From Streptomyces sp. NBC_01260 (lineage in GTDB: Bacteria; Actinomycetota; Actinomycetes; Streptomycetales; Streptomycetaceae), in assembly GCF_036226405.1 (NCBI RefSeq), contig NZ_CP108464.1, positions 248,001-312,000 on the forward strand: a stretch of DNA of 64,000 nt, read 5' to 3'. The translations under genes were made by a program, and so were the position numbers. Position 1 is the stretch's first letter. Each line of letters opens with the position of its first letter. The notes beneath the pieces were generated by a model, which had not been told where the DNA came from, ran no database searches, and saw only the letters and a program-made list of their open reading frames with translations. Of the stretch, positions 1-64,000 are shown one piece after another.

Positions 1-1
1 T

Positions 2-862
2 GGCATCGTCGACGGCTCGCTGACGGCTGACTGGGGCGAGAAGGGCACATGCAAGGGCTCGGAGTACGGCGACGCGTGGGACGTCCAGGGGGCAACGCGC
101 TCGTGGATGTTCAAACCGCTCTCCAGCCCGAACCGCATCCGGTTGGGCTGGCTCCCTGCGGATCGCTACGAGGTGGTCAAGGGTGCCGGCGTCAACCAGA
201 AGGTGACGATCCGCTCGCGCGACAACGAGTCGGGCCTCGTCGCTGTACAGGCGACAGATCCGACCACTGGGCGCACGTTCTACGTCGAACTGAGCCAACC
301 GGTCGACCGCGACAAGGGCATCGAAGACCCGGACGGACGCATCACCGAAGCAGAGGGAGCGAAGCTTCGACGCGGCTACGGCGTGCGCATCCTGCGCTAC
401 GTCGGCAAGGGGACCTCGGCCATGGTCGTGCCCACCGCTGCCGGCAGCGACGGCGTGCGCAACCTGTACTGGTCGGCCGGTGAGACGTTCGAGACCACCG
501 AGGCCGGGCTGCGCATCGAGATCGTCAGTAACGATGGCGGGCAGGCGACGCTGCGGATCGGAACCACGGCCAACGGCGAAGAACCGCTCCGGGCGCCTGC
601 ACCGGCGGTCGCCGGTCTCGACGAGGACACCCCCGCCCACGGCGACGCGGGCGACCCGGCCGACACCGCCACCGCAGACCCCGCACCCGCCGCTGATGCG
701 GCGGCCGAGAAGCCGACCGACACAACGACTGAAGCTTCGACGCCCAACCTCGCCTCGTCGGGTACCGATCTCTCGATCGGCGTCCTCGGGCTCGTGCTGG
801 TCTGCGCCGGTGCCGGCGCCTTCATGATCGGCCGGTCACGCCTCGTGCGCACCCGGCGCTGA
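2..862 (+). CDS. C-terminal part of a wall-anchored, M11 (gametolysin)-like protein, 5' end outside window
   Basis: The reading frame is open from the first bases of the window, so the true start lies upstream. The visible start has TCKGSEYGDAWDVQG followed by RIRLGWLP, which resembles the EYGDxxDVMG and GWL segments after the zinc-binding site of gametolysin-like M11 metallopeptidases. The zinc-binding HExxH would lie outside the window. After a beta-rich domain comes an Ala/Pro/Asp/Thr-rich spacer, then LASSG, a hydrophobic segment and a basic tail (RLVRTRR). That is the layout of a sortase signal; LASSG is a variant of the LAxTG motif of Streptomyces class E sortases. Inferred to be secreted and attached to the cell wall. 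The peptidase assignment is tentative; the anchor signal is firmer. Confidence 0.6.
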   Translation, partial: GIVDGSLTADWGEKGTCKGSEYGDAWDVQGATRSWMFKPLSSPNRIRLGWLPADRYEVVKGAGVNQKVTIRSRDNESGLVAVQATDPTTGRTFYVELSQPVDRDKGIEDPDGRITEAEGAKLRRGYGVRILRYVGKGTSAMVVPTAAGSDGVRNLYWSAGETFETTEAGLRIEIVSNDGGQATLRIGTTANGEEPLRAPAPAVAGLDEDTPAHGDAGDPADTATADPAPAADAAAEKPTDTTTEASTPNLASSGTDLSIGVLGLVLVCAGAGAFMIGRSRLVRTRR

Positions 863-882
863 GCAAGCTACGCGTGAGGGAA

Positions 883-944
883 CGGCCGCAGAAGACGGTG
901 GGCGGCAGCGTGGATCGCGGCTGCCGGCGGACTGTCTGCGGCCG
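883..944 (+). terminator. Stem-loop after the wall-anchored protein gene
   Basis: A 10-bp perfect inverted repeat (CGGCCGCAGA and TCTGCGGCCG) encloses a smaller GGCAGC/GCTGCC hairpin. It lies 20 nt after the stop codon and before the convergent GH101 gene, so a bidirectional terminator role is likely. There is no T-tract. Confidence 0.45.
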
Positions 945-1068
945 GGGGTCATGAACGACGGCGTCACGGGTTCGCCACCGCCGCCCAATTGAACCCGGTT
1001 AGTTCGCCGAAGCGGGCACCCGGAAGGGCCTCCTCTTGACGTGCGGCTCTGCCGGCTGTGCGCAGTCT

Positions 1069-4000
1069 TCAGTCCTGGGTGAGGACGTTCAGTTCCGCCG
1101 CTCCCGCCCACGGCTGACCGTTGACGGAGCTGAGGGCGACGAGCTTGATGAAGCCGCCGGTGCGTCCGCCGAGCGGGACGATCTGCTCGTCGGCACTGTC
1201 GGGCCAGGTGCCCTTGGCGACCGGCGCGCCCCAGTTCTGGCCGTCGGCCGAGACGTAGACCTCGTATCCCTTGATCCGGTCGTTGGTGTGATTCTGGCGC
1301 GGCAGGTACCTGAAATCCTTCAGTCGGTGGGCGCCGCCGAGGTCGAGTGTGATGTGGTGCGGGTAGTCCGGGGACGAGGCCGACCAGCCGGTGCCCCACC
1401 AGGTGGCGGGGTCGCCGTCGAGGGCGTTGACGGCGGGAGTGTCCTCACCCTCGGTCTCCTGGCTGTCGACATCCACGATCTTGATGCGGTCTTGGGGCAG
1501 GTAGTCGGGCGGGACCGTACTGACCTCGACGGCGGCCGCGGTCGAGGTCTTCTTCTCACCCGCGGTGTATGACGCCCGGGCGTTCAGGGTGAATGTGCCG
1601 GCGGGGATGCCGGCCTTCGGGGTGACCTTCCAGGTCACCTTGGCAGTGGCGCCGGGGGCGACGGAGTCGAGCGTGGCGGAGGTCTCGGGCCGGGCGGTCC
1701 AGCCGTCGGGGACGGTCAGTCCGGTCTCGACGGCGGTGGCCGGCGTCGTCTCGCCGTTGGTGAAGGCCACGTCGACGCTGTTGGCGGCGCCGGGCACGAG
1801 CTTGCCGGACTTGGGGTGGACGGCGAGCGTTGCGCAGGAGGTGAGGTCGTCCGTCTCGCCCAGATCGGTCACGGTGAAGTCGTCCATCACAAAGTCGGCT
1901 TGGTCGGGGGCGCTTCCGACCTTGCGGATGCCGATGTAGTAGTCGCCGCAGTCTCCTGCGGTGAACTCGTGGTTGTAGCGGGCCGTGGTCCGCTGCTGCC
2001 CGAAGGGAATCTGTTGCGTCTCGGTCGTCCCGGCACCGGTCGCGTTGAGCCGGTCGTATCCGGTGGACAGGGCGTACTGGCCGGCGATGGCGTTCTGGTA
2101 GTCGAAGGTGACACGGTAGCGGTGGCCGGGCTCGAACCGCACGGTCTGCGGGATCGTCCGGTAGACGAGCTGGGCGCCCTCCTCGTGGGACTTCAGCGAG
2201 TGGTTCCCGTCGAGGGTCTGGTCAATGAGCTGTCCGTTCCAGCCCGCTTGGGTGTACGGGGCGTGCTTCTCGGAGCGCACGGTACGGATGTTTCCGGGCT
2301 CGGTCTGCACGAACGGGCCCCAGCCCTGTTCGTTGTCCTCGAAGTCCCAGTGGGCGACGGCGCCCGCCTGCTCGGACTTGGTGGTGTTGACCACGCGGAC
2401 GTCGTCGAGCTTGACGGCAGCGTCGCCCGCCGCGGCGTCGACGGTCAGCTGCGCCGTCCGGGCCGTGGCCTTGAAGCGGACCGTCGTACGCTGGAAATAG
2501 GTGCCGCTCTTCTCATCGATTCCGACGGCGTCCTTCGCTGTCGACCGGTCGATCCAGTTCCGCGCACCACCGGCGGTCAGTGTCACCTTGCGGGACTTGC
2601 CAGGCTGTACCGCGGTCCAGGCGGATGCGGCGTAGCGCTTGCCCGGGACGAGGTCACGCAGGGTCGTGGTGAGTCGGGTGCCGGTGGCGGAGCCGGGGAT
2701 GACGGCTTCGTACTGGCCGAGTGCGTTGCGCTGGACGGAGGCGGGTCCGTCGGTCTGCCAGCCCTTGAGGGTGCCCGAGTTGAAGCCGGGGTCGGTGACG
2801 TGGGAGCCCTGGCCGAAGTCCGGCCGCTGGGTGGTGTCGTGGTCATTGCGGTAGACGGCGTAAGGCTGGTTCTTGGCCGCGTCGATGGTGATCTTCCCGT
2901 TCTGGACGGGGAGCGTGGCGGCTTTGGCCCGGCCCTGGTCGGTCAGCTTGTAGAGGGTGACCGACTTCTCGTTCTTCCACTGCTTCGGGACCGGCCAGGT
3001 GCTGGTGCCGCCGGCCGGGTTCCAGTGGTAGGCCTTGGCGCCGCTCCAGGGGAGGAGGTAGGAGTTGCCGTCCTGCACCTTGTCGTCGCCGACGAACACC
3101 TGACGGCTGCCGGAAGCGTCGGTGACGCGGACGCCGCCGGTGAGTTGCACCTCGTGGTCGGTCCAGCGGGTGATCTGCTGTTGCTGCAGGAACTTGGCGG
3201 GAAGGTTCCGGTTCCAGATGTTGGCGTAGAACGCGTTCCAGTCATTCTGGTTGCCCCAGCCCTCCCACTCCTTGATGTTCGCGGAGCCGAGCAGCGGGTT
3301 GTCGATCCAGACGTCCTTCTCGCTGTTGCGGATGAACCGGATGACCTGGGAATTGATGCCGCGGTTGGCATCGCCGCCGTAGCTCGGTTCATTGGCCCAG
3401 TGTGACCAGAGGGAGGAGCGTTCCATCTTGTCGCCCCACTCGGTGCCGAGCTGCCAGCCCTGTTTGCGCAGTTCGGTCTGGAGGCGGTCGGACTTCCAGC
3501 CGTGGCTGTAGTAGACGTCCATGTAGAGGAACTTGAGGTTGGGGTCGGTCTCGTCCCTGAGCTGCTGGAAGCGCTTGGCTATGTCACCGCTGGTGAGATC
3601 GCGGCGCTGATCGATGTAGTACGACTGGCCGAGCCAGTCCCAGCCCTTGGCCTTGGCGTCGACCAGCGTGTCGCTGAAAGCCTTGGCCTCCGGGTACGCC
3701 TCGGTGGAATTCACGTGGACGCCGAACGAGGCGCCCCATGCCTTGCCCGCCTTCGCGAGGGCGTTGAGGTCCCCCAGCCCGCCGGCCCGGGTGTTGTAGT
3801 TGCCGCCGTAGTCGGGGTGGGCGGAGTCGTGGCCCTCCTGGGCGTAGCCCTTGAGGATGGCGAGCTGGCCGAGGCCGTCGGTGGCCAGCGAGATCCGCTT
3901 CACGTTGTCGAGTGTCTTGGTGAAGGGGTTGCTCGCGTAGCTCGCGAAGTTGAAGGGGATGTGGGTGACCACACGGCCGGGGGTGTCCTCGGATCCCTCG

Positions 4001-4866
4001 GCCCGCACTCCGATCGAGCGAAAGGCGATGGCGCCGTCCTGCCAGTCGACCTCGGCGTCGTCGTTGCGGTCGCCGGTGACGACGACCTTCGCCCAGGGAA
4101 GCTCCTCGGTGAACGGTGAGCCCGCGGCGCGGTAGGTCCACTGTCCGCTGGAGATTCCGACCTCGGTCGTCCCGTCGGTCTTGACGGCCTGACGCTTCAC
4201 GCGGGTGTTCTCGCTGGTGGCCTCGTCCTGCACGGAGTTGGTCTCGATCGCGGCAGCGAGCCGGTCCGTGTTGACGACGGCGTACGCCGAGCCCTGCGGG
4301 GACGCGTCGGCGGGTGTGTCCTGGGTGACGGCGGTGAAGGTGTCGCCCTTGCCGTTCTTGTCGGGGTCGACGCGGGCGGCGGTGACGTGCGCGCCGGGCT
4401 GGTCCCCGCGTACGGAGAGGAGGTTGTGGCCCGGGATGTCGATGGTGTGGACGCGGAAGTCGGCGGTGTCGGTGATCTTGTCGATCCGGAAGGTGACCTG
4501 GGAACCCTCGACCGCGATCTCCGCGTCGATCCGGACGCCGTCGAGGTCGGGGAAGGCCAGCTGGTAGCGGACCGTGGCACCGTCGACGCTCGCGCGGCCC
4601 GTGGCCCGGTGCGGCATGCCGTTCAGTACCACAGTGTCCAGGTGCGTGGCCCGACCTCCGAGGACGGCGCCGTTCGTCCGGTCGGTGTAGTCGACGATGT
4701 AGGGGAACTGCGCTCCGGTGCGCACTCGTAGGCCTGCGGATTCGATGACCAGTGGGGTATCCGCCGAATCCGTTGCCTCGGTCGTCGCGTGCGCCTGCCC
4801 CATGACGGCGGGCGACACGGTCAGCACCGCCGCCAGAAGCAGGCCTGCTCGTGAGTATCGTTGCAT
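1069..4866 (-). CDS. Secreted GH101 endo-alpha-N-acetylgalactosaminidase
   Basis: 1265 residues with an N-terminal Sec signal (cleavage near AHA-TT, residue 27). Known role of the family: releases the core-1 disaccharide Galbeta1-3GalNAc from Ser/Thr of mucin-type O-glycoproteins. The catalytic barrel spans about residues 300-650. Asp450 in FLYMDVYY and Glu476 in LGTEWGD are the candidate nucleophile and acid/base. Downstream are a galactose-binding-like module (about 700-830), a further beta-sandwich (about 840-1000), a NEW3-like domain (about 1010-1110) and a C-terminal F5/8C (CBM32-like) domain from about 1120. Length and architecture match family members. The start codon lies 9 nt from a 19-bp palindrome shared with three other promoters, and no clear Shine-Dalgarno sequence precedes it, so transcription may start very close to the ATG. 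Confidence 0.9.
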   Translation of the reverse strand: MQRYSRAGLLLAAVLTVSPAVMGQAHATTEATDSADTPLVIESAGLRVRTGAQFPYIVDYTDRTNGAVLGGRATHLDTVVLNGMPHRATGRASVDGATVRYQLAFPDLDGVRIDAEIAVEGSQVTFRIDKITDTADFRVHTIDIPGHNLLSVRGDQPGAHVTAARVDPDKNGKGDTFTAVTQDTPADASPQGSAYAVVNTDRLAAAIETNSVQDEATSENTRVKRQAVKTDGTTEVGISSGQWTYRAAGSPFTEELPWAKVVVTGDRNDDAEVDWQDGAIAFRSIGVRAEGSEDTPGRVVTHIPFNFASYASNPFTKTLDNVKRISLATDGLGQLAILKGYAQEGHDSAHPDYGGNYNTRAGGLGDLNALAKAGKAWGASFGVHVNSTEAYPEAKAFSDTLVDAKAKGWDWLGQSYYIDQRRDLTSGDIAKRFQQLRDETDPNLKFLYMDVYYSHGWKSDRLQTELRKQGWQLGTEWGDKMERSSLWSHWANEPSYGGDANRGINSQVIRFIRNSEKDVWIDNPLLGSANIKEWEGWGNQNDWNAFYANIWNRNLPAKFLQQQQITRWTDHEVQLTGGVRVTDASGSRQVFVGDDKVQDGNSYLLPWSGAKAYHWNPAGGTSTWPVPKQWKNEKSVTLYKLTDQGRAKAATLPVQNGKITIDAAKNQPYAVYRNDHDTTQRPDFGQGSHVTDPGFNSGTLKGWQTDGPASVQRNALGQYEAVIPGSATGTRLTTTLRDLVPGKRYAASAWTAVQPGKSRKVTLTAGGARNWIDRSTAKDAVGIDEKSGTYFQRTTVRFKATARTAQLTVDAAAGDAAVKLDDVRVVNTTKSEQAGAVAHWDFEDNEQGWGPFVQTEPGNIRTVRSEKHAPYTQAGWNGQLIDQTLDGNHSLKSHEEGAQLVYRTIPQTVRFEPGHRYRVTFDYQNAIAGQYALSTGYDRLNATGAGTTETQQIPFGQQRTTARYNHEFTAGDCGDYYIGIRKVGSAPDQADFVMDDFTVTDLGETDDLTSCATLAVHPKSGKLVPGAANSVDVAFTNGETTPATAVETGLTVPDGWTARPETSATLDSVAPGATAKVTWKVTPKAGIPAGTFTLNARASYTAGEKKTSTAAAVEVSTVPPDYLPQDRIKIVDVDSQETEGEDTPAVNALDGDPATWWGTGWSASSPDYPHHITLDLGGAHRLKDFRYLPRQNHTNDRIKGYEVYVSADGQNWGAPVAKGTWPDSADEQIVPLGGRTGGFIKLVALSSVNGQPWAGAAELNVLTQD

Positions 4867-4875
4867 GAGTACTAC

Positions 4876-4894
4876 TTAGCAGTTAAGCAGCTAT
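4876..4894 (-). promoter_or_regulatory. Palindromic operator, TTAGCAG family, copy A (GH101)
   Basis: Read on the minus strand the site is ATAGCTGCTTAACTGCTAA. It shares CTTAACTGCTAA exactly with the best copy at 46211. It sits directly upstream of the GH101 start, where a bound protein would block transcription or initiation. The likely regulator is the FadR-type protein encoded at 5984. Confidence 0.75.
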
Positions 4895-5269
4895 GTCCAC
4901 TAGATCTCGCACACTTCAAGTTCGAGCGGCACTCGGTGACAACTGGCGGCTGAGCCAGTTGTCTTCGGCGTGCACGATCACCAATTCACAGCCAGGCCTT
5001 GTTGGTGGCAGCCGTCACCCGCCGGCGCACTGGGGCATCCGAGAGGTGGCGCCGAGCTGAGCAGTTCGGATCGCGGCCGACTTCGCGAAAGGCGATGTAG
5101 GTAGCGTTCTTGCGTGAGCCCGCGCGCAGGCGCCGCAGCCGGAGGGCGGAGGAGACGGCGCCTTACCGTACGGAGATGGCCACCCGCATCGGGTATGGCA
5201 ACTGGGACTCGATCAGTTCTAAGCCGATGACGCTGCGGCCGCCCTCGCTGAAGAGGGTGTCAATGTGGA
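4895..5269. other. Intergenic stretch without a recognised gene
   Basis: Between the GH101 promoter and the dehydratase remnant no reading frame has recognisable protein similarity. It probably holds the GH101 promoter and older decayed sequence continuous with the remnants that follow. Confidence 0.5.
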
Positions 5270-5520
5270 CGTGTTCGGCCTGCTTGGTGGGCCGGTTGGC
5301 CCGCGCTGGTCTTCGACACCCTGCAGGAGTGCACGACACTGGCCGACGACCCGGACCTCGAGGCGCACCGCCGACACCGTCCTGGCCGTCCGTGGCATGG
5401 GGCCGTGCGCCTGTCGCGCCATGCCCGAAGCGGGCAATCTGCCACTCCCCCGCAAGGCCCTGGAAGTCGACGTCAACGAGACGTCGGCCTGGCTGCGCCC
5501 GCCGAAGCCCCTTCTGGGCC
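5270..5520 (+). pseudogene. Remnant of an IlvD/Edd-family sugar-acid dehydratase
   Basis: Read across frameshifts, this stretch encodes GPALVFDTLQE, then LADDPDLE, then TADTVLAVRG, then AMPEAGNLPLPRK. These match in order the C-terminal half of the intact dehydratase at 36250-38010 (GPALVFDSIED, AEDSTLDVSAETVLIVRN, GMPEVGNLPLPKK). At least two frameshifts and loss of the whole N-terminal half make it non-functional. It lies just before a KDPG-aldolase remnant and a FadR-type regulator, so an old galactonate-type catabolic operon probably decayed here. Confidence 0.75.
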
Positions 5521-5584
5521 GCCCGTCTCCACAGCCGGTCGTGCTGGCCTGCGGCCGCTGGAACGGCTCGCCGCCGACGCCGGA

Positions 5585-5765
5585 AGCGCCACGGAGATCA
5601 TGGCTGCGCTGGAGGCAGGGCCGGAACGCTGAAGCTGTTCCCCGCCCGCGTTCACGCCGGCCGTGCTGCGCGTTCCGCTGCAGGCGCCCCGGGCGCCAGT
5701 GGTTCCCACCGGCGGCATCAGCGTGGCTTCCGCACCCAAGCGGATCACCGCCGTTGCGGAGGAAA
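5585..5765 (+). pseudogene. Remnant of a KDPG/KDPGal aldolase
   Basis: The pieces ATEIMAALEAG, LKLFPA and APVVPTGGIS occur in order but in shifted frames. They match STPTEMVRALEEG, DALKLFPAS and APVLPTGGV of the intact aldolase at 33676-34305. LKLFPA contains the Schiff-base lysine of the family. A frameshift separates EAG from LKLFPA, and the N-terminal half is missing. Together with the preceding dehydratase fragment it represents a degraded duplicate, or predecessor, of the pathway encoded at 33.7-38 kb. Confidence 0.72.
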
Positions 5766-5983
5766 GGGGGAGGCGCCCTCACGTCGAACTCCGAAGGGGC
5801 ACCCTGCGTGGCGTCCTCGCGTCGGTCGACGCCTCATGCCGGCACGACGGTGGGACGGCGAGGACGGCGGGCATCCGAGGTCGCTTCAGCGAGGGACCAC
5901 GATCGAGGGCACTGCACCGGAGCAGGTCGAACGCCCGGCAGTAGGCTGATGCCGCCCAGCAGCATCCTCGAAGGAGTCCCGAC

Positions 5984-6685
5984 GTGGCAGTGCGCCGCAC
6001 CACGCTGTTCGATCAGGTCGCAAGCGAGATCATCACGCTGATCGAGGAGTCCGACCTGAAGCCCGGCGACGAGATCCCGCCGGAGGGCGAACTGGCTGCC
6101 CGGTTCGGGGTGAACAGGCTCGCGGTCCGTGAGGCGATCCGGGCCCTGGCCGCGCGGGAGATCCTCGTCTCCAGCCAGGGCCGGCGGGCTCGCGTGAATG
6201 TGCCGACCGCACGCGTTTTCGGTCAGATCCTGGGGTTCCGGCTGCGCCAGCAGTCGCTGCGCTTCGAGGATGTGCTGGACGCCCGTGGCGCGGTCGAAGG
6301 GGCCATGGCCTCGCGCGCGGCGGTGCGTGTGGGTGCGGGAGCGGCGTCCACGGACGCTGCCACCGCACTGCTGGAGAAGATGGAGGAGGCGGTCGACGAC
6401 CGCGACCGCTTCGTGGCGCTCGACCTCGCGTTCCACCACGAGATCGCCAGGACGGCCGACAACGGCATCCTGGAGCTCGTTTTGGAGTCCCTCGGTGATG
6501 TCCTGACCGAACACCGGCTGGCCAGTTACGACGGCCGTTCCCTCCATGGCGAGAGCCAGCAGGACACGATCACTGCCCACCGCGCAATCCTGGACGCCAT
6601 CACTGCGGGCGATCCCGAGGGGGCTGTCGCAGCCATGGCGGCACACCTGACGGAGACGGGTGAGGACTTGGAGATCACGCCGTAA
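5984..6685 (+). CDS. FadR/GntR-family transcriptional regulator with FCD domain
   Basis: 233 residues. The winged helix-turn-helix lies at about residues 8-75 (PPEGELAARFGVNRLAVREAIRAL is the GntR core, here spanning about 47-70) and the FCD ligand domain at about 95-225. FCD metal/ligand residues are suggested by DLAFHHEIA and the later HRAI and AAHL segments. The GTG start is supported by AAGGAG 8 nt upstream. FCD regulators commonly sense sugar acids or other carboxylates; DgoR of galactonate metabolism is an example. It lies after remnants of dehydratase and aldolase genes and between two copies of the 19-bp palindrome (4876 and 6795). It is therefore the first candidate to bind that element and control GH101, the following importer, GH2 and the SDR. 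That link is an inference. Confidence 0.85.
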   Translation: MAVRRTTLFDQVASEIITLIEESDLKPGDEIPPEGELAARFGVNRLAVREAIRALAAREILVSSQGRRARVNVPTARVFGQILGFRLRQQSLRFEDVLDARGAVEGAMASRAAVRVGAGAASTDAATALLEKMEEAVDDRDRFVALDLAFHHEIARTADNGILELVLESLGDVLTEHRLASYDGRSLHGESQQDTITAHRAILDAITAGDPEGAVAAMAAHLTETGEDLEITP

Positions 6686-6794
6686 CGACGCCCTCGCAAG
6701 GGCCGGATTCACGGCTTCGCGCAGGCGGTTGGCACGCCCCCGCGAGGCCTCATCCATATCGAATGAACGAGTCATCCCACCCCACCCGAGCATG

Positions 6795-6813
6795 TTGACA
6801 GCTTAGCTGCTAA
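6795..6813 (+). promoter_or_regulatory. Palindromic operator, TTAGCAG family, copy B (CUT1 importer)
   Basis: TTGACAGCTTAGCTGCTAA differs from the 46211 copy at four positions. Its first six bases are also a perfect -35 hexamer (TTGACA), so a bound regulator would cover the promoter of the importer operon that starts at 6864. Confidence 0.75.
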
Positions 6814-6863
6814 GCGGCCAATGTGCAGACCACTCGGAGCTGTCCTACTTCAGGGGATGTCGC

Positions 6864-8183
6864 ATGACCAGACGCTTCACCCAGCACGCCGGAGTCGCCG
6901 TTGGACTCGTGCTCACTGCCATCGCCCTCACCTCCTGCGGCTCTGGCGGCAGCAGCGAGACCTCCAAGGACAAGGCAGACGGCTCGTCCGTGACGGTGGA
7001 CTTCTGGGGCTGGGCCCACGGGTACGCCGAGGCGGTCGAGGCCTACAACGCTTCCCACCCCGACGCCAAGGTCACCTTCACCACCACGCCGCCCGGCTCC
7101 AAGGGCGGGTACACGAAGATGTTCTCCGCGGTGTAGGCCGGCAACGGACCGTGTCTCGCGCAGATCGGCTACGAGTCACTCCCGAGCTTCATGGTCGAAG
7201 GCGCACTGATGGACGTCGCCAAGTACACGGGCGACACCAAATCGCAGTTCGTCGACTGGTCCTGGAACCAAGTCAGGCTCGGCAACGCCGTGTACGGCGT
7301 CCCTCTCGACACCGGTCCGATGGCCATGTACTACCGCAAGGACATCTTCGACAAGCACAAGATCCCGGTACCGGCGACCTGGGAAGCGTTCCGCGGCGCC
7401 GCCGAGAAGCTCCACAAGGCCGACCCGACGGCGTATGTCGCCAACCTGGCGCCCGGCCCCGACTACAACCTTGCTGGTCTGTCCTGGCAGAACGGTGGGA
7501 AGTGGTTCTCGATCGAGGGCGATGCCTGGAAGGTCGACATCGACGGCCCGAAGACCCGGAAGGTCGTGTCGTACTGGCAGGACCTCGCCGACCGCGGGCT
7601 CGTCATCAAGGACGAGGCGTTCGGCCCCAAGTTCTTCAAGAACCTCCAGGACGGCAAGGTGGCGACGTGGGTCTCCGCCGTCTGGGCCTCCCCCATTATC
7701 CAGGAGAACGCCAAGGCCTCGGCCGGCAAGTGGGCGGTCGCACCCATGCCGCAGTGGACGCCGGGCGGCAAGTCCTACGGCAACGAGGGCGGTTCCAGCA
7801 CGGCGGTCCTGAAGGGCTGCAAGAACCCGGAGAAGGCGCTGCAGTTCGCCACGTGGCTCGCCACCACGCCGGAGAGCCTGAAGATCCTCATCCCCAAGAC
7901 CGGTATCTACCCGGCGTCCAAGGCGGGACTTGAAATGCCGGAGGTGAACAAGGCGGAGCCGTTCTTCGGCGGTCAGGAGATCTACGACGTGTTCCGTGAG
8001 TCCGCAGCCGGGACCGATACCTCGTGGCAGTGGGGTCCGACCACCACCCAGATGACGGCCGATCTGAACGACTCCTTCGGCAAGGCCCTCACCAGCGGCG
8101 GAAGCCTCGGTGACGCTCTGGGCCAGACCCAGAAGAAGACTGTCGCCGGGCTCGAGGCCAAGGGCCTCACCGTCACTGAATAG
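6864..8183 (+). pseudogene. CUT1 sugar-binding lipoprotein gene interrupted by an in-frame TAG
   Basis: The reading frame begins with a lipoprotein signal (LTSCG lipobox, Cys at about residue 25) and the start of a family-1 solute-binding protein (VTVDFWGWAHG). It then hits TAG at 7134-7136 (codon 91). The same frame resumes immediately with AGNGPCLAQIGYESLP and runs to 8183 with the rest of a normal binding protein (439 sense codons in all). No indel is needed; CAG, AAG or GAG changed to TAG would explain it. Permease genes follow intact. A Met at 7191 could restart translation but would yield a cytoplasmic protein without signal or N-lobe. The ligand is unknown; next to GH101 and under the same operator, a Gal-GalNAc-type disaccharide is plausible. 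Could also be a sequencing error. Confidence 0.85.
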
Positions 8184-8191
8184 TCCCCCGC

Positions 8192-8219
8192 GGGCGGCGC
8201 GGATCCTCCCGCGCCGCCC
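8192..8219 (+). terminator. Stem-loop between binding-protein and permease genes
   Basis: GGGCGGCGCGG and CCGCGCCGCCC form a perfect 11-bp stem with a 6-nt loop, without a T-tract. At this position in importer operons such hairpins usually stabilise the upstream message or attenuate read-through, giving more binding protein than permease. Confidence 0.65.
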
Positions 8220-8242
8220 CTCGTGCTGCCTCAAGGAGTGGT

Positions 8243-9142
8243 GTGAGCCCGGCTAAGGCCCCACACAGGAGAGGCGCGACAGCCGTACTGCTGCTGCCCT
8301 TCCTTGCGTTCTTCACCCTCGTCTACCTCGTGCCGATCGGGTACGCGGCCTATCAAAGTCTCTTCCGCACCCAGCGCTCCGGCCTCGGCCTCGCCCCACC
8401 GACGACCGTCTTCAGCGGAATCGACAACTACCTCAAGGTCCTGAGCGACAGCGCCTTCCTCACCGGAGTAGGCCGCGTCCTGCTCTCCGGTGCGGTGCAG
8501 GTACCGCTGATGCTCGGTTTCGCCCTGCTCCTCGCGCTGCTGCTGGACAGCGGAGCCGCGAGATTTGCCAAGTTCTTCCGTCTGGCCTACTTCCTGCCCT
8601 ACGCCATCCCCGGAGTCATCGCGGCCATCCTCTGGTCGTTCCAGTACGTGAAGGGCATCAGCCCGCTCCTCGACGGCCTGGCTGCACTGGGCATCGACGC
8701 CCCGCTCCTCAAGCCCGGCTGGGTCCTCGCCTCGATCGGCAACATCGTGACCTGGTCCTGGACCGGCTACAACATGCTGGTTCTCTACACCGCGCTGCGG
8801 GCGATACCCAAGGAGCTCTACCAGGCCGCCCAGCTCGACGGCTGCGGTGACCTGCGCATCGCCTGGCACATCAAGATCCCGTTGGTGCGGCCCGCACTGA
8901 TCATGACCGGCGTCTTCTCGATCATCGGCACTCTCCAGCTCTTCAACGAGCCGTCAGTGCTGAAGCCGGTCGCGGCCGGTTCGATCGACACCGGCTACAC
9001 CCCGAGCATGCTGGCCTACCAGGCAGCCTTCGGCGCGAACGACTACAACATCGCGGCCACCATCGCGGTCGTCCTCGCCCTCACCACGGCAGTGCTCTCC
9101 TTCACCTTCCTCAAGCTTTCACAGCGAGGTACGACATCGTGA
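8243..9142 (+). CDS. CUT1 ABC sugar importer, inner-membrane permease 1 (MalF type)
   Basis: 299 residues with about six hydrophobic spans. The cytoplasmic EAA loop is seen as ELYQAAQLDGCGDLRIA followed by IPLVRP (about residues 192-218); this loop docks the ATPase. The GTG start is chosen because AAGGAG lies 5 nt upstream. It overlaps the next permease by 4 nt (GTGA), implying coupled translation. No ATPase gene follows; in Streptomyces such permease pairs usually use the shared ATPase MsiK, which is encoded elsewhere. The N-terminal alanine/arginine-rich tail is normal for the family. Confidence 0.9.
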   Translation: MSPAKAPHRRGATAVLLLPFLAFFTLVYLVPIGYAAYQSLFRTQRSGLGLAPPTTVFSGIDNYLKVLSDSAFLTGVGRVLLSGAVQVPLMLGFALLLALLLDSGAARFAKFFRLAYFLPYAIPGVIAAILWSFQYVKGISPLLDGLAALGIDAPLLKPGWVLASIGNIVTWSWTGYNMLVLYTALRAIPKELYQAAQLDGCGDLRIAWHIKIPLVRPALIMTGVFSIIGTLQLFNEPSVLKPVAAGSIDTGYTPSMLAYQAAFGANDYNIAATIAVVLALTTAVLSFTFLKLSQRGTTS

Positions 9143-9975
9143 TCCCTCGCCGCCATCAGGTCCTGACCACGGCCCTGCTGTCCGTGGTCGCCTGCTACTT
9201 CCTGCTGCCCGTGTGGTGGCTGATCGTCTCGGCCGGCAAGTCCAGCTCGGACCTCTTCGCCACCAACGGCCTGCTCCCGGCAGACGATTTTGCCCTCGCG
9301 GACAACGTGCGGGCCGTCTTCACCTGGGACCACGGCATCTTCGCCGACTGGATGGTCCATTCGCTGCTGTACGCGGTGCTCGGCGCCGCCGCCGCCACGC
9401 TGCTCTCCGGCGGGGCGGGATACGTCCTGGCGAAGTACGCCTTCCGGGGCCGCGAAGTCGTCTTCTCCGTGATCATCGCGGCGGTACTCGTCCCTATTCC
9501 GCTGCTCACGCTGCCGCTCTATCTGGTTTTCGCCGAGCTGCACCTCACCGACACCGTGTGGTCGGTGCTGATACCCAGCGCGGTCAGCCCGTTCGGCGTG
9601 TACCTCGCGCGGATCTATGCGGCGGACTCGGTACCCAACGAGATCCTGGAGGCCGCCCGCGTGGACGGCGCGGGCGAGCTGCGCATCTTCTTCCAGATCG
9701 TCACCCGGCTCATGTCCCCCGGCCTGGTGACCGTGTTCCTCTTCCAGTTCGTGGCGATCTGGAACAACTTCTTCTTGCCACTTGTGATGCTGTCCGACCA
9801 CCACAAGTGGCCGGCCATCCTGGGCCTCTTCTACTGGAACAGCCAGCCACTGCAGCTCTACTACAACATCACCATCACCGGCGCGCTGATATCTGTGCTC
9901 CCGCTGGTCCTCGCGTTCCTGACCCTGCAGCGCTACTGGCGCTCGGGACTGAGCGCGGGCAGCGGCAAGCTGTAA
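9139..9975 (+). CDS. CUT1 ABC sugar importer, inner-membrane permease 2 (MalG type)
   Basis: 278 residues with about six membrane spans. The EAA loop is EILEAARVDGAGELRIF with a following LMSPGL (about residues 170-195). The GTG start overlaps the stop of permease 1 in a GTGA junction. It forms the translocation channel with permease 1. With the binding-protein gene interrupted, this importer would lack its substrate receptor unless a paralogue substitutes. A short hairpin follows two bases after the stop codon and ends the operon. Confidence 0.9.
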   Translation: MIPRRHQVLTTALLSVVACYFLLPVWWLIVSAGKSSSDLFATNGLLPADDFALADNVRAVFTWDHGIFADWMVHSLLYAVLGAAAATLLSGGAGYVLAKYAFRGREVVFSVIIAAVLVPIPLLTLPLYLVFAELHLTDTVWSVLIPSAVSPFGVYLARIYAADSVPNEILEAARVDGAGELRIFFQIVTRLMSPGLVTVFLFQFVAIWNNFFLPLVMLSDHHKWPAILGLFYWNSQPLQLYYNITITGALISVLPLVLAFLTLQRYWRSGLSAGSGKL

Positions 9976-9976
9976 C

Positions 9977-9995
9977 CCCTCGGCACGGCCGAGGG
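9977..9995 (+). terminator. Hairpin terminator after the CUT1 importer
   Basis: CCCTCGGC-ACG-GCCGAGGG is a perfect 8-bp stem with a 3-nt loop, beginning two bases after the permease stop codon. Confidence 0.6.
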
Positions 9996-10109
9996 AGCGG
10001 TGGGTCAGCGACGGCGGCGGGCGCCACGTAGTGGCTGCGGGTTCCCCGAGCGGAACCGTGGCCACAGCCTCGGGCAGCAGCGAACGTCGGATTCCGGGAT
10101 CGCAACACG

Positions 10110-10560
10110 TGGTCTCGTTGATGAGGCAGGCGCTCGGCTGGGACTCCCAGTCGAGCGCGTTTTACTTGGTCGGCCGTTGAGTTGGGCGGCGACAGCATCG
10201 AGGTGCTCGCGCGCGTGGACGGACGGGTCGGTGCCCTTGCGGAAGTACTGGCGGAGCAGTCCTGGTGTCGACTAGACCGGGCCGTCCGTGGCGAGGGTGA
10301 AACTGCGGTGGGCGGCCAACTCTGCGCTTTGGCCCCAGGCCAGGGACCGCTTCCAGTGTTGCGAAAGCCTCTGCGGGGAACCGTCTGTGCAGAGCGTGAC
10401 AGATCTGTTCCGCGCTCCACCGCTCCTCGAGGCCCGCCTGGACGGCGTCCGGCAGTTCGAGGTTCTGACTGATCTTCCGCGGTTTCGGTCGTGGCCTATG
10501 GCCAGCGGCCCGGGCCTGGGCGGCGAACGGCCATCATGCCACTGCTTGTGGGTGCGGCGC
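10110..10560 (-). pseudogene. Decayed IS30-family transposase
   Basis: On the minus strand one frame gives LEERWSAEQICHALHRRFP, resembling the 'RWSPEQI' segment of IS30-family transposases. After a frameshift, LLRQYFRKGTDPSVHAREHL and then DAVAAQLNGRPSKT match the IS30 C-terminus (LRQYFPKGTDLS..., LNxRPRKTLGW...). The catalytic DDE core between them is missing or unreadable. No terminal inverted repeats were recognised. The remaining bases of 9996-10984 show no gene. Confidence 0.65.
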
Positions 10561-10984
10561 CGGATCTCCCGGACGTCGCTCTCCGGCAGATGACGCGAGC
10601 GCACTTCCACAGCGACGGCTGCGGGCACCCGGTTCCTGGAGAACGGGTGCCCGCTTGGTGCAGACGCGTTCCGGATCGGCGCTTGGCGTCGCCCGGGGGC
10701 CGCCAGCGGCCGTAGCAGGTGGGGCCCCACCTGCTAATTGCGCCACTCACGTCCAGTGCGCTCGTTCACACCGACCGCAGCGGATACTTCCTTGATGTAT
10801 CCGCCTTCACCAGCCGGAAGTAGTCCACCCGCTCACCATGGAGCTTCCTGGGCCCTGTGCCGAACGAACCTTGCCGAGCTCGAAGCCCATCCCCCTTGAG
10901 TTGAGGTGATGCGACGATCTCTGGATCCACGAACTGCTCCCTGGGACTGCGGCTTGCCCGCGGAGCAGTGAGCCGATCCGTGCC
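10561..10984. other. Intergenic stretch without a recognised gene
   Basis: No frame shows recognisable protein similarity. It lies between the IS30 remnant and the end of the broken GDSL gene and probably contains further degraded insertion-sequence DNA. Confidence 0.4.
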
Positions 10985-11828
10985 TCAGTTCCTCAGCAGA
11001 TGGAGGTCGACCGCGTCGGCCATCGCCTTCATGCCTGCGTCGTTGGGGTGCAGACGATCACCTGAGTCATAGGCCGGATTGAGTGCGGCCGGGCGAGCGG
11101 GGTCGCGCGTGGCCTGGTCGAAATCGACGACGCCGTCGAAAGCGCCTTCGGTACGGATCCACGTGTTGACGCTCTGTCGGATCGCCTCGGCCGCAGGCGT
11201 GTTGTAACCCCCGTACGCGTTGCCCTCGTTGGGCATCAGGGTCGCACCGATGATCCGGACGCCGACCGCGTGTGCCTCGTCGATCAGGGCAAGGTACCCA
11301 TCGATGAGGTGCTGGGCCGTGAGTGGAGCACCGTTAGGGTCGGCCCCGCTGCCGATGTCGTTGATGCCTTCGAAAAGGATCACGTACTTGACGCCGGGCT
11401 GGTCGAGGGCGTCACTGCGAAAGCGCTTCAGGGCGCTGACGCCCTGCCAGAGGTTGGGAACATCGGTGAGGACACGGTTCCCGCCGATACCTGCGTCGAC
11501 CACGCTCAGTTTCTGCCCACCCGGCTCGGCGCCCAGTCGGCGTCCGAGAAAGTCGGGCCACCGGCTGTACGTTCCCCTGGAGGAGGCGTAGCCGTCCGTG
11601 ATCGAGTCACCGAAGGCAACGACAACACCCTCAGCCGTCGGCGACACGATGTCCATTCCCGCCCAGGTAGTACCACGACGTCCTGGTGGTAGCGAACGCG
11701 GCCGGGCCGGATGACAGCCTTTGGGGCCCGACCACTGCGGCTGTGGCCGTAGTGGCCTCCGCCGGCGTGGCGAGAGCTAAGAGCGCGCCGACGGACGTCC
11801 CGGCGCGGAGCACGCTGCGACGCGTCAA
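10985..11828 (-). pseudogene. Secreted GDSL/SGNH hydrolase with an N-terminal frameshift
   Basis: The enzyme part (10985-11656) has the SGNH blocks FGDSITDG (Ser), GGNR (Gly/Asn), FEGINDI and DRLHPND (catalytic Asp/His), as in GDSL esterases that deacetylate polysaccharides. An upstream frame from a TTG at 11828 encodes a twin-arginine signal (MTRRSVLRAG, then ALLALATPAEA) ending in SWYYLGGN. Joining the two needs removal of one A at about 11655 (GGGAATGG instead of GGGATGG), which would read YYLGGMDIVSP. As it stands the enzyme would be made without its export signal, starting at ATG 11656, or not at all. Sequencing error is possible. Confidence 0.8.
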
Positions 11829-11940
11829 CCCGCTGGCACCGACAGTCGGAGGCTGGGAATGGACCCGGGCACGGAGGCGCAGGCGAACACGTTCGGCCTC
11901 AACTAATCCGGTGGCGGGTGCCGCTCCGGCAGCGTGCGGT

Positions 11941-12669
11941 TCAGGCGCCGCCCTCGTACCGGTGGAGATGTCGCCCGAGGCTGAGCTCCAGATGCTCGCG
12001 CATGGCCTCTTCCGCCCTTTCGGGGTTGCGCCGGAGCACCGCTCGCAGGATCCGGCTGTGCTCTACGGCCGTGGCGGGGCTGCCGCCCGTGACCGGACTG
12101 AGCCGGAAGAGGTGGAGGTGCGTATGCAGCCGCTCCACCGCGGCAGCGAGCAGCGTGCGCCCCGAGGCGGAGGCGAGCGCGTCGTGGAAGCGTTGGTCCA
12201 GAACGGCGAAGCGGCCGTATACGGCGAAACTGTGGCCCTGGTCGGGCAGGCCCTGCATCTCCTCCACCAGACTCTCGATCCGGTCGAACACGGCGTCGTC
12301 GGCCTGCTCCGCGGCCAGAGCCGCGGCCCGCGGCTCCAGAAGGAGCCGCATTTCGAAGAGTTCCTCCACGTCCCGGCGGTCCAACAGCTCGGTGGCACGG
12401 TAGCCCGCCAGTGACCGCTTGAGGACCAGGCCGTCCGCCTCAAGGCGGGCCAGCGCCTCGCGCACAGGGGTAGGTGAGACGCCGAGCGATCGGGACAGCG
12501 CCTCAATGCCGACGCGGGCACCCGGCTGGATCACGTGGTCCATCACCATCGCCTTGACGGCCTCGTAGACGCTGTCGCCCAGCACCTCGCGCTTCACCGT
12601 AACGTCGGCGCGCCGCTCGGTGGCGGCGAGCGGGACGGACTCCGACCCTTCGATGTTGTTTACCGGCAT
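11941..12669 (-). CDS. GntR-family regulator (FCD/VanR type), probable regulator of the L-fucose operon
   Basis: 242 residues. The N-terminal winged helix (about 28-95) contains IEALSRSLGVSPTPVREAL; the FCD domain (about 105-230) follows, with LDQRFHDAL and EHSRILRAV carrying its metal-type residues. It is divergent from the fucose operon, with 236 nt between the start codons. A perfect GAATC-N6-GATTC palindrome lies 29 nt upstream of its own start and a second copy lies just before the operon. Autoregulation plus control of the operon is therefore likely. The regulator at 24070 is a close paralogue with nearly the same DNA-reading helix. The effector is unknown; L-fuconate or its dehydration product would fit. 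Confidence 0.88.
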   Translation of the reverse strand: MPVNNIEGSESVPLAATERRADVTVKREVLGDSVYEAVKAMVMDHVIQPGARVGIEALSRSLGVSPTPVREALARLEADGLVLKRSLAGYRATELLDRRDVEELFEMRLLLEPRAAALAAEQADDAVFDRIESLVEEMQGLPDQGHSFAVYGRFAVLDQRFHDALASASGRTLLAAAVERLHTHLHLFRLSPVTGGSPATAVEHSRILRAVLRRNPERAEEAMREHLELSLGRHLHRYEGGA

Positions 12670-12697
12670 AGCATCACTCTCTTCCCCCAGGCTCCAA

Positions 12698-12713
12698 GAA
12701 TCCTATGCGATTC
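12698..12713. promoter_or_regulatory. GAATC-N6-GATTC operator, copy 1 (regulator promoter)
   Basis: GAATCCTATGCGATTC is an inverted repeat with 5-bp arms. It is followed by AAC and is nearly identical to the copy at 12874 over more than 16 bp, including the non-palindromic CTAT. It lies 29 nt upstream of the GntR start. Confidence 0.8.
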
Positions 12714-12873
12714 AACAGGACCCGATCCCGGAAGGCCACACGACACCAGGTCGGGATCCCGCTCGACGCAGGGTAGGCGGGCAGCTCACAACGGAATGAA
12801 CCCACCTCGCCCGAAATAGCCGATGCGCAGGCCTTGACGCGGCGATCCCCTCTCCCGCACGATCTCGGCAACG

Positions 12874-12889
12874 GAATCCTATCTGATTC
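12874..12889. promoter_or_regulatory. GAATC-N6-GATTC operator, copy 2 (fucose operon promoter)
   Basis: GAATCCTATCTGATTC, followed by AAC, ends 16 nt before the binding-protein start codon. It would overlap the transcription start or leader, a typical repression position. It pairs with the copy at 12698 across the divergent promoter region. Confidence 0.8.
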
Positions 12890-12905
12890 AACTGAGGCAA
12901 TGATC

Positions 12906-13994
12906 ATGATCCTTCGTAGATCCGCAGTGTCCGCCGTCGCCACCGTCGCCCTCCTGGCCCTCGCGTCGACGGCATGCACCGTGAAGTCCTCCGACGACAC
13001 CGGGCCGGCCGACACCGCAACCGCCAAGACAGGCAAGGGAAGCGCCGAACTCGCCGACGGTTCCGGCACCAAGATCGCCCTCGTACCGGGTGGCGCCCAC
13101 CCGTACTTCCAGCCGTGGAAGCAGGCGGGCGCGGATGCCAAGAAGACGCTGAAGCTGGGCGACGTCACGCTCGACGAGACCGCCGAGTGGGACCAGCAGA
13201 AGCAGAACAACCTGCTGTCGACCCTGGCCGCACGCGGTTACAACGCCTTCGGCGTCTTCGGGGTGTCCCCCACCGACATCAACACCACCTTCGCTGACCT
13301 CAAGTCCCAGGGTTTCGCGGTGGCCTCCCTGGGCTCATGCCCCGCCGGCGGCAAGAACGAGGCCGATTTCTGCCTCTCCACCGATGTGGAACTCGCCGCT
13401 TACAAGGCGGCCAAGGCCACCATCGAGGCGATGGGCGGCAAGGGCACGCTCGTTCACCTGACGGGCAACAACGTCGACGCCAACACGCAGCTGCGGATCA
13501 AGGGCGTGGAGAAGGCGGTGAAGGAGTCCGGCGGCAAGGTCGACCTGCTGCAGAACATCACCGATATCGACAAGGACCTCCAGACCGCACAGAAGGCCGT
13601 TTCCGACCTGCTCGCGACCAAGGGCTCGCGGATCCAGGGCATCGTCTCGACCGCGTACAACCCGGCGGTTGCCGCCGCTGAGGCGGTCCAGGAGACCGGC
13701 TCGAAGGCCAAGGTCGTGGCCATCGACGACGACGCCAAGATCCTCTCCTCGATCAAGAACGGATCGGTGAGCGCCACGGTCGTACAGAACCCGGTGGGTC
13801 AGGCCGAGATCGGATCCTGGGCGCTCGCGCTCCTGCAGACCAAGCAGTGCACGATGAAGCAGCCGGGCCAGATCGCCGACTCGGGTTCCTTCGTCGTCAC
13901 GAAGGAGAACGTCGGCACCTACGACGAGGCACGCAAGGCCAAGACGGCGGAGCTGAAGAAGCAGTTCGCCGACGAGTACCTCTCCTGCGGCTGA
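12906..13994 (+). CDS. Sugar-binding lipoprotein of a ribose-type (CUT2) ABC importer, probable L-fucose
   Basis: 362 residues with a lipoprotein signal (LALASTAC) and a family-4 (periplasmic-binding protein type 1) fold: IALVPGGAHPYFQ at the start of lobe 1, DDDAKILSSIKNG near the hinge, and VVQNPVGQAEIG. ATG 12906 is preferred over the in-frame ATG at 12900 because GAGG (12893-12896) is then 9 nt upstream. First gene of an eleven-gene operon with a pathway for L-fucose, so L-fucose or a related 6-deoxy sugar is the expected ligand. It is exported and lipid-anchored outside the membrane. Confidence 0.88.
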   Translation: MILRRSAVSAVATVALLALASTACTVKSSDDTGPADTATAKTGKGSAELADGSGTKIALVPGGAHPYFQPWKQAGADAKKTLKLGDVTLDETAEWDQQKQNNLLSTLAARGYNAFGVFGVSPTDINTTFADLKSQGFAVASLGSCPAGGKNEADFCLSTDVELAAYKAAKATIEAMGGKGTLVHLTGNNVDANTQLRIKGVEKAVKESGGKVDLLQNITDIDKDLQTAQKAVSDLLATKGSRIQGIVSTAYNPAVAAAEAVQETGSKAKVVAIDDDAKILSSIKNGSVSATVVQNPVGQAEIGSWALALLQTKQCTMKQPGQIADSGSFVVTKENVGTYDEARKAKTAELKKQFADEYLSCG

Positions 13995-14031
13995 CCGGCC
14001 CGGCACAACGACAGAAAGTCAGCACACGCGC

Positions 14032-15120
14032 ATGACCATGATCACGAAAGCGTCGGCCCTGCTGGCCGACATCGCGGTGGAGACCGACCGCACCGACGCC
14101 GTGCAGTCGTTCGTCAAACAGGAGACGATCCTTGTCACCCTGACGACGACGGACGGCATCGAGGGAACTGGCTACGCCTACACGATCGGCACCGGCGGTA
14201 CATCCGTCCTGGCGCTACTGCGCGACCATTTGCTGCCCCTCCTCGCCGGGAAGGACGCGCGCAACGTGGAGGGGCTCTGGCAGGAGCTGTTCGGCCTGAC
14301 CCGCGCCACCACCACGGGCGCCATCACTTCGCTCGCGCTCGCCGCGATCGACACCGCCCTGTGGGATCTGCGCTGCAAGCGCTCCGGCGAGCCGCTGTGG
14401 CGGCTGGCAGGCGGTCACCGCCGGGAGATCCCGGTGTACGACACCGAGGGTGGCTGGCTCCACCTCGGCACCGACGAGCTGGTCGAATCGGCCCTCGCCG
14501 CGAAGCAGGCGCAATTCGCGGGCGTCAAGATCAAGGTCGGCAAGCCACACCCGGCTGAGGACGCAGAGCGCCTGCGTGCCGTACGCGAGGCAGTGGGACC
14601 GTACCTGCACATCATGACCGACGCGAACCAGTCGCAGTCGCTGTCCTCCGCCGTGCAGCTGGCCGCCGCCCTCGAACCGTACGACCCTTACTGGCTCGAG
14701 GAACCCATGCCCGCGGACGACATCAGCGGCCACGCCCGGCTCGCTCGCTCGACGCGGATACCGATCGCGGTGGGCGAGTCGATGTACTCGCCCATGCAGT
14801 TCCGCACCTATCTGGAGACGGGCGCGGCCTCCGTCGTACAGGTCGACGTGGCCAGGGTCGGCGGGATCACACCCTGGCTGAAGGTGGCCCACCTGGCCGA
14901 GACATTCAACGTCAAGGTCTGCCCGCACTTCTTGATGGAGCTGCACGTCAGTCTCGTCGGCGCCGTCTCCAACGGCGCGTACGTGGAGTACATCCCGCAG
15001 CTGCGCGCGGTCACCCGCACCGAGATGACCGTGCGGGACGGTCTGGCCGTCGCTCCGGACGAGCCGGGCATCGGGATCGACTGGGACATGGACGCCATCG
15101 ACCGGAGGAGGGTGTCATGA
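14032..15120 (+). CDS. Mandelate-racemase-subgroup enolase-superfamily enzyme, probable sugar-acid dehydratase or epimerase
   Basis: 362 residues. The catalytic set is complete and spaced exactly as in mandelate racemase with an offset of two: K166 and K168 (VKIKVGK), D197 and N199 (DANQ), E223, E249, D272 and H299. It abstracts the alpha-proton of a carboxylate bound to Mg2+. The operon already has a bona fide fuconate dehydratase at 20064, so this second member is not needed for textbook L-fucose breakdown. It may handle a related acid sugar (for example an aldonate or epimer imported by the same system). Substrate not assignable from sequence. It overlaps the next gene by 4 nt. Confidence 0.82.
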   Translation: MTMITKASALLADIAVETDRTDAVQSFVKQETILVTLTTTDGIEGTGYAYTIGTGGTSVLALLRDHLLPLLAGKDARNVEGLWQELFGLTRATTTGAITSLALAAIDTALWDLRCKRSGEPLWRLAGGHRREIPVYDTEGGWLHLGTDELVESALAAKQAQFAGVKIKVGKPHPAEDAERLRAVREAVGPYLHIMTDANQSQSLSSAVQLAAALEPYDPYWLEEPMPADDISGHARLARSTRIPIAVGESMYSPMQFRTYLETGAASVVQVDVARVGGITPWLKVAHLAETFNVKVCPHFLMELHVSLVGAVSNGAYVEYIPQLRAVTRTEMTVRDGLAVAPDEPGIGIDWDMDAIDRRRVS

Positions 15121-16193
15121 AGACTGTCGTCGCTCCGCCCGACAGCGAGACGGACCGCCCCACCGACGGTGCCCGGCCGGCGCACCGGCTGCCGTTCTGG
15201 GTCAACCAGCGGCTCGGACTCGTCGTCCTCATCATCGCGCTCGCCGCTCTGTTCGGTGTTCTGCGGCCGGCGTTCTTCGACGAGCGGCTGGTGCTCTTCC
15301 CGCTCATGAGGGACATCTCGACGCTGACAGTGGTGGCACTGGCGCAGATGGTCGTGCTGTCCATTGGGCACATGAACCTCGCCGTCGGGCGCATGGCCGC
15401 CTTCGGCGCGTTCTTCGCCGGCTTCGGCTATGACCGGCTCGGCCTGTCGCTGCCGCTCGGCCTGGTGGTGTGTCTGGTGGCGGGCTGTGCGATCGGCGCG
15501 CTGACCGGCTGGATCATCGCCCGCACGGGGGTGAACTCCTTCGTCGTGACCCTGGCCATGGACTTCGCCCTGCTGGGACTCGTCTCTCTGCTCTACTCGG
15601 CCTTCACGGAGAACGCCGCGTTCACCACCCGTCCCGACGGGCTCACGGAACTGCGTTCCTCCTCCCTTGCCGACGTCTGTCTCGGACAGGTATGCGGCTC
15701 CGCGGCCGTCCCGCAGATCATCCAGTTCACCCTCATCGCCCTCGTCGGCCTCGGCTTCCTCTACTCCCGTACCCGGATGGGACGCGAGCTGCTGCTCACC
15801 GGCGCCAACCCGAGTGCCGCCGAGCTGTCCGGCATCCCCACCGGCCGCAGGATCGTGCTCGCGCACGCACTGTCGGGCCTGCTCGCCGCACTGGCCGGCT
15901 TCATGGCCGCCGTCGGCACGGGAACGTTCCGCGCATCCATCGGCGAGGACTTCATGCTCCCTTCGTTCCTAGGCTCGGTCCTGGGCGGGACTCTGCTCAC
16001 CGGCGGCGTCGTCTCCGTCGTCGGTGCTCTGCTCGGCACCTCGCTGGTCGGTGTGATCCGCAAGGGTCTGGACCTGCTCGGCGTCGGTCTCGAAAGCCTC
16101 AACATCTACCTCGGGTGCGTCCTGCTCCTGGCCCTGTCCGCCGACCGGGTACGCACCGTCGTGTCCTACCGCAAGGTGGTGCGTTCCACATGA
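15117..16193 (+). CDS. CUT2 ABC importer permease 1 (RbsC family)
   Basis: 358 residues, about 8-10 hydrophobic spans, BPD_transp_2 family. Features typical of RbsC-like permeases are LSIGHMNLAVGRMAAFGAF (the 'S.G..DLSVG' region), GANPSAAELSGIPTGR and a glycine-rich final third. The ATG overlaps the preceding stop (ATGA). It is one of two different permease genes in the operon, so the channel is probably a heterodimer, unlike ribose systems with one permease gene. Confidence 0.9.
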   Translation: MKTVVAPPDSETDRPTDGARPAHRLPFWVNQRLGLVVLIIALAALFGVLRPAFFDERLVLFPLMRDISTLTVVALAQMVVLSIGHMNLAVGRMAAFGAFFAGFGYDRLGLSLPLGLVVCLVAGCAIGALTGWIIARTGVNSFVVTLAMDFALLGLVSLLYSAFTENAAFTTRPDGLTELRSSSLADVCLGQVCGSAAVPQIIQFTLIALVGLGFLYSRTRMGRELLLTGANPSAAELSGIPTGRRIVLAHALSGLLAALAGFMAAVGTGTFRASIGEDFMLPSFLGSVLGGTLLTGGVVSVVGALLGTSLVGVIRKGLDLLGVGLESLNIYLGCVLLLALSADRVRTVVSYRKVVRST

Positions 16194-17269
16194 CCCCGCT
16201 CCAGGACCGGAAGGCGGCGGCCCGGTCCGCACTGCACCGCTTCTCGCGCTCCACGACGACGACCCTGCTGGGTGTGGTGATCGTCGGCTACGTCGCCCTC
16301 GGAGTCTCGTCGTCCGGCACCTTCTTCGAGGGGCCCTCCCTCCGTACGTTCCTGCAGTACCTCGCCACACCGGTCCTCATCGGGCTGGCCCAGATGGTTG
16401 CCCTGAGTGTGGGGCAGCTCAACCTCGCGGTCGGGGCGCTCGGCGGGTTCAGCGCCTGTCTGATGGGCGTCCTGATGGTCGACGCCGGTGTCCCGGCCGG
16501 GCTCGCCGTTCTGATCGGTGTCCTGGGCGCGACGCTGATCGGTCTGATCACCGGTTTGTTCATCGTCGCCACACGTATCAACGGCTTCATCGTGACGCTC
16601 GGCACCATGACCATCCTGCTGGGTGCGCAGTACCGGCTCTCCGGCACCCGCACCATCGACGGGTACTCCGCCACGCTGCGCGACTTCGGCCGTGCCGCCC
16701 CGCTGAACATCCCGCTCGTCTTCGTCACGGCCCTGGTCTCGGCCGGTCTCCTCGCTGCCTTCATGTACCGCACGGTGGCGGGGCGGCGGCTGCTGGCCGC
16801 CGGCGGGAACCCGCTCGCCGCCAAGTTGTCGGGCATCTCCACCGACCGGCAGATCGTGCTCGCGCACACCCTGTCCGGGCTGCTGATCGGCATCGCCGCC
16901 CTGACCGCCACGGCCTCGCTGCCCGGGGTCAACCGCAGTGTCGGCGGAGACTGGCTGCTGCCCAGTTTCGCGGCGCCCATCATCGGCGGCGTGGCGTTGA
17001 CCGGCGGCTCCGTCGCCGTGCTCGGGACCGTGCTCGCCGCCTTCGTCATGCGTCTGATCGATACCGCGCGGGCTCAGTTCTCCCTCGACCCGAGCTGGGT
17101 CAACTTCCTCATCGGGGTCGTCGTTCTCGGCACCGTCGTCGGCGGTCGCATCCACCAGAGTCACCTCGCCAAGAAGGTCGTGTCACCGGGCGGCACACCC
17201 CCGCCGACACCTCCCGAGGAAACACCCCGGCCGACGGCCGTACCGACGCCGACGGGAGAGGCACGATGA
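16190..17269 (+). CDS. CUT2 ABC importer permease 2 (RbsC family)
   Basis: 359 residues, about 8-10 hydrophobic spans. It is a paralogue of the preceding permease: LSVGQLNLAVGALGGFSA and GGNPLAAKLSGISTDRQIVLAH align with it. The start is at ATGA overlapping the stop of permease 1. The C-terminus carries a Pro/Thr-rich hydrophilic tail (PPPTPPEETPRPTAVPTPT) not usual in the family. It overlaps the ATPase gene by 4 nt. Confidence 0.9.
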   Translation: MTPLQDRKAAARSALHRFSRSTTTTLLGVVIVGYVALGVSSSGTFFEGPSLRTFLQYLATPVLIGLAQMVALSVGQLNLAVGALGGFSACLMGVLMVDAGVPAGLAVLIGVLGATLIGLITGLFIVATRINGFIVTLGTMTILLGAQYRLSGTRTIDGYSATLRDFGRAAPLNIPLVFVTALVSAGLLAAFMYRTVAGRRLLAAGGNPLAAKLSGISTDRQIVLAHTLSGLLIGIAALTATASLPGVNRSVGGDWLLPSFAAPIIGGVALTGGSVAVLGTVLAAFVMRLIDTARAQFSLDPSWVNFLIGVVVLGTVVGGRIHQSHLAKKVVSPGGTPPPTPPEETPRPTAVPTPTGEAR

Positions 17270-18810
17270 GCGAAGTCCTGCTGGAATGCGATCAGATCGT
17301 CAAGGTTTTCCCTGGTGTCCGCGCCCTCGACGGCGTCGGTCTGCGGCTCGCCGCAGGCTCCGTGCACGCCCTGCTCGGCGAGAACGGGGCGGGGAAGTCC
17401 ACCCTCATCAAAGTGATCACCGGCGTGCACGCGCCCGACGACGGCCGGCTGCTCCGGGCCGGCCAGGAGATCCACCTGCGCTCCCCCTTGGACGCCATGC
17501 GCGCCGGCATCGGCGTCGTCCACCAGGAACGCAATCTGATCCCCGGGTTCTCCGTGGCCGAGAACATCACCCTGCAGAACCCGCCCTCGCGCCGTGGCCT
17601 GGTCGACCGGGAAGCCATGACGGCGCCGGCCCGGCGCTGCCTGGCCGAACTCGGCCTCGATATCGATCCGGACCAATTGGTGTCCGAACTCTCGGTTGCA
17701 CAACAGCAGTTGGTGGAGATCGCCAAGGCGCTCCACACCGACAGCAAGGTCCTCCTGCTCGACGAGCCGACCGCCTCCCTCTCCCCGCAGGAAGCCGAGA
17801 GTCTCTTCGACGTCGTCCGGCGGCTCACCGAGCGCGGCACGTGCGTGGTGTTCGTCAGCCACAAACTGGACGAAGTCTTCTCCGTCTGCGACACCGTCAC
17901 CGTGCTGCGCGACGGCCTGTCCGTGCTCGAATCGGCGCCGCTCTCGGAGCACACCCAGGACGACATCGTGACTCTGATGGTCGGACGCGCCCACGCGGTG
18001 ACGGCGATGTCGCCGCGCCCCGTGGACACATCCGCGGCTCCCGCCCTCTCCCTCACAGGCCTCTCGACGGCCTCGGGGCACCGTGACATCTCGCTCGACG
18101 TGCGACCCGGCGAGATCGTCGGGCTGTACGGTCTGGTCGGCGCGGGGCGCAGTGAACTGGTCAAGGCGGTGCTCGGTCTGGAGCGCGTCACGGGCGGTGA
18201 GATCCGCGTGCACGGAGAGCCCGCGAAGATCGGCTCCCCGCGGCAGGCACTGCACGAGTACGGCATCGGCTACCTCACCGAGAACCGCAAGGAGGAGGGC
18301 GTCTTCCTGGAGCAGCCCATCCTCCGCAACATCACCGTGACGGTGTGGCGGAAGCTGGCGAAAGCCCTCGGGTACGTCCCCGCCCGCCGGGAACGCGAGA
18401 CCGCCGAGGAACTCGTCGAGCGCCTCGGCATCAAGATCTCCGGTCTCGCACAGAACGCCGGTGAGCTGTCGGGCGGCAACCAGCAGAAGGTCAGTCTGTC
18501 GAAGTGGCTGGCGGCCGACACCCGGCTGCTGGTCGTCGACGAGCCGACCGTCGGCGTGGACGTTCGGACCAAGCACGCCTTCCACGAGCTGATCTGGGAG
18601 CTTGCGCGCGGCGGACTGCCGATCCTGCTGATCAGCAGCGACCTGGCCGAGATGGTGACCCTGGCCGACCGGGTCGTCGTGATGGCCGACCACCGCATCC
18701 GCGGCGAGGTGGCCAACGACCACGACTACGGCCGGATGAGCGGTCGCATCATCCGCATCATCCACGACCGACCGGTCTCCGCCACCTCCCTGAAGGACCC
18801 GACCACGTGA
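17266..18810 (+). CDS. CUT2 ABC importer ATPase (two fused nucleotide-binding domains)
   Basis: 514 residues, RbsA/MglA type. The first domain has Walker A GENGAGKST (38-46), a signature segment SVAQQQLVEIAKAL and Walker B LLLDEPT. The second domain has the degenerate GLVGAGRSEL usual for this family, then LSGGNQQKVSLSKWL and VVDEPT. It energises uptake through the two permeases. The start overlaps permease 2 by 4 nt and the stop overlaps the mutarotase start (GTGA). Confidence 0.93.
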   Translation: MSEVLLECDQIVKVFPGVRALDGVGLRLAAGSVHALLGENGAGKSTLIKVITGVHAPDDGRLLRAGQEIHLRSPLDAMRAGIGVVHQERNLIPGFSVAENITLQNPPSRRGLVDREAMTAPARRCLAELGLDIDPDQLVSELSVAQQQLVEIAKALHTDSKVLLLDEPTASLSPQEAESLFDVVRRLTERGTCVVFVSHKLDEVFSVCDTVTVLRDGLSVLESAPLSEHTQDDIVTLMVGRAHAVTAMSPRPVDTSAAPALSLTGLSTASGHRDISLDVRPGEIVGLYGLVGAGRSELVKAVLGLERVTGGEIRVHGEPAKIGSPRQALHEYGIGYLTENRKEEGVFLEQPILRNITVTVWRKLAKALGYVPARRERETAEELVERLGIKISGLAQNAGELSGGNQQKVSLSKWLAADTRLLVVDEPTVGVDVRTKHAFHELIWELARGGLPILLISSDLAEMVTLADRVVVMADHRIRGEVANDHDYGRMSGRIIRIIHDRPVSATSLKDPTT

Positions 18811-19130
18811 GGCGTGTCACGCAGGTCATTGGCCTGCGCCCCGAGAAGGCCGAGGAGTACCGGGAGCTGCATCGTGCCGTCCCCGAGCCCGTGCTCGACC
18901 GGCTGCGGCGTTCCCACATCGCCAACTACTCGATCCACCTGCTCGGCGACCGGCTATTCAGTTACTTCGAGTACCACGGCGACGACCTGGACGCCGACCT
19001 CGCCCTGATGGCCGACGACCCCGCCACCCAGGAATGGTGGCGGCTCACCGCCCCCTGCCAGTCGCCCGTGGCGGAAGCCGCACCCGGCACGTGGTGGGCG
19101 TCGGCGGAGCAGGTCTTCCTCATGGAGTAG
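18807..19130 (+). CDS. L-rhamnose/L-fucose mutarotase family protein
   Basis: 107 residues, the usual size of RhaM-type mutarotases. Tyr18 and His22, the catalytic residues of E. coli RhaM, are present at the same positions (EYRELHRAV), as are the downstream NYSI, FSYFEYHG and EWW segments. It interconverts alpha and beta anomers of the imported 6-deoxy sugar so that the dehydrogenase gets its preferred anomer. The GTG start overlaps the ATPase stop (GTGA); a longer upstream in-frame reading would run inside the ATPase gene and is rejected. Confidence 0.88.
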   Translation: MRRVTQVIGLRPEKAEEYRELHRAVPEPVLDRLRRSHIANYSIHLLGDRLFSYFEYHGDDLDADLALMADDPATQEWWRLTAPCQSPVAEAAPGTWWASAEQVFLME

Positions 19131-19204
19131 GCCGCCGGCCCTGGTCCCCCGCACACCCGAACCATCCAGCGGCGCCGGCGCGCCGCTCCCGCAAGGAGAA
19201 CCAC

Positions 19205-20056
19205 GTGAAACTGATGCGCCTCGGCGCGCCCGGCGCCGAGCGCCCGGCCGTCCTCACCGACGACGGACGCACCTACGACCTCACCGGCCGGACCGGCGAC
19301 ATCGACGGGTCGTTCCTCGCCTCCGACGGAGTCGAGCGAGTCGCAGCGGCCCTGCAGGCCGGCTCACTTCCCGTCCTGGACACCACGGGACTACGCATAG
19401 GCGCGCCGATCGCCCGTCCAGGAAAGGTCGTGTGCATCGGCCTCAACTACCGCGACCACGCCGAGGAGACCGGGGCCGCCATACCGCCGCGCCCGGTGGT
19501 GTTCATGAAGGACCCGGGCACCGTCGTCGGCCCGAACGACACCGTGCTCGTCCCCCGCGGGTCCGAGAAGACCGACTGGGAAGTCGAGCTCGCGGTCGTC
19601 ATCGGCCGCCGCGCCCGCTACCTGGACGGGCCCACCGACGCCGCGGGCGTGATCGCGGGCTTCGCGATCAGCAATGACGTCTCCGAGCGCGCCTTCCAGC
19701 TCGAACAGTCCCCGCAGTGGGACCTCGGCAAGTCGTGCGAAACGTTCAACCCGCTCGGCCCCTGGCTGGTGACCGCCGACGAGATCCCCGACCCGCAGGC
19801 CCTCGGCCTGCGCCTGAACGTCAACGGCGTCCCCCGGCAGGACGGCACCACCAAGAACATGATCTTCCCGGTCGCCCACATCATCTGGTACCTGAGCCAG
19901 TACATGGTCCTGGAGCCGGGCGACGTCATCAACACCGGAACACCGGCCGGCGTGGCCCTCGGACTCCCGGGAACCCCGTATCTGCGGGCCGGCGACACGG
20001 TCGAGCTCGGTATCGACGGGCTCGGCAGCCAGCGACAGACCTTCCAGAACGCGTGA
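19205..20056 (+). CDS. Fumarylacetoacetate-hydrolase family enzyme, probable 2,4-diketo-3-deoxy-L-fuconate hydrolase
   Basis: 283 residues. FAH signatures are [27 protein letters not shown], the metal-binding acidic cluster [21 protein letters not shown] and [12 protein letters not shown]. In non-phosphorylative L-fucose catabolism this family cleaves the final diketo acid to pyruvate and L-lactate. The GTG at 19205 has AAGGAG 7 nt upstream. It lies between the mutarotase and the fuconate dehydratase, and the operon supplies no class II aldolase, which supports the hydrolase role. Confidence 0.85.
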
Positions 20057-20063
20057 GGCCGGC

Positions 20064-21425
20064 ATGAACACCCACGACAAGCACGACGGCGGCATTGCAC
20101 GCGTCACCGATGTCGACGTGATCGACATCCGCTTTCCCACCTCGCGGGAGCTCGACGGCTCCGACGCGATGAACCCCGACCCCGACTACTCGGCTGCGTA
20201 CGTGATCCTGCGGACCGACGCGCTCGACGGCCTGGAGGGCCACGCCTTCACCTTTACCATCGGCCGCGGCAACGAGGTGCAGGCAGCGGCCATCGCCGCG
20301 CTCCGCGACCACGTCGTCGGTCTGCCGGTCGACGCGTTGTGCGCCGACCCCGGTTCGGTCAGCCGCGCCCTGAACGGCGACAGCCAGCTCCGCTGGCTCG
20401 GGCCGGAGAAGGGCGTGATGCACATGGCGATCGGCGCTGTCGTCAACGCCGTGTGGGACCTGGCCGCCAAGCGGGCCGACAAGCCGTTGTGGAAGCTGCT
20501 CGCCGACGCCACACCGGAATGGCTCGCGGACCAGGTCGACTACCGCTACATCGAGGATGCCCTCAGCCGTGAGGAGGCCGTGACCCTCCTCACCCGCGGC
20601 AAGGAGGGAGCCTGGGCGCGCGAGGAGCATCTCGTGGCCCAGGGCTACCCGGCGTACACCACGTCCCCCGGCTGGCTGGGCTACTCCGACGAGAAGCTGG
20701 TCCGGCTCGCCCGCCAGGCGGTCGCCGACGGCTTCACCCAGATCAAGTTGAAGGTCGGCGCGGACCTGGCCGATGACGTGCGCCGGCTGCGTACGGCTCG
20801 CGAGGCGGTCGGCCCGGACATCCGCATCGCGGTCGACGCCAACCAGCGCTGGAACGTGACCGAGGCGATCGACTGGACCAACGCCCTCGCCGCCGACGCC
20901 CCGTACTGGATCGAGGAGCCCACCAGCCCGGACGACATTCTCGGGCACGCGGCGATACGCAAGGGCGTCACCCCTGTCAAGGTCGCCACCGGCGAGCACG
21001 TCCAGAACCGGATCGTGTTCAAGCAGTTGTTGCAGGCCGGTGCGATCGACATCCTCCAGATCGACGCGGCCCGGGTCGGCGGCGTCAACGAGAACCTGGC
21101 GATCCTGCTGCTGGCGATGCGGTACGGCGTCCCCGTCTGTCCGCACGCCGGCGGCGTCGGCCTGTGCGAACTGGTTCGCCATCTGTCCATGTTCGACTTC
21201 GTCGCGCTGTCCGGGACCACCGAGGACCGGGTGATCGAGTACGTGGACCACCTGCACGAGCACTTCAAGGACCCTGCGATCATCGCGAACGGCCACTACA
21301 CGGCTCCCCTGACGCCTGGCTTCTCTTCGGAGATGCACGCCGGATCGCTCGCAACATACCGCTACCCGGACGGCGCCTTCTGGGCGGCCGACCTTGCCGC
21401 ACAGGAGAAGGAGACGAACCGATGA
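20064..21425 (+). CDS. L-fuconate dehydratase (enolase superfamily)
   Basis: 453 residues. The N-terminus [18 protein letters not shown] is diagnostic of the family. Residues K228, K230, D258, N260, E284, E311 and H361 correspond, each with an offset of ten, to K218, K220, D248, N250, E274, E301 and H351 of the characterised Xanthomonas enzyme. It removes water from L-fuconate to give 2-keto-3-deoxy-L-fuconate, using Mg2+. Its stop overlaps the start of the SDR gene (ATGA). Strongest single assignment for the pathway of this operon. Confidence 0.95.
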
Positions 21426-22177
21426 GCGAACTGTCCGGCCTCAGGGCCCTGGTGACCGGCGGTGCCTCCGGCATCGGAAGGGCCACCGCAGACCTGCTGT
21501 CCGCCCGCGGTGCCGCCGTCGCCGTTGTGGACCTCGACCCGTCCGCGGTGGACAAGCCCCTGCTCGGGTACACCGCCGACGTGAGCGACGACGCGTCCGT
21601 GCGGGCCGCCGTTGCCGCCGCCGCCGACGACCTCGGAGGCATCGACATCCTGATCAACAACGCGGGCATCGGCGCGGCGGGCACCGTGGAGGACAACGAC
21701 GACGCGCAGTGGCACCGGGTGTTCGACGTGAATGTCCTGGGCATCGTGCGCACGACCCGCGCGGCCCTCCCCCACCTGCGTGCTTCCGCGCACGGCTCCG
21801 TCGTCAACACCTGCTCCATCGCGGCCACGGCCGGGCTTCCGCAGCGCGCCCTCTACAGCGCCAGCAAGGGAGCGGTCCTGTCGCTGACGCTCGCCATGGC
21901 AGCGGACCACGTCCGCGAGGGAATCCGCGTCAACTGCGTGAACCCCGGCACGGCCGACACCCCGTGGGTGGGCCGCCTGCTCGACCGGGCCGCCGACCCG
22001 GACGCCGAGCGGGCGGCACTCAACGCCCGCCAGCCCATGGGCCGTCTGGTCACCGCCGAGGAAGTCGCCGCCGCCATCGTGTACCTGGCGAGCCCCACCG
22101 CCGCCTCCGTCACGGGCACCGCGCTCGCGGTGGACGGCGGGATGCAGGGCCTGCGACTGCGGCCGGAGGGTCAATGA
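21422..22177 (+). CDS. Short-chain dehydrogenase, probable 2-keto-3-deoxy-L-fuconate dehydrogenase
   Basis: 251 residues, classical [11 protein letters not shown] (12-19) for NAD(P), Asp37 after beta-2 (AVVDLD) favouring NAD+, NNAG (79-82), and the catalytic Ser132, Tyr145 and Lys149 (YSASK). The C-terminus has the usual GTALAVDGG. By position between fuconate dehydratase and fucose dehydrogenase, it should oxidise C4 of 2-keto-3-deoxy-L-fuconate to the diketo acid. It overlaps both neighbours by 4 nt. Confidence 0.87.
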
Positions 22178-23205
22178 CGAGCGCATCGGGCGACAGCGGA
22201 GCAGGGCCGGTGATGAGCGCCCGCACCCTCGGCCGCAGCGGTGTCTCCGTCACGTCGCTCGGGTTCGGCGGCGCCGCTGTCGCCGGTCTCTTCGAGGACG
22301 TGGGCGAGGAGGCGGCGGCAGCGGCCGTGGACGCTGCCTGGGAAGCGGGCATCCGCTACTTCGACACCGCCCCGCATTACGGGCTCGGTGTCTCCGAGCG
22401 CCGCATGGGAGCGGCCCTGCGGTCCAGACCCAGAGACAGCTTCACTTTGTCCACCAAGGTCGGCAGGGTGCTCGATCCGCACGACGGCGGCGGGGACGAC
22501 CGGGCCAACGGCTTCGCCATTGCGGCCACGCACCGTCGCCGCTGGGACTTCAGCGCCGACGGCGTGCGCCGCTCGCTGGAGGACAGCCTCACCCGGCTCG
22601 GGCTCGACCGCGTCGACCTGGTACTCCTCCACGACCCCGACGACCACGAGGAACAGGCCTTCAAGGAGGCATATCCGGCGCTGGAGGAGCTGCGGGCGCA
22701 GGGAGTCGTCCGGGCGATCGGCGTCGGTATGAACCAGACGCGGATGCTGACACGTTTCGTCACGGACACGGACATCGATGCCGTGCTGTGCGCCGGAAGG
22801 TACACGCTGCTGGAGCAGGGCGCGCTGGACTCGCTGCTGCCCGCGGCGGCGAGGACAGGCAAGAGCGTGATCATCGGTGGTGTGTTCAACTCCGGTCTGC
22901 TGGCGAACCCGGCTCCGGACGCCACGTACGACTACGCCACCGCCCCCGACGCACTGGTGCGGCGGGCGCTTCGGATACGCGACGTCACCGAGGCCCACGG
23001 GGTGCCGCTGCGTGCCGCGGCACTCCGCTTCCCCTTCGGGCATCCGGCGGTCGGTTCCGTCCTGCTCGGGGCTCGGTCGGCCGAGCAGGTCCGTGACGCG
23101 GTCGAGCAGTTCCACCGTTTCCTGCCCGACACCGTGTGGGAGGGCCTGCGGGCACAGGACCTGCTGACGGCCGGCGTACCGGTGCCCAGGAGGAGTGAAA
23201 CATGA
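22174..23205 (+). CDS. Aldo/keto reductase, probable L-fucose 1-dehydrogenase
   Basis: 343 residues, TIM-barrel aldo/keto reductase with tetrad Asp64, Tyr69 (YFDTAPHYG), Lys95 (STKVGR) and His153 (LLHDPD). It is of the D-threo-aldose/L-fucose dehydrogenase group, which shares FDTAPHYGLGxSE. It oxidises L-fucose at C1 to the lactone with NAD(P)+. Its neighbour downstream is the matching lactonase. The upstream ATG at 22174 overlaps the SDR stop; a second Met at residue 14 (MSARTLGRSG) is an alternative start. Confidence 0.88.
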   Translation: MTSASGDSGAGPVMSARTLGRSGVSVTSLGFGGAAVAGLFEDVGEEAAAAAVDAAWEAGIRYFDTAPHYGLGVSERRMGAALRSRPRDSFTLSTKVGRVLDPHDGGGDDRANGFAIAATHRRRWDFSADGVRRSLEDSLTRLGLDRVDLVLLHDPDDHEEQAFKEAYPALEELRAQGVVRAIGVGMNQTRMLTRFVTDTDIDAVLCAGRYTLLEQGALDSLLPAAARTGKSVIIGGVFNSGLLANPAPDATYDYATAPDALVRRALRIRDVTEAHGVPLRAAALRFPFGHPAVGSVLLGARSAEQVRDAVEQFHRFLPDTVWEGLRAQDLLTAGVPVPRRSET

Positions 23206-24092
23206 CCATCATTGATGCCCACCACCATCTGTGGGACCTGGACGTACGCGACCAGGAGTGGATCGAGGGCCCTGAACTGGCCCCGCTGCGGCGCTCGTTC
23301 CTCCACCACGACCTGGAAGCGGAGGCCCGGGAGGCCGGGGTGTCGGCCACGGTGCTCGTGCAGACCGTCACCGTGGTCGAGGAGACACCCGAGTTCCTGA
23401 CCCTGGCCGCGGCCAGTGACCTGATCGGCGCGGTCGTCGGCTGGACCGATCTCACCTCGCCGGGCATCGCCGACGAACTCGCCCGGCTGCGCTCACTGCC
23501 GGGCGGCGGATTCCTGCGGGGCATCCGCCATCAGGTACAAGGGGAGGCGGACCCGGACTGGCTGACGCGGCCGGAGGTGCTGCGGGGACTGCGCGCGGTC
23601 GCGGCGGCCGGACTGGTGTACGACCTCCTGGTCCTGCCGCACCAGTTGCCGGCGGCGACACGGGCGGCAGCGGCAGTCCCCGGTCTCACCTTCGTCCTCG
23701 ACCACCTGGGCAAGCCCCCGATCGCCTCGGGCGAACTGGAGCCGTGGGCCGGGCGGGTACGCGAGCTGGCCGCGCTGCCGAACACGGTGTGCAAGCTCTC
23801 CGGGATGGCGACCGAGGCCGACTGGCGATCGTGGACCGTCCGGGACCTCAGGCCGTACGCCGACACCGTGCAGGACGCCTTCGGACCCCGGCGGCTCATG
23901 TTCGGCTCCGACTGGCCGGTGAGCACGCTGGCGGCGAGCTACGGCGAGGTCGTGGATTTCACCGGGGAGATACTCAACGCGCTCGCCCCCGTCGAGCGGG
24001 ACGAGGTATGGGCCGGGACCGCGCGGCGGGTCTACCGGCTGACGCCCGTCGCGGCGCCGGCCCAGCCGGTCACTTCTCCCCGAACCGGCTGA
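23202..24092 (+). CDS. Amidohydrolase-family L-fuconolactonase
   Basis: 296 residues. The metal-binding IDAHHHLWD (HxH) at the N-terminus, LDHLGKPP in the middle and FGSDWPVS near the C-terminus are the fingerprints of the COG3618 lactonase group. It opens L-fucono-lactone to L-fuconate, linking the dehydrogenase at 22174 to the dehydratase at 20064. Last gene of the operon. Its last 23 nt overlap the 3' end of the convergent GntR gene, so there is no room for an intergenic terminator. Confidence 0.88.
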   Translation: MTIIDAHHHLWDLDVRDQEWIEGPELAPLRRSFLHHDLEAEAREAGVSATVLVQTVTVVEETPEFLTLAAASDLIGAVVGWTDLTSPGIADELARLRSLPGGGFLRGIRHQVQGEADPDWLTRPEVLRGLRAVAAAGLVYDLLVLPHQLPAATRAAAAVPGLTFVLDHLGKPPIASGELEPWAGRVRELAALPNTVCKLSGMATEADWRSWTVRDLRPYADTVQDAFGPRRLMFGSDWPVSTLAASYGEVVDFTGEILNALAPVERDEVWAGTARRVYRLTPVAAPAQPVTSPRTG

Positions 24093-24786
24093 GCTGGCGC
24101 TCCAGACTGTGGGCCAGATGGTCCGTCATCGCCTGTGCGGCCCGCTCGGCACTGCGCCGCAGTATCGCTCGGACGACCCGCTCGTGCTCAGCCAGAGTCG
24201 GGTCGTCCTCGGCGGGAAGGCTGCTGAGGCGGAAGATATGGAGATGTGCGTGGAGCCGCTCGACCGCGTCCCGAAGCAGGGGGCGACGGGCGCCGACCGC
24301 GACCGCGTCGTGGAAGCGCTGGTCGAGGGCTGCGAAGTCACGGTAGGACGCATACGGTCCGGCCGGGCTGGGGTGGACCTCCATGTCCTCCTGGATGGCC
24401 TCGATGGCGTCAAGCTGTGCCTCGTCGGCATGCAGGGCCGCTAGCGCCGCGGCCTGCGGCTCCAGGAGGAGCCGCATCTCGAACAGTTCCTCAATCCCTT
24501 GCCGGGTGAGGAGTTCAGTCGCCCGGTATCCGGAGAGGGAACGCTTGACCACGAGACCGTCGGACTCCAGGCGGGCCAGCGCCTCGCGGACCGGGGTCGG
24601 TGAAACGTCGAGCCTGCGGGACAAGGCTTCGATGCCGACACGGGCGCCCGGAGCGATCTCATGGTCCATGACCATGGCCTTGATGTCCTCGTAGACGCTG
24701 TCGGACAGTGGCTGGCGGACCGGCGCCGTGGCGGGACCGGGCCCCCCGGCCCGGTCGTCGAAGACAGGTGAGTCATTCGTCGGCAT
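24070..24786 (-). CDS. GntR-family regulator (FCD), paralogue of the 11941 regulator
   Basis: 238 residues. The winged helix at about 25-92 (IEALSRRLDVSPTPVREAL) and the FCD domain (LDQRFHDAV, EHERVVRAI) are close to the regulator at 11941, with almost identical recognition-helix segments. It is divergent from the GH95 gene and convergent with the fucose operon. The two paralogues bracket the operon, so they may bind overlapping sites with different effectors, one for free fucose metabolites and one for the secreted fucosidase. The start has no other good candidate upstream. Confidence 0.88.
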   Translation of the reverse strand: MPTNDSPVFDDRAGGPGPATAPVRQPLSDSVYEDIKAMVMDHEIAPGARVGIEALSRRLDVSPTPVREALARLESDGLVVKRSLSGYRATELLTRQGIEELFEMRLLLEPQAAALAALHADEAQLDAIEAIQEDMEVHPSPAGPYASYRDFAALDQRFHDAVAVGARRPLLRDAVERLHAHLHIFRLSSLPAEDDPTLAEHERVVRAILRRSAERAAQAMTDHLAHSLERQLSRFGEK

Positions 24787-24928
24787 CCAGATCCCCTCAC
24801 TCCACTACACGTGCGACCACCAGCAGCTTAGCGAGGCGGGAACGAGCTGCCCCGGACACTGCCTCTTGCCCGGAGCCGGAGTTCCGTTCCCGCCATCGCA
24901 CCCACTGCGGTCCGGCCACCCCTCCCTG

Positions 24929-24944
24929 GAATCCCATAGGAAAC
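24929..24944. promoter_or_regulatory. Possible degenerate fucose-operator (GAATC-N6-GAAAC)
   Basis: GAATCCCATAGGAAAC, followed by AGG, matches the two good operators at the left arm, the AT of the spacer and three of five right-arm bases. It lies between the divergent GntR (24786) and GH95 (25114) genes. Moderate support only. Confidence 0.4.
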
Positions 24945-25003
24945 AGGCATGGATGACCGCTATTCATTGGAGACATTTTGCCTTTTTAGGACAGAGTAAT
25001 CTT

Positions 25004-25019
25004 TTCTCCTATATGAAAT
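25004..25019. promoter_or_regulatory. Possible second degenerate fucose-operator in an AT-rich tract
   Basis: TTCTCCTATATGAAAT keeps the CTATxTGA core of the operators at 12698 and 12874. It lies in a conspicuously AT-rich stretch (24955-25020) that probably carries the GH95 promoter. Confidence 0.35.
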
Positions 25020-25113
25020 GGCGTCGGATCTCTTGACATGCCTCCTGGATGCCGCTGCACTGCTGCTGTGCCGCCGAGTCCGGCCCGCCCCCCATCGAAG
25101 GAGCCGCACACCC

Positions 25114-27945
25114 ATGTCCGATCACTCCCTCACACCTCCCCCCGCCGAGGGCGGAATGTCACGCCGCGGAGTGCTTCGAGCGGCGGCCTCAGTGGGCGCC
25201 CTGTTCGCGCTCTCCTCGCTGCCTGAGTTCACGTCGGCTGCCACCGCCGTTACGCGCCCCGACACTCAGTCGCTGGTCCCGGACGCGGAGACGATCAGGC
25301 TCTGGTACACGCGCCCCGGCGCGGAAAGCAAGATCATCGAGGAGGGCCTGCCCATCGGCAACGGCCGGCTGGGCGCCCTGGTCACAGGAGACCCGTCCCG
25401 TGACGTCCTGATCCTCTCGGACGCGACCCTGTGGACCGGTCACGCGAACGCTACCTTGCAGTCGGACGGGCAGTTCCCCTACGAGGCATCCAACTTCGGC
25501 ACGTTCGGGATGCTCGCCAAGGCGTACCTCGACATACCCGCCCACGCCACATCCGCGATCAGCGGATACCGCCGCAGCCTCGACATGAGCAACGGCCTGG
25601 TGACCGGCGAGTACCAGGCCGGCGGGGTCACCTACCGGCGCGAGGTGTTCTCCAGCCATCCCGACGACGTGATCGTGGTGCGTCTGACCCAGAGCGGTGG
25701 CGGGAGCTATACCGGGTCGATGACGCTGGCCGGAACCCGCGGCGAGACCGTGACGTCGAACGCGAGCGCCGCCGAAGTGTCGTTCGACGCGACGCTGCCC
25801 AACACACTCAAGTACGCCACCGCAGTACGGGCCGCCGGCAAGGGCGGCACCGTCTCCGCGACTGGCGCGAAGGTGACATTCAGCAACTGCACCGAGGTCG
25901 TACTGGTCCTCTCCGGTGGCACGAACTACAAGGCGGACGCATCCGTTCAGTACAAGGACGCCACGCTGGTGCCGCTCACCGTCGCGCGCACCAAGGCTTC
26001 GCAGGCCGCCGCCGTGGCCGGCTCGACGCTGGTCGCCACTCACGTGGCCGACTACCAGCGACTCGACCAGCGGATGACAGTGAACCTGGGGGCCTCCAGC
26101 GCCGCCCAGCGGGCGCTGGACACACCGGCCCGGCTCGCCGCAAGGGCCGCCACCGGCTCCGCCCCCGACCCCGAACTCGAAGCCTCCTACCTTCAGTTCG
26201 GCCGCTACCTGACGATCACCGGTTCACGCGGCAGCCTCCCGACCAACCTCCAGGGCCTGTGGGTCGACAGCAACCAGCCACCGTGGTTCAGCGACTACCA
26301 CACCGACATCAACGTCCAGATGAACTACTGGCTGCCCGACCGTGTCGGCCTGCCCGAGTGCTTCGACGCCTTCACCGACTACTGCGTGGCCCAGCTGCCT
26401 GGCTGGCAGGCGACGACCACCGCCCTTTTCCAGGACTCCCGCAACCGTTTCCGCAACACGTCCGGCAAGGTCGCCGGCTGGACGATGGCCATCACCGCCA
26501 ACATCTGGGGCGGCAACGGCTGGTGGTGGCACCCCGCCGGCAACGCCTGGATGTGCAACTCGCTCTTCGAGCACTACGAGTACACCCTGGACGACACCCA
26601 CCTCGCCAAGATCTACCCCCTACTCAAGGGCGCCTGCGAATTCTGGGAGTCCCGGCTCATCACCATGACCGTGGCGGGACGTGAGGTCCTGGTCGATGAC
26701 CACGACTGGTCTCCCGAGCACGGCCCGGAGAACGCCCGTGGCATCACATACGCCCAGGAACTGGTCTGGCAGCTGTTCGCCAACTACCGCACCGCCGCTG
26801 CCAAGCTCGGCAAGGACGCCTCGTACGCCTCCACGGTCGCCGGCCTCCAGAGCAAGCTCTACATGCCCGCGGTCAGTACCACGAGCGGCTGGCTGGAGGA
26901 GTGGATGAGCGACGACAACCTGGGCGAGACCACCCACCGCCACCTCTCCGCCCATGTGGGTCTCTTCCCGGGTGACCGCATCAACCTCCAGGACTCCCCC
27001 GACTCGCTCATCAGAGGTGCCACCAAGCTGCTGGAGGCGCGGGGCCTTGCGAGCTACGGCTGGGCGAGTGCCTGGCGGGCCATGTGCTGGGCACGGCTGA
27101 AGCATGCCGACAAGGCGTACGACCTCATGCTCTCCGTACTGAACCCGTCGGGCACCGCCGACGCCGGCACCGCGATCAACATGTTCGACATGTACCGCTA
27201 CGGAGGCGGCTACATCTTCCAGATCGACGGCAACTACGGCACACCGGTCGCGATGGTCGAGATGCTGGCGCAGTCCCGGCCCGGACGCGTGGAGCTGCTG
27301 CCCGCGCTGCCCGAGGCATGGGCGGCGGAAGGATCGGTCACCGGCTTGGGCCTCCGCGGCGGGCTTAGCCTGAACATGAGCTGGAAGTCCGGGAAGGTCA
27401 TCAGCGCCACCGTGCGCGGTGCGGCCGGTCGGTCCACCACGATCGTCTACGGCGACTGGAGCCAGCAGGTCACGATCCCCTCCACCGGGTCGGTGACGGT
27501 CACGCCGCCCGCACAGTACACCGTCTTCCAACTGGTCAACCGCCAGTCGGGACGGGCGATGGACATCGCGAACGCGTCGATGGCCGCAGGCACCGGGGCC
27601 GTTCAGTACACACCGAGTTCTGCGGCGAACCAGCAGTTCCGGTTCACCCCGGTCGGCGGCGGTGTGTACGAGATCTACACGACACACGCCACCACCCCGC
27701 TGGCGCTGGGCATCAGCGGCGGAGGGTCGGCCGACGGCGCGAAGCTCATCCAGTGGCAATCGCTGCACGACACGAACATGCAGTGGAAGATCACCGACAC
27801 CGGTGACGGCCATGTCGTCCTCACCTGCCTCCGCAGCGGCAAGGTGCTGGGTGTGACCGGCGGCTCGGCGTCCAACGGCGCGACGATCGAGCAGCAGACC
27901 GCCAACGGCGGCACCGGCCAGCAGTGGCGGCGCGTCGGTAAGTGA
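25114..27945 (+). CDS. Secreted GH95 alpha-L-fucosidase with C-terminal ricin-type lectin domain
   Basis: 943 residues with a twin-arginine signal (SRRGVLRAAASVG). The N-terminal beta domain begins at IRLWYTRPG and LPIGNGRLGALV; the (alpha/alpha)6 barrel covers about residues 370-720. E535 (DWSPEHGP) is the expected general acid and D705 (QIDGNYG) the base partner. N400 corresponds to Asn423 of the Bifidobacterium enzyme, but its Asn421 equivalent is Asp398 (HTDINVQMNYW). From about residue 805 there is a ricin-B/CBM13 domain (QLVNRQSG, QYTPSSAANQQF, QQWRRVGK). Known family action: inverting hydrolysis of Fucalpha1-2Gal; some members prefer other L-sugars. It supplies fucose to the adjacent operon. 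ATG 25114 follows GAAGGAG. Confidence 0.9.
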   Translation: MSDHSLTPPPAEGGMSRRGVLRAAASVGALFALSSLPEFTSAATAVTRPDTQSLVPDAETIRLWYTRPGAESKIIEEGLPIGNGRLGALVTGDPSRDVLILSDATLWTGHANATLQSDGQFPYEASNFGTFGMLAKAYLDIPAHATSAISGYRRSLDMSNGLVTGEYQAGGVTYRREVFSSHPDDVIVVRLTQSGGGSYTGSMTLAGTRGETVTSNASAAEVSFDATLPNTLKYATAVRAAGKGGTVSATGAKVTFSNCTEVVLVLSGGTNYKADASVQYKDATLVPLTVARTKASQAAAVAGSTLVATHVADYQRLDQRMTVNLGASSAAQRALDTPARLAARAATGSAPDPELEASYLQFGRYLTITGSRGSLPTNLQGLWVDSNQPPWFSDYHTDINVQMNYWLPDRVGLPECFDAFTDYCVAQLPGWQATTTALFQDSRNRFRNTSGKVAGWTMAITANIWGGNGWWWHPAGNAWMCNSLFEHYEYTLDDTHLAKIYPLLKGACEFWESRLITMTVAGREVLVDDHDWSPEHGPENARGITYAQELVWQLFANYRTAAAKLGKDASYASTVAGLQSKLYMPAVSTTSGWLEEWMSDDNLGETTHRHLSAHVGLFPGDRINLQDSPDSLIRGATKLLEARGLASYGWASAWRAMCWARLKHADKAYDLMLSVLNPSGTADAGTAINMFDMYRYGGGYIFQIDGNYGTPVAMVEMLAQSRPGRVELLPALPEAWAAEGSVTGLGLRGGLSLNMSWKSGKVISATVRGAAGRSTTIVYGDWSQQVTIPSTGSVTVTPPAQYTVFQLVNRQSGRAMDIANASMAAGTGAVQYTPSSAANQQFRFTPVGGGVYEIYTTHATTPLALGISGGGSADGAKLIQWQSLHDTNMQWKITDTGDGHVVLTCLRSGKVLGVTGGSASNGATIEQQTANGGTGQQWRRVGK

Positions 27946-27973
27946 GCCCGGCACGTCCGATGTAGCCCATCCC

Positions 27974-28015
27974 GGCGTGAGGGACGCCCAGCGAGAGCAG
28001 GGCGCCCCTCACGCC
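27974..28015 (+). terminator. Terminator hairpin after GH95
   Basis: GGCGTGAGGGACGCCC and GGGCGCCCCTCACGCC pair over 16 bp with one mismatch and a 10-nt loop, 28 nt after the stop codon. Confidence 0.75.
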
Positions 28016-28064
28016 AAGCCGACACGCACTGCGCACAGGACGGGCTCGCGCAGCTGACTTCGGC

Positions 28065-28295
28065 CCGGCCCTCGCCGAGCCGGGGTACCGCTGCCTGCGT
28101 ATCGCTCCCACTCCCCGGGCTGGCGCATGCGCGCAGCGAGCTGCTTACCCGTACGGAAGGGCGAGCGTGGAGTGGGCCGTCACGGACGGCGTACTGACCG
28201 TCTCGGCCCTCGTGCCACCGAACACGACCAACGAAGTGGCACTGCCGGACGGCCCCCGGCCGGACGTGGGCCCGGGCCTGCCCGGTGGGTGGCGC
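28065..28295 (+). pseudogene. C-terminal fragment of a GH78 alpha-L-rhamnosidase
   Basis: One open frame reads LAEPGYRCLRIAP, then AAYPYGRASVEWAVTDG, then LTVSALVPPNTTNEVALPDG. This resembles the C-terminal beta-sandwich of bacterial alpha-L-rhamnosidases (AEPGYRxLRIAP, SPYGxxxVxW, VPPNTTAxVxLP). No catalytic domain precedes it; the sequence upstream is the GH95 terminator. An orphan tail left by deletion, in a degraded stretch shared with the GH3 remnant. Confidence 0.65.
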
Positions 28296-28415
28296 CCTGC
28301 CCTTCGCGCAGCCCGTGGCGCTGACGGCGGTGGAGAATGGCGCTGGCCGGCCTGCACCGCCGGCGGGCTCGTCACGGAGGCCGGCAGTGACGCCGCTCCG
28401 CCTGCCACTCAAGGG

Positions 28416-29570
28416 CTACAGAGTCAGACCTGCCCCGTGCGGGAACAGCGGGTTCTCCGTGTCATCGGGCACGTCGGGACGTGAAGCCCTGACAGCCTCC
28501 ATGGATCGGGGAAGCTCGAAGGGCAGCCGTCCTTCCGGCCTCGTCCGGCCGAAGACCACGTCCAGCAACGCGGCGTCGTCGGCGCCGTAGTCGGCGACCA
28601 GGGCGGCCGCCCGCTCCGCGATCTCCGGGATGACCGCGGCCCGCTCCAGGTTGACGCAGACGACGGTCGGCACCCTTTCCAGCAGATCGAGGATCGGCTC
28701 GAGCTCTTCGGGCGTGAACTCCAGCGTGCCCGAGTGGAAGAACGACTCGAACCTGTTGGTGCGCTGCTCGTACGGGGTGCTCAGGCGCAGCACCGCGAGG
28801 TCCGCCTGACCGGGATCGGTCACCACCTCGGCGTATTCCATGGCCACGTCCGCCGTCACGTTCTCCACGTACAGCTTGGGGCGGCCCGCCACCGGCAGCC
28901 TCCCGCCGGAGTTGGTCAGGACGGTCAGCGAGCGGCGCTGCGCGCGGGCGCCGGCCTCGACGAAGTCGGCACGACCGACTGTCTCGTCGGCCAGGTCCGC
29001 GTCGACGTACGGGGCGTCGAAGAGGCCGAGGACGAACTTCTCGCGCAGGAGGCGGCGCAGCGACTGGTCGAGTCGGGTCTCGGGAACGAGGCCCGACTCG
29101 ACCAGCTCGATGATCAGGTCCGTACGGTCCTCGCCGCCGAACTGGTCGCAGCCCGCGTCCAGGACGCGCGCCGCGCGCTGGAGCTCGGTCAGCGATTCCA
29201 GGCCCCAGGCCCGCGCCTGGTGCGTCTCGCCGAAGATCTCGGCGTCGCTGATCAGGCCCCAGTCCGTGCAGACTATGCCGTCGAAGCCGAGCTTTTCCCG
29301 CAACAGCCCTTGTACGACGCCCTTGTTGACACCGAATCCGACCTCTTCCCAGTCGGTGCCGATGGGCTGCCGTAGTAGGGCATCATCTGCGCGCACCCGG
29401 CGGAGATGGCCGCCTTGAACGGCTCCAGGTGCAGATCGCGCATGCCACCGGGGTAGACCTGTTCCTTGCCCCAGGGGAAGTGCGGGTCCTCGCCGTCCTT
29501 CTGCGGGCCTCCGCCAGGGAAGTGCTTGACCATGGCGGACACGGAGTGCTTGCCGAGCCGCTCGCCGAGC
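28416..29570 (-). pseudogene. 5'-truncated and frameshifted GH3 glycoside hydrolase
   Basis: The 3' part keeps the nucleophile region FDGIVCTDWG (Asp of CTDW) and the complete C-terminal alpha/beta domains to GAGLTL. The preceding piece, SVSAMVKHFPGGGPQKDGED to AQMMPYYG, lies in another frame; the shift is near 29365, where PYYGSP should continue with IGTDWEEVGFG. About 200 N-terminal residues that form the start of the barrel are missing, and the divergent TetR gene begins at 29601 instead. Substrate was probably a beta-glucoside or beta-xyloside. Non-functional as it stands. Confidence 0.82.
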
Positions 29571-29600
29571 GCCCGACCTGCGCCGATTACAGTGATCCGC

Positions 29601-30254
29601 ATGGATCGGAACCAGGGCCGGAACCCCCGCACGAACGGAACGAGAGGGAGCTACGCGGTCGGCGACGAACGGCGCGCGAGGATCCTGGACGCCGCCGTCA
29701 CGCACTTCGCCCGGTGGGGCTTCAACGCCTCCTCGATGGCCCGCATCGCCAAGGACGTCGGCATCACCCAGGGCGGCCTGCTGCACCATTTCCGGTCCAA
29801 GGAGGACCTGCTCGTCTCCGTCCTGGAACACAGCGACGAGCAGGACGTCGAACGCTTCTTCTCCCGGAATCCGGGCAACGCGACAGAGGCCTTCACGGCG
29901 ATTCTGGACCTGGCCGAATACAATGCCGGGCGGCCTGGCCGCACCAAGATGTTCAACGTTCTCGCCGGCGAGGCGGGGGAACCGGCCCACCCCGCCCACG
30001 GCTACTTCGAGCGCCGCTACCGCACGGTCATCGACAAGATCACCGCAGTCCTTCAGCGTGACATGGCTGACGGCGCAGTAGAGCCCGGCACCGACTGCGA
30101 GGCCGCCGCCACCGAACTCGTCGCCGTCATGGACGGGCTGCAACTCCAGTGGGCACTCGCACCGAAGACGTACGACATGACGGGCCGGCTGCACCTCTAC
30201 GCCGACCGGCTGCTGCGCTCGATCACCGTCGACGGCTCAGGAATGCCAGCCTGA
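29601..30254 (+). CDS. TetR-family transcriptional regulator
   Basis: 217 residues. The N-terminal helix-turn-helix (about 22-68) reads RILDAAVTHFARWGFNASSM with MARIAKDVGITQGGLLHHF as the recognition part, followed by SKEDLL, the usual TetR junction. The C-terminal ligand domain is all helical with no recognised family. It sits where the 5' end of the GH3 gene should be, so it may be the former GH3 regulator (many actinobacterial GH3 genes have divergent TetR genes of this type) or may have arrived with the deletion. ATG 29601 is the only start close to the DNA-binding domain. Confidence 0.85.
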   Translation: MDRNQGRNPRTNGTRGSYAVGDERRARILDAAVTHFARWGFNASSMARIAKDVGITQGGLLHHFRSKEDLLVSVLEHSDEQDVERFFSRNPGNATEAFTAILDLAEYNAGRPGRTKMFNVLAGEAGEPAHPAHGYFERRYRTVIDKITAVLQRDMADGAVEPGTDCEAAATELVAVMDGLQLQWALAPKTYDMTGRLHLYADRLLRSITVDGSGMPA

Positions 30255-30336
30255 CCTCGCCCGGCGGCCACGGACCACGGTCCCGCACCGGGCATCGGCC
30301 TCGCCTGAAGTGACAGTCCCGCCGTGACCGAGAGTT

Positions 30337-30358
30337 AGATATCTTGACATAGCTATCT
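30337..30358. promoter_or_regulatory. Imperfect palindrome overlapping the MarR promoter (probable MarR operator)
   Basis: AGATA (30337-30341) and TATCT (30354-30358) form inverted arms around AT-rich DNA containing the -35 hexamer. This is the size and placement of MarR-type autoregulatory operators. Confidence 0.55.
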
Positions 30359-30373
30359 CTGGATACTTAGAGT
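30344..30373 (+). promoter_or_regulatory. Promoter of the MarR gene, possibly leaderless
   Basis: TTGACA (30344-30349), an 18-nt spacer and TAGAGT (30368-30373) form a good vegetative promoter. Transcription would begin near 30380, at the ATG of the MarR gene (30381), suggesting a leaderless message. Confidence 0.5.
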
Positions 30374-30380
30374 CGTGGTC

Positions 30381-30854
30381 ATGCCCCGCCCCAGCAGGTT
30401 CGTACAGGACGTCGACCACGTAGCCGCCGAGCTCGTGTCGTGCCTGCCCGCGCTGGCCCGGGCCGTGGAGCGGCAGATCGGTCCACACGTCGAGCACCCC
30501 AAACCGTCCGAGGCGCAGATCGCCCTGCTCCGTCACGTCGAGGCCAACGACGGAGCGACGGTGCGCAGGGCGGCCGAAGCGCTGCTGATGAAGCCGAACA
30601 ACGTGAGCGCGCTGGTGACCCAACTGACCGAGCAGGGCCTGCTGGAGCGCCGGCCGGACCCTGCCGACAAGCGCATCGCTCACCTGCACCTCACCTCGAC
30701 CTCGCGGCAGCAGCTCACCGAGGTCCAGAAGCTGATGAGCGGCCTGGTCGCCGGGGCTCTCCAGACCATGACCGAAGGTGAACTGGACGCTCTCGGCTCG
30801 GCACTGGGCGCGCTGCACGCGCTCAACGACCGCCTGCATCCCCTCAGTCACTGA
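30381..30854 (+). CDS. MarR-family transcriptional regulator
   Basis: 157 residues from ATG 30381; a GTG two codons upstream is the alternative. The winged helix is at about 40-110 (SEAQIALLRHVEANDGATV, AAEALLMKPNNVSALV as recognition helix, then LERRPDPADKRI, the wing with the conserved DxR). Flanking helices form the dimer interface. It lies 217 nt upstream of a co-directional DHA2-type exporter, the standard pairing in which the regulator represses itself and the pump until a ligand binds. A palindrome overlaps its -35 region. Confidence 0.88.
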   Translation: MPRPSRFVQDVDHVAAELVSCLPALARAVERQIGPHVEHPKPSEAQIALLRHVEANDGATVRRAAEALLMKPNNVSALVTQLTEQGLLERRPDPADKRIAHLHLTSTSRQQLTEVQKLMSGLVAGALQTMTEGELDALGSALGALHALNDRLHPLSH

Positions 30855-31071
30855 CACGCGCAGCCGGCGCCCCGGACTCTCCGGGCTGTCGCGCCCGTAG
30901 TCGTACGAGTCGCACGGGCCATTTCCGCGTGCCGACGGGATGAAACCTCTCCCCCACCGCGTCCGGCCTTCCTCAGGCCCCGGATGCCGCTTCGTCATGC
31001 GCGGACGCCTGGCCCCGTCCGCGCATGACACCCGACACACACCCGATATCTCACGAAGGACAGACACCTTC

Positions 31072-32664
31072 ATGCCCTCCGACGTCCTGAACTCCCCGGC
31101 TCCGCCTGCGCGTCCGGTCCACGAGGAGCAGCCGCGCGGCCGCCGCGCGAACCCGTGGCTGACCCTCGTCGCCGTCGCCTTCGGCCTCTTCATGGTCGGC
31201 CTCGACGGCTCGGTCGTCTCGATCGCCAACCCGGAGATCGGCCGGGACCTCAACGCCTCCACGGCCGACCTCCAGTGGGTCACCAACAGCTACCTGCTCG
31301 CCCTCGCCGCCGCACTGATCCTCGGCGGCAAGCTCGGCGACCGTTTCGGCCGCCGCACCTTCTATCTCGTAGGAGTCGCGGGATTCACCGTCGCCTCCGT
31401 GGCCATCGGCCTCTCCGGATCCATCGAAGGAGTCATCGCGTTCCGCGCGCTCCAGGGCTTCTTCGGCGCACTGCTGATGCCCAACACCCTGGGCATGCTG
31501 CGCGCCGTCTTCCCACCGAAGAAGTTCGGCATGGCGGTCGGCATCTGGGCCATGGTGTCCTCCGTCTCCACCGCGCTCGGTCCAATCGTGGGCGGCCTGC
31601 TCGTCGAGCACGTCAACTGGGAGTCGGTCTTCTACATCAACGCGCCCATCGGCGTCCTCGCGCTCGTCTTCAGCATCATCGTGCTGCCGCAGAGCAGGAA
31701 CACCAGCGCCACAGATGAGAAGTTCGACATCCCGGGCGTCGTCCTGCTGGCGCTCGGCCTTCTCGCGGTTGTCTTCGGCGTCGTCAAGGGCGAGACCTGG
31801 GGCTGGACTTCGGCCGGCACGCTGGGGACCATCATCGCCGGCGTGCTGATCCTGCTGCTGTTCGGCCGGTACGAGACACGAATCGCGCACCCACTGCTGC
31901 CCATGCGTCTGTTCCGGAACCCGGCGCTGACCATCGGCACCGTCATCACCGCGCTGAACTTCTTCGTCCTGCTCGGCATGATCTTCTTCGTGATGCTGTA
32001 CCTGCAGAACGTACGGGGCTTCACCCCTGTCCAGGCCGGTGTCCGCACCCTGCCGCTGAGCCTCGCTTCGGTCGTGGCATCACCCCTGGGCGCCGCGCTC
32101 ACCCAGAAGTTCGGCCCCCGGCTCACGATGCCGCTGGGCATGGCCCTCCAGGCAGCAGCCTGCTTCGCGATGCTCGGATGGGGTGCGGACTCGTCCTACA
32201 CCGCGATGTGGCCCCCGTTCATCGCGCTCGGCCTGGGTGTCGGCATGGTGATGGCGTCGTCCTCCGATGCGATCGTCGGGAACGCACCGGTCAAGGACGG
32301 CGGGGTCGCAGGCGGCCTTCAGGCGACGGCGCTGCAGATAGGCGGCGCGCTGGGCACGTCCGTCCTGGTCTCCCTGATCAGCAGCCGCGTCGGCTCGACG
32401 CTGACCGGCGAGCTGACCTCGTCCGGGGTACCCGCCGATGTGGCCCACGGGCTGAGCGAGGCGAAGGACGCCGTGGCGATGGGCGTCGCGCCGGTCTCCG
32501 ACGGGATGCCGGCGCAGCTCAGCTCCGCGGTCGTCGAGGGAAGCCACCAGGCGTTCATGAACGGCGTCCACACCGCCGTGCTCGTCTCGGGCCTGCTATG
32601 CCTGCTGGGTGCCCTGCTCGCCGTGGTCGGTGTACGGCGCAGCCCCGAGGCGATCGGTCACTGA
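31072..32664 (+). CDS. Major facilitator superfamily drug exporter, DHA2 family (14 spans)
   Basis: 530 residues with about 14 hydrophobic spans. Motif C-like and motif A signatures are seen: LDGSVVSIANPEIGRDL in helix 1, GGKLGDRFGRR in the loop after helix 2, and GPIVGGLL in helix 5. The family extrudes toxic compounds using the proton gradient. The ATG 31072 is chosen over upstream in-frame codons because GAAGGA precedes it by 9-10 nt and the helix 1 position then fits relatives. Regulated probably by the MarR protein just upstream. Confidence 0.9.
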   Translation: MPSDVLNSPAPPARPVHEEQPRGRRANPWLTLVAVAFGLFMVGLDGSVVSIANPEIGRDLNASTADLQWVTNSYLLALAAALILGGKLGDRFGRRTFYLVGVAGFTVASVAIGLSGSIEGVIAFRALQGFFGALLMPNTLGMLRAVFPPKKFGMAVGIWAMVSSVSTALGPIVGGLLVEHVNWESVFYINAPIGVLALVFSIIVLPQSRNTSATDEKFDIPGVVLLALGLLAVVFGVVKGETWGWTSAGTLGTIIAGVLILLLFGRYETRIAHPLLPMRLFRNPALTIGTVITALNFFVLLGMIFFVMLYLQNVRGFTPVQAGVRTLPLSLASVVASPLGAALTQKFGPRLTMPLGMALQAAACFAMLGWGADSSYTAMWPPFIALGLGVGMVMASSSDAIVGNAPVKDGGVAGGLQATALQIGGALGTSVLVSLISSRVGSTLTGELTSSGVPADVAHGLSEAKDAVAMGVAPVSDGMPAQLSSAVVEGSHQAFMNGVHTAVLVSGLLCLLGALLAVVGVRRSPEAIGH

Positions 32665-32848
32665 GACCGAGCGGCCCGGCCGGGTGACGCAGCAGGGAGA
32701 CAGGCCCCCTCGCGCCCGGCCGAGCGTGCTGTCTCCGCTGCCGGAGACGAAGCCCACCCGCCCGGCCAATGACCGCCCTCGCAGTTCTTCCCACCCAGGC
32801 CTTCCCGCTCACGATCGATGTCTTCTCGCCCGGGGTCGGCCCCCGGCA

Positions 32849-33616
32849 TCACACCGGATGCCCGCGCCCCGGGCCCTGGCCCTGCTTTCCCGGACCCTGT
32901 TCCGCGGCATCTCCAGCTGGGAATGCCAACAGTTGTTCCACCTCACGGTGAGCGCAGTCGACGATCGCGCGAACGCACCGGGCGGCGTCTTCCGGGCGTC
33001 CGCCGGAGATGGCCTCGGCCGCCTCCGTATGGCGGCGCACCGCGTCAGCGTCCACGCGGTCCGGCATCAGCGGAAGGTCACGACGGGCGACGAGAAGCTC
33101 CTCTGTGACCTCGGAGAGCTGGGCGAACATGCCGTTTCCGGACGCGTTCAGCAGCGCCCGGTGAAAGGCCAAGTCTGCCGCTATGAAGCCCTGGATGTCA
33201 TCGCTATGGGCGACGCTCTCCATCTCGCGGGCGAGTTCGACGAGCGTATTCCGGGTGTCGGGCGAAGCGCTCACTGCCGCGAGGGCAGCGGCGGAGGGTT
33301 CCACGGCGGCCCGCAGCTCCGCGAGTTCGCGCAACTGGGTGCTACGAAACGGGGATGCCAATCGCCATCGGATGACCTGGGGGTCGTAAAGGTTCCACTC
33401 GGCCATCGGCCGGACGGTGATCCCCACGCGGGGCCGACTGGTGACGACCCGCTTCGACTCCAGGACCCTGACTGCCTCGCGTGCCACCGTGCGAGAGACT
33501 CCGTACCGCTCTTGTACGTCCTCGAGACGGATCACCTCACCCGCACGCATCTCATCCGAGGCGAGGGATTCACCGATCCGCCTGACCACCTGACCGTGTA
33601 GTCCGTGCAGTTCCAC
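32849..33616 (-). CDS. GntR-family regulator with FCD domain, likely for the sugar-acid cluster
   Basis: 255 residues. The winged helix at about 10-75 has LEDVQERYGVSRTVAREAVR; the linker PRVGITVRP and WNLYDPQVIRWR is typical of the FadR group that controls sugar-acid genes. FCD residues include DLAFHRALL, RRHTEA and DCAHREVE. The GTG at 33616 is preferred because AAGGAG lies 4 nt upstream; more distal in-frame starts have none. It lies downstream of, and on the same strand as, the aldolase-kinase-dehydratase operon. The palindrome at 38107 upstream of the dehydratase gene is its most likely target. Confidence 0.87.
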   Translation of the reverse strand: MELHGLHGQVVRRIGESLASDEMRAGEVIRLEDVQERYGVSRTVAREAVRVLESKRVVTSRPRVGITVRPMAEWNLYDPQVIRWRLASPFRSTQLRELAELRAAVEPSAAALAAVSASPDTRNTLVELAREMESVAHSDDIQGFIAADLAFHRALLNASGNGMFAQLSEVTEELLVARRDLPLMPDRVDADAVRRHTEAAEAISGGRPEDAARCVRAIVDCAHREVEQLLAFPAGDAAEQGPGKQGQGPGRGHPV

Positions 33617-33675
33617 GCCACTCCTTGTCACACTCTCAAACACCCGGTTCGTGCCAATTCTGCCGTCCGGCGGTG

Positions 33676-34305
33676 TCAACAAGCCTCAGCGAGTCTGCGC
33701 AGGAGGTCACTCACCCGTTCACCGGCGCTGCGGACGCCCCCCGATGTCAGGGCCGACCCCATCCCGCAGGCCACCGCGCCAGCGGCTATCCAATCCGGCG
33801 CGTTCTCGCTTGTCACACCGCCCGTCGGCAGCACGGGTGCCTGGGGAAGTGCGGCACGGACGTCACGCAGCCAGGCAGGTGAGACCGTCGACGCCGGGAA
33901 GAGCTTGAGCGCGTCAGCCCCCTCCTCCAGGGCACGCACCATCTCGGTCGGGGTGGAGACGCCCGGAAACACCGGGACACCGTATCGGTGACCCGTCCGG
34001 ATGACTTCCGGGTGGAGGCTCGGTGACACGAGGAAGCGGGCACCCGCTTCGACGGCCGCACGCGCCGCAGCCGCGTCAATGACAGTGCCCGCGCCGAGCA
34101 GCGCGTCCGGGCGGGTCTCGGCGAGCCGGGCCAGCGCGGTGAGGGCGCGTGGCGTGGTGAGGGCGATCTCCACGGCGTGCAGCCCAGCGTCCAGCACTGC
34201 GTCCGCCGCGGCGACGGCCTCCTTCGGCCCTGCCGTGCGGATGATGCCGAACACTCGCTGTGCGGTGACGGCCTGGACGGTCTCCCATCGGTACATGGCG
34301 TTCAT
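33676..34305 (-). CDS. KDPG/KDPGal aldolase (class I, Eda/DgoA family)
   Basis: 209 residues. Glu46 (VEIALTT) and the Schiff-base Lys134 (ALKLFPAS) match Glu45 and Lys133 of E. coli Eda; FPGVSTPTE and LPTGGV bind phosphate and pyruvate. It cleaves 2-keto-3-deoxy-6-phospho-gluconate or -galactonate to pyruvate and glyceraldehyde-3-phosphate. AGGAG lies 5 nt before ATG 34305. It follows the kinase gene by 40 nt, so the pair can convert a 2-keto-3-deoxy sugar acid to central metabolites. A broken relative remains at 5585. Confidence 0.92.
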   Translation of the reverse strand: MNAMYRWETVQAVTAQRVFGIIRTAGPKEAVAAADAVLDAGLHAVEIALTTPRALTALARLAETRPDALLGAGTVIDAAAARAAVEAGARFLVSPSLHPEVIRTGHRYGVPVFPGVSTPTEMVRALEEGADALKLFPASTVSPAWLRDVRAALPQAPVLPTGGVTSENAPDWIAAGAVACGMGSALTSGGVRSAGERVSDLLRRLAEAC

Positions 34306-34345
34306 GCTCTCCTGCTCGTGAAGTGGCGCGCCGGGGTGGGCGGCG

Positions 34346-35299
34346 TCAGCGGATGACGGTTTCAGCGTTGGTGCCGGTGAAGGCGGCCAGGGCGCGGTCG
34401 AGACCGACGCGGTCAGGCATTCCGTCCGTGTCGGTCGGACACTGGACGACCAGCGCCGCGACAGCGGCGGCCTGGCGCAGGCACTGGCCGGTGTCGGAGG
34501 CGTGCAGCAGCCCGGAGAGGAACCCTGCGGCGAAGGCGTCCCCCGCGCCCACCGGGTCGGCGACCGGCACGGGGAAGGCGGGCTGGTGGCAGGCTTCTGC
34601 CGTGCGGGTGAGACAGGTGGCCGACTTGTCCCGGTGCTTGACGACGAGCGTTCCGAGGCCCGTCTCGAGCAGGGAGGCCGGGTGCGGTACACCCAGCAGC
34701 TCCAATTCGTCCTCGCCTGCCAGCACCACGTCCGCGTGGGCCAGGAGAGGGCCGACGACCTCGCGCCAGCGGTCGGGTGAGCCGAGCTTGTGGCGGATGT
34801 TCGGATCGAACGAGACCGTCGCACCGGCGGCTCGCGCCAGTTCGACGAGGCGCAAGGTGGCCCGGTGCGCCGAATCCGACAGCATTGGGGTGATGCCGGT
34901 GATGTGGACGAGTCGCGCCCCCTCGAACATGCGGGACTCCAGTTCGTCCGGGGACATCCGGGAGGCGGCTGAGCCCGTACGCAGATACTGCACGTCGATG
35001 GCGCGCGCCGGATGGCTGTCGCGCATGAGGACTCCGGTCGGAGCCTCGGGGTCCGTTATGGCGTACGAGCTGTCCACGCCTTGCGCACGGAGCTGTGCAA
35101 GCACGGCCCGCCCTGCCGGATCGTCACCGACGCGACCGAGCCACCGGACGGTGTGTCCGAGCCGGGCAAGGCCCGCCGCCACATTGCTCTCGGCGCCCGC
35201 GACGGAACGCCGGAACGCGAGCGCGTGTTCCAGCGGGACCCCCGGTTCGGCCAGCAGGAGGAGCATGGCCTCTCCGCACACGACGACTTCGGCGCTCAT
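34346..35299 (-). CDS. 2-keto-3-deoxygluconate/galactonate kinase (PfkB family)
   Basis: 317 residues, PfkB/ribokinase fold: N-terminal VVVCGEAMLLLLAEP, GAESNVAAGLARLG, FDPNIRHKL and the C-terminal signature DPVGAGDAFAAGF with the catalytic Asp in GAGD. It phosphorylates a 2-keto-3-deoxy aldonate with ATP. The start at 35299 overlaps the stop of the DHDPS-family gene by 4 nt (ATGA). It could act on KDG or KDGal; the sequence does not separate these. Confidence 0.88.
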   Translation of the reverse strand: MSAEVVVCGEAMLLLLAEPGVPLEHALAFRRSVAGAESNVAAGLARLGHTVRWLGRVGDDPAGRAVLAQLRAQGVDSSYAITDPEAPTGVLMRDSHPARAIDVQYLRTGSAASRMSPDELESRMFEGARLVHITGITPMLSDSAHRATLRLVELARAAGATVSFDPNIRHKLGSPDRWREVVGPLLAHADVVLAGEDELELLGVPHPASLLETGLGTLVVKHRDKSATCLTRTAEACHQPAFPVPVADPVGAGDAFAAGFLSGLLHASDTGQCLRQAAAVAALVVQCPTDTDGMPDRVGLDRALAAFTGTNAETVIR

Positions 35300-36240
35300 C
35301 GGGCCAGCTCCGGCACCTGGGGGGCGAACTCGGCGCAGAAGCGGTCGATCATCTTCAACTCTTCCTCGTCGAGCCGGTACCCCGGGGCCCGGCAGTGCGC
35401 AGACGCAATCCAGCCACGGCGCACGGAGATCTCCTTCTCCACGGCGATGATGAGCTCCACGCTCTGCATCCAGTACGAGAGGTAGGGCAGCATCCGGGTG
35501 TGCAGGGCGACGGCCTCGGCCTCGTCGCCGCACTGCCAGTGCTCCCAGAGTTCGACGTACAACTCGGTGAAGGAGCAACCGGGCTGGACGCCGACCGCCC
35601 CGCGGCGCAGGGCGTCCGGCAGTTGCAGACCGGCGTAGCCGATCAGTGAGGGCAGCGGACGGGGACCGGCGGCCAGAGCCGCGATCAGCCGGCCCGGCGG
35701 GGCGGACTCGACCTTGACCCAGCGCAGATTGGGGTGCTCGGCGGCCAGCCGGTGCAGGGTGGGTGCGTCCAGCGCCGTTCCGGTCTGTGCCGGGGCGTAC
35801 TGCACCACAACGGGCAGTGGATCGACGGCGGTGAGTACCTCGCGCAGATGGGCCGAGACGGCGTCCTTGGAGGGCGCGAGGAAGTGGGGCGGGAGCAGGT
35901 TGATGGCGTCGGCACCGAGTTCGGCGGCCCGGAGCGCTTGGCGGACCGCGGCCCGGGTGGCGTGGTCCGGGACGGAGACGATGGCGGCGACATCCTGGCG
36001 GTTCCGGGTCTGCTGGAGCAGCAGTCCGGTGAGCAGTTCCCGCTCTTCGGGGTCGAGTTTGTGGAACTCGCTCGCGAAACCGGGGAACATCAGCGAGCTC
36101 ACCCCTGTCGCAAGTACCCGGTCCACCACCGTGGTGAATCCGTCGGGGTCGAGCTCTCCGTCGTCGTGGAACGGAACCTCCAGTACGGGCGAGACTCCTC
36201 GGACCAGTGTGTCGAGGTCCTTGTGTACGGGTGTGGCCAT
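35296..36240 (-). CDS. DHDPS-family enzyme, probable 2-keto-3-deoxy-sugar-acid aldolase or dehydratase
   Basis: 314 residues, DapA/NanA fold. Lys176 (RWVKVES) is the Schiff-base lysine and Tyr148 (VVQYAP) the partner tyrosine. LMFPGFASEFHKL replaces the GTTGE segment of true DapA, so lysine synthesis is excluded. Members beside IlvD/Edd dehydratases are 2-keto-3-deoxy-pentonate dehydratases or retro-aldolases giving pyruvate and an aldehyde. It lies 9 nt after the dehydratase gene and overlaps the kinase gene, so the operon appears to hold both a non-phosphorylating and a phosphorylating route. AGGA precedes ATG 36240. Confidence 0.85.
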   Translation of the reverse strand: MATPVHKDLDTLVRGVSPVLEVPFHDDGELDPDGFTTVVDRVLATGVSSLMFPGFASEFHKLDPEERELLTGLLLQQTRNRQDVAAIVSVPDHATRAAVRQALRAAELGADAINLLPPHFLAPSKDAVSAHLREVLTAVDPLPVVVQYAPAQTGTALDAPTLHRLAAEHPNLRWVKVESAPPGRLIAALAAGPRPLPSLIGYAGLQLPDALRRGAVGVQPGCSFTELYVELWEHWQCGDEAEAVALHTRMLPYLSYWMQSVELIIAVEKEISVRRGWIASAHCRAPGYRLDEEELKMIDRFCAEFAPQVPELAR

Positions 36241-36249
36241 GTCGGTTCC

Positions 36250-38010
36250 TCAGAAGGCTTGTCGGGGCGGGGGCGAGTCGGTCGCGCCGACGAGGAAGTC
36301 GAGGTCGGCGCCGGTGTCGGCCTGCGTGACGTGTTCGGTGTAGAGATAGGTCCAGCCACGGGTGACCGGCGGTTTCGGCGGCTGCCACGCGGAGCGCCGA
36401 AGGTCCATCTCGGTCTCGTCGATCAGCACGTCGAGCCGTCGGCCGGGCACGTCAAGTCTGACCTGGTCTCCGGTGCGGACGAACGCCAGCGGACCGCCGA
36501 CAGCCGCCTCCGGTGCCACATGCAGCACGCACGTTCCGAAGGCCGTTCCGGACATGCGGGCATCGGATACGCGGACCATGTCCCTGATCCCGGCGTCGAG
36601 CAGCTTCTTCGGCAGTGGCAGGTTGCCCACCTCGGGCATGCCCGGATATCCGCGGGGGCCTGTGTTGCGCACGATGAGCACCGTCTCGGCGGAGACGTCG
36701 AGCGTGGAGTCCTCGGCGACGGCGAGGTAGTCCTCGATGGAGTCGAAGACGAGGGCGGGGCCTGTGTGGTCCAGCAGGTGCGGCGCGGCGGCCGACAGCT
36801 TGATGACGGCACCGTCCGGGGCGAGGCTGCCGCGCACCACGGCGGTCCCTCGTCCTGCGGGCAGCACCGGGTTGTCGAAGGCCCGGATGACCTCACGGTC
36901 GTACACCTGCGCACCCTGGCAATTGGCTGTCAGGGAACGGCCGGTGACCGTCACCGTGTCCTGGTGCAGGGCGTCCCGAAGGTCGTTGACGAGCGCCGGC
37001 AGCCCTCCGGCGTAGGCGAACTCCTCCATCAGGAACCGCCCGGAGGGCATCAGGTCGATGAGCAGCGGAAGTTCGGCGCCCAGGCGGTCGAAGTCGTCGA
37101 GTTCCAGGGGTACGCCCAGTCGGCCGGCCAGGGCGAGCAGGTGCACCACCGCGTTGGTGGACCCGCCGATCGCCGCGTTGATCCGGACGGCGTTCTCGAA
37201 GGCTGCTCGCGTCATAATGCGCCGGGGGGTGAGGTCGCTTCCCGCGAGTGCCACGGCACGTGCGCCGGTCTCTTCGGCCAGTGTGCCGCGCCGGGCGTCC
37301 ACGGCCGGCAGCCCGGAGCCGCCTGGCAGCATCATGCCCAGGGCCTCCGCCAGGCAGGCCATGGTGGACGCCGTACCCATGGTCATGCAGTGACCCGCGG
37401 AGCGGTTCAGGGACGACTCGAACTCGGTGAACTCCTCCTGCGTGATCGTCCCCGCGCGCAGCTCTTCCGTCATCCGCCAGATGTCCGTGCCGGAACCCAC
37501 GTGTCGGCCCTTGAACCGGCCGTTGAGCATGGGGCCGCCGGTGAGGACGATGGCGGGCACACCGGCGCTGGCGGCACCCATCAGCGCGGCGGGCGTGGTC
37601 TTGTCGCACCCGGTGAGCAATACGACGGCGTCGATCGGATTGGCCCGGATCTGTTCTTCGATCTCCATGGCCGCCAGGTTGCGGTAGAGCATCGACGTCG
37701 GCCGCAGGAAGGGTTCGCCGAGAGACATGGCAGGAAATTCCAGGGGGAAGCCGCCCGCCTGCAGCACTCCACGCTTCACGGCGTCGGCGAGGATCTGCAA
37801 ATGGCCGTTGCACGGGGTCAGTTCGGAGAACGTGTTGCAGATGCCGATGACCGGGCGGCCGTCGAAGTTGTGGCCCCCCCGCCCCATGGCTCGCAGGTGG
37901 TGACGGGCGATGAAACCGTTCTTGCCGCCGTCACCGAACCAGGCACGGCTCCGGAGTGGCTCTCGAGGTGTGACGGGAACTGCGGCTGACGGTGTCTCTC
38001 GCTCTGCCAT
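36250..38010 (-). CDS. IlvD/Edd-family sugar-acid dehydratase
   Basis: 586 residues. Fe-S ligand regions are ICNTFSELTPCNGHL, LTGCDKTTPAALMGA and SAGHCMTMGTASTM; VSDARMSGT is the conserved C-terminal signature. WFGDGGKNGFIARHHLR at the N-terminus is typical of the aldonate dehydratases (L-arabinonate, D-galactonate, D-fuconate, xylonate) rather than of valine/isoleucine IlvD. It converts an aldonate to a 2-keto-3-deoxy aldonate. ATG 38010 has GGAGG 8 nt upstream; upstream in-frame sequence has no family similarity. It begins the operon 36250 to 33676 and is divergent from the sugar importer. Confidence 0.92.
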   Translation of the reverse strand: MAERETPSAAVPVTPREPLRSRAWFGDGGKNGFIARHHLRAMGRGGHNFDGRPVIGICNTFSELTPCNGHLQILADAVKRGVLQAGGFPLEFPAMSLGEPFLRPTSMLYRNLAAMEIEEQIRANPIDAVVLLTGCDKTTPAALMGAASAGVPAIVLTGGPMLNGRFKGRHVGSGTDIWRMTEELRAGTITQEEFTEFESSLNRSAGHCMTMGTASTMACLAEALGMMLPGGSGLPAVDARRGTLAEETGARAVALAGSDLTPRRIMTRAAFENAVRINAAIGGSTNAVVHLLALAGRLGVPLELDDFDRLGAELPLLIDLMPSGRFLMEEFAYAGGLPALVNDLRDALHQDTVTVTGRSLTANCQGAQVYDREVIRAFDNPVLPAGRGTAVVRGSLAPDGAVIKLSAAAPHLLDHTGPALVFDSIEDYLAVAEDSTLDVSAETVLIVRNTGPRGYPGMPEVGNLPLPKKLLDAGIRDMVRVSDARMSGTAFGTCVLHVAPEAAVGGPLAFVRTGDQVRLDVPGRRLDVLIDETEMDLRRSAWQPPKPPVTRGWTYLYTEHVTQADTGADLDFLVGATDSPPPRQAF

Positions 38011-38106
38011 GTATGAGCCTCCGATGGGGTACGGCCACGCGGTTCCGACCGCTTGAGACCGGGCTGTGACCGTGCAGGGGCTTGCCCTGCCGACGGATTT
38101 AATGAT

Positions 38107-38125
38107 GCTATCAAATGACGATAGC
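38107..38125. promoter_or_regulatory. GCTATC-N7-GATAGC palindrome upstream of the dehydratase operon
   Basis: Perfect 6-bp arms separated by AAATGAC, in an AT-richer stretch 97 nt before the dehydratase start and about 300 nt before the divergent importer. It is a candidate operator for the GntR protein at 32849. The rest of 38126-38425 shows no gene. Confidence 0.55.
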
Positions 38126-38425
38126 GCCTCGGGGGCCGCGCGAGGCTGTCGCTGAAGCGGAGGTTCAACCCGTGGTACGTAAGGCGCCGGTGCGGCTCGT
38201 CCGCCTCCTGACCTTTGGCGTACCGCCTGTCGCGATCTTCGGAACCCGTCCGTCGGACACCAGCGGACCGGCCCCCGCCCATCCACACACCGATGTACGA
38301 AGCCCGGCGCCCTCCGCGCAACGGGCGAGCACACCGACGTGACCCGGAACCACCGGATCAGTCCTCACCACACGGCCCCGACAGCACGATGCGCGGCGGT
38401 CACTGCCAGCTCGAAGGAGCTCCTC

Positions 38426-39469
38426 ATGAACTCTTCGTTCCATCGGAACATCGCCGTGGCCACCGGCCTGCTGCTCACTCTCGGTCTCGCCACGGCGTGT
38501 TCGTCGGGCAAGGAGTCCTCCGGCGGCGACGCGGTCGACAAGAAGGTCGACGGCAAGATCTCCCTCACCTACCTGCAGAAGCAGGGCGACCAGGAGTACT
38601 TCATCGGCGAGGCGGCCGGCGCCAAGGCGAAGGCCAAGGAGCTCGGCATCGACCTCAAGGTGGTCAACCTGGGCAACGACGCCAACAAGACCGTCAGTGA
38701 GGTCCAGTCCGCCGTCGCACAGAAGACGAGCGGCATCATCATCGTCGTCCCCGACCCGGCTGTGGGACCTCAGGTCGTCCAGACGGCGAAGGACGGGAAG
38801 GTCGCCCTGCTCACCTCCGACGACCAGATCTGCACCACGGGGCCCGACCCCGCCGCCTGCGGCAAGGACGACCTGGTCCCCCGCATCGGTTTCAGCGGTG
38901 CGCAGATGGGCGGGGAGGTCGGCAAGCGAGCCGCCGCCGAGTTCGGGAAGGCCGGCTGGAAGGCCGCGGACACCCGTGTCATCTCGGCATGGAAGCAGGA
39001 CGTCACCGTGTGCGGTGACCGGGTCAACGCGGCCAAGAAGACGTTCGACGCCGCGGTGCCCGGCGTGAAGACCATCAACGTGCCCACCGACAACACCCCG
39101 ACCGGCGCCCAGGACAAGATCGCCGCGACGATCACCGCGAACTCCAAGGTCAAGAACTGGGTCGTCTGGGGCTGCAACGACGAGAACGCCATGGGCGGGG
39201 TCACCGCGCTGCAGAACGCCGGCATCGGCCCCGATCACGTCATCGGCGTCGGGCTCGGCGCCTACCTTGCCTGCAAGGAATGGCAGACCGACAAGAAGAG
39301 CGGCATGAAGGCCGCCCTCTTCATCAACGGCAAGGACGTCGGCGCCCTGGCCGTCCAGACCATGTACGACAAGCTCAAGAACGGCAAGAACTTCCCGCAG
39401 GAGGCCTTCGCTCCCACCACGATGGTCGACCACTCCTCCTGGAAGACCGCCGGTCTCACCTGCGGCTGA
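38426..39469 (+). CDS. Sugar-binding lipoprotein of a CUT2 importer (arabinose/galactose-binding-protein like)
   Basis: 347 residues with lipobox LATACS. The periplasmic-binding fold has ISLTYLQKQGDQEYF, VVPDPAVGPQ, WGCNDENAMGGVTALQ (as in the NDEN hinge segment of L-arabinose-binding proteins) and a Cys-containing C-terminus. ATG 38426 follows GAAGGAG. Divergent from the aldonate dehydratase operon, with which it probably shares a substrate. L-arabinose and D-galactose have the same C1-C4 configuration and are bound alike by such proteins, so either is possible. Confidence 0.87.
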   Translation: MNSSFHRNIAVATGLLLTLGLATACSSGKESSGGDAVDKKVDGKISLTYLQKQGDQEYFIGEAAGAKAKAKELGIDLKVVNLGNDANKTVSEVQSAVAQKTSGIIIVVPDPAVGPQVVQTAKDGKVALLTSDDQICTTGPDPAACGKDDLVPRIGFSGAQMGGEVGKRAAAEFGKAGWKAADTRVISAWKQDVTVCGDRVNAAKKTFDAAVPGVKTINVPTDNTPTGAQDKIAATITANSKVKNWVVWGCNDENAMGGVTALQNAGIGPDHVIGVGLGAYLACKEWQTDKKSGMKAALFINGKDVGALAVQTMYDKLKNGKNFPQEAFAPTTMVDHSSWKTAGLTCG

Positions 39470-39477
39470 CCCGTCCG

Positions 39478-39511
39478 GGCCCGCGGCCGGCCCCCCTTCC
39501 GGCCGCGGGCC
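39478..39511 (+). terminator. Stem-loop between binding-protein and ATPase genes
   Basis: GGCCCGCGGCCGG and CCGGCCGCGGGCC form a perfect 13-bp stem with an 8-nt loop, starting 8 nt after the binding-protein stop. Same position and probable stoichiometry role as the hairpin at 8192. Confidence 0.7.
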
Positions 39512-39583
39512 GACGACAGCTCCGTCGTACCGGTCCCCTTTCCATGAACACTTTGCGCGCCATGCCTTCGAGGTGAACGACAT

Positions 39584-41182
39584 ATGACCAGAGCCTCCCA
39601 TTCGCCCGCCGGCCCAGACCCTTCCGAAGGACAGATTGAAGAAGCGTCGCCGCCTTCCCCGTCGCCGGGCATCGTGGACGTCACCAAACGGTTCGGGGCG
39701 GTACAGGCCCTTGGCGGGGTCACGCTCGACTTCCCCCGCGGGCAGGTCACCGCGCTGATGGGTGAGAACGGCGCGGGAAAGTCGACCCTGCTCAAGATCC
39801 TCACCGGTGACCACCAGCCCACCCAGGGGCACATCGTCCTGGGTGGCGAGCGCGTGGTGCTCGACTCCCCGGCCAAGGCACGCACGGCAGGCATCCGGAT
39901 CATTCCGCAGGAACCGGAGATCATCCCGCACATCTCGGTCGCCGAGAACGTCTACGCCGGCGCCCTGCCGCGCAAGTCCGGCCGGCGATTCGACCGGGCC
40001 GAGCTCCGCCGCCGCATCGACGCGGACTTGGCCCGGCTGGGCTTCGCCGATGTACTGGACCCGAACCTCCTGGGTTCACAGCTGACCCCGGCCCAACGTC
40101 AGCTGGTCGAGATCATGCGCGCCCTCACCGGCAGTACCGTGGCGACACTGATCGCGTTCGACGAACCCACCTCCTCCCTCGCCGAGCACGAGGTGGACGC
40201 CCTGTTCGCCCTGATCCGGCGACTGCGGAACCAAGGCATCGCCATCGTCTACGTCTCGCACCGCATGCAGGAGATCTTCCAGCTCGCCGACCGCATCGCC
40301 GTGCTGCGCGATGGCAGCCTGGTCGGTGTCCAGCAGGCCGACACGACGAACGAAGCAGAGCTCGTACGCCTCATGGTGGGCCGCGACCTGTCCACCATGT
40401 TCGTCCGACAGCGGGTCGCCACCGACCGCCTCGTTCTCGACGTCAAGAACCTCACCACCGACGACGTGTACGACATCTCGCTCCAGGTCCACGCCGGCGA
40501 AGTCGTCGGCCTGGCCGGTCTCATCGGAGCAGGACGCTCCGAACTCGCCCTCGCGCTGGCCGGCGACCAGCCCGTCCGCAGCGGCACCGCCGCCCTCGAC
40601 GGGGTCCCGCTGCCCAGCGGCCGCCCCGGCGCGGTGATCCGGGCCGGCCTCGGACTCGCCCCCGAGGAGCGCAAGGCACAGGCGCTCTTCCTGCAGCAGT
40701 CCGTCCGGGCCAACATCTCCCAGGTAGTCCTCGACCGGCTACGGCGCTCCCGCTTCGTACGCCGCACCGCCGAACGAGAGCTCGCCCAGCACTACACCGA
40801 CCGGCTCCGGGTCCGCACCCCCTCGATCGACCACGAAGTGCGCAAACTCTCCGGCGGAAACCAGCAGAAGGTCGTCCTCGCCCGCTGGCTCGCCCGCAAA
40901 CCCAAGGTCCTCATCCTCGACGAGCCGACCCGAGGCATCGACGTCGGCGCCAAGGCCGAGATCTACCAGATCATCGCCGACCTCGCCGCCGACGGTGTGG
41001 CCGTCCTCGTCATCTCCTCGGAGCTCCCCGAACTCCTCGGTCTCGCGGACCGGGTGGTGGTCATGCAGCAAGGACGCGTCACCGGCGAACTCAGCCACGA
41101 CGAAGCCACCGAAGAATCCATCCTCGCCCTCGCGATGGCGCACGACATCATCGACGCCAGCACTCCCGGAGCCACTTCATGA
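39584..41182 (+). CDS. CUT2 ABC importer ATPase (two fused nucleotide-binding domains)
   Basis: 532 residues, XylG/AraG/MglA type. A hydrophilic N-terminal extension of about 28 residues precedes the first domain. Walker A GENGAGKST is at 60-68, then LTPAQRQLVEIMRAL and FDEPTSSL. The second domain has GLIGAGRSEL, LSGGNQQKVVLARWL and LILDEPTRGIDV. It overlaps the permease gene by 4 nt. It is distinct from the fucose-operon ATPase, so the two systems are separate importers. Confidence 0.92.
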   Translation: MTRASHSPAGPDPSEGQIEEASPPSPSPGIVDVTKRFGAVQALGGVTLDFPRGQVTALMGENGAGKSTLLKILTGDHQPTQGHIVLGGERVVLDSPAKARTAGIRIIPQEPEIIPHISVAENVYAGALPRKSGRRFDRAELRRRIDADLARLGFADVLDPNLLGSQLTPAQRQLVEIMRALTGSTVATLIAFDEPTSSLAEHEVDALFALIRRLRNQGIAIVYVSHRMQEIFQLADRIAVLRDGSLVGVQQADTTNEAELVRLMVGRDLSTMFVRQRVATDRLVLDVKNLTTDDVYDISLQVHAGEVVGLAGLIGAGRSELALALAGDQPVRSGTAALDGVPLPSGRPGAVIRAGLGLAPEERKAQALFLQQSVRANISQVVLDRLRRSRFVRRTAERELAQHYTDRLRVRTPSIDHEVRKLSGGNQQKVVLARWLARKPKVLILDEPTRGIDVGAKAEIYQIIADLAADGVAVLVISSELPELLGLADRVVVMQQGRVTGELSHDEATEESILALAMAHDIIDASTPGATS

Positions 41183-42213
41183 CCCTCACCAGCTCTCCCT
41201 CCCCGGCCGTCAAGGGACAGCCGGACCGTCCCGCCGCCTTCCGGCCGAAGCTGTTGTCCCGCATCAGCGGGCAAAACATCAGCCTCGTCGGCGCACTGAT
41301 CCTCGTGCTCGTGCTGTTCGGGGTGCTCAACGACAACTACCTGAGCCTGTCCAACATGCAGGTGATCGCGGAGGCGGCGACCATCACCGGTCTGCTCGCG
41401 ATCGTGCAGACGGTCGTGATCATCTGCGGCGGCCTCGACATCTCCGTCGGCTCGCAGGCCGGTGTGGCCTCCGTGGTCAGCGCCATGGTCTTCACCAGCA
41501 CCGGCACCAACGCCTTCCTCGGCATGGCAGCCGCTGTCGGAGTCGGCGTGCTCATCGGCGCCCTCAACGGCCTGATCATCGTCTACGGCCGGGTGAACCC
41601 CACCATCGCCACCCTCGCCGGCCTCGCCGCCTACAAAGGCCTCGCCCAACTCCTGTCCGACGGACGCGCCCAGGGCTACGTCCTCAACAACGACGTCTTC
41701 ATCTTCCTCGGCCGCGGAAAGATCGCCGGACTCCCCGTCATGGTCTGGATCCTCATCGTCGTCGCCGTGGCCGTCCACATCCTGCTCCGCTACACCGACA
41801 TCGGCCGCAACATCTACGCCATCGGCGGAAACGACACAGCCGCCCGCCTCGCCGGCATCAACATCAACAAGTACCTGGTCTTCGTCTACGCCCTCATCGG
41901 CATCGTCGCCGCCATCGCCGGCATCCTCCTCACCGCCCGCACCGGATCCGGCCAGCCCACCTCCGGCAGCGAAGGCCTCGAACTCAAAGCCATCACCGCC
42001 GCCGCACTCGGCGGCGCCGCCCTCAAGGGCGGCAAGGGCGGCATCGGCGGCACCCTCCTCGCCGTCGCCCTCCTCGGCGCCCTGGAGAACGGCCTCACCG
42101 TCCAGGGCATCAACTCCTTCTGGCAGAACGTCGCCCAGGGCGCCCTCCTCGTCATAGCCGTCGTGATCCAGCAGCGACGCAGCGGCGAACGCGCTGTCGG
42201 ACTACCCAACTGA
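41179..42213 (+). CDS. CUT2 ABC importer permease (XylH/AraH/RbsC family)
   Basis: 344 residues, about 8-10 membrane spans. ICGGLDISVGSQAGVASV is the family signature; GGNDTAARLAGININKYLVF and the glycine/alanine-rich ALGGAALKGGKGGIGGTLLA follow. A single permease gene is present, so a homodimer is expected, unlike the fucose system. The ATG overlaps the ATPase stop. Last gene of the importer operon; the next operator begins 82 nt after its stop. Confidence 0.92.
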   Translation: MTLTSSPSPAVKGQPDRPAAFRPKLLSRISGQNISLVGALILVLVLFGVLNDNYLSLSNMQVIAEAATITGLLAIVQTVVIICGGLDISVGSQAGVASVVSAMVFTSTGTNAFLGMAAAVGVGVLIGALNGLIIVYGRVNPTIATLAGLAAYKGLAQLLSDGRAQGYVLNNDVFIFLGRGKIAGLPVMVWILIVVAVAVHILLRYTDIGRNIYAIGGNDTAARLAGININKYLVFVYALIGIVAAIAGILLTARTGSGQPTSGSEGLELKAITAAALGGAALKGGKGGIGGTLLAVALLGALENGLTVQGINSFWQNVAQGALLVIAVVIQQRRSGERAVGLPN

Positions 42214-42294
42214 TGCACCCGGGCCAGGTCCCACGCGGCCCGGAAAGGAAGGAGCGCCTTTCACCGAACCACGTGCCCACACTGATCTCCATAC

Positions 42295-42313
42295 ATAGCA
42301 GCTTAGTTGTCAA
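42295..42313 (+). promoter_or_regulatory. Palindromic operator, TTAGCAG family, copy C (GH2)
   Basis: ATAGCAGCTTAGTTGTCAA matches the 46211 copy in its left half (AGCAGCTTA). Read on the other strand it begins TTGACAACTAAGCTGCTA, like copy B. It ends 12 nt before the GTG start of the GH2 gene and abuts its ribosome-binding site (AAGAAGGG). Confidence 0.75.
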
Positions 42314-42325
42314 GAAGGGTTTGAC

Positions 42326-45300
42326 GTGACGTTCTCGCACAGCAGCACGCCTTCGGAACACACCGGCCCCGCCGCAAAGGCAGGAGGGTTCAGCCGCCGC
42401 GGTGTGCTGAAGAGCCTGGCAGCAGCGGGATTCCTCGCCGTAGCAGGTGATGTCTTCCTCGCCGCACCCGCCCATGCCGCCACCGCTCCGCCCGTGATCC
42501 CGCCCCTTCCCGAGACGGTCTCCGGGGTAAGCAACCCGCGCGTTCCCGTCACCTCCGGATGGCGCTGGACATCCAGCCCTCCGGCATCGTTCTGGACATC
42601 CGGCACCGACACCTCCTCGTGGCACCCGCTCGACGTACCCGGCGAACCGGCCCTGCAGAACCAGTCCGTCCCCTCGGACACCGAATGCGCGTACGCGGTC
42701 GAGGTCACCGTTCCGGCGGATTTCGCGGGCAAGCGCGTCATGCTCCGCTTCGACGGCGTCTACAGCTATGCCCGGCTGTGGGTCAACGGCACTGCCGTAC
42801 GCACCCACGACGGCGGCTTCACCACCTGGTACGCCGACATCACCTCCCTGGTGACACCGGGCCGCGCGGCCGTCGTCACCCTCGGCGTCACCGACCGGCC
42901 GACCAGCATCGCCGGCCAGTCCAACTACGCGCACCACATCATCGGCGGCATCCTGCGCGATGTCACCCTGGTCGCCCTGCCGGCTTCCCACCTCACGAGG
43001 CTGCACGCCGACACGACCTTCGACAGCGCGTACCGGGACGCCACGCTCACCGTGACGGCGGCCGCCTCGTTCCAGACGGGCCAGAGCGGAACCGCCACGC
43101 TCACCCTCACCGACCCCGAGGGCCGGACAGTCGCGATCACGCCGTCGAAGATCGACCTGACCGGCACGGATCCGCAGCAACAGGCCGTGATCCCGGTCAA
43201 GGCTCCCCTCAAATGGGACGCGGAACGCCCCCACCTCTACACCCTGACGGCTGAGTTCACCGCCGGGGGCGTGACCCAGACGGTGACCCGGAAGGTCGGG
43301 TTCCGTCAGGTCAAGGTCGAGGGAAACAAGTTGGTGGTCAACGGCAGCCCCGTACATCTGCTGGGCGTCTGTCACCACAGCATCACGGAGAAGCAGGGCC
43401 GTTCGACCAGCCCGGCCATGGAGGAGCAGGCCGCCCGGCTCTACAAGGAGGCGAACTGCAACTACATCCGCACCTCGCACTACCCGCCGACACCCGCGCT
43501 GCTCGACTGGGCCGACCGTCTCGGACTCTACGTCGAGGTCGAGGCGCCCGTCTGCTTCCAGCAGAGCACCGTCGACGACCCTGCCTACACCGAGCAGTAC
43601 ATGACGCAGTTCGCCGAGATGATCGAACGCGACCGCAGCCACCCCTGCGTGATCGAGTGGTCCGTCGGCAACGAGAGCGGTATGGGCCGCAACTTCGCCT
43701 CGGAGAACACCTACGCACACGAGACGGACCCGTCACGTCCCACGGTCTTCGAGGACATGGGCCAGAGCAACGGCGGCAATCAGACCGACATCTACAGCGG
43801 TCACTACCCCAACCTCCAGAACGCCAACGGAAACGCCAAACAGCCCATCCAGTACGGCGAGTTCGCCCATGTGCCGTGCTACAACGTGGGGACCCTGAAG
43901 GAAGACCCCGGGGTGCGCGACTTCTGGGGCCACAGCATCGCGAAGCTGGCGGACAAGTTCCGCACCACGGACGGAGTCGTGGGCGGCGCCATCTGGGCGG
44001 CCATCGACGAGGTGTTCCACCTGGCCAACGGGCCTGTGGGGTACGGCGAGTGGGGCATCATCGACCTGTGGCGCCGCCGCAAGCCCGAATTCTGGCTCAC
44101 GCAGAAGGCCTTCTCACCGGTCCAGATCGCGGACGGTGTCCTCACCGGTATGACGCCGGGCGGGGCGATACGGGTACCCGTCAAGAACTGGCACGACCAC
44201 AGCAACCTCGGCGAGCTGAAGGTCGGCTGGCAGATCGGCGACAGGTCGGGCACCCTCCAGGGCGTCGATGTCGCTCCCCGGCAGAGCGGCACCCTGACCG
44301 TCCCGGGCGGCGCCTGGTCGCCGGGCGACACCCTGCGACTCACCTTCCGGCGTGGCACGGCGCTCATCGACGAGTACCGGCTGTGGCTGAACACCCGGGC
44401 AACGCCGTCCTTCCCCAGCGACAGCGGCAGGGCGCCCGCCGTGAGCGAGACCGCGGACACGATCACCGTCTCGGGTACCGACGCCCCGTTCACGCTGGTG
44501 TTCGACAAGCGCACCGCACGGCTCGTCGAAGCGACCGCCGACGGCAAGGTGATCCTGACGAGTGGCCCGGACCTGGTGATCTCCCGTGCTGTTCCCGGCC
44601 AGTGGGCGGGAACAGCGGCGAGCGTGGCCACGACCGACGGCAAGGTGACCGTCACCCTGAAGGGGCACTTCGGCACCATCGACACCACCATGACGGTGGC
44701 CGTGAGCCCCCGCGGACTGCTGACCACGACCTACACGCTCGCCAATCCCGGCTCCGGCCAGATGAGCGACGTCGGCGTACGGTACGTCCTCGCCGACGGG
44801 ACGGACACCCTGAGCTGGCAGCGGGACGCCCAGTGGACGGCGTACCCCGACGACCACATCGGCCGGGCCTCCGGCACCGCGACCCGGAACCGGGCCTCCG
44901 GCGCCGACGGATACCGTACGAAGCCGGACTGGTCGTGGTCCCAGGACACTCACAGCTACTTCCTGTTCGGCAAGGACAGCGCCGCACACTGGACCAATGA
45001 CTTCCGCAGCGCCAAGGCGAACGTCAGGGTCGCCAAGGCCACCACGGGCGCGGCAGGACCGGGTGTACAGGTCGAGTCGGACGGCACCCACTCGGTCAGG
45101 CTGGCGCCGATGGAGCCGGCACTGATCGACGACGCATCCCCGGACATCGTCTACACGGGCTCCTGGACCCACGCGGACACGAGCTCGGGTTACACCGCCG
45201 GAGACCTGTTCGGCACGGAATCCTTCACAGACGCGGCGGGAGCGGCGGCGGAGCTGTCGTTCACGGGCACCGGCGTCGGCCTGTACTCCGCCCGGGCGGA

Positions 45301-46051
45301 CAACCTCGGCATCGTGAAGATCTCGGTGGACGGCAAGCCCGCGGAAACGGTCGACCTCTACGGACCGGGGAAGGCTCCGGCCCAGCTCGTCTTCCGGAGC
45401 GCATCGCTGGCGTACGGCCGGCACACCGTCAAGGTGGAGTGCACCGGCACCAAGAACGCCTCGTCGAAGGGGGCCTTCGCGCTCATCGACGCGTTCCAGG
45501 TGGTGGACCCGGTCATCGACGACGCGTCTGAGCAGGTCATCTACTCGGGGTCATGGACGCACGCGGACTCGACCGAGTCGTGGACGGCCGGCGATCTCGG
45601 GCGCACCGAATCCTTCAGCAGAACCTCAGGTGACACGGCCACCGTCAGGTTCTGGGGCACAGGCATGCGCGTCATCTGCGCCAAGGGCCCGAACGAGGGA
45701 ATCGCCGAGATCTCCGTCGACGGCGGGACCACCACCGAGGTGGACCTCTACGCATCGGGAAAGCGGTACCAGCAACGAGTTTTCGAACGCACTGGCCTGA
45801 CCGAGGGCGAGCACATCGTCAGCGTGCGGGTGACCGGCCGCAAGAACTCCTCCGCGACGGACTCCCATGTGGTCCTCGACGCGTTCGAGACGCTGACGGG
45901 CGACGCGTTCCCGCGCCGGGCTCCCGGGGTCGCTCTGATCGTCAGCGCCCGGATCAACTACCCCGACCTGGCCTGGGGGAACTACATCGATCCTGCGATC
46001 ACGCTGCCTGCCGGCTGGAGCGGCACGGCGCGGGTGCGACTGCTGCCCTGA
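42326..46051 (+). CDS. Secreted GH2 glycoside hydrolase (beta-galactosidase-like) with two C-terminal tandem modules
   Basis: 1241 residues with a twin-arginine signal (FSRRGVLKSLAAAGF). GH2 sugar-binding, immunoglobulin-like and barrel domains cover about residues 50-620. Glu450 (VGNESG) is the acid/base and Glu512 (IQYGEFAH) the expected nucleophile. GVCHHSITEKQGR and RTSHYPPTPALLD are typical of beta-galactosidases. A small beta domain follows, then two copies of a module of about 128 residues (about 934-1062 and 1064-1190) sharing GSWTHAD, TAGDL, TESF, ISVDG, VDLY and a final DAF; these look like carbohydrate-binding jelly rolls. The GTG start follows AAGAAGGG. Inferred to release galactose from exported or extracellular glycans; beta-glucuronidase or other GH2 activities are not excluded. 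Confidence 0.88.
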   Translation: MTFSHSSTPSEHTGPAAKAGGFSRRGVLKSLAAAGFLAVAGDVFLAAPAHAATAPPVIPPLPETVSGVSNPRVPVTSGWRWTSSPPASFWTSGTDTSSWHPLDVPGEPALQNQSVPSDTECAYAVEVTVPADFAGKRVMLRFDGVYSYARLWVNGTAVRTHDGGFTTWYADITSLVTPGRAAVVTLGVTDRPTSIAGQSNYAHHIIGGILRDVTLVALPASHLTRLHADTTFDSAYRDATLTVTAAASFQTGQSGTATLTLTDPEGRTVAITPSKIDLTGTDPQQQAVIPVKAPLKWDAERPHLYTLTAEFTAGGVTQTVTRKVGFRQVKVEGNKLVVNGSPVHLLGVCHHSITEKQGRSTSPAMEEQAARLYKEANCNYIRTSHYPPTPALLDWADRLGLYVEVEAPVCFQQSTVDDPAYTEQYMTQFAEMIERDRSHPCVIEWSVGNESGMGRNFASENTYAHETDPSRPTVFEDMGQSNGGNQTDIYSGHYPNLQNANGNAKQPIQYGEFAHVPCYNVGTLKEDPGVRDFWGHSIAKLADKFRTTDGVVGGAIWAAIDEVFHLANGPVGYGEWGIIDLWRRRKPEFWLTQKAFSPVQIADGVLTGMTPGGAIRVPVKNWHDHSNLGELKVGWQIGDRSGTLQGVDVAPRQSGTLTVPGGAWSPGDTLRLTFRRGTALIDEYRLWLNTRATPSFPSDSGRAPAVSETADTITVSGTDAPFTLVFDKRTARLVEATADGKVILTSGPDLVISRAVPGQWAGTAASVATTDGKVTVTLKGHFGTIDTTMTVAVSPRGLLTTTYTLANPGSGQMSDVGVRYVLADGTDTLSWQRDAQWTAYPDDHIGRASGTATRNRASGADGYRTKPDWSWSQDTHSYFLFGKDSAAHWTNDFRSAKANVRVAKATTGAAGPGVQVESDGTHSVRLAPMEPALIDDASPDIVYTGSWTHADTSSGYTAGDLFGTESFTDAAGAAAELSFTGTGVGLYSARADNLGIVKISVDGKPAETVDLYGPGKAPAQLVFRSASLAYGRHTVKVECTGTKNASSKGAFALIDAFQVVDPVIDDASEQVIYSGSWTHADSTESWTAGDLGRTESFSRTSGDTATVRFWGTGMRVICAKGPNEGIAEISVDGGTTTEVDLYASGKRYQQRVFERTGLTEGEHIVSVRVTGRKNSSATDSHVVLDAFETLTGDAFPRRAPGVALIVSARINYPDLAWGNYIDPAITLPAGWSGTARVRLLP

Positions 46052-46106
46052 CAGCGGTCGGCTTCGCACCACAGACCGGGACAGCCGTTCGGGCCGCAGC
46101 ACACTC

Positions 46107-46150
46107 CGAGGCCATGACCGCCCACTGTGCGGTGGGCGGTCATGGCCTCG
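46107..46150 (+). terminator. Strong 19-bp terminator hairpin after GH2
   Basis: CGAGGCCATGACCGCCCAC pairs perfectly with GTGGGCGGTCATGGCCTCG across a 6-nt loop, 56 nt after the GH2 stop. It separates the GH2 transcript from the SDR promoter. Confidence 0.85.
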
Positions 46151-46210
46151 GCCGCAGGGTCCACAGGGGTCCCGGCCGTGGTGGCGCTCCCCGCAAGGAC
46201 CATCATCGAC

Positions 46211-46229
46211 TTAGCAGCTTAACTGCTAA
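46211..46229. promoter_or_regulatory. Palindromic operator, TTAGCAG family, copy D (best copy, SDR promoter)
   Basis: TTAGCAGCTTAACTGCTAA has perfect 7-bp arms, TTAGCAG and CTGCTAA, around 5 bp. It is the most symmetrical of the four copies, in an AT-rich patch 127 nt before the SDR start. Confidence 0.82.
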
Positions 46230-46355
46230 ATTAACCTCGTTCGCCTTCGCCGTGAACGACGGAGCCGGCAGCTGCGACAGGAGCCAGTCTGCCCGGGACG
46301 CTCCGATACCCACCTCGACAGCATCCCGCCCTCCGCGCGGGACGGAGGGACCGAC

Positions 46356-47111
46356 ATGACTGACCTGACGAACGAAGTAGTACTGGTCACGGGGGCCGCC
46401 CGCGGCATCGGTGCCGCCGTCGCCACCATGGCGGCTGCCGCCGGTGCACGAGTGGGAGTGCTGGATATCGACGGCGAGGGCGCCCGGGAGACCGCGCGCC
46501 GTATCGGTCCGGCAGCGGGCTGGGCGGCGTGCGACATCACCTGCGAGGACCAGGTTCGCGATGCGGTGGCCACCCTGCGCGAGGACCTCGGTGCGCCGAC
46601 GGGGCTGGTCAACAACGCGGGACGGAATTCCTACGCGGACGTGGTCTCGATGACCACCCAGCAGTGGGACGAGGTGTTCGGGGTCGACCTCAAGGGAGCC
46701 TGGCTCATGGCCCGGGCCGTCCTGCCCGACATGACGGCCCGGGGACGCGGCTCGATCGTGAACATCGCCTCGATGCACGCCACGATGACCTGCCCCGGCA
46801 TGTTCCCCTACGCATCGGCCAAGGCCGGGCTGGTGGGCCTGACCCGCAGCATGGCACTTGAGGTGGGGCCACAGGGCGTCCGGGTCAACGCGGTCAGCCC
46901 CGGCTACATCGAGACGGACCTGCTGGCCGAGTACTTCGACCAGGAACAGCCGCACGTACGCCAGGAAGCGGTGGCCAAACACATCCTCGGCCGCCTCGGC
47001 ACCCCCGACCAGGTCGCCTCCGTGGTCACCTTCCTCCTGTCCGATGCCGCGGGATTCGTGACCGGCGCGGACTGGGCCGTCGACGGAGGAGTGTCCGCGC
47101 GGTTCGCCTGA
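46356..47111 (+). CDS. Short-chain dehydrogenase, possible aldose (galactose) 1-dehydrogenase
   Basis: 251 residues, classical SDR: TGAARGIG (12-19), Asp37 (GVLDID) favouring NAD+, NNAG (86-89), and catalytic Ser139, Tyr152 and Lys156 (YASAK). GGAGGG precedes the ATG by 7 nt. Because it shares the 19-bp operator with GH101, the oligosaccharide importer and GH2, oxidation of a released sugar is the likely role. A galactose or arabinose 1-dehydrogenase would supply the aldonate for the dehydratase at 36250. SDR specificity cannot be read from sequence, so this is a hypothesis. Confidence 0.82.
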   Translation: MTDLTNEVVLVTGAARGIGAAVATMAAAAGARVGVLDIDGEGARETARRIGPAAGWAACDITCEDQVRDAVATLREDLGAPTGLVNNAGRNSYADVVSMTTQQWDEVFGVDLKGAWLMARAVLPDMTARGRGSIVNIASMHATMTCPGMFPYASAKAGLVGLTRSMALEVGPQGVRVNAVSPGYIETDLLAEYFDQEQPHVRQEAVAKHILGRLGTPDQVASVVTFLLSDAAGFVTGADWAVDGGVSARFA

Positions 47112-47123
47112 GGCACGGAACGG

Positions 47124-47320
47124 GTGTGGACGCGCGCTGCCCCCGAGATCCGCAGGCTACCGGCCCACGTGGCCGCGAGAGCCGATGACATCGGCGGCCC
47201 ACTGGGGGATCCAGGGTGGTGCGAGCGTGCGACGTACCTGCTGGTCTTCGGCAAGACCTATCCGCACTTTCACGCGCTAATCACGGCGTGGGGCGCGGAC
47301 GTTCCCGAAGCGCGGCGCCT
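47124..47320 (+). pseudogene. Possible remnant of a HIT-like protein gene
   Basis: The frame reads APEIRRLPAHVAARADDIG, then CERATYLLVFGKTYPHFHAL and ITAWGADVPEARR, which looks like conserved protein (YLLVFGxxxPHFHAL is reminiscent of HIT/Ap4A-hydrolase-like families). It then passes into unrelated sequence, and no proper start or N-terminus is present. The family assignment is weak. Confidence 0.4.
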
Positions 47321-48176
47321 ACCAGTGCCCCCTACCGTAGGCGCACGCCAGGTCTACGCCTACTGCCCACGGCGTACGGCGCTCTTTTCAGATGGGTGGG
47401 AGCTTCCATCTGTCCACAACAAGCGCCGACGGATGGCGTGTTGCCGCTCGGACGGCCAAACCCACCGCTGGATGCCGTACGGGACTGACCCCGGGGGCGC
47501 GCCAGCGAAGGCGGTGAGCCAGTACACCTCCAGAAATCTGCTCCGCCTCCGCCGGTCCGGCTCGCGGCACGCGACGGCCCCGGTACGCCGAAGCTGTCCC
47601 GGGACCGTCATCAGCTCCTCGCGGCCGGGCGCCTGGTGTTGCCTACACGCCGGCCGACTGATCCTTGCGCCGATGGAGGAGGACCTGCGGCTAGGATCGG
47701 CCGCCCGCCGAACGGTGAAGCGTGGCCTTGAGCCCCGGGACCCGCTCACCGATTCTTCCGGGTTCTCGGTCAGCGGTGCATCTTTCGGTATTGCAACCTC
47801 CTTCACTTCTCGATAGCGCTGCCGCCTTCCTCATGTTCGCGCCTCTCGCGCTCGGAGAACCACGACGGCTGCGCCCCGTTCCGGCCCGATCGGCTGACGA
47901 TGAACCCAGCCCATCTACCAGGGCAGATCCCAGACAGAGGGCGTGAGCCGGAAAGGTCCCCCGCGTTCACTGCTGCCGCTCGTACTCATCACTCCCGTGT
48001 GAATGCTGGTGCCTGCCGGCGTCCAGGCGCACCCGGTCGAGGCCGACCATCCGGGCGATGCGGTCGCCGTCCGGTTCCTGTGCCTGCCGGAGGCCGCCGT
48101 GACCCCGTCGTGAGGTAGTGGCGCGCCCAGGGCGCGGTTGGCAGCTCTGCGGACTGTCCTCGGTGATGCTGGGCGG
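47321..48176. other. Intergenic stretch without a recognised gene
   Basis: No frame gives a recognisable protein. The stretch may contain the promoter of the sensor gene at 48177 and degraded DNA continuous with the HIT-like remnant. Confidence 0.45.
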
Positions 48177-48779
48177 ATGGTCGAGCAAGCGTCTCCGCGG
48201 CGGGTCCGAGCCAAGCATCGCAGCCGGTTCCCCAACCTGATGCCACGGAGTGTCGCAGGGCAGGTGTTCCTGCTGCAGGTGGTCGTCGCAGTCCTGCTCA
48301 TCGCTGCCACCATCGTGGTACTCGTCGTCCAGTCCCAGCACAACGCCACAGCCGAGGCGCGGGACAGGTCGCTCTCCGTAGCCGTGGCGTTCCGGGACGC
48401 ACCGGGCACTGCTGCGGCGATGCAGTCGGCCCACCCGACTCGGGTCCTGCAGCCCAGTTCGGAGAAGATGCGCGAGGATGCTCACGTCGGCTATGTGGTG
48501 GCGTTCGACCCGAAGGGCATCCGCTGGTCTCACCCCGACCCGAGCCGGATCGGTGGTCATGTCACCGGTGGCTTCGGGCCCGCGCTCACGGGCAAGCCCT
48601 TCCAGGAGACGTTCGACAGCGCCCTGGGGCGGGCCGTCGACACGACGGTCGCGGTCTTCGATGCCAGGGGCCGGGTCGCCGGTCTGATCTCGGTGGGGAT
48701 CTACGTCAAGAGCGTGAACGAGATGGTCGCGCACCAACTAAGTCACCGTGGAGTTACTGGACCCCGTACTGCGCGGTGA
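48177..48779 (+). pseudogene. N-terminal sensor part of a membrane phosphatase regulator, truncated
   Basis: A basic N-terminus (ASPRRVRAKHRSRFPNL) and PRSVAGQVFLLQ lead into one transmembrane helix at about residues 30-52. An extracytoplasmic single-Cache-like domain (about 53-185) follows, with RDRSLSVAVAFRDAPG, HVGYVVAFDPKG, SHPDPSRIGG and FDARGRVAGLISVG. This matches the sensor domain of Streptomyces Cache-PAS-GAF-SpoIIE proteins. The expected second membrane helix and PAS domain after VNEMVAHQL are absent: the frame continues for 13 unrelated residues and stops, while the next frame immediately enters the GAF domain. An internal deletion with frameshift is the simplest reading. Confidence 0.75.
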
Positions 48780-50340
48780 GGAACCCACAGGAGCGAACTC
48801 CGACATGCGCCGCACCGCGATCGCCGGGATCCGGGGCGATCACCCCCTGTACCCGGTGGGGGAGATGCTGCACTTCCCCGACGGCAGTACCGCGGCGCTC
48901 GGTGTGGCGGCCGGCCGGGCCGTGCTCGCCGCCGATCTCTCGGCCTCCGAGGGCTGGATCGCCGTGGATCAGCCACGGGCGCGTGCGGTCCTGGACTACG
49001 GCATCCACTCCTTGATCTCCGCCCCGCTGCAGGCACGCGGTGTGGTGCTGGGGAGCGTCGACTTCTGGCGCAAGGACAAGGGCCCCTTCGAGCCCGAGGA
49101 ACTATCCGTTGCCGAGGAACTGGCAGCCCGGGCGGGTGTGGCCATCGACAACGCGCGCCGCTTCACCCGCGAGCACACCATGGCCGTCACACTCCAGCGC
49201 AGCCTGCTGCCCCGCTCCCTGCCCACGCATTCCGCCCTTGAGGTGGCCCATCGCTACCTCCCGGCTCAGCCGGGCGTGGGTGGGGACTGGTACGACATCA
49301 TCCCGCTGCCCGGAGCACGGGTCGCGCTGGTGGTCGGTGATGTCGTCGGCCATGGCCTCCACGCCGCCGCCACCATGGGGCGACTGCGCACCGCGGTGCA
49401 CAACTTCTCCGCCCTGGACCTGTCCCCCGACGAACTCCTCGCCCACCTCGACGCCCTCGTCAGCCGCCTCGACGCCGAGGGGGACAGCGACGTAGAGATC
49501 TCTGGCGCCACCTGCCTCTACGCCATCTACGACCCGGTCACCGGGCGCTGCACCCTGTCCAGGGCCGGCCACCCGGGCCCGGCCCTGGTGCTGCCGGACG
49601 GCACCGTCACCTACCCGGAGATCTCCGGATCGCCGCCGCTCGGCATCAACGAGGGCCTGCCGGTGGAGACCACCGATCTCGTACTGCCCGAAGGAAGCAG
49701 GCTGGTCCTGTTCACCGATGGGCTGGTCGAGCGGCGAAGCCGCGACATCGACGCCGGGCTGGAGGTCCTGCGTGCCACTCTGGCTCGGCCCGGCGACCTC
49801 GGCCCCGAGGCAACCTGCCAGTCGGTCCTGAACGCCCTGCTGACCGACCGGCCCACCGACGATGTGGCCCTGCTCGTCGCCCGCACCCGCCTCATGGACC
49901 CCAGCCGCGTCGCCGACTGGGATGTCCCCGGCGACCCGACCGCTGTCTCCAGAATCCGTGCGGAAGCAGCTCGGGTGCTGAACGGGTGGGGATTGGCAGA
50001 CGCCACGTACACGACGGAACTCATCGTCAGTGAGCTGGTCACCAACGCAATCCGTTACGGCTCCCCACCGATCAAGCTCCGACTTCTGCACGACGACGAC
50101 ACCCTGATCTGCGAAGTCGCAGACGGCAGCAGCACCGCCCCGCACGTACGCCAGGCTGCCTTCACCGATGAGGGCGGCCGCGGCCTGTTCATCATCGCCC
50201 GGCTCGCGCACCGCTGGGGCACACGCTACACAGCACGCGGCAAAGTCATCTGGGCCGAGCAGTCCCTCGGCACCGAGGTACCCCACGACACCCTCAACGG
50301 CGAAGCCCTGCTCGACCAGTGGACGGACGAAGAGTGGTGA
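48748..50340 (+). CDS. GAF-SpoIIE phosphatase-HATPase regulator (C-terminal part of a former larger protein)
   Basis: 530 residues. The GAF domain starts abruptly with MELLDPVLRGEEP and runs to about 140. The SpoIIE (PP2C-type) domain covers about 160-375: GVGGDWYDI, VGDVVGHG and FTDGLVERR carry metal-binding Asp residues. A histidine-kinase-like ATPase domain (about 395-505) has SELVTNAIRYG and EGGRGLFIIARLA. Such proteins dephosphorylate anti-sigma antagonists and phosphorylate or bind partners in stress and development switches. The GTG start lies inside the preceding reading frame in another frame with no clear ribosome-binding site, so expression may depend on coupling. It may still be an active soluble enzyme. 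Confidence 0.83.
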   Translation: MELLDPVLRGEEPTGANSDMRRTAIAGIRGDHPLYPVGEMLHFPDGSTAALGVAAGRAVLAADLSASEGWIAVDQPRARAVLDYGIHSLISAPLQARGVVLGSVDFWRKDKGPFEPEELSVAEELAARAGVAIDNARRFTREHTMAVTLQRSLLPRSLPTHSALEVAHRYLPAQPGVGGDWYDIIPLPGARVALVVGDVVGHGLHAAATMGRLRTAVHNFSALDLSPDELLAHLDALVSRLDAEGDSDVEISGATCLYAIYDPVTGRCTLSRAGHPGPALVLPDGTVTYPEISGSPPLGINEGLPVETTDLVLPEGSRLVLFTDGLVERRSRDIDAGLEVLRATLARPGDLGPEATCQSVLNALLTDRPTDDVALLVARTRLMDPSRVADWDVPGDPTAVSRIRAEAARVLNGWGLADATYTTELIVSELVTNAIRYGSPPIKLRLLHDDDTLICEVADGSSTAPHVRQAAFTDEGGRGLFIIARLAHRWGTRYTARGKVIWAEQSLGTEVPHDTLNGEALLDQWTDEEW

Positions 50341-50379
50341 ACGTCGGCGGGTCGGTGACGCCGTAGTCGTGACTCGGCG

Positions 50380-51351
50380 TCAGGGACGGCGACCGGTCTG
50401 CGGGGCGGGAGGACGAACCCTGGATGCGAGACCTCCGCTCAGCAGGATCACGGCCGCACAGCCGGCCGCCCAGGCCGAGAGCGCCCGCAACGGGCCACCG
50501 GCACCCGCGCCATGGAAATAGGCGATCGAGCGTACGGCATCCACACCCGCGCCGGGCGGCAATGACGGGCCCACAGCGCGCCAGAACGTGGGCAGCAACT
50601 CGGTGGGATAGACCCCACCCGAGCTCGGCACGCCGAGAACGACCACGAGCAGGAGCGCCAGACCGATTCCTAGCGCTCCGGCCAATTCGTACAGGGCGAA
50701 AGTCAGGGCTCCGACCGCCAGAACCAGCAAGGATCCGAGGGCCCACAGTGCCCAGAATTCACCCGGTACCGCGTTCAGCAGAGTCCTGGCCACCAGCGAA
50801 CCGAGCAGTCCGGCAACAACGGAGTACGTCAGCAGCACGCCCGTGGTGACCGATGCACGTGATCCTGCGGGACGGCGCCCGGCACCCCATGCCTGCACCG
50901 ACCCACACAGGATGCCGCCAAAACACCACCCCACAACGAGCGAGAAGGAGGAGAGAAGACGCTTGTCACCCGGCGCAATCGGCACCACGTCCTGGACACG
51001 AACCGTGCGGCCCTGGCGCCTTTCGGACACGATGACGTGCGTGGCAAGTTCCTTGGCCAGCAACGGGCCCGCACCACCGGCAACCAGCAACAGGTCCTCG
51101 TTGCCGGATCGGGAAAGGACGAGCGCACCGTCCACCTGACAACTGTGGATCTGGTCCACGGCAGCAGCCTCATCGGTCACCCGAAGCGGGTTTACCGGTT
51201 CCCCAGGGAGCAACGCAAGCTGGTAGAAGGCGTCGTCGGCGATCTGCGTCGTGGGAACCGTAATGGCGAGGGGAATCCGGTGAGGGACGGGATCGCGGAA
51301 CGCGCCGATGCACGAAAGGACAAACGCCGTCGGGTGCGGCTCTACACCCAC
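50380..51351 (-). CDS. DUF3533-like multi-pass membrane protein
   Basis: 323 residues. The N-terminus (FVLSCIGAFRDPVPHRIPLAI) corresponds to the end of the first membrane segment and HxxPVAI-type motif of YhgE/Pip-like ABC-2-fold proteins. The first half is an extracytoplasmic domain (QVDGALVLSRSGN, LLLVAGGAG) and the second half has about six membrane helices (from about residue 130 onwards), ending PPAPQTGRRP. The expected N-terminal cytoplasmic tail and most of the first helix are missing from the GTG start, so the gene may be slightly 5'-truncated or use a non-standard upstream start. Function unknown; relatives are linked to export and phage or toxin susceptibility. Confidence 0.65.
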   Translation of the reverse strand: MGVEPHPTAFVLSCIGAFRDPVPHRIPLAITVPTTQIADDAFYQLALLPGEPVNPLRVTDEAAAVDQIHSCQVDGALVLSRSGNEDLLLVAGGAGPLLAKELATHVIVSERRQGRTVRVQDVVPIAPGDKRLLSSFSLVVGWCFGGILCGSVQAWGAGRRPAGSRASVTTGVLLTYSVVAGLLGSLVARTLLNAVPGEFWALWALGSLLVLAVGALTFALYELAGALGIGLALLLVVVLGVPSSGGVYPTELLPTFWRAVGPSLPPGAGVDAVRSIAYFHGAGAGGPLRALSAWAAGCAAVILLSGGLASRVRPPAPQTGRRP

Positions 51352-51395
51352 CCCCGCCAGGCCGGATTCAGACTGACCGCCTGACCGATCTTCAC

Positions 51396-51848
51396 TTCAG
51401 AAGAGCCGCACCCTTCGGATTTCGCGTCGGCGTGCCCGGAATGAGCGTGCGCGTCTCGACCCGAGGGGTACGAACATCCATCGGGCCGAGGATCGCCAGG
51501 GTGAATGTGGGCGGCGGGCGGACCACACTCTCATCTGGGATGGGTCCCCTCTACGCCTCCAGCGCACTGGGCAGCGGGCACCGCCGGACCAGCACGAGTC
51601 GCACCACACGCTCCGGTTCACGTCCGCGGGCTTCCGCGCCTTCGGGCGCGCAGCTGGAACGGGCTCGCCGGCAGGCCGAGCGGGCTCAGCAGGAGGTGGA
51701 ATCCGAAGCGGCTCCCTTCCGTCGGCGCCGCCCCCGCGCGCCGGCGGGAACACCAGCGGGCATGGTGCCACGGACACCGCCGCCGGTGCCGCCGCCGGTG
51801 TGCGCGCCAGGAACTCACCGCCTTGTGGGCACCGGGCTGCCAGAATGA
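51396..51848 (+). pseudogene. DUF4236-like fragment without a recognisable start
   Basis: The frame reads FRRAAPFGFRVGVPGMSVRV, then RGVRTSIGPRIARVNVGGGR and TTLSSGMGPLYASSALG. That is the glycine/serine-rich DUF4236 pattern (R, G.R.S.G.RG.R.S.GP). No ATG/GTG/TTG start with a ribosome-binding site precedes the domain. After ERAQQEVESEAAP the sequence turns into Arg/Pro-rich text typical of a frame shift. It could still be expressed from ATG 51441 as a shorter protein. Confidence 0.5.
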
Positions 51849-52248
51849 CAAAGTATCGAACATGCGAGCCAGTGACGGGTGTGCGTTCGCTGCATTCGGT
51901 CTGAACCGGCCCGTCGTCTCGCACGCCGGTGAGGGGCAGAGCGAAGGCGCGGACGTGGCGGGTCAGGATGGCCCAGCTTCGGGCAGACAGTGTGATGGCA
52001 GCGAATTGGCAATTCCCGGAGTCAACCGGCCCGGGGAGGGCTTGTCGGGACCGGTTCGCCGGCTCGGGCGGAGGAACCGGCACGGCGCCGGGCACCCCGG
52101 ATCGCTTCTCCTTGGGTTTCCCCCCGTCCTGGGAGCTGTGGCGCGCCTGCCCTCGTGACCAGTGAGGAGCTGCGGATCGGACGGGAGGGGACGCCGCGGG
52201 GCGCGGGTCCGTTCACGGTCGCAGAGTCAGCCCGGCCGTACTGCGGGG
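51849..52248. other. Intergenic stretch without a recognised gene
   Basis: No frame has recognisable protein similarity. It lies downstream of the P-loop/TPR/propeller gene on the opposite strand. Confidence 0.45.
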
Positions 52249-55200
52249 TCAGTCGCCCGAGGAGCGCTCCGCGAGGGCGAGGGCGAGGGTGAACAGGTGC
52301 TGCAGGTGGGTGTTGCCGGTGCGGCGGGCCTCGATTTCCGCGCTGTGAAGGTGCCCGGTCGCGGCGAGGCGCAGGTCGGTCAGGGGGCGCTGGAGGACCG
52401 CGCCGGCGTGGTCGAGGTCGTACACGCGGCTGTGCCAGTCGAAATCGCGACGTTGGACGGGCTCGCCGACGGCCAGTTGTCCCGCGTAGGCGACGTACCG
52501 GCCGTCGGGGGAGGTGGTGATGAGGTTGAGGTGCTCGGTGCCCGTGAGGGCGGGTGGGGCCGGCCGCGGGGCGAGGGTATCGGGGTCGAGGAAGTGGACA
52601 CGTCCTTCGCCGGGGGCCTTGCCACCGACAACGTCCCACTCCGGTACGGAGAACAGGTGCTCCATGCGCGGCGTGGCCCGTTCGACATGGGGCCGCATGT
52701 GCGATCCGCCGAGCTGCCAGAGGGTCAGCCCGCCTTCCTGGCCGGAGGTGAGCAGTTGGTTGCGGCCGACGAATGTCAGGTCGGTGATCGCGTCAGGCTG
52801 TACCGGTCCTCCGATGGCCAGGGCGCCGCCGAGGAGCGCGTCGGCGGCGACCAGGACGTAGCCGTCGCAGAGCACCAGCCTGGTCCCCTCGGGGTCCACG
52901 GCGATCAGGGTGCCGTTGGAGAGTCCCCAGGCACTGAGGTCGACCTGCCGAAGGGCATCCGGCGAGGCAGAGCCGAGGCCCTCGTCGACCAGGGCGACGG
53001 GAAAAAGGTGCAGGCCGGCTACGTAGCCGAAGAGCATCGTGGCCCCCCTGGCGCCGGCCATCGTGGCCGCTCGCGCAAGGATAGTGGTGCCCTGACCGGT
53101 GTGGCGGACGAGTTCGTACGTCCTGCCATGGCCGGGTGACCTGAAGGCGATGACGGTCGAGGCGTCGACGCAGGTGATCGAACTGTGATCGGGCGGGCCG
53201 GTGTGCAAGGTGCTCCGGGTGCCGGTGCGCAGGTCGAGGGTCTCGATCGTCTCCTGGTAGCCGTCGGCGGTCGTGGCGACCGCCAGGGCGTCGCTGCCGT
53301 GGGCGAAGGAGATGAAGTCCTCGTTGAAAAGGTCCAGCTCGGCCGGGAGCCGGGTGCTCGCGCCCGCGGAGGCATCGGCAATCAGAGTGGCGGTGCGGCG
53401 GGCGGGGAGTGAGCGGAGGGCCTCCAGCAGCGCACGGTCGACCGCGTCGGCAGGGTGCCAGCGGCGCACGGGGATGCGGTGGGCAAGCCGGGCGGCGTCG
53501 GTCAGCGAGCAACGGCAGACGGCCTCCCAGTACGTCGGCCAGTCCTGTCGGCGGGCGAACTGGTCGGCTACGCGGAGGAGGTTGTCGCGGGTGGCCGACA
53601 GCTCGGTGGCGCGGTCCCAGCCCGACACTTCGACCGTGGTGCCGGGCTGCAGCACGCGGTCCTTGAGGTGAACCCGTGGTGAGCGCGCACTGGCCTCGGG
53701 GTCCTGGGGTAGTCCGGCGGCCCGCAGGGCGTCGTTCTGGTTGTGCAGGGCGCCGACCAGGTCCCTCTCGTGCTCGTCGGGGTTCGCTGCGGCGAGCTGC
53801 CTCCAGAGCCCGACGGACTCCGCGCCGGCAGCCAGGGCCTCGTCGTGGGTGCCGACGGCCGTGAGGCTCCTGCAGAGCAGGCCGAGCGCGCCGGCGAGAT
53901 GCTGCCGGTACGTCAGAGAGTTGTCGCCGGCTAAGCGGCGGTAGAGGCCAACGCACTCCGTGATGGCGGCGACAGCCTCCTCGTGGCGTGCGGCGTCGAC
54001 GAGTTCGCTGCGGAGGTTGAGCAGGGCGAGGGCGAGGTCGTGCCGGTAGCGTATGGGGTCGGCGTCGGCCAGTTCGCGCCAGATCCGGACGGCTTCAAAG
54101 GACGTCTCGGTGCCGTCACCGGGCGTGGGGGCGGGGCCTCCCGCCTCGGCGCCGGACGGAGGCCGCTCGACGATGGTGTCGGTGTCGGCCGCGCTCCGTA
54201 GGGTCAGGGCCGCGGCGTTGGTCAGGGCGATGGCGAGGCCGGCCCGGAAGCGCGGGTCGTCGGCCTCCCGTCGGCGGTAATGCTCGATCGCCTCCTGGTT
54301 GGCCCGGTACGCCTCGGTCCACCGCCCTGCGCGTTCCAGGTGCGTGGCAAGGTTGGCCAGAGCGGTCGCGAGGTCGAGGTCGTACCGCGGCCGGTCCAGC
54401 CCGTGGAGGCGACAGAAGATCCCCACCACCCGTTCCTGGGCGGCCACGGCCTCGGTCCCCCGCCCGGTCTTCACGAGCAGGTTGGCGTAGTTGGTCAGGG
54501 ACTTCCCGACGTCGACCTCGTAGATCTCCGGCTGCTCGACGGCCAGGCGTTCGAAGGCACTGACCGCCCGCAGCACGACGCGGACCGCTTCCTCCTGGCG
54601 GCCGAGCAGGCTGAGGTCGTTGCCGTGGTTGACCAGGACACCCGCCATCGCTCCGGGGCCGTCGGCCACGTCGAGCAGCAGTTCCAGCAGGCGGACCCGC
54701 AGGACGGCGGCGGCCACCTCCAGGTCGGCCGGGGTCGGGCGGGGCAACCGGTTGAGCACCTTGCCCAGCAACTCGTCAGGGATGGAGAGGAGGTTGGCTA
54801 GGGCGAGCAGGGCGGGCGCGCCGGCGGCCACGGCCAGGTCCGGATTCTCGTCCAGCAGCGGGAACAAGCAGCGTGGACCGACGTGTGGCCAGCGTTCGGC
54901 CGCCGCGGCGAGCATGGTGACGGCCCGGGTGGGCAGGTCGTCGTGGCGGGTGGTCACCGCGGCGTTCTCCGGGGCCCAGTGCTGCGCCGGGTACGCGGCG
55001 CGGTGGCCGGGCAGGGTCAGGGCGACGAAGTCCTCGGCGAGCCGGTCGGGGTAGAGCGGTTCGAGGACGGTGGCCCGCACGGGATCGGGTGGCGGGTAGC
55101 AGATCGCGTGGTCGGCGAGGACCTCGGCGGTGGGGCGCCCCAGAGACAGTGCGTTGAGGAGTGCGGTCCCGGAATCGGGGGACCGGGGGCCGCTGAGGGC

Positions 55201-56226
55201 TGCGCTGAAGACGGCCCGGTTCATCGTGGCGGGCGGAGTGGCGATCCGGCCGTGGTGCCTCTCCCGGTACAGACGTGCCCAGTTGAGCTGTTCCCGGTCC
55301 AGCAGGTAGAGGGCCAGTCTGGCGGTGCCCGGCAGGGCGGGTACGGCGGCCGGGTCGAAGGTGGCCGGGGGAACGGGCGCGGGCGGGGTACGGCCAGTGG
55401 CGTGCGCGTCGACTGCGACCAGGGCGGCCATGTGGACGGCCAGCACCAGACCGAACTCGGGGTGGCCCAGGTCGGCCGGGCCGTTGCGCGGCGGTGGGAC
55501 CCCGTACCGAGCGGCGAAGCCGTTCAGGGCGGCCCGGTACATGGTGTGACGTCCTTCGGGCTCCGCGGCGGTGTCCCTGCTGGGACTGTCGGGGCCGTTC
55601 GCGACGAGCGGTGGCAACAGCTGCTGAGAGAACGAGACCTGCTCGTTCACCAGCGAGGCCCGTAACGCCGGCCAGATGTCCGTACTGCGGGCGATCAGCA
55701 GGATCCGCACTGGGAGATCGGTGCGGTGCAGCAACGCGTTGCTGAACAGCCAGGTCAGCGAGGACAGCGGCCACCGGTCGGCGTAGTCGACCAAGAGAAG
55801 CAGTCCGGCGGTGCCGTCCGGGCGCAGGTCCTGGCTGCCGGGCGGCGGCAGGACACCGCCCGGGCCCTCGACCGCCGCGGCCACCGTCCACCCGAGCTCA
55901 GCCATCTGGGCCGCGAGCTCGTGCGCCATCCGCGTCTTGCCCTGCCCGCCGGGCCCGTGCAGCCACCGGGCGGCCCGGCCTCGCTCCTGGGTGCACCACT
56001 CGCGCAGCTCCCGCAGTTCCTGCTCGCGGCCGGTGAACCCGACCACGGCGAACCGGGCGTTGAGCATCCGGCTCGGCTGCTCGCGCAGCCACTCGTCGTC
56101 GAGCGCGGGCGGCGGCCGCCACAGCTCCAGCACGTACAGCGGCGTGCCGTCCCCGAAGACGTGGATATCGGCGCCGATCACCCCGTACGCGAACCCGCCA
56201 GTGGCGGTGACGTACTGGGAACTCAA
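52249..56226 (-). CDS. Large P-loop NTPase with TPR repeats and C-terminal propeller-like region (STAND-like)
   Basis: 1325 residues. VVGFTGREQELRELREWC introduces the NTPase; Walker A is GPGGQGKT (91-98) and Walker B LLLLVDYAD (142-150), as in NACHT/AP-ATPase-type STAND proteins, and LLIARS (about 175) fits sensor 1. A helical region follows. Tetratricopeptide repeats run from about 530 to 845 (NHGNDLSLLGRQEEAVRV, NYANLLVKTGRGTEAVA, NLATHLERAGRWTEAY and others). From about 930 to 1290 a repetitive beta region (LTFVGRNQLLTSGQEGGLTL, LITTSPDGRYVAYAG) looks like a degenerate beta-propeller. The TTG start overlaps the stop of the small upstream gene (TTGA), so the two are coupled. STAND proteins act as ligand-triggered switches, often in defence or signalling; the trigger and effector here are unknown. 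Confidence 0.75.
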   Translation of the reverse strand: MSSQYVTATGGFAYGVIGADIHVFGDGTPLYVLELWRPPPALDDEWLREQPSRMLNARFAVVGFTGREQELRELREWCTQERGRAARWLHGPGGQGKTRMAHELAAQMAELGWTVAAAVEGPGGVLPPPGSQDLRPDGTAGLLLLVDYADRWPLSSLTWLFSNALLHRTDLPVRILLIARSTDIWPALRASLVNEQVSFSQQLLPPLVANGPDSPSRDTAAEPEGRHTMYRAALNGFAARYGVPPPRNGPADLGHPEFGLVLAVHMAALVAVDAHATGRTPPAPVPPATFDPAAVPALPGTARLALYLLDREQLNWARLYRERHHGRIATPPATMNRAVFSAALSGPRSPDSGTALLNALSLGRPTAEVLADHAICYPPPDPVRATVLEPLYPDRLAEDFVALTLPGHRAAYPAQHWAPENAAVTTRHDDLPTRAVTMLAAAAERWPHVGPRCLFPLLDENPDLAVAAGAPALLALANLLSIPDELLGKVLNRLPRPTPADLEVAAAVLRVRLLELLLDVADGPGAMAGVLVNHGNDLSLLGRQEEAVRVVLRAVSAFERLAVEQPEIYEVDVGKSLTNYANLLVKTGRGTEAVAAQERVVGIFCRLHGLDRPRYDLDLATALANLATHLERAGRWTEAYRANQEAIEHYRRREADDPRFRAGLAIALTNAAALTLRSAADTDTIVERPPSGAEAGGPAPTPGDGTETSFEAVRIWRELADADPIRYRHDLALALLNLRSELVDAARHEEAVAAITECVGLYRRLAGDNSLTYRQHLAGALGLLCRSLTAVGTHDEALAAGAESVGLWRQLAAANPDEHERDLVGALHNQNDALRAAGLPQDPEASARSPRVHLKDRVLQPGTTVEVSGWDRATELSATRDNLLRVADQFARRQDWPTYWEAVCRCSLTDAARLAHRIPVRRWHPADAVDRALLEALRSLPARRTATLIADASAGASTRLPAELDLFNEDFISFAHGSDALAVATTADGYQETIETLDLRTGTRSTLHTGPPDHSSITCVDASTVIAFRSPGHGRTYELVRHTGQGTTILARAATMAGARGATMLFGYVAGLHLFPVALVDEGLGSASPDALRQVDLSAWGLSNGTLIAVDPEGTRLVLCDGYVLVAADALLGGALAIGGPVQPDAITDLTFVGRNQLLTSGQEGGLTLWQLGGSHMRPHVERATPRMEHLFSVPEWDVVGGKAPGEGRVHFLDPDTLAPRPAPPALTGTEHLNLITTSPDGRYVAYAGQLAVGEPVQRRDFDWHSRVYDLDHAGAVLQRPLTDLRLAATGHLHSAEIEARRTGNTHLQHLFTLALALAERSSGD

Positions 56227-56804
56227 GCGCGCTCACTCCGCTCCTGATGGACAATCACGTTGCCACCCTGAGAGGCGAACACCTGTGCGTGATCGTGGGC
56301 GACGACGTGCATCACCCACTGCTGCTCCTCCTCGGGCAACGAACGCCGCATCCGCTCGGTGAGGTCGCTCAGCTCGCCCGCGAGTTCCGGGTGCTCGCGC
56401 AGCAGCTCCTGCACCCTCAGCTGCCAGGCCGGCAGCAGGCTGCGCCGGGCCGCCGCCGTGTCGTCGGCCCGCGCCACGAGGGCGGCGTCGCCGTCCAGCT
56501 GCGCCGCGACCAGTGCGATCCGGCCGTCCGCGGCGGGGACGGCCTCCGTCCCGCCCTCCTCCGGTGCCGTGCCGCCAACGGGCTGCGCCGCAGTGCCGTC
56601 CCGCGAGCTTGTGCTGGAACGCCCAAAGAGCCCCAGTACACCAGTCCGGGTGGCCTGCCAGGCATCCGTAGCCATGGCCCCGACGAGAGCTGCCGATCCC
56701 GCGGTGGCCAGCGCCACTAGTGATTCCGCCAGCATTCCCCCGCCGTTCCGCCGCATCCGTCCTTTCATGTCTATGCTGCCACCAATCGCGTTGCAGCGCA
56801 CCAT
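56223..56804 (-). CDS. Small membrane-associated partner of the P-loop/TPR protein
   Basis: 193 residues. After a basic N-terminus (MKGRMRRNGG) there is one hydrophobic segment at about 25-45 (LAESLVALATAGSAALVGAM), then a variable Ser/Gly/Glu linker. A helical domain rich in Arg/Glu/Leu follows (AWQLRVQELLREHPELAGEL), and the C-terminus ends HDHAQVFASQGGNVIVHQ. Small proteins of this layout precede large NTPases in many actinomycetes. GGAG lies 9 nt before ATG 56804; ATG 56768 is an alternative. The 4-nt overlap with the NTPase gene implies a complex. Plausible roles are membrane anchor or effector. No named domain was recognised. Confidence 0.65.
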   Translation of the reverse strand: MVRCNAIGGSIDMKGRMRRNGGGMLAESLVALATAGSAALVGAMATDAWQATRTGVLGLFGRSSTSSRDGTAAQPVGGTAPEEGGTEAVPAADGRIALVAAQLDGDAALVARADDTAAARRSLLPAWQLRVQELLREHPELAGELSDLTERMRRSLPEEEQQWVMHVVAHDHAQVFASQGGNVIVHQERSERA

Positions 56805-57232
56805 AGTTGGGGACTCCGGCGGCCCGTCGTGCTGTCAGGACTCATTGAGCTGCGCTTCACCACCTGCACGTACGAGCAGCTGCGGTCGGCGTCCTGCCCT
56901 CCCCAGTACTGCGCGATCGCTGAAACAGTTGAACGTCGGGTCACCGCTGCAACGCGGGGATATGGCTCGTCAGGGAGTGCGGTCGAGTTGAGCGCCGTCG
57001 AGACAGAGAAGGTGCCAGCTGTAGCTGGCTGGCAGCCTATGGCCACGAAGGTATTCGTTCGCCCTATGACGGGGTGCCCGTGCCGTCAGAATCGGTCGCC
57101 CCGTCTCCGCCAGTCCAGCAGCCGCACGGCGGGGCTCCGCGAGGATGGACCAGGCGGGTCCTCTTCTACTCACGGAACCGGCGGCGCGGCCCATCTCCAC
57201 CGCGACGCCAGACGCCCCGCCGCGACACGGCC
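56805..57232. other. Intergenic stretch without a recognised gene
   Basis: Upstream of the small membrane-protein gene. It should hold the promoter of the two-gene module. No coding similarity was seen in any frame. Confidence 0.45.
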
Positions 57233-57264
57233 GTACCCCCGTCGGCACCTGCCGACGGGGGTAC
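57233..57264. terminator. Perfect 14-bp hairpin without an adjacent gene
   Basis: GTACCCCCGTCGGC and GCCGACGGGGGTAC pair perfectly across a 4-nt loop (ACCT). It has the form of a factor-independent hairpin terminator, yet no gene is recognised within 400 nt on either side. Confidence 0.65.
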
Positions 57265-57900
57265 GCATCTCTCACGTCGCTCTCACCAACACCGCGGACG
57301 CTCCTGGATCACAGCGACGTGACCTGCACTTACGTGCCTTCCCTGGACCACCCTGGACCGCACAAGACACGATTTACAACCTGTGCCAGGTGGGACCGTC
57401 AGCTCGGAGCCGCCAACTCAACACAGCAACGTTCCCAGGGCCTGAATTGATCAAGATCGAGACAAGTTCGATCCATCACTCCCGGCTGGGTCTCCACGGT
57501 CACCGTGTTCACAGTCCGTGAGTTGCTGCCGTTGAGCCACCAGCACACGACGCATTCGCTGGCCGTGGACAGCTCCTCTTGCTGTGGCAGCCCACAGCGG
57601 CTTGACCGGACCGCAGCGCCACCATTCGTCGGCCAGACCGTTCACCCGAGGGGCATCCCGGAGCCCGGTCGCCTCAACCGACAGCCGAATCGACCTGACA
57701 CCCAATCAGGAAAGTCAGCATTAAGTCAGCATCCGTCCTGGCACACAAGGTCAGACGCGGGCACAGATGGGAACGCCGGTCCAGCGGAAGGCCTTCCTCT
57801 GAGGCACTCTCAGCCGCTTCCAGACCTCCCCCGCCCACAGCAACGACGCAGGCATGATCGGGCACACCTCGAAAGCCACGAACCCGTAAGAACCCGCAGC
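57265..57900. other. Intergenic stretch without a recognised gene
   Basis: Between the orphan hairpin and the pirin gene. Several long frames are open because of GC bias, but none shows conserved motifs; it looks like degraded sequence. Confidence 0.45.
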
Positions 57901-58866
57901 TCAGCGCACACGTCCACGCGGCTTCAGGGGCACAGCGGGCAGTGCGGGAGCAGGGAGCGGCGCACCGCCATAGCCACGTACGGTGCCGAACCGTTCACCA
58001 TTCATCCAGTCCTCGCGGGCCTGCGTGATATCACCTTGGGTTCTGGCCACGAAGTTCCACCACATGACGATCTCCTCCTCGAAGGGCTCACCGCCCACGA
58101 GCATCAGGCCGGCGTCCGATTCCGCGCGCAGCGGGAGTTCCGTGCGGCCGCAGCCGAGGTAGAGCATCGAGCCCGGCAGGACGGGTACGCCGTCGACCTC
58201 GGCCTCGCCGGACATCGACAGCACCGCGTACTCGAAGTCGGGGTCGAGCGGGAGGCGCGCCTCGGCTCCCCGGCTCAGGGCCAGGTCCGCGCCGACGATC
58301 GGGGTGTACGCGGTGCCGGGCGAGGTCGCGCCGTCGAGGTCTCCGAGGATCACGGTGGCGGTGAGGCCCGGGGCGGTGACCGTCGGCAGGTCGGAGTGGT
58401 GCTGGAAGTGCGGCTCGACGTCGCGGTGGGCGTCCGGGAGCGCAACCCAGAGCTGAGCGCCGTGCAGCAGCGCGGCGTGCGACCTGGGGCTCTCCTCGGA
58501 GTGGCTGATCGCCCGGCCCGAGGTCATCAGGCCGAGTTCGTACGGGCGGATCGTCGCCAGGCTGCCGAGGCTGTCGCGGTGCAGGACCTCGCCCTCGTGC
58601 AGCCAGCTGACCGTCTGCAGGCCCATGTGGGGATGGGGTGGCACCTGCATGCCGGGCTCGTCGGTGATGTCGTCGGGGCCGTAATGATCGACGAAGGCCC
58701 ACGCACCGACCATGCGGCGGCCCAGATTGGGCAGCAGTCTGCGCACTTCGGTGGACTCCCCGAGCTTCACCCGGCGCGGGGTGAGGAGTTCACGTACCGG
58801 TTCGGCGACGACGAAGCCGCGCCCTCCACAGACGGAGGGCGCGGCCTGGCGATCGAGATTGCTCAT
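57901..58866 (-). CDS. Pirin-family protein (bicupin)
   Basis: 321 residues. The N-terminal cupin holds the pirin metal signature VPPHPHMGLQTVSWLHEG followed by HRDSLG and RPYELGLMTSGRAISHSE. The C-terminal cupin (about 170-290) has AVLSMSGEAEVDGVPVLPGS. Pirins bind Fe and act as quercetin dioxygenase-like enzymes or redox-responsive regulators. ATG 58866 is chosen because an upstream in-frame start adds only non-conserved residues. It is divergent from the TPR gene; the AT-rich 58915-58950 stretch probably has both promoters. Confidence 0.9.
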   Translation of the reverse strand: MSNLDRQAAPSVCGGRGFVVAEPVRELLTPRRVKLGESTEVRRLLPNLGRRMVGAWAFVDHYGPDDITDEPGMQVPPHPHMGLQTVSWLHEGEVLHRDSLGSLATIRPYELGLMTSGRAISHSEESPRSHAALLHGAQLWVALPDAHRDVEPHFQHHSDLPTVTAPGLTATVILGDLDGATSPGTAYTPIVGADLALSRGAEARLPLDPDFEYAVLSMSGEAEVDGVPVLPGSMLYLGCGRTELPLRAESDAGLMLVGGEPFEEEIVMWWNFVARTQGDITQAREDWMNGERFGTVRGYGGAPLPAPALPAVPLKPRGRVR

Positions 58867-59009
58867 GGCGCTCAACCTATTCCCGTGCGGGTCGGGGCGG
58901 GCGTCGCCCACGCCGAAAATTTAGTGGAATGTTAAACCATATCTTGGTGTTGTGGCGATTGGACGCGTACGGGACCGGCCCGGCGGCGTACCTCGACCGA
59001 AGAGGACGG

Positions 59010-59366
59010 ATGAGCGACACCTACTACGAGTTCGGTACCGCCGCCGAGCGGTGGGAGCGCGCACAGTTCTTCTTCGGGGCGAAGGAGTACATGGTCGCCG
59101 CCCGGATTCTGGGCGGGCTCGTCGAGGAGGCGCCCGAGCAGGTCGCGCCGCGGTTGCTGCTGGCCAGGGCCTACTACCACTCGGCGCGGCTCGGCCGGGC
59201 CGAGACGGAGCTGCGCGCGGTGCTGGAGCTCGATCCCGTCGAGTACTACGCACGGCTGATGCTCGGCCGCACACTGGAGCGGCAGGGGCGCCGGACGGAG
59301 GCGGCCACGCACCTGCGGGTGGCGGCCGCGCTGTCCGGGGACTTCACCCCGACCGGCGGCGCGTAG
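59010..59366 (+). CDS. Small tetratricopeptide-repeat protein
   Basis: 118 residues. Two to three TPR units are visible: ERAQFFFGAKEYMVAARIL, PRLLLARAYYHSARLGRAE and ARLMLGRTLERQGRRTEAA. No catalytic domain, signal or membrane segment, so it is a cytoplasmic protein-binding adaptor. ATG 59010 follows GAGGACGG; an in-frame upstream start at 58929 would add 27 low-complexity residues and is less likely. Homologues beside pirin genes are common in Streptomyces, which suggests a functional link of unknown nature. Confidence 0.82.
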   Translation: MSDTYYEFGTAAERWERAQFFFGAKEYMVAARILGGLVEEAPEQVAPRLLLARAYYHSARLGRAETELRAVLELDPVEYYARLMLGRTLERQGRRTEAATHLRVAAALSGDFTPTGGA

Positions 59367-59477
59367 CCGCAGGCCCCGGGAAACGCCGGAGGCCGGTGAA
59401 CCATTGGGTACGGGCGGGCCGCGGCCGGAGGATATCCGGGTGCGGCCCGTTCCTGGCGCGTGATAGTCAGCTGAGTC

Positions 59478-59987
59478 ATGACTGTTCTCGGCACGCCACG
59501 CCTCCTGCTCCGCCCGATAAGCGTCTCCGATGCCGAGCACGTGGTGGAGGGCCTGCCGCCGGACGGCGTCCGCTGGGCAGCCGGGTACCCCTCCCCGGGC
59601 GAGCGGGCGGCGGCCGCGCGCTTCCTCAACACCTGTGCGGACACCGGGGATCCGAGCCCGTTCGGCTCCTACGAGATACAGCTCGGCGAGGACGGGCCGG
59701 TGATCGGCGGGATAGGGTTCCACGGCGTACCCGACGGGGACGGGCACGTCACGATCGGTTATGGACTCGTGCCGTCGGTCCAGGGCATGGGGTACGCCTC
59801 CGAGGCGCTCCGCGCGCTGCTGCGGTTCGCCCGCGCCCGGGGCGTCGCCTGCGTGCACGGGGACGCCGACCTCGACAACCTCGCGTCCCAGCGCGTCATG
59901 ACGGCCGCGGGCATGCGTCTGGTGAGGCAGGACTCGCTCCTGAAGCACTACCGGATGGACTGGGACGACGCGGTGCGGCAGGAGTGA
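59478..59987 (+). CDS. GNAT-family N-acetyltransferase (RimJ/RimL type)
   Basis: 169 residues. TPRLLLRPISVSDAEHV is the usual start of the group; IGYGLVPSVQGMGYASEAL is the acetyl-CoA-binding motif A (Q/RxxGxG/A); HGDADLDNLASQRVMTAAGM is the conserved D-N-x-A-S motif near the C-terminus. It transfers acetyl from acetyl-CoA to an amine such as a ribosomal protein N-terminus or small amine; the substrate is unknown. Single gene ended by a strong hairpin. Confidence 0.88.
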   Translation: MTVLGTPRLLLRPISVSDAEHVVEGLPPDGVRWAAGYPSPGERAAAARFLNTCADTGDPSPFGSYEIQLGEDGPVIGGIGFHGVPDGDGHVTIGYGLVPSVQGMGYASEALRALLRFARARGVACVHGDADLDNLASQRVMTAAGMRLVRQDSLLKHYRMDWDDAVRQE

Positions 59988-60000
59988 GGCGGGGCCGGAG

Positions 60001-60042
60001 ACGGCTGAACCCGCCGGGATCGCACCCTGCGGGTTCAGCCGT
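60001..60042. terminator. Bidirectional terminator between GNAT and cbtA
   Basis: ACGGCTGAACCCGC and GCGGGTTCAGCCGT pair perfectly (14 bp) with a 14-nt loop. It lies between two convergent genes, 13 nt from the GNAT stop and 29 nt from the cbtA stop. Confidence 0.8.
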
Positions 60043-60070
60043 ACTCCGGCCCGGACCGTGTCCGCGTCGG

Positions 60071-60844
60071 TCAGCCTGCGGCGGTGGCGGCTCGTTTCGC
60101 CGTTCCGCTGCCGGCCGTGACCGCCCCGGCCCTCGGCACCAGCAGCCGTTCGGTGAGGTAGCCGAAGACCAGGCCGAAGGTGGTCCAGAGCGTGAACTGG
60201 ACCGCGAGCGTGGCCAGCCGGAACTGCCACAGCAGGGTGGCCGGGAAGTCCTTTCCGACCTCGTTGAACGAGGGCAGGAAGGCGTACGCGAGGCCGATCA
60301 GCAGCACATAGCCGGCCGCTGCGGTGATCGTCGCGTTCCAGGCACCCGTGCGGGGAGCCAGCCGCTTGCCGAGGATGACGGCGACGACGGCCAGCAGCAC
60401 GCTGAGAGCGACCATCAGGAAGAACAGCGCGGTGCGTTTGCCGATGGTGTCGGGGTTGCCGACCGCCGGCGGATTCGCCGGGTACTTCAGGAACGGCACG
60501 ACGTACACGGCCAGCAGGGCAGCTCCCGCGATCAGCGCCGCCGTGGCCCGCGGGCCGAACCGGCCCATCCGGCCGAGCGCGTAGCAGAAGACGAGTGCGG
60601 CGATGCCGCCGATGGCCACTCCGAAGACGAGTACGCCGGTGGCGAGGCCCGCGGTGGACTGCACGGTGCGGCTGACGAGTTCCTCGCCGCCGCCGTGGTC
60701 GTGGCTGTGCGCCTCTTCGAGGGCGATGGCCGCGTCCACGCGGGACTCACCGAGGCAGTAGGCGACGATCAGCGCGAGCGCGCCCGCGACGAGGCCGGCC
60801 AGCATGCCGCGGACCAGTAGAGCTCTGACAGATATGGAGTTCAT
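60071..60844 (-). CDS. cbtA: CbtA cobalt transporter subunit
   Basis: 257 residues with six to seven hydrophobic segments. The N-terminal helix has RALLVRGMLAGLVAG. A His-rich loop (EEAHSHDHGGGEE) follows the first span, as in CbtA proteins, and LKYPANPP lies in the middle. It forms a cobalt uptake system with CbtB, feeding cobalamin synthesis. It is 29 nt downstream of cbtB and both follow a cobalamin riboswitch. ATG 60844 aligns with the first membrane helix; longer upstream readings run into cbtB. Confidence 0.92.
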   Translation of the reverse strand: MNSISVRALLVRGMLAGLVAGALALIVAYCLGESRVDAAIALEEAHSHDHGGGEELVSRTVQSTAGLATGVLVFGVAIGGIAALVFCYALGRMGRFGPRATAALIAGAALLAVYVVPFLKYPANPPAVGNPDTIGKRTALFFLMVALSVLLAVVAVILGKRLAPRTGAWNATITAAAGYVLLIGLAYAFLPSFNEVGKDFPATLLWQFRLATLAVQFTLWTTFGLVFGYLTERLLVPRAGAVTAGSGTAKRAATAAG

Positions 60845-60873
60845 GAGGGATTCCCCTGGATCAGCCCGGTGGG

Positions 60874-61089
60874 TCAGTGGCAGGGGAAACCGAGCAGGTG
60901 ACGGCCGTCGTGGACCCACTCGTGCACGCCCGCGCCCGAGATGACGGAGGTGGCGCCCTGCTCGGCGCCGACGAAGTAGAGCAGGATCAGCATGACGACG
61001 CCGAAGAAGACCGCCCAAGGGGCAATGGCCTTGAGCGAGATGGGGGTGATGGCGGGTGCGCCGGTGGCGGGGGCAGCAGTCTGTGCCAT
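60874..61089 (-). CDS. cbtB: CbtB cobalt transporter small subunit
   Basis: 71 residues with one membrane helix (AVFFGVVMLILLYFVG) and the histidine motif HEWVHDGRHLLGFPCH at the C-terminus, the hallmark of CbtB, which presents metal to CbtA. AGGAGG lies 7 nt before ATG 61089. First gene after the riboswitch. Confidence 0.93.
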   Translation of the reverse strand: MAQTAAPATGAPAITPISLKAIAPWAVFFGVVMLILLYFVGAEQGATSVISGAGVHEWVHDGRHLLGFPCH

Positions 61090-61124
61090 GGCAGAACCTC
61101 CTGTGGGAACACGCGTCCCGATCG

Positions 61125-61245
61125 TGGTGCCTGAGACGAAGGTGCTGGGTCTGACTTACCGCACAGGTACGGGTTCACAGTGGCGCGACCGTGCCGGATT
61201 CTCACCGGACTTCCGTCACACCCTCGTCATGTCGTCGCGACCATA
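61125..61245 (-). ncRNA. Cobalamin (AdoCbl) riboswitch upstream of cbtBA
   Basis: Read on the minus strand the leader contains GGAAGTCCGGTGAGAATCC, then GCGCCACTGTGA (B12 box) and, 20-odd nt on, AAGTCAGA. These are the conserved core blocks of class I cobalamin riboswitches in the right order. It ends about 40 nt before the cbtB start, near the ribosome-binding site, so high B12 would shut off translation or transcription of the transporter. Confidence 0.93.
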
Positions 61246-61351
61246 CCGTCTGGGCGCGGGCGCCGCCATGGCGCCACCCGGGGCACCCCGGGGCCCGGAT
61301 GCCGTGGTGTGCTTGACCAAGTGGGCACAGTTCAGGGAGTTGAGAGCGGTA

Positions 61352-61936
61352 ATGACGGTACGGGTGATGTTGATCTCACCGGCGATGAACGCCGCGCTGC
61401 GCGAGGCCCGGTTCGCCGGCGACGCACCACTTGACGACTCCGGGCTCCGGCAGGCCCGGGCAGCCGCGGACGCGGTGTCGGCCGCGGGCAGGCGCCTGCG
61501 GGGACCGTCCCTGCGCTGCGCCACCACCGCGGACGCGCTGGGACTCCGGTGCCATCCCGAACACGCCCTGCGGGACTGGGAGATGGGCCGCTGGTCCGGC
61601 GCGCGGCTCACCGAGGTGAGCGCGGACGAGCCGGATCGGGTGGCGGCCTGGCTGGCGGATCCGTCCGCCGCTCCGCACGGGGGTGAGTCGCTGCTGGAGC
61701 TGTGCGCCCGAGTGGGCGCATGGCTCGACTCCTTGCGCGGGAGTGACGACGGCCCGGTGCTGGGGGTGGCCGAGCCTGCCGTGATCCGCGCCGCGGCCGT
61801 CCACGCACTGGACCTGCCGCCGCAGGCCTTCTGGCGGCTGGACGTGGCCCCGCTGACGGTCACGGAGCTCAGCGGCAGGTCGGGGCGGTGGAACCTGCGC
61901 TGCGGCCGGCCGCTCGCGGCGGAGCCGGAGACCTGA
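61352..61936 (+). CDS. Histidine-phosphatase-fold protein lacking catalytic histidines
   Basis: 194 residues with the overall pattern of phosphoglycerate-mutase-like phosphatases: a beta-strand at the N-terminus, DDSGLRQARAAADAV, then RCATTADALGL, LRDWEMGRWSG, PHGGESLLELCARVGAWLD and AVIRAAAVHALDLP. The RHG motif that carries the phosphorylated histidine is replaced by ISPAMN, and the second catalytic His (usually in V-T/S-H-P) is Glu in VAEPAVIR. It is probably a pseudo-enzyme or binding protein. Divergent from the cbtBA riboswitch, and CobC-like phosphatases of this fold act in B12 synthesis, so a cobalamin-related role is likely. ATG 61352 follows GGGAG. Confidence 0.8.
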   Translation: MTVRVMLISPAMNAALREARFAGDAPLDDSGLRQARAAADAVSAAGRRLRGPSLRCATTADALGLRCHPEHALRDWEMGRWSGARLTEVSADEPDRVAAWLADPSAAPHGGESLLELCARVGAWLDSLRGSDDGPVLGVAEPAVIRAAAVHALDLPPQAFWRLDVAPLTVTELSGRSGRWNLRCGRPLAAEPET

Positions 61937-61995
61937 CGAACGGACCGAGGGGCTGTGGGTTCGGTGTGTGCAAGAACTGTGGTCCGTACGGAGCC

Positions 61996-62024
61996 TTGAC
62001 ACGGTCTTGGTTCACTTCTTAAAT
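61996..62024 (+). promoter_or_regulatory. Promoter of the GH16 gene
   Basis: TTGACA (61996-62001), a 17-nt spacer and TTAAAT (62019-62024) fit a vegetative promoter, with start expected near 62031, about 100 nt before the ATG. Confidence 0.6.
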
Positions 62025-62035
62025 CACGTAGTGAA
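62011..62035. promoter_or_regulatory. Inverted repeat over the GH16 -10 region (candidate operator)
   Basis: TTCACT (62011-62016) and AGTGAA (62030-62035) flank 13 bp that include the -10 hexamer. This placement suits a repressor site. No cognate regulator is encoded nearby. Confidence 0.5.
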
Positions 62036-62130
62036 CTAAGGCCTCAACTCCCCCACGTGGCCGCCATGGCCCCACTTGTCATATGCATGGCGAGTCGCTT
62101 TTCCTCCGTCCTGTACGGAAAGGAAATTCC

Positions 62131-63030
62131 ATGAGTTCCCCCCACCTGACCAGGCGCCTCCTGGTCTCGGCACTTTCGGTGCTCGCCCTCGTCTCGGCCA
62201 CCTCCGGCTTCGCCTCCGGCGCCCCCGCACCGTCTCCCGCAGCGCAGGGATCCGTCACGGCCCAGGCGCCCGCCGCCGCGACGTTCACCGACGACTTCGA
62301 CGGCGCCGCCGGTTCCGCCGTGGACGGCGGCAAGTGGCAGACCGAGACCGGTGACAACGTCAACAACCATGAGCGGCAGTACTACACGGCGGGCAGCAGC
62401 AATGCCGCGCTGGACGGTCAGGGCCATCTGGTCATCACCGCGCGCAAGGAGAACCCGAACAACTACCAGTGCTGGTACGGCACCTGCCAGTACACCTCCG
62501 CCCGGCTGAACACCTCGGGCAAGTTCACCCAGACCTACGGCCACGTCGAGGCCCGGATGAAGATCCCGCGCGGCCAGGGCATGTGGCCCGCCTTCTGGAT
62601 GCTCGGTGACAACATCGGACAGGTCGGCTGGCCCAACTCCGGCGAGATCGACATCATGGAGAACGTCGGCTTCGAACCCTCCACCGTCCACGGCACCCTG
62701 CACGGCCCCGGCTACTCAGGCTCCGCGGGCATCGGCGCCGGATACACCCTCCCCGGCGGCCAGGCCTTCGCCGACGCCTTCCACACCTTCGCCATCGACT
62801 GGGCACCCGACTCCGTCACCTGGTCCGTCGACGGCAACGTCTACCAGCACCGCACCCCCGCCGACACCGGCGGCAACACCTGGGCCTTCAACAAACCCTT
62901 CTTCCTCATCCTCAACCTCGCCGTCGGCGGCTACTGGCCCGGCGACCCCGACAACAACACCACCTTCCCCCAGCAACTCGTCGTCGACCACGTACGCGTC
63001 ACCACCAGCGACAGCCAGCCCCCGGCCTGA
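62131..63030 (+). CDS. Secreted GH16 endo-beta-glucanase (laminarinase-like)
   Basis: 299 residues. A Sec signal (HLTRRLLVSALSVLALVSA, cleavage near residue 30) precedes the jelly-roll catalytic domain at about 50-295. GEIDIMEN contains the catalytic E-x-D-x-x-E; MWPAFWMLG and DWAPDSVTWSVDG are conserved GH16 segments. It probably cleaves beta-1,3-glucan such as laminarin or fungal wall glucan. ATG 62131 follows AAAGGAAA. The preceding in-frame ATG at 62083 would add a non-signal extension and is rejected. No carbohydrate-binding module is attached. Confidence 0.92.
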   Translation: MSSPHLTRRLLVSALSVLALVSATSGFASGAPAPSPAAQGSVTAQAPAAATFTDDFDGAAGSAVDGGKWQTETGDNVNNHERQYYTAGSSNAALDGQGHLVITARKENPNNYQCWYGTCQYTSARLNTSGKFTQTYGHVEARMKIPRGQGMWPAFWMLGDNIGQVGWPNSGEIDIMENVGFEPSTVHGTLHGPGYSGSAGIGAGYTLPGGQAFADAFHTFAIDWAPDSVTWSVDGNVYQHRTPADTGGNTWAFNKPFFLILNLAVGGYWPGDPDNNTTFPQQLVVDHVRVTTSDSQPPA

Positions 63031-63035
63031 ACGCC

Positions 63036-63074
63036 GCATGGTCCCGCCGGGCAGTCGGCCCGGCGGGACCATGC
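63036..63074 (+). terminator. 17-bp terminator hairpin after GH16
   Basis: GCATGGTCCCGCCGGGC and GCCCGGCGGGACCATGC pair perfectly around a 5-nt loop, 5 nt after the stop codon. Confidence 0.88.
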
Positions 63075-63349
63075 TGCCGACAAGAGATGCGGACGGGCTG
63101 GGCCGGGTCCCGGCCCGTCCATGAGCGCTACGCCCCCCGGTACGCCTCCAGCAGCCGCCGTGAAAGATAGACGTTACGAAGCCGTCAGCGCTGGATCAAC
63201 CGGCTTGGAACAGGCCGTCCACGGCAGTACCAGCACCAGCGAACACGGGGGGGCGCCCAACTCGACCGTTCACCATCGGCCTGCGGGGCCCCTACTTCTT
63301 CGGTCAAGGGAATCGGGGCTGCGTCGAACCCTGGGGTCGGGCGGCATGA

Positions 63350-63535
63350 CGGTGCGGCTGATCCCCAGTCGTAGTGGCGGTCGCCCTTGAGGCCGTGGCC
63401 GGTGCGCATCCGCATCCAGGAGCGGGCCGGGACGCAGCCGGCCAGGGCGGTAGTGGTGAAGCCTCCGCCTTTGGTGTCCAGGCGGTGATCGGAGCGTACG
63501 GCCAGGGCATAGTCGAAGCCGGGCGCTCGGGCCCC
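63350..63535 (-). pseudogene. IS701-family transposase fragment
   Basis: The minus-strand frame reads [20 protein letters not shown], then VPARSWMRMRTGHGLKGDRH and YDWG. This resembles the YVLAVK...LPARAWQRxSxGxGxKGPRxYDWA segment of IS701 transposases. The N- and C-terminal parts are absent. It abuts the ISAs1 fragment on the other strand. Confidence 0.6.
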
Positions 63536-63539
63536 GGCC

Positions 63540-63923
63540 CTCCAGATCAAGCGGCGGTGCGCCGACCGCAAGACCGGCAAGACCACGGTCAACGCCGTCA
63601 CCAGCCTGACAGCCGAGCAAGCCGCCGCCCAGCTCGCCCGGTTCGTCCGCGACCGCCGGAGGATCGAGGCCCCGCACCACGTCCGCGACACCACCTTCGC
63701 CGAGGACGCCTCACAGCTGCGGACCGGCGATGCGCCCCGCGCGATGGCCACCTGGCGCAACCTCGCCATCGGAGCCCTCCGGGCAGCCGGGGTGAAGAAC
63801 ATTGCAGCCGGCCTCCGCCCCCACGCCCGCGATCCACACCGCCCCTCGCACTCCTCGGCCTCGGATGATCACGAACCGGACGTCACGCGACTACGCCGAA
63901 GCCCTGAGAGGCGGGGCGCTTGA
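63540..63923 (+). pseudogene. ISAs1-family transposase C-terminal fragment
   Basis: The open frame reads [40 protein letters not shown], then [39 protein letters not shown] and VKNIAAGLR to a stop at 63921. This is the conserved C-terminal third of ISAs1 transposases (AVTSL, WxVRDVTxxEDxSxxRTGxAP, MATLRNLAI, GxxNIAAALR). The N-terminal DDE part is missing. Nothing is recognised in 63924-64000. Confidence 0.75.
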
Positions 63924-64000
63924 CCGGCGCGTGGGGGCGCAGCGCGATCTGTCTATGTCGCAGAGTCTGCGGGCGTACGCCGGCGGCTATCCGGATTTGC

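Follow-up and report, generated by a model that had tools for sequence, protein, structure and literature searches.

The palindrome TTRRCAGCTWAGCTGYYAA is best explained as an operator read by a small clade of repressors from the FadR subfamily (GntR winged helix-turn-helix plus FCD domain), here represented by two proteins, REG1 and REG2. We consider it very probable that the proposal holds as a whole, that is, that REG1 and REG2 repress through TTRRCAGCTWAGCTGYYAA, that a sugar acid releases them, and that the controlled genes form a regulon for galacto-N-biose/lacto-N-biose (GNB/LNB). Its basis in the sites, their conservation, their co-occurrence with the regulator clade and the gene families comes directly from computation.

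Palindromes in the window and the genome

The window is the whole 64,000-nt stretch analyzed here (Streptomyces sp. NBC_01260, NZ_CP108464.1, positions 248,001 to 312,000, forward strand). It holds four palindromes, none assigned to a strand:

4876..4894: candidate operator of GH101, found by pattern and matrix, 9 nt before the ATG
6795..6813: candidate operator of the CUT1 importer, found by pattern and matrix, ending 50 nt before the ATG of the binding-protein gene at 6864
42295..42313: candidate operator of GH2, found by degenerate pattern or matrix, 12 nt before the GTG
46211..46229: candidate operator of the SDR, a near-perfect palindrome found by pattern and matrix, 126 nt before the start codon

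All four had been reported in a preliminary description of this DNA, which judged chance unlikely and saw no further copy in the window. Both statements agree with our scans. The seed pattern (≤3 mismatches) recovered three of the four sites, where 100 shuffles gave an expectation of 0.00. The site at 42295 has 5 mismatches to the 19-position seed and was recovered only with a degenerate pattern or a matrix. Under a matrix built from the six sites of this genome, the window's four sites score 29.5 to 34.5 bits and the best score not overlapping them is 5.2 bits, so no other copy is present in the window.

Six strong palindromes occur in the whole 9.28-Mb genome: the four above, one at C1:242834, which lies 5.2 kb to the left of the window's edge, and a sixth at C1:7615354 (the 7.6-Mb site), ~7.3 Mb away. 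The regulon is dispersed, as first described, but its extent of four loci up to 41 kb apart was too narrow, with six sites and one of them 7.3 Mb off. A degenerate pattern drawn up from the window's four sites gave 7 forward and 7 reverse matches genome-wide at ≤1 mismatch, against 0 and 0 for the reversed pattern used as control. At ≤2 mismatches the counts were 7 and 9 against 7 and 5; thus, the excess over the control is confined to the strong sites. A matrix from the window's four sites alone, as suggested earlier, gave each of the two other sites a score for which no more than 0.046 matches are expected per 9.28 Mb.

At 6795, a third half-site at an 8-bp offset prolongs the operator to 6821. 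Such half-sites are enriched (6 of 25 sites versus 1.5% of flanking positions, the 25 rows being related and not independent). A −10-like TANNNT lies directly behind the operator in six site-gene pairs (five SDR, one GH42-like) and is not general.

Regulators and their co-occurrence with the sites

Three regulator features bear on the argument:

5984..6685, + strand: REG1, GntR/FCD (FadR-type) regulator and candidate binder, from Pfam, paralog search and recognition residues
C1:7614595-7615287, strand not given: REG2, paralog of REG1, with GntR and FCD domains
46102..46161, − strand: remnant of the 3' end of a deleted REG2 gene, about 20 codons (E 9e-6), within a hairpin-like inverted repeat

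REG1 has an N-terminal GntR winged helix (PF00392, 2e-15) and a C-terminal FCD domain (PF07729, 2.9e-24), as does REG2. Among 23 genome matches, self included, REG2 is the closest paralog of REG1, with 52% identity and 204 bits; the runner-up reaches 62 bits. The site at 7.6 Mb is flanked by an SDR paralog and by the divergent REG2, whose start is 66 nt away, and an operator lies 57 to 67 nt from that start in all five REG2 loci examined (L011, G006, G026, G186 and G007). The matrix scan of the window found no site directly before REG1 itself. Beside the GH2-SDR operators, the second regulator is, to judge by its remnant, deleted; a weaker match on the other strand (9e-5) reflects the inverted repeat. 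The window's copy of the regulon is partly decayed, with an in-frame stop in the binding-protein gene besides the deleted regulator.

A regulator of this clade was found in seven of 392 genomes, and all seven carry the site. In other Streptomyces the site stands before orthologs of the same genes and beside regulator orthologs. Regulator and site co-occur in 5/5 genomes versus a site in 2/290 (Fisher P = 1.2e-9; with the discovery genome left out, 4.9e-8). In the two exceptions, G106 and G255, a palindromic match occurs but the regulator does not, and no regulon homolog lies within 15 to 16 kb around the match. G315 was picked by its regulator and then found to have the site between SDR and GH42-like genes. 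This co-occurrence, together with the position of the distal site beside the closest paralog, lends good support to the earlier nomination of the 5984 regulator as candidate binder. The two paralogs, REG1 and REG2, probably share the operator.

Comparison of orthologous promoters, also proposed earlier, gave a uniform result: at ≤1 mismatch, the ten distinct places in five other Streptomyces (seven genomes searched) all precede target-gene orthologs. We applied the matrix from the window's four sites to all 21 relative sites in hand, and 15 lie within the same limit of 0.046 expected per 9.28 Mb; three of these are identical in sequence to a training site and one is identical to the C1:242834 site. 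Taken one by one, the remaining six could arise by chance in a whole genome (0.16 to 4.4 expected), and they draw their support from position. Among them are the sites beside EDD in G001, G283 and G007 and a site that precedes GH101 in G283. No strong site was found in Dactylosporangium or Actinomadura, which have regulator homologs: the former offers no more than a weak match (7.0 bits), 53 bp ahead of the regulator gene, and the latter nothing above −1.5 bits in a 12-kb stretch. A same-species draft genome (84% complete) has neither regulator nor sites.

Five regions with 2-mismatch matches only (L064, L065, L067, L071 and L072) were inspected; the matches of this kind in G004 and G005, two of those in G006 and one of those in G001 lie outside this set. 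We set the five aside; with matrix scores <22, they are likely background. That status is not certain for two: the L071 site comes after the gene of a CUT1-type binding protein (37% to that of the window), and the L065 site precedes an ABC ATPase (26 to 29%).

The usual FadR-subfamily operator, TKGT-N2/3-ACMA, is common and not defining, with NanR and BioR as exceptions (excerpts of PMC4494728). The palindrome described here would be another exception, with matching changes in the reading helix. The TKGT-N2/3-ACMA pair occurs in none of 27 sites (6 own, 21 relative), and a lone TTGT or ACAA in five, four of which are GH2 sites. Arg at HTH position 28 is missing in 58/58 REG homologs, replaced by Gly, Ala, Ser or Asn, and position 39 is Leu in the REG clade. 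The recognition-helix residues separate this clade from eight control FCD proteins and are kept in the 58 homologs. The FCD metal-ligand residues D147, H151 and H199 are present in all 58 homologs and H221 in 57 (own protein included). Such Asp/His ligands are typical, not universal, FadR itself being without them (excerpts of PMC7674646). Note that most control FCD proteins also carry them, so they do not single out a ligand.

Target genes and proposed pathway

The genes concerned are:

1069..4866, − strand: GH101, predicted endo-alpha-N-acetylgalactosaminidase, 1265 aa (Pfam, PDB match)
6864..8183, + strand: solute-binding protein gene of putative GNB/LNB type, in-frame TAG at 7134-7136, SBP_bac_1 in 7191-8183
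8243..9142, + strand: CUT1 permease 1 (Pfam)
9139..9975, + strand: CUT1 permease 2 (Pfam)
35296..36240, − strand: DHDPS-family 2-keto-3-deoxy sugar acid enzyme beside EDD (family match)
36250..38334, − strand: IlvD/EDD sugar-acid dehydratase (EDD), with homologs adjoining weaker sites in G001, G283 and G007
42326..46051, + strand: GH2, beta-galactosidase-like, 1241 aa (family matches)
46356..47111, + strand: SDR, proposed sugar dehydrogenase (family match; sequence does not settle specificity)

GH101 matches PF12905 (1e-122), and its best PDB match is the endo-alpha-N-acetylgalactosaminidase 2zxq (3e-149), with EngBF fusions at about 1e-146. Its operator spacing is 9 nt in all three genomes with a site directly before GH101 (own, G001 and G283), and the GH2 operator lies 12 to 13 nt before the start in the five genomes compared (G007 extrapolated from residue 7). 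Both pieces of the interrupted binding-protein gene match a single binding-protein gene in G001 and likewise in G002; the part downstream of the stop has as its best PDB match the GNB/LNB binding protein 2z8d (6e-45), followed by other sugar-binding proteins at 7e-41. A beta-helix protein matches four PDB chains named lacto-N-biosidase. EDD has no operator in the window (best promoter score −7.9 bits); in G007, EDD and DHDPS are immediately followed by the SDR homolog, which has a site upstream.

Searches with the GH42-like protein (L010:8881-10884) gave nothing in NCBIfam at 0.01 or among PDB sequences up to E=1, and its containing ORF (L010:8509-10884) has no Pfam family at E≤0.001. The protein may share the three-domain fold of GH42 over its whole length. 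Its family comprises 291 proteins at E≤1e-5, self included, and none of the 120 members listed has a Pfam domain. The GH112 profile PF09508 gave no match in G000; because the control search likewise gave none in 14/14 genomes, the absence of GH112 cannot be claimed.

Release, uptake and oxidation of galactose-containing glycans, the job first assigned to these genes, stands in outline. From their families, the targets (GH101, GNB/LNB-like binding protein, lacto-N-biosidase-like, GH42-like, GH2 and SDR) appear better described as serving the use of GNB/LNB.

We infer physical binding, repression, ligand and substrate as follows. A dimer at the operator would block the transcription start of the secreted glycosidase, importer, galactosidase and dehydrogenase genes. 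GH101 and the lacto-N-biosidase-like beta-helix protein would liberate GNB- or LNB-type disaccharides, which the GNB/LNB-type CUT1 importer would bring in and the GH42-like protein and GH2 would split. Galactose would be oxidized by the SDR and then processed by EDD and the DHDPS-family enzyme. The releasing ligand may be a carboxylate that the pathway itself makes from galactose, likeliest D-galactonate or a similar compound, bound in the metal site of the FCD domain.

Alternatives and known systems

The most serious competitor, which we consider unlikely but worth keeping in sight, is that REG2 alone controls all six sites today, with REG1 otherwise employed or vestigial, or the reverse. The constant 57- to 67-nt spacing seen at REG2, and absent at the window's REG1, speaks for it. 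However, REG1-type genes elsewhere do adjoin operators: directly behind an operator-bearing GH42-like gene in G003, G315 and L061 of G002, and 21 nt from an operator in L062 of G002. No second clade regulator was seen in these stretches, and the recognition residues are identical. That another regulator reads the sites, leaving the 5984 gene a bystander, is far less probable. The window does contain three FCD regulators, and closely related proteins can still bind different motifs (excerpts of PMC4494728). Yet we rejected the other two (11941-12669 and 24070-24786) because their promoter regions score at best −3.7 and −6.2 bits, no other of the 23 genome matches adjoins the distal site, and the sites follow the 5984/REG2 clade across genomes.

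Least credible, to a degree that we would nearly dismiss it, is that the sites are copies carried with mobile or duplicated DNA. The GH2-SDR segment (43900-47120) does have an 86 to 88% copy at 7.6 Mb, and the flanks of the 46211 and 7615354 sites match, so these two are not independent. Nevertheless, only this pair among the 15 pairs of own sites shares flanking DNA (300 bp each side), distances to the GH101 and GH2 start codons are fixed, and the sites vary in letters while keeping their symmetry.

A fuller version we put forward only tentatively, as somewhat less likely than not to stand in every part: an Arg-less FadR-type clade would read the new TTRRCAGCTWAGCTGYYAA as a palindrome plus 8-bp direct repeat, so that two dimers stagger; two co-resident paralogs would share a streptomycete GNB/LNB regulon that includes an undescribed GH42-like family; and the GH2-SDR locus, its local regulator lost, would be controlled in trans.

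Our literature searches (partial listings, with subscription papers and supplements outside their scope) found no publication on the operator and no published target of this little-studied regulator clade, which would gain an operator, a target list and a ligand class. The marked Streptomyces genes are predicted to free, import and burn galactose-containing glycoprotein sugars, which suggests a route by which soil bacteria use O-glycan disaccharides of host type, with a GH42-like protein family among its parts. The GH2-SDR locus also looks like a clear example of a regulator that has disappeared from its own locus while its operators stayed behind and a paralog is kept at another chromosomal position.

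The bifidobacterial GNB/LNB pathway comprises GH101, a GNB/LNB-specific ABC binding protein and the GH112 GNB/LNB phosphorylase. Here, one candidate operator serves GH101, a binding protein that resembles the GNB/LNB type and a beta-helix protein similar to lacto-N-biosidase, but with predicted FadR-type control, a GH42-like protein and oxidative sugar-acid genes. REG1 resembles the FadR-subfamily regulators DgoR, LldR, PdhR and NanR in its GntR winged helix-turn-helix and FCD domains, Asp/His metal residues and proposed palindromic operators, and NanR is its best solved match (6on4, E 1.8e-15). Unlike the subfamily as described in excerpts of PMC4494728, the REG clade has a candidate operator with no TKGT-N2/3-ACMA pair, lacks the G-contacting Arg at HTH 28 and has Leu at HTH 39. 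E. coli DgoR is of FadR type, represses galactonate metabolism and has a sugar-acid pocket that depends on metal (excerpts of PMC7674646). DgoR orthologs would bind D-galactonate together with a divalent metal; of this trait, the analysis covered the metal-ligand residues. DgoR shares its domain family with REG1, but similarity is low (7c7e, E 1.8e-9), the operator differs, and glycan release is predicted to be controlled here as well. HypR of Streptomyces coelicolor is likewise a Streptomyces FadR-type repressor with dispersed targets, but it controls hydroxyproline genes through an unrelated motif, CTNTGC(A/C)ATGTCAC (excerpts of PMC6608401).

Palindromes in the genome and their candidate regulator

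All four 19-bp palindromes that the preliminary description placed before a GH101 gene, a CUT1 importer, a GH2 gene and a short-chain dehydrogenase (SDR) gene are present. A seed pattern with up to three mismatches recovered three of them, where shuffled sequence is expected to yield none; the GH2 site is more diverged than the others, yet fits the same matrix. A matrix scan also upheld the absence of further copies in the window: the four sites score 29.5 to 34.5 bits, and non-overlapping 19-mers reach at most 5.2 bits. The whole-genome scan that had been proposed found six strong palindromes in 9.28 Mb with a degenerate pattern, namely these four and two more on the chromosome contig (C1).

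Palindromes and candidate regulators
4876: site before GH101
6795: site before the CUT1 importer
42295: site before GH2
46211: site before SDR
C1:242834: site 5.2 kb left of the window, before a GH42-like gene (C1:242881-244884; L010:8881-10884 in the fetched stretch)
C1:7615354: site between an SDR gene (92% identity with the window's SDR) and the divergent gene REG2
5984-6685 (+): REG1, GntR/FCD regulator
C1:7614595-7615287: REG2, GntR/FCD paralog of REG1

At one mismatch or fewer, the genome gave 7/7 forward/reverse matches versus 0/0 for a reversed-pattern control, the extra pair being a match at window 6803 that overlaps the 6795 site. At up to two mismatches, real (7/9) and control (7/5) counts are similar, with no excess, and weak matches alone therefore carry no meaning.

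A genome-wide search with REG1 returned 23 matches, itself included. The next was REG2 (52% identity, 204 bits); the match ranked after it scored 62 bits at 32% identity, and a single short alignment reached 41% over 61 residues. Since the 7.6-Mb site adjoins REG2, which is far ahead of the other REG1 matches, the genome's only distant site borders the suspected regulator's only close relative. This adjacency argues for REG1 as the best candidate binder, as proposed earlier. The matrix scan of the window found no site directly before REG1 itself.

Sites and regulators in related genomes

A search for related loci gave nine in seven genomes, all of which were scanned whole. At one mismatch or fewer on at least one strand, there were 10 distinct places in five genomes, every one Streptomyces; no such place turned up in Dactylosporangium or Actinomadura. 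The suggested comparison of orthologous promoters supports the proposed regulon, as all 10 places directly precede regulon orthologs.

Genes preceded by the palindrome in five Streptomyces genomes (SBP, solute-binding protein; REG, regulator)
G001: GH101; GH42-like/SDR; SBP
G002: GH42-like/SDR; SDR/REG
G003: GH42-like/SDR
G006: GH2; REG2/SDR
G007: GH2; GH42-like/SDR

Co-occurrence was assessed in an even draw of 295 Streptomyces genomes. REG1 matched in 4 (E ≤ 1e-40); the palindrome, at one mismatch or fewer, had any match in 28 and matches on both strands in 7 (G026, G168, G186, G283, G106, G255 and our own, G000). The site is present in 5/5 regulator-bearing genomes versus 2/290 others (Fisher test, 1.2 × 10−9, supposing that none of those 290 has REG2; 4.9 × 10−8 without our genome). 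G026 is counted among the five, its frameshifted REG2 having been picked up in two pieces by the REG2 search. At this broken ortholog (L104:8687-9377), the predicted operators on both flanks are intact. The REG2 search, which drew on 392 genomes that may not include all of the 295, gave seven regulator genomes. The two that are absent from the smaller draw, G315 and G320, both carry the site; in G315 it is flanked by the SDR and GH42-like genes, and REG1 follows. To judge by their coordinates, G320 seems to be the same genome as G006, and G168 the same as G003; the regulator and site genomes are thus not all new.

A matrix built from the window's four sites alone recovered our other two sites and 15 of 21 sites in relatives, each with at most 0.046 matches expected per genome length. 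For the remaining six (0.16 to 4.4 expected), support comes only from where they lie. Neither regulator nor sites were found in a same-species draft (84% complete), and the regulon therefore looks accessory.

At G255:C11:137016 (L108:8016), a palindrome reading ATGACAACTAAGTTGTCAT has no regulon homolog nearby and is possibly another regulator's operator. A weaker palindrome at L071:6612 (G007:C3:2376612) immediately follows a gene for a CUT1-type binding protein with distant similarity to the window SBP; it scores 21.7 bits and was set aside as background, but it may be a further target.

Predicted targets and locus history

The glycan release, uptake and oxidation proposed earlier fits the targets; from homology, we would add cleavage and narrow the set, which reads as serving Gal-beta-1,3-HexNAc disaccharides. 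Among solved structures, GH101 is matched best by an endo-alpha-N-acetylgalactosaminidase (2zxq, 3e-149), and EngBF fusions score almost as well. GH2 is beta-galactosidase-like, and the SDR is a proposed sugar dehydrogenase. The SBP gene (6864-8183) is interrupted by an in-frame TAG (7134-7136). As its frame is otherwise open, the stop is either a recent nonsense mutation or a sequencing error, and the isolate's importer may not work. Queried with the piece after the stop, the SBP has a galacto-N-biose/lacto-N-biose SBP as its best match among all solved chains (6e-45).

The GH42-like gene encodes 667 residues that match nothing in Pfam (searched with its ORF), NCBIfam or PDB sequences; a confident predicted model has a GH42-like fold. 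Its relatives number 291 at E ≤ 1e-5, self included, with Streptomyces, Armatimonadota, Chloroflexi and Planctomycetes among the matches listed. The beta-helix protein encoded behind it matches most strongly a chain labelled fibronectin type III domain-containing protein (1.8e-33); the next four chains carry the name lacto-N-biosidase (1.5e-29 to 4.6e-19). The NCBIfam LnbX match of this beta-helix protein is far under the cut-off.

An IlvD/EDD dehydratase (EDD, 36250-38334, −) has dihydroxyacid dehydratase as best solved match, then L-arabinonate dehydratase; L-arabinonate and D-galactonate share their configuration at C2-C4. The adjacent DHDPS-family enzyme (35296-36240, −) most resembles L-2-keto-3-deoxyarabonate dehydratase, with the KDGal aldolase YagE second. 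In G001 and G283, EDD and GH101 are divergent genes with sites between them, and in G007 a weaker site lies between REG2 and EDD, with DHDPS and then an SDR homolog behind. We infer D-galactonate as the inducer, by analogy with DgoR (PMC7674646) and from the FCD metal residues, which most control FCDs also have.

In our genome, G001 and G283, 9 nt separate the palindrome from the GH101 start; in ours, G006, G026, G186 and G007, 12 to 13 nt separate it from the GH2 start. At such positions a bound protein would overlie the promoter or start region, a placement that fits repression.

The window also holds an oxidative cluster at 11941-27945 (enolase-superfamily dehydratases, FAA hydrolase, aldo/keto reductase, amidohydrolase, Rbs-type importer, GH95), apparently of L-fucose type, as we assume from its gene set. 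Two FCD regulators belong to this cluster, in which the window scan found no copy of the palindrome.

Window 43900-47120 and C1:7612362-7616266 are 86 to 88% identical copies of one locus type, which in G006, G026 and G186 reads site, GH2, REG2, site, SDR. The window copy is without REG2 and keeps a remnant of about 20 codons and both operators. The 7.6-Mb copy (L011:7312-11257; C1:7612312-7616257) keeps REG2, site and SDR; its GH2 has lost the N-terminal 516 residues and is preceded by short relics of upstream genes (EDD, ABC). Of the genomes compared, G186 has the nearest counterparts of the SDR, GH2 and REG2 in this 7.6-Mb copy. For the window GH2 the nearest are in G026 and G006, but the window SDR is most like that of the 7.6-Mb copy. 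Separate acquisition of the two copies is thus likely, though not settled. If the REG1/REG2 clade controls the window GH2 and SDR, their control would be in trans.

Predicted operator architecture and reading helix

The motif is also an 8-bp direct repeat, because it reads TTAGCAGC-TTAGCTGC-TAA. A third unit in register occurs in 6 of 25 sites, 6795-6821 among them, versus 1.5% of nearby positions; extra weaker half-sites are known for GntR regulators (PMC4494728).

FadR-subfamily regulators usually bind an A/T-rich palindrome that contains TKGT/ACMA boxes, within which Arg at HTH position 28 contacts a G (PMC4494728). This position (REG1 residue 35, by Pfam alignment of residues 10-71 to profile 3-64) is Gly in both REG1 and REG2, and among 58 homologs, ours included, it is Gly in 42, Ala in 10, Ser in 5, Asn in 1 and Arg in none. 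All 58 have Leu at position 39 (residue 46), and none of eight control FCD paralogs from our own genome has the EGEL...VNRL combination. Lone TTGT or ACAA occurs in 5 of 27 sites, and a TKGT-N2/3-ACMA pair in none. Operator and protein therefore agree, and both differ from the usual FadR-subfamily system: the sites here are without the TKGT/ACMA pair, and the regulators without the position-28 Arg.
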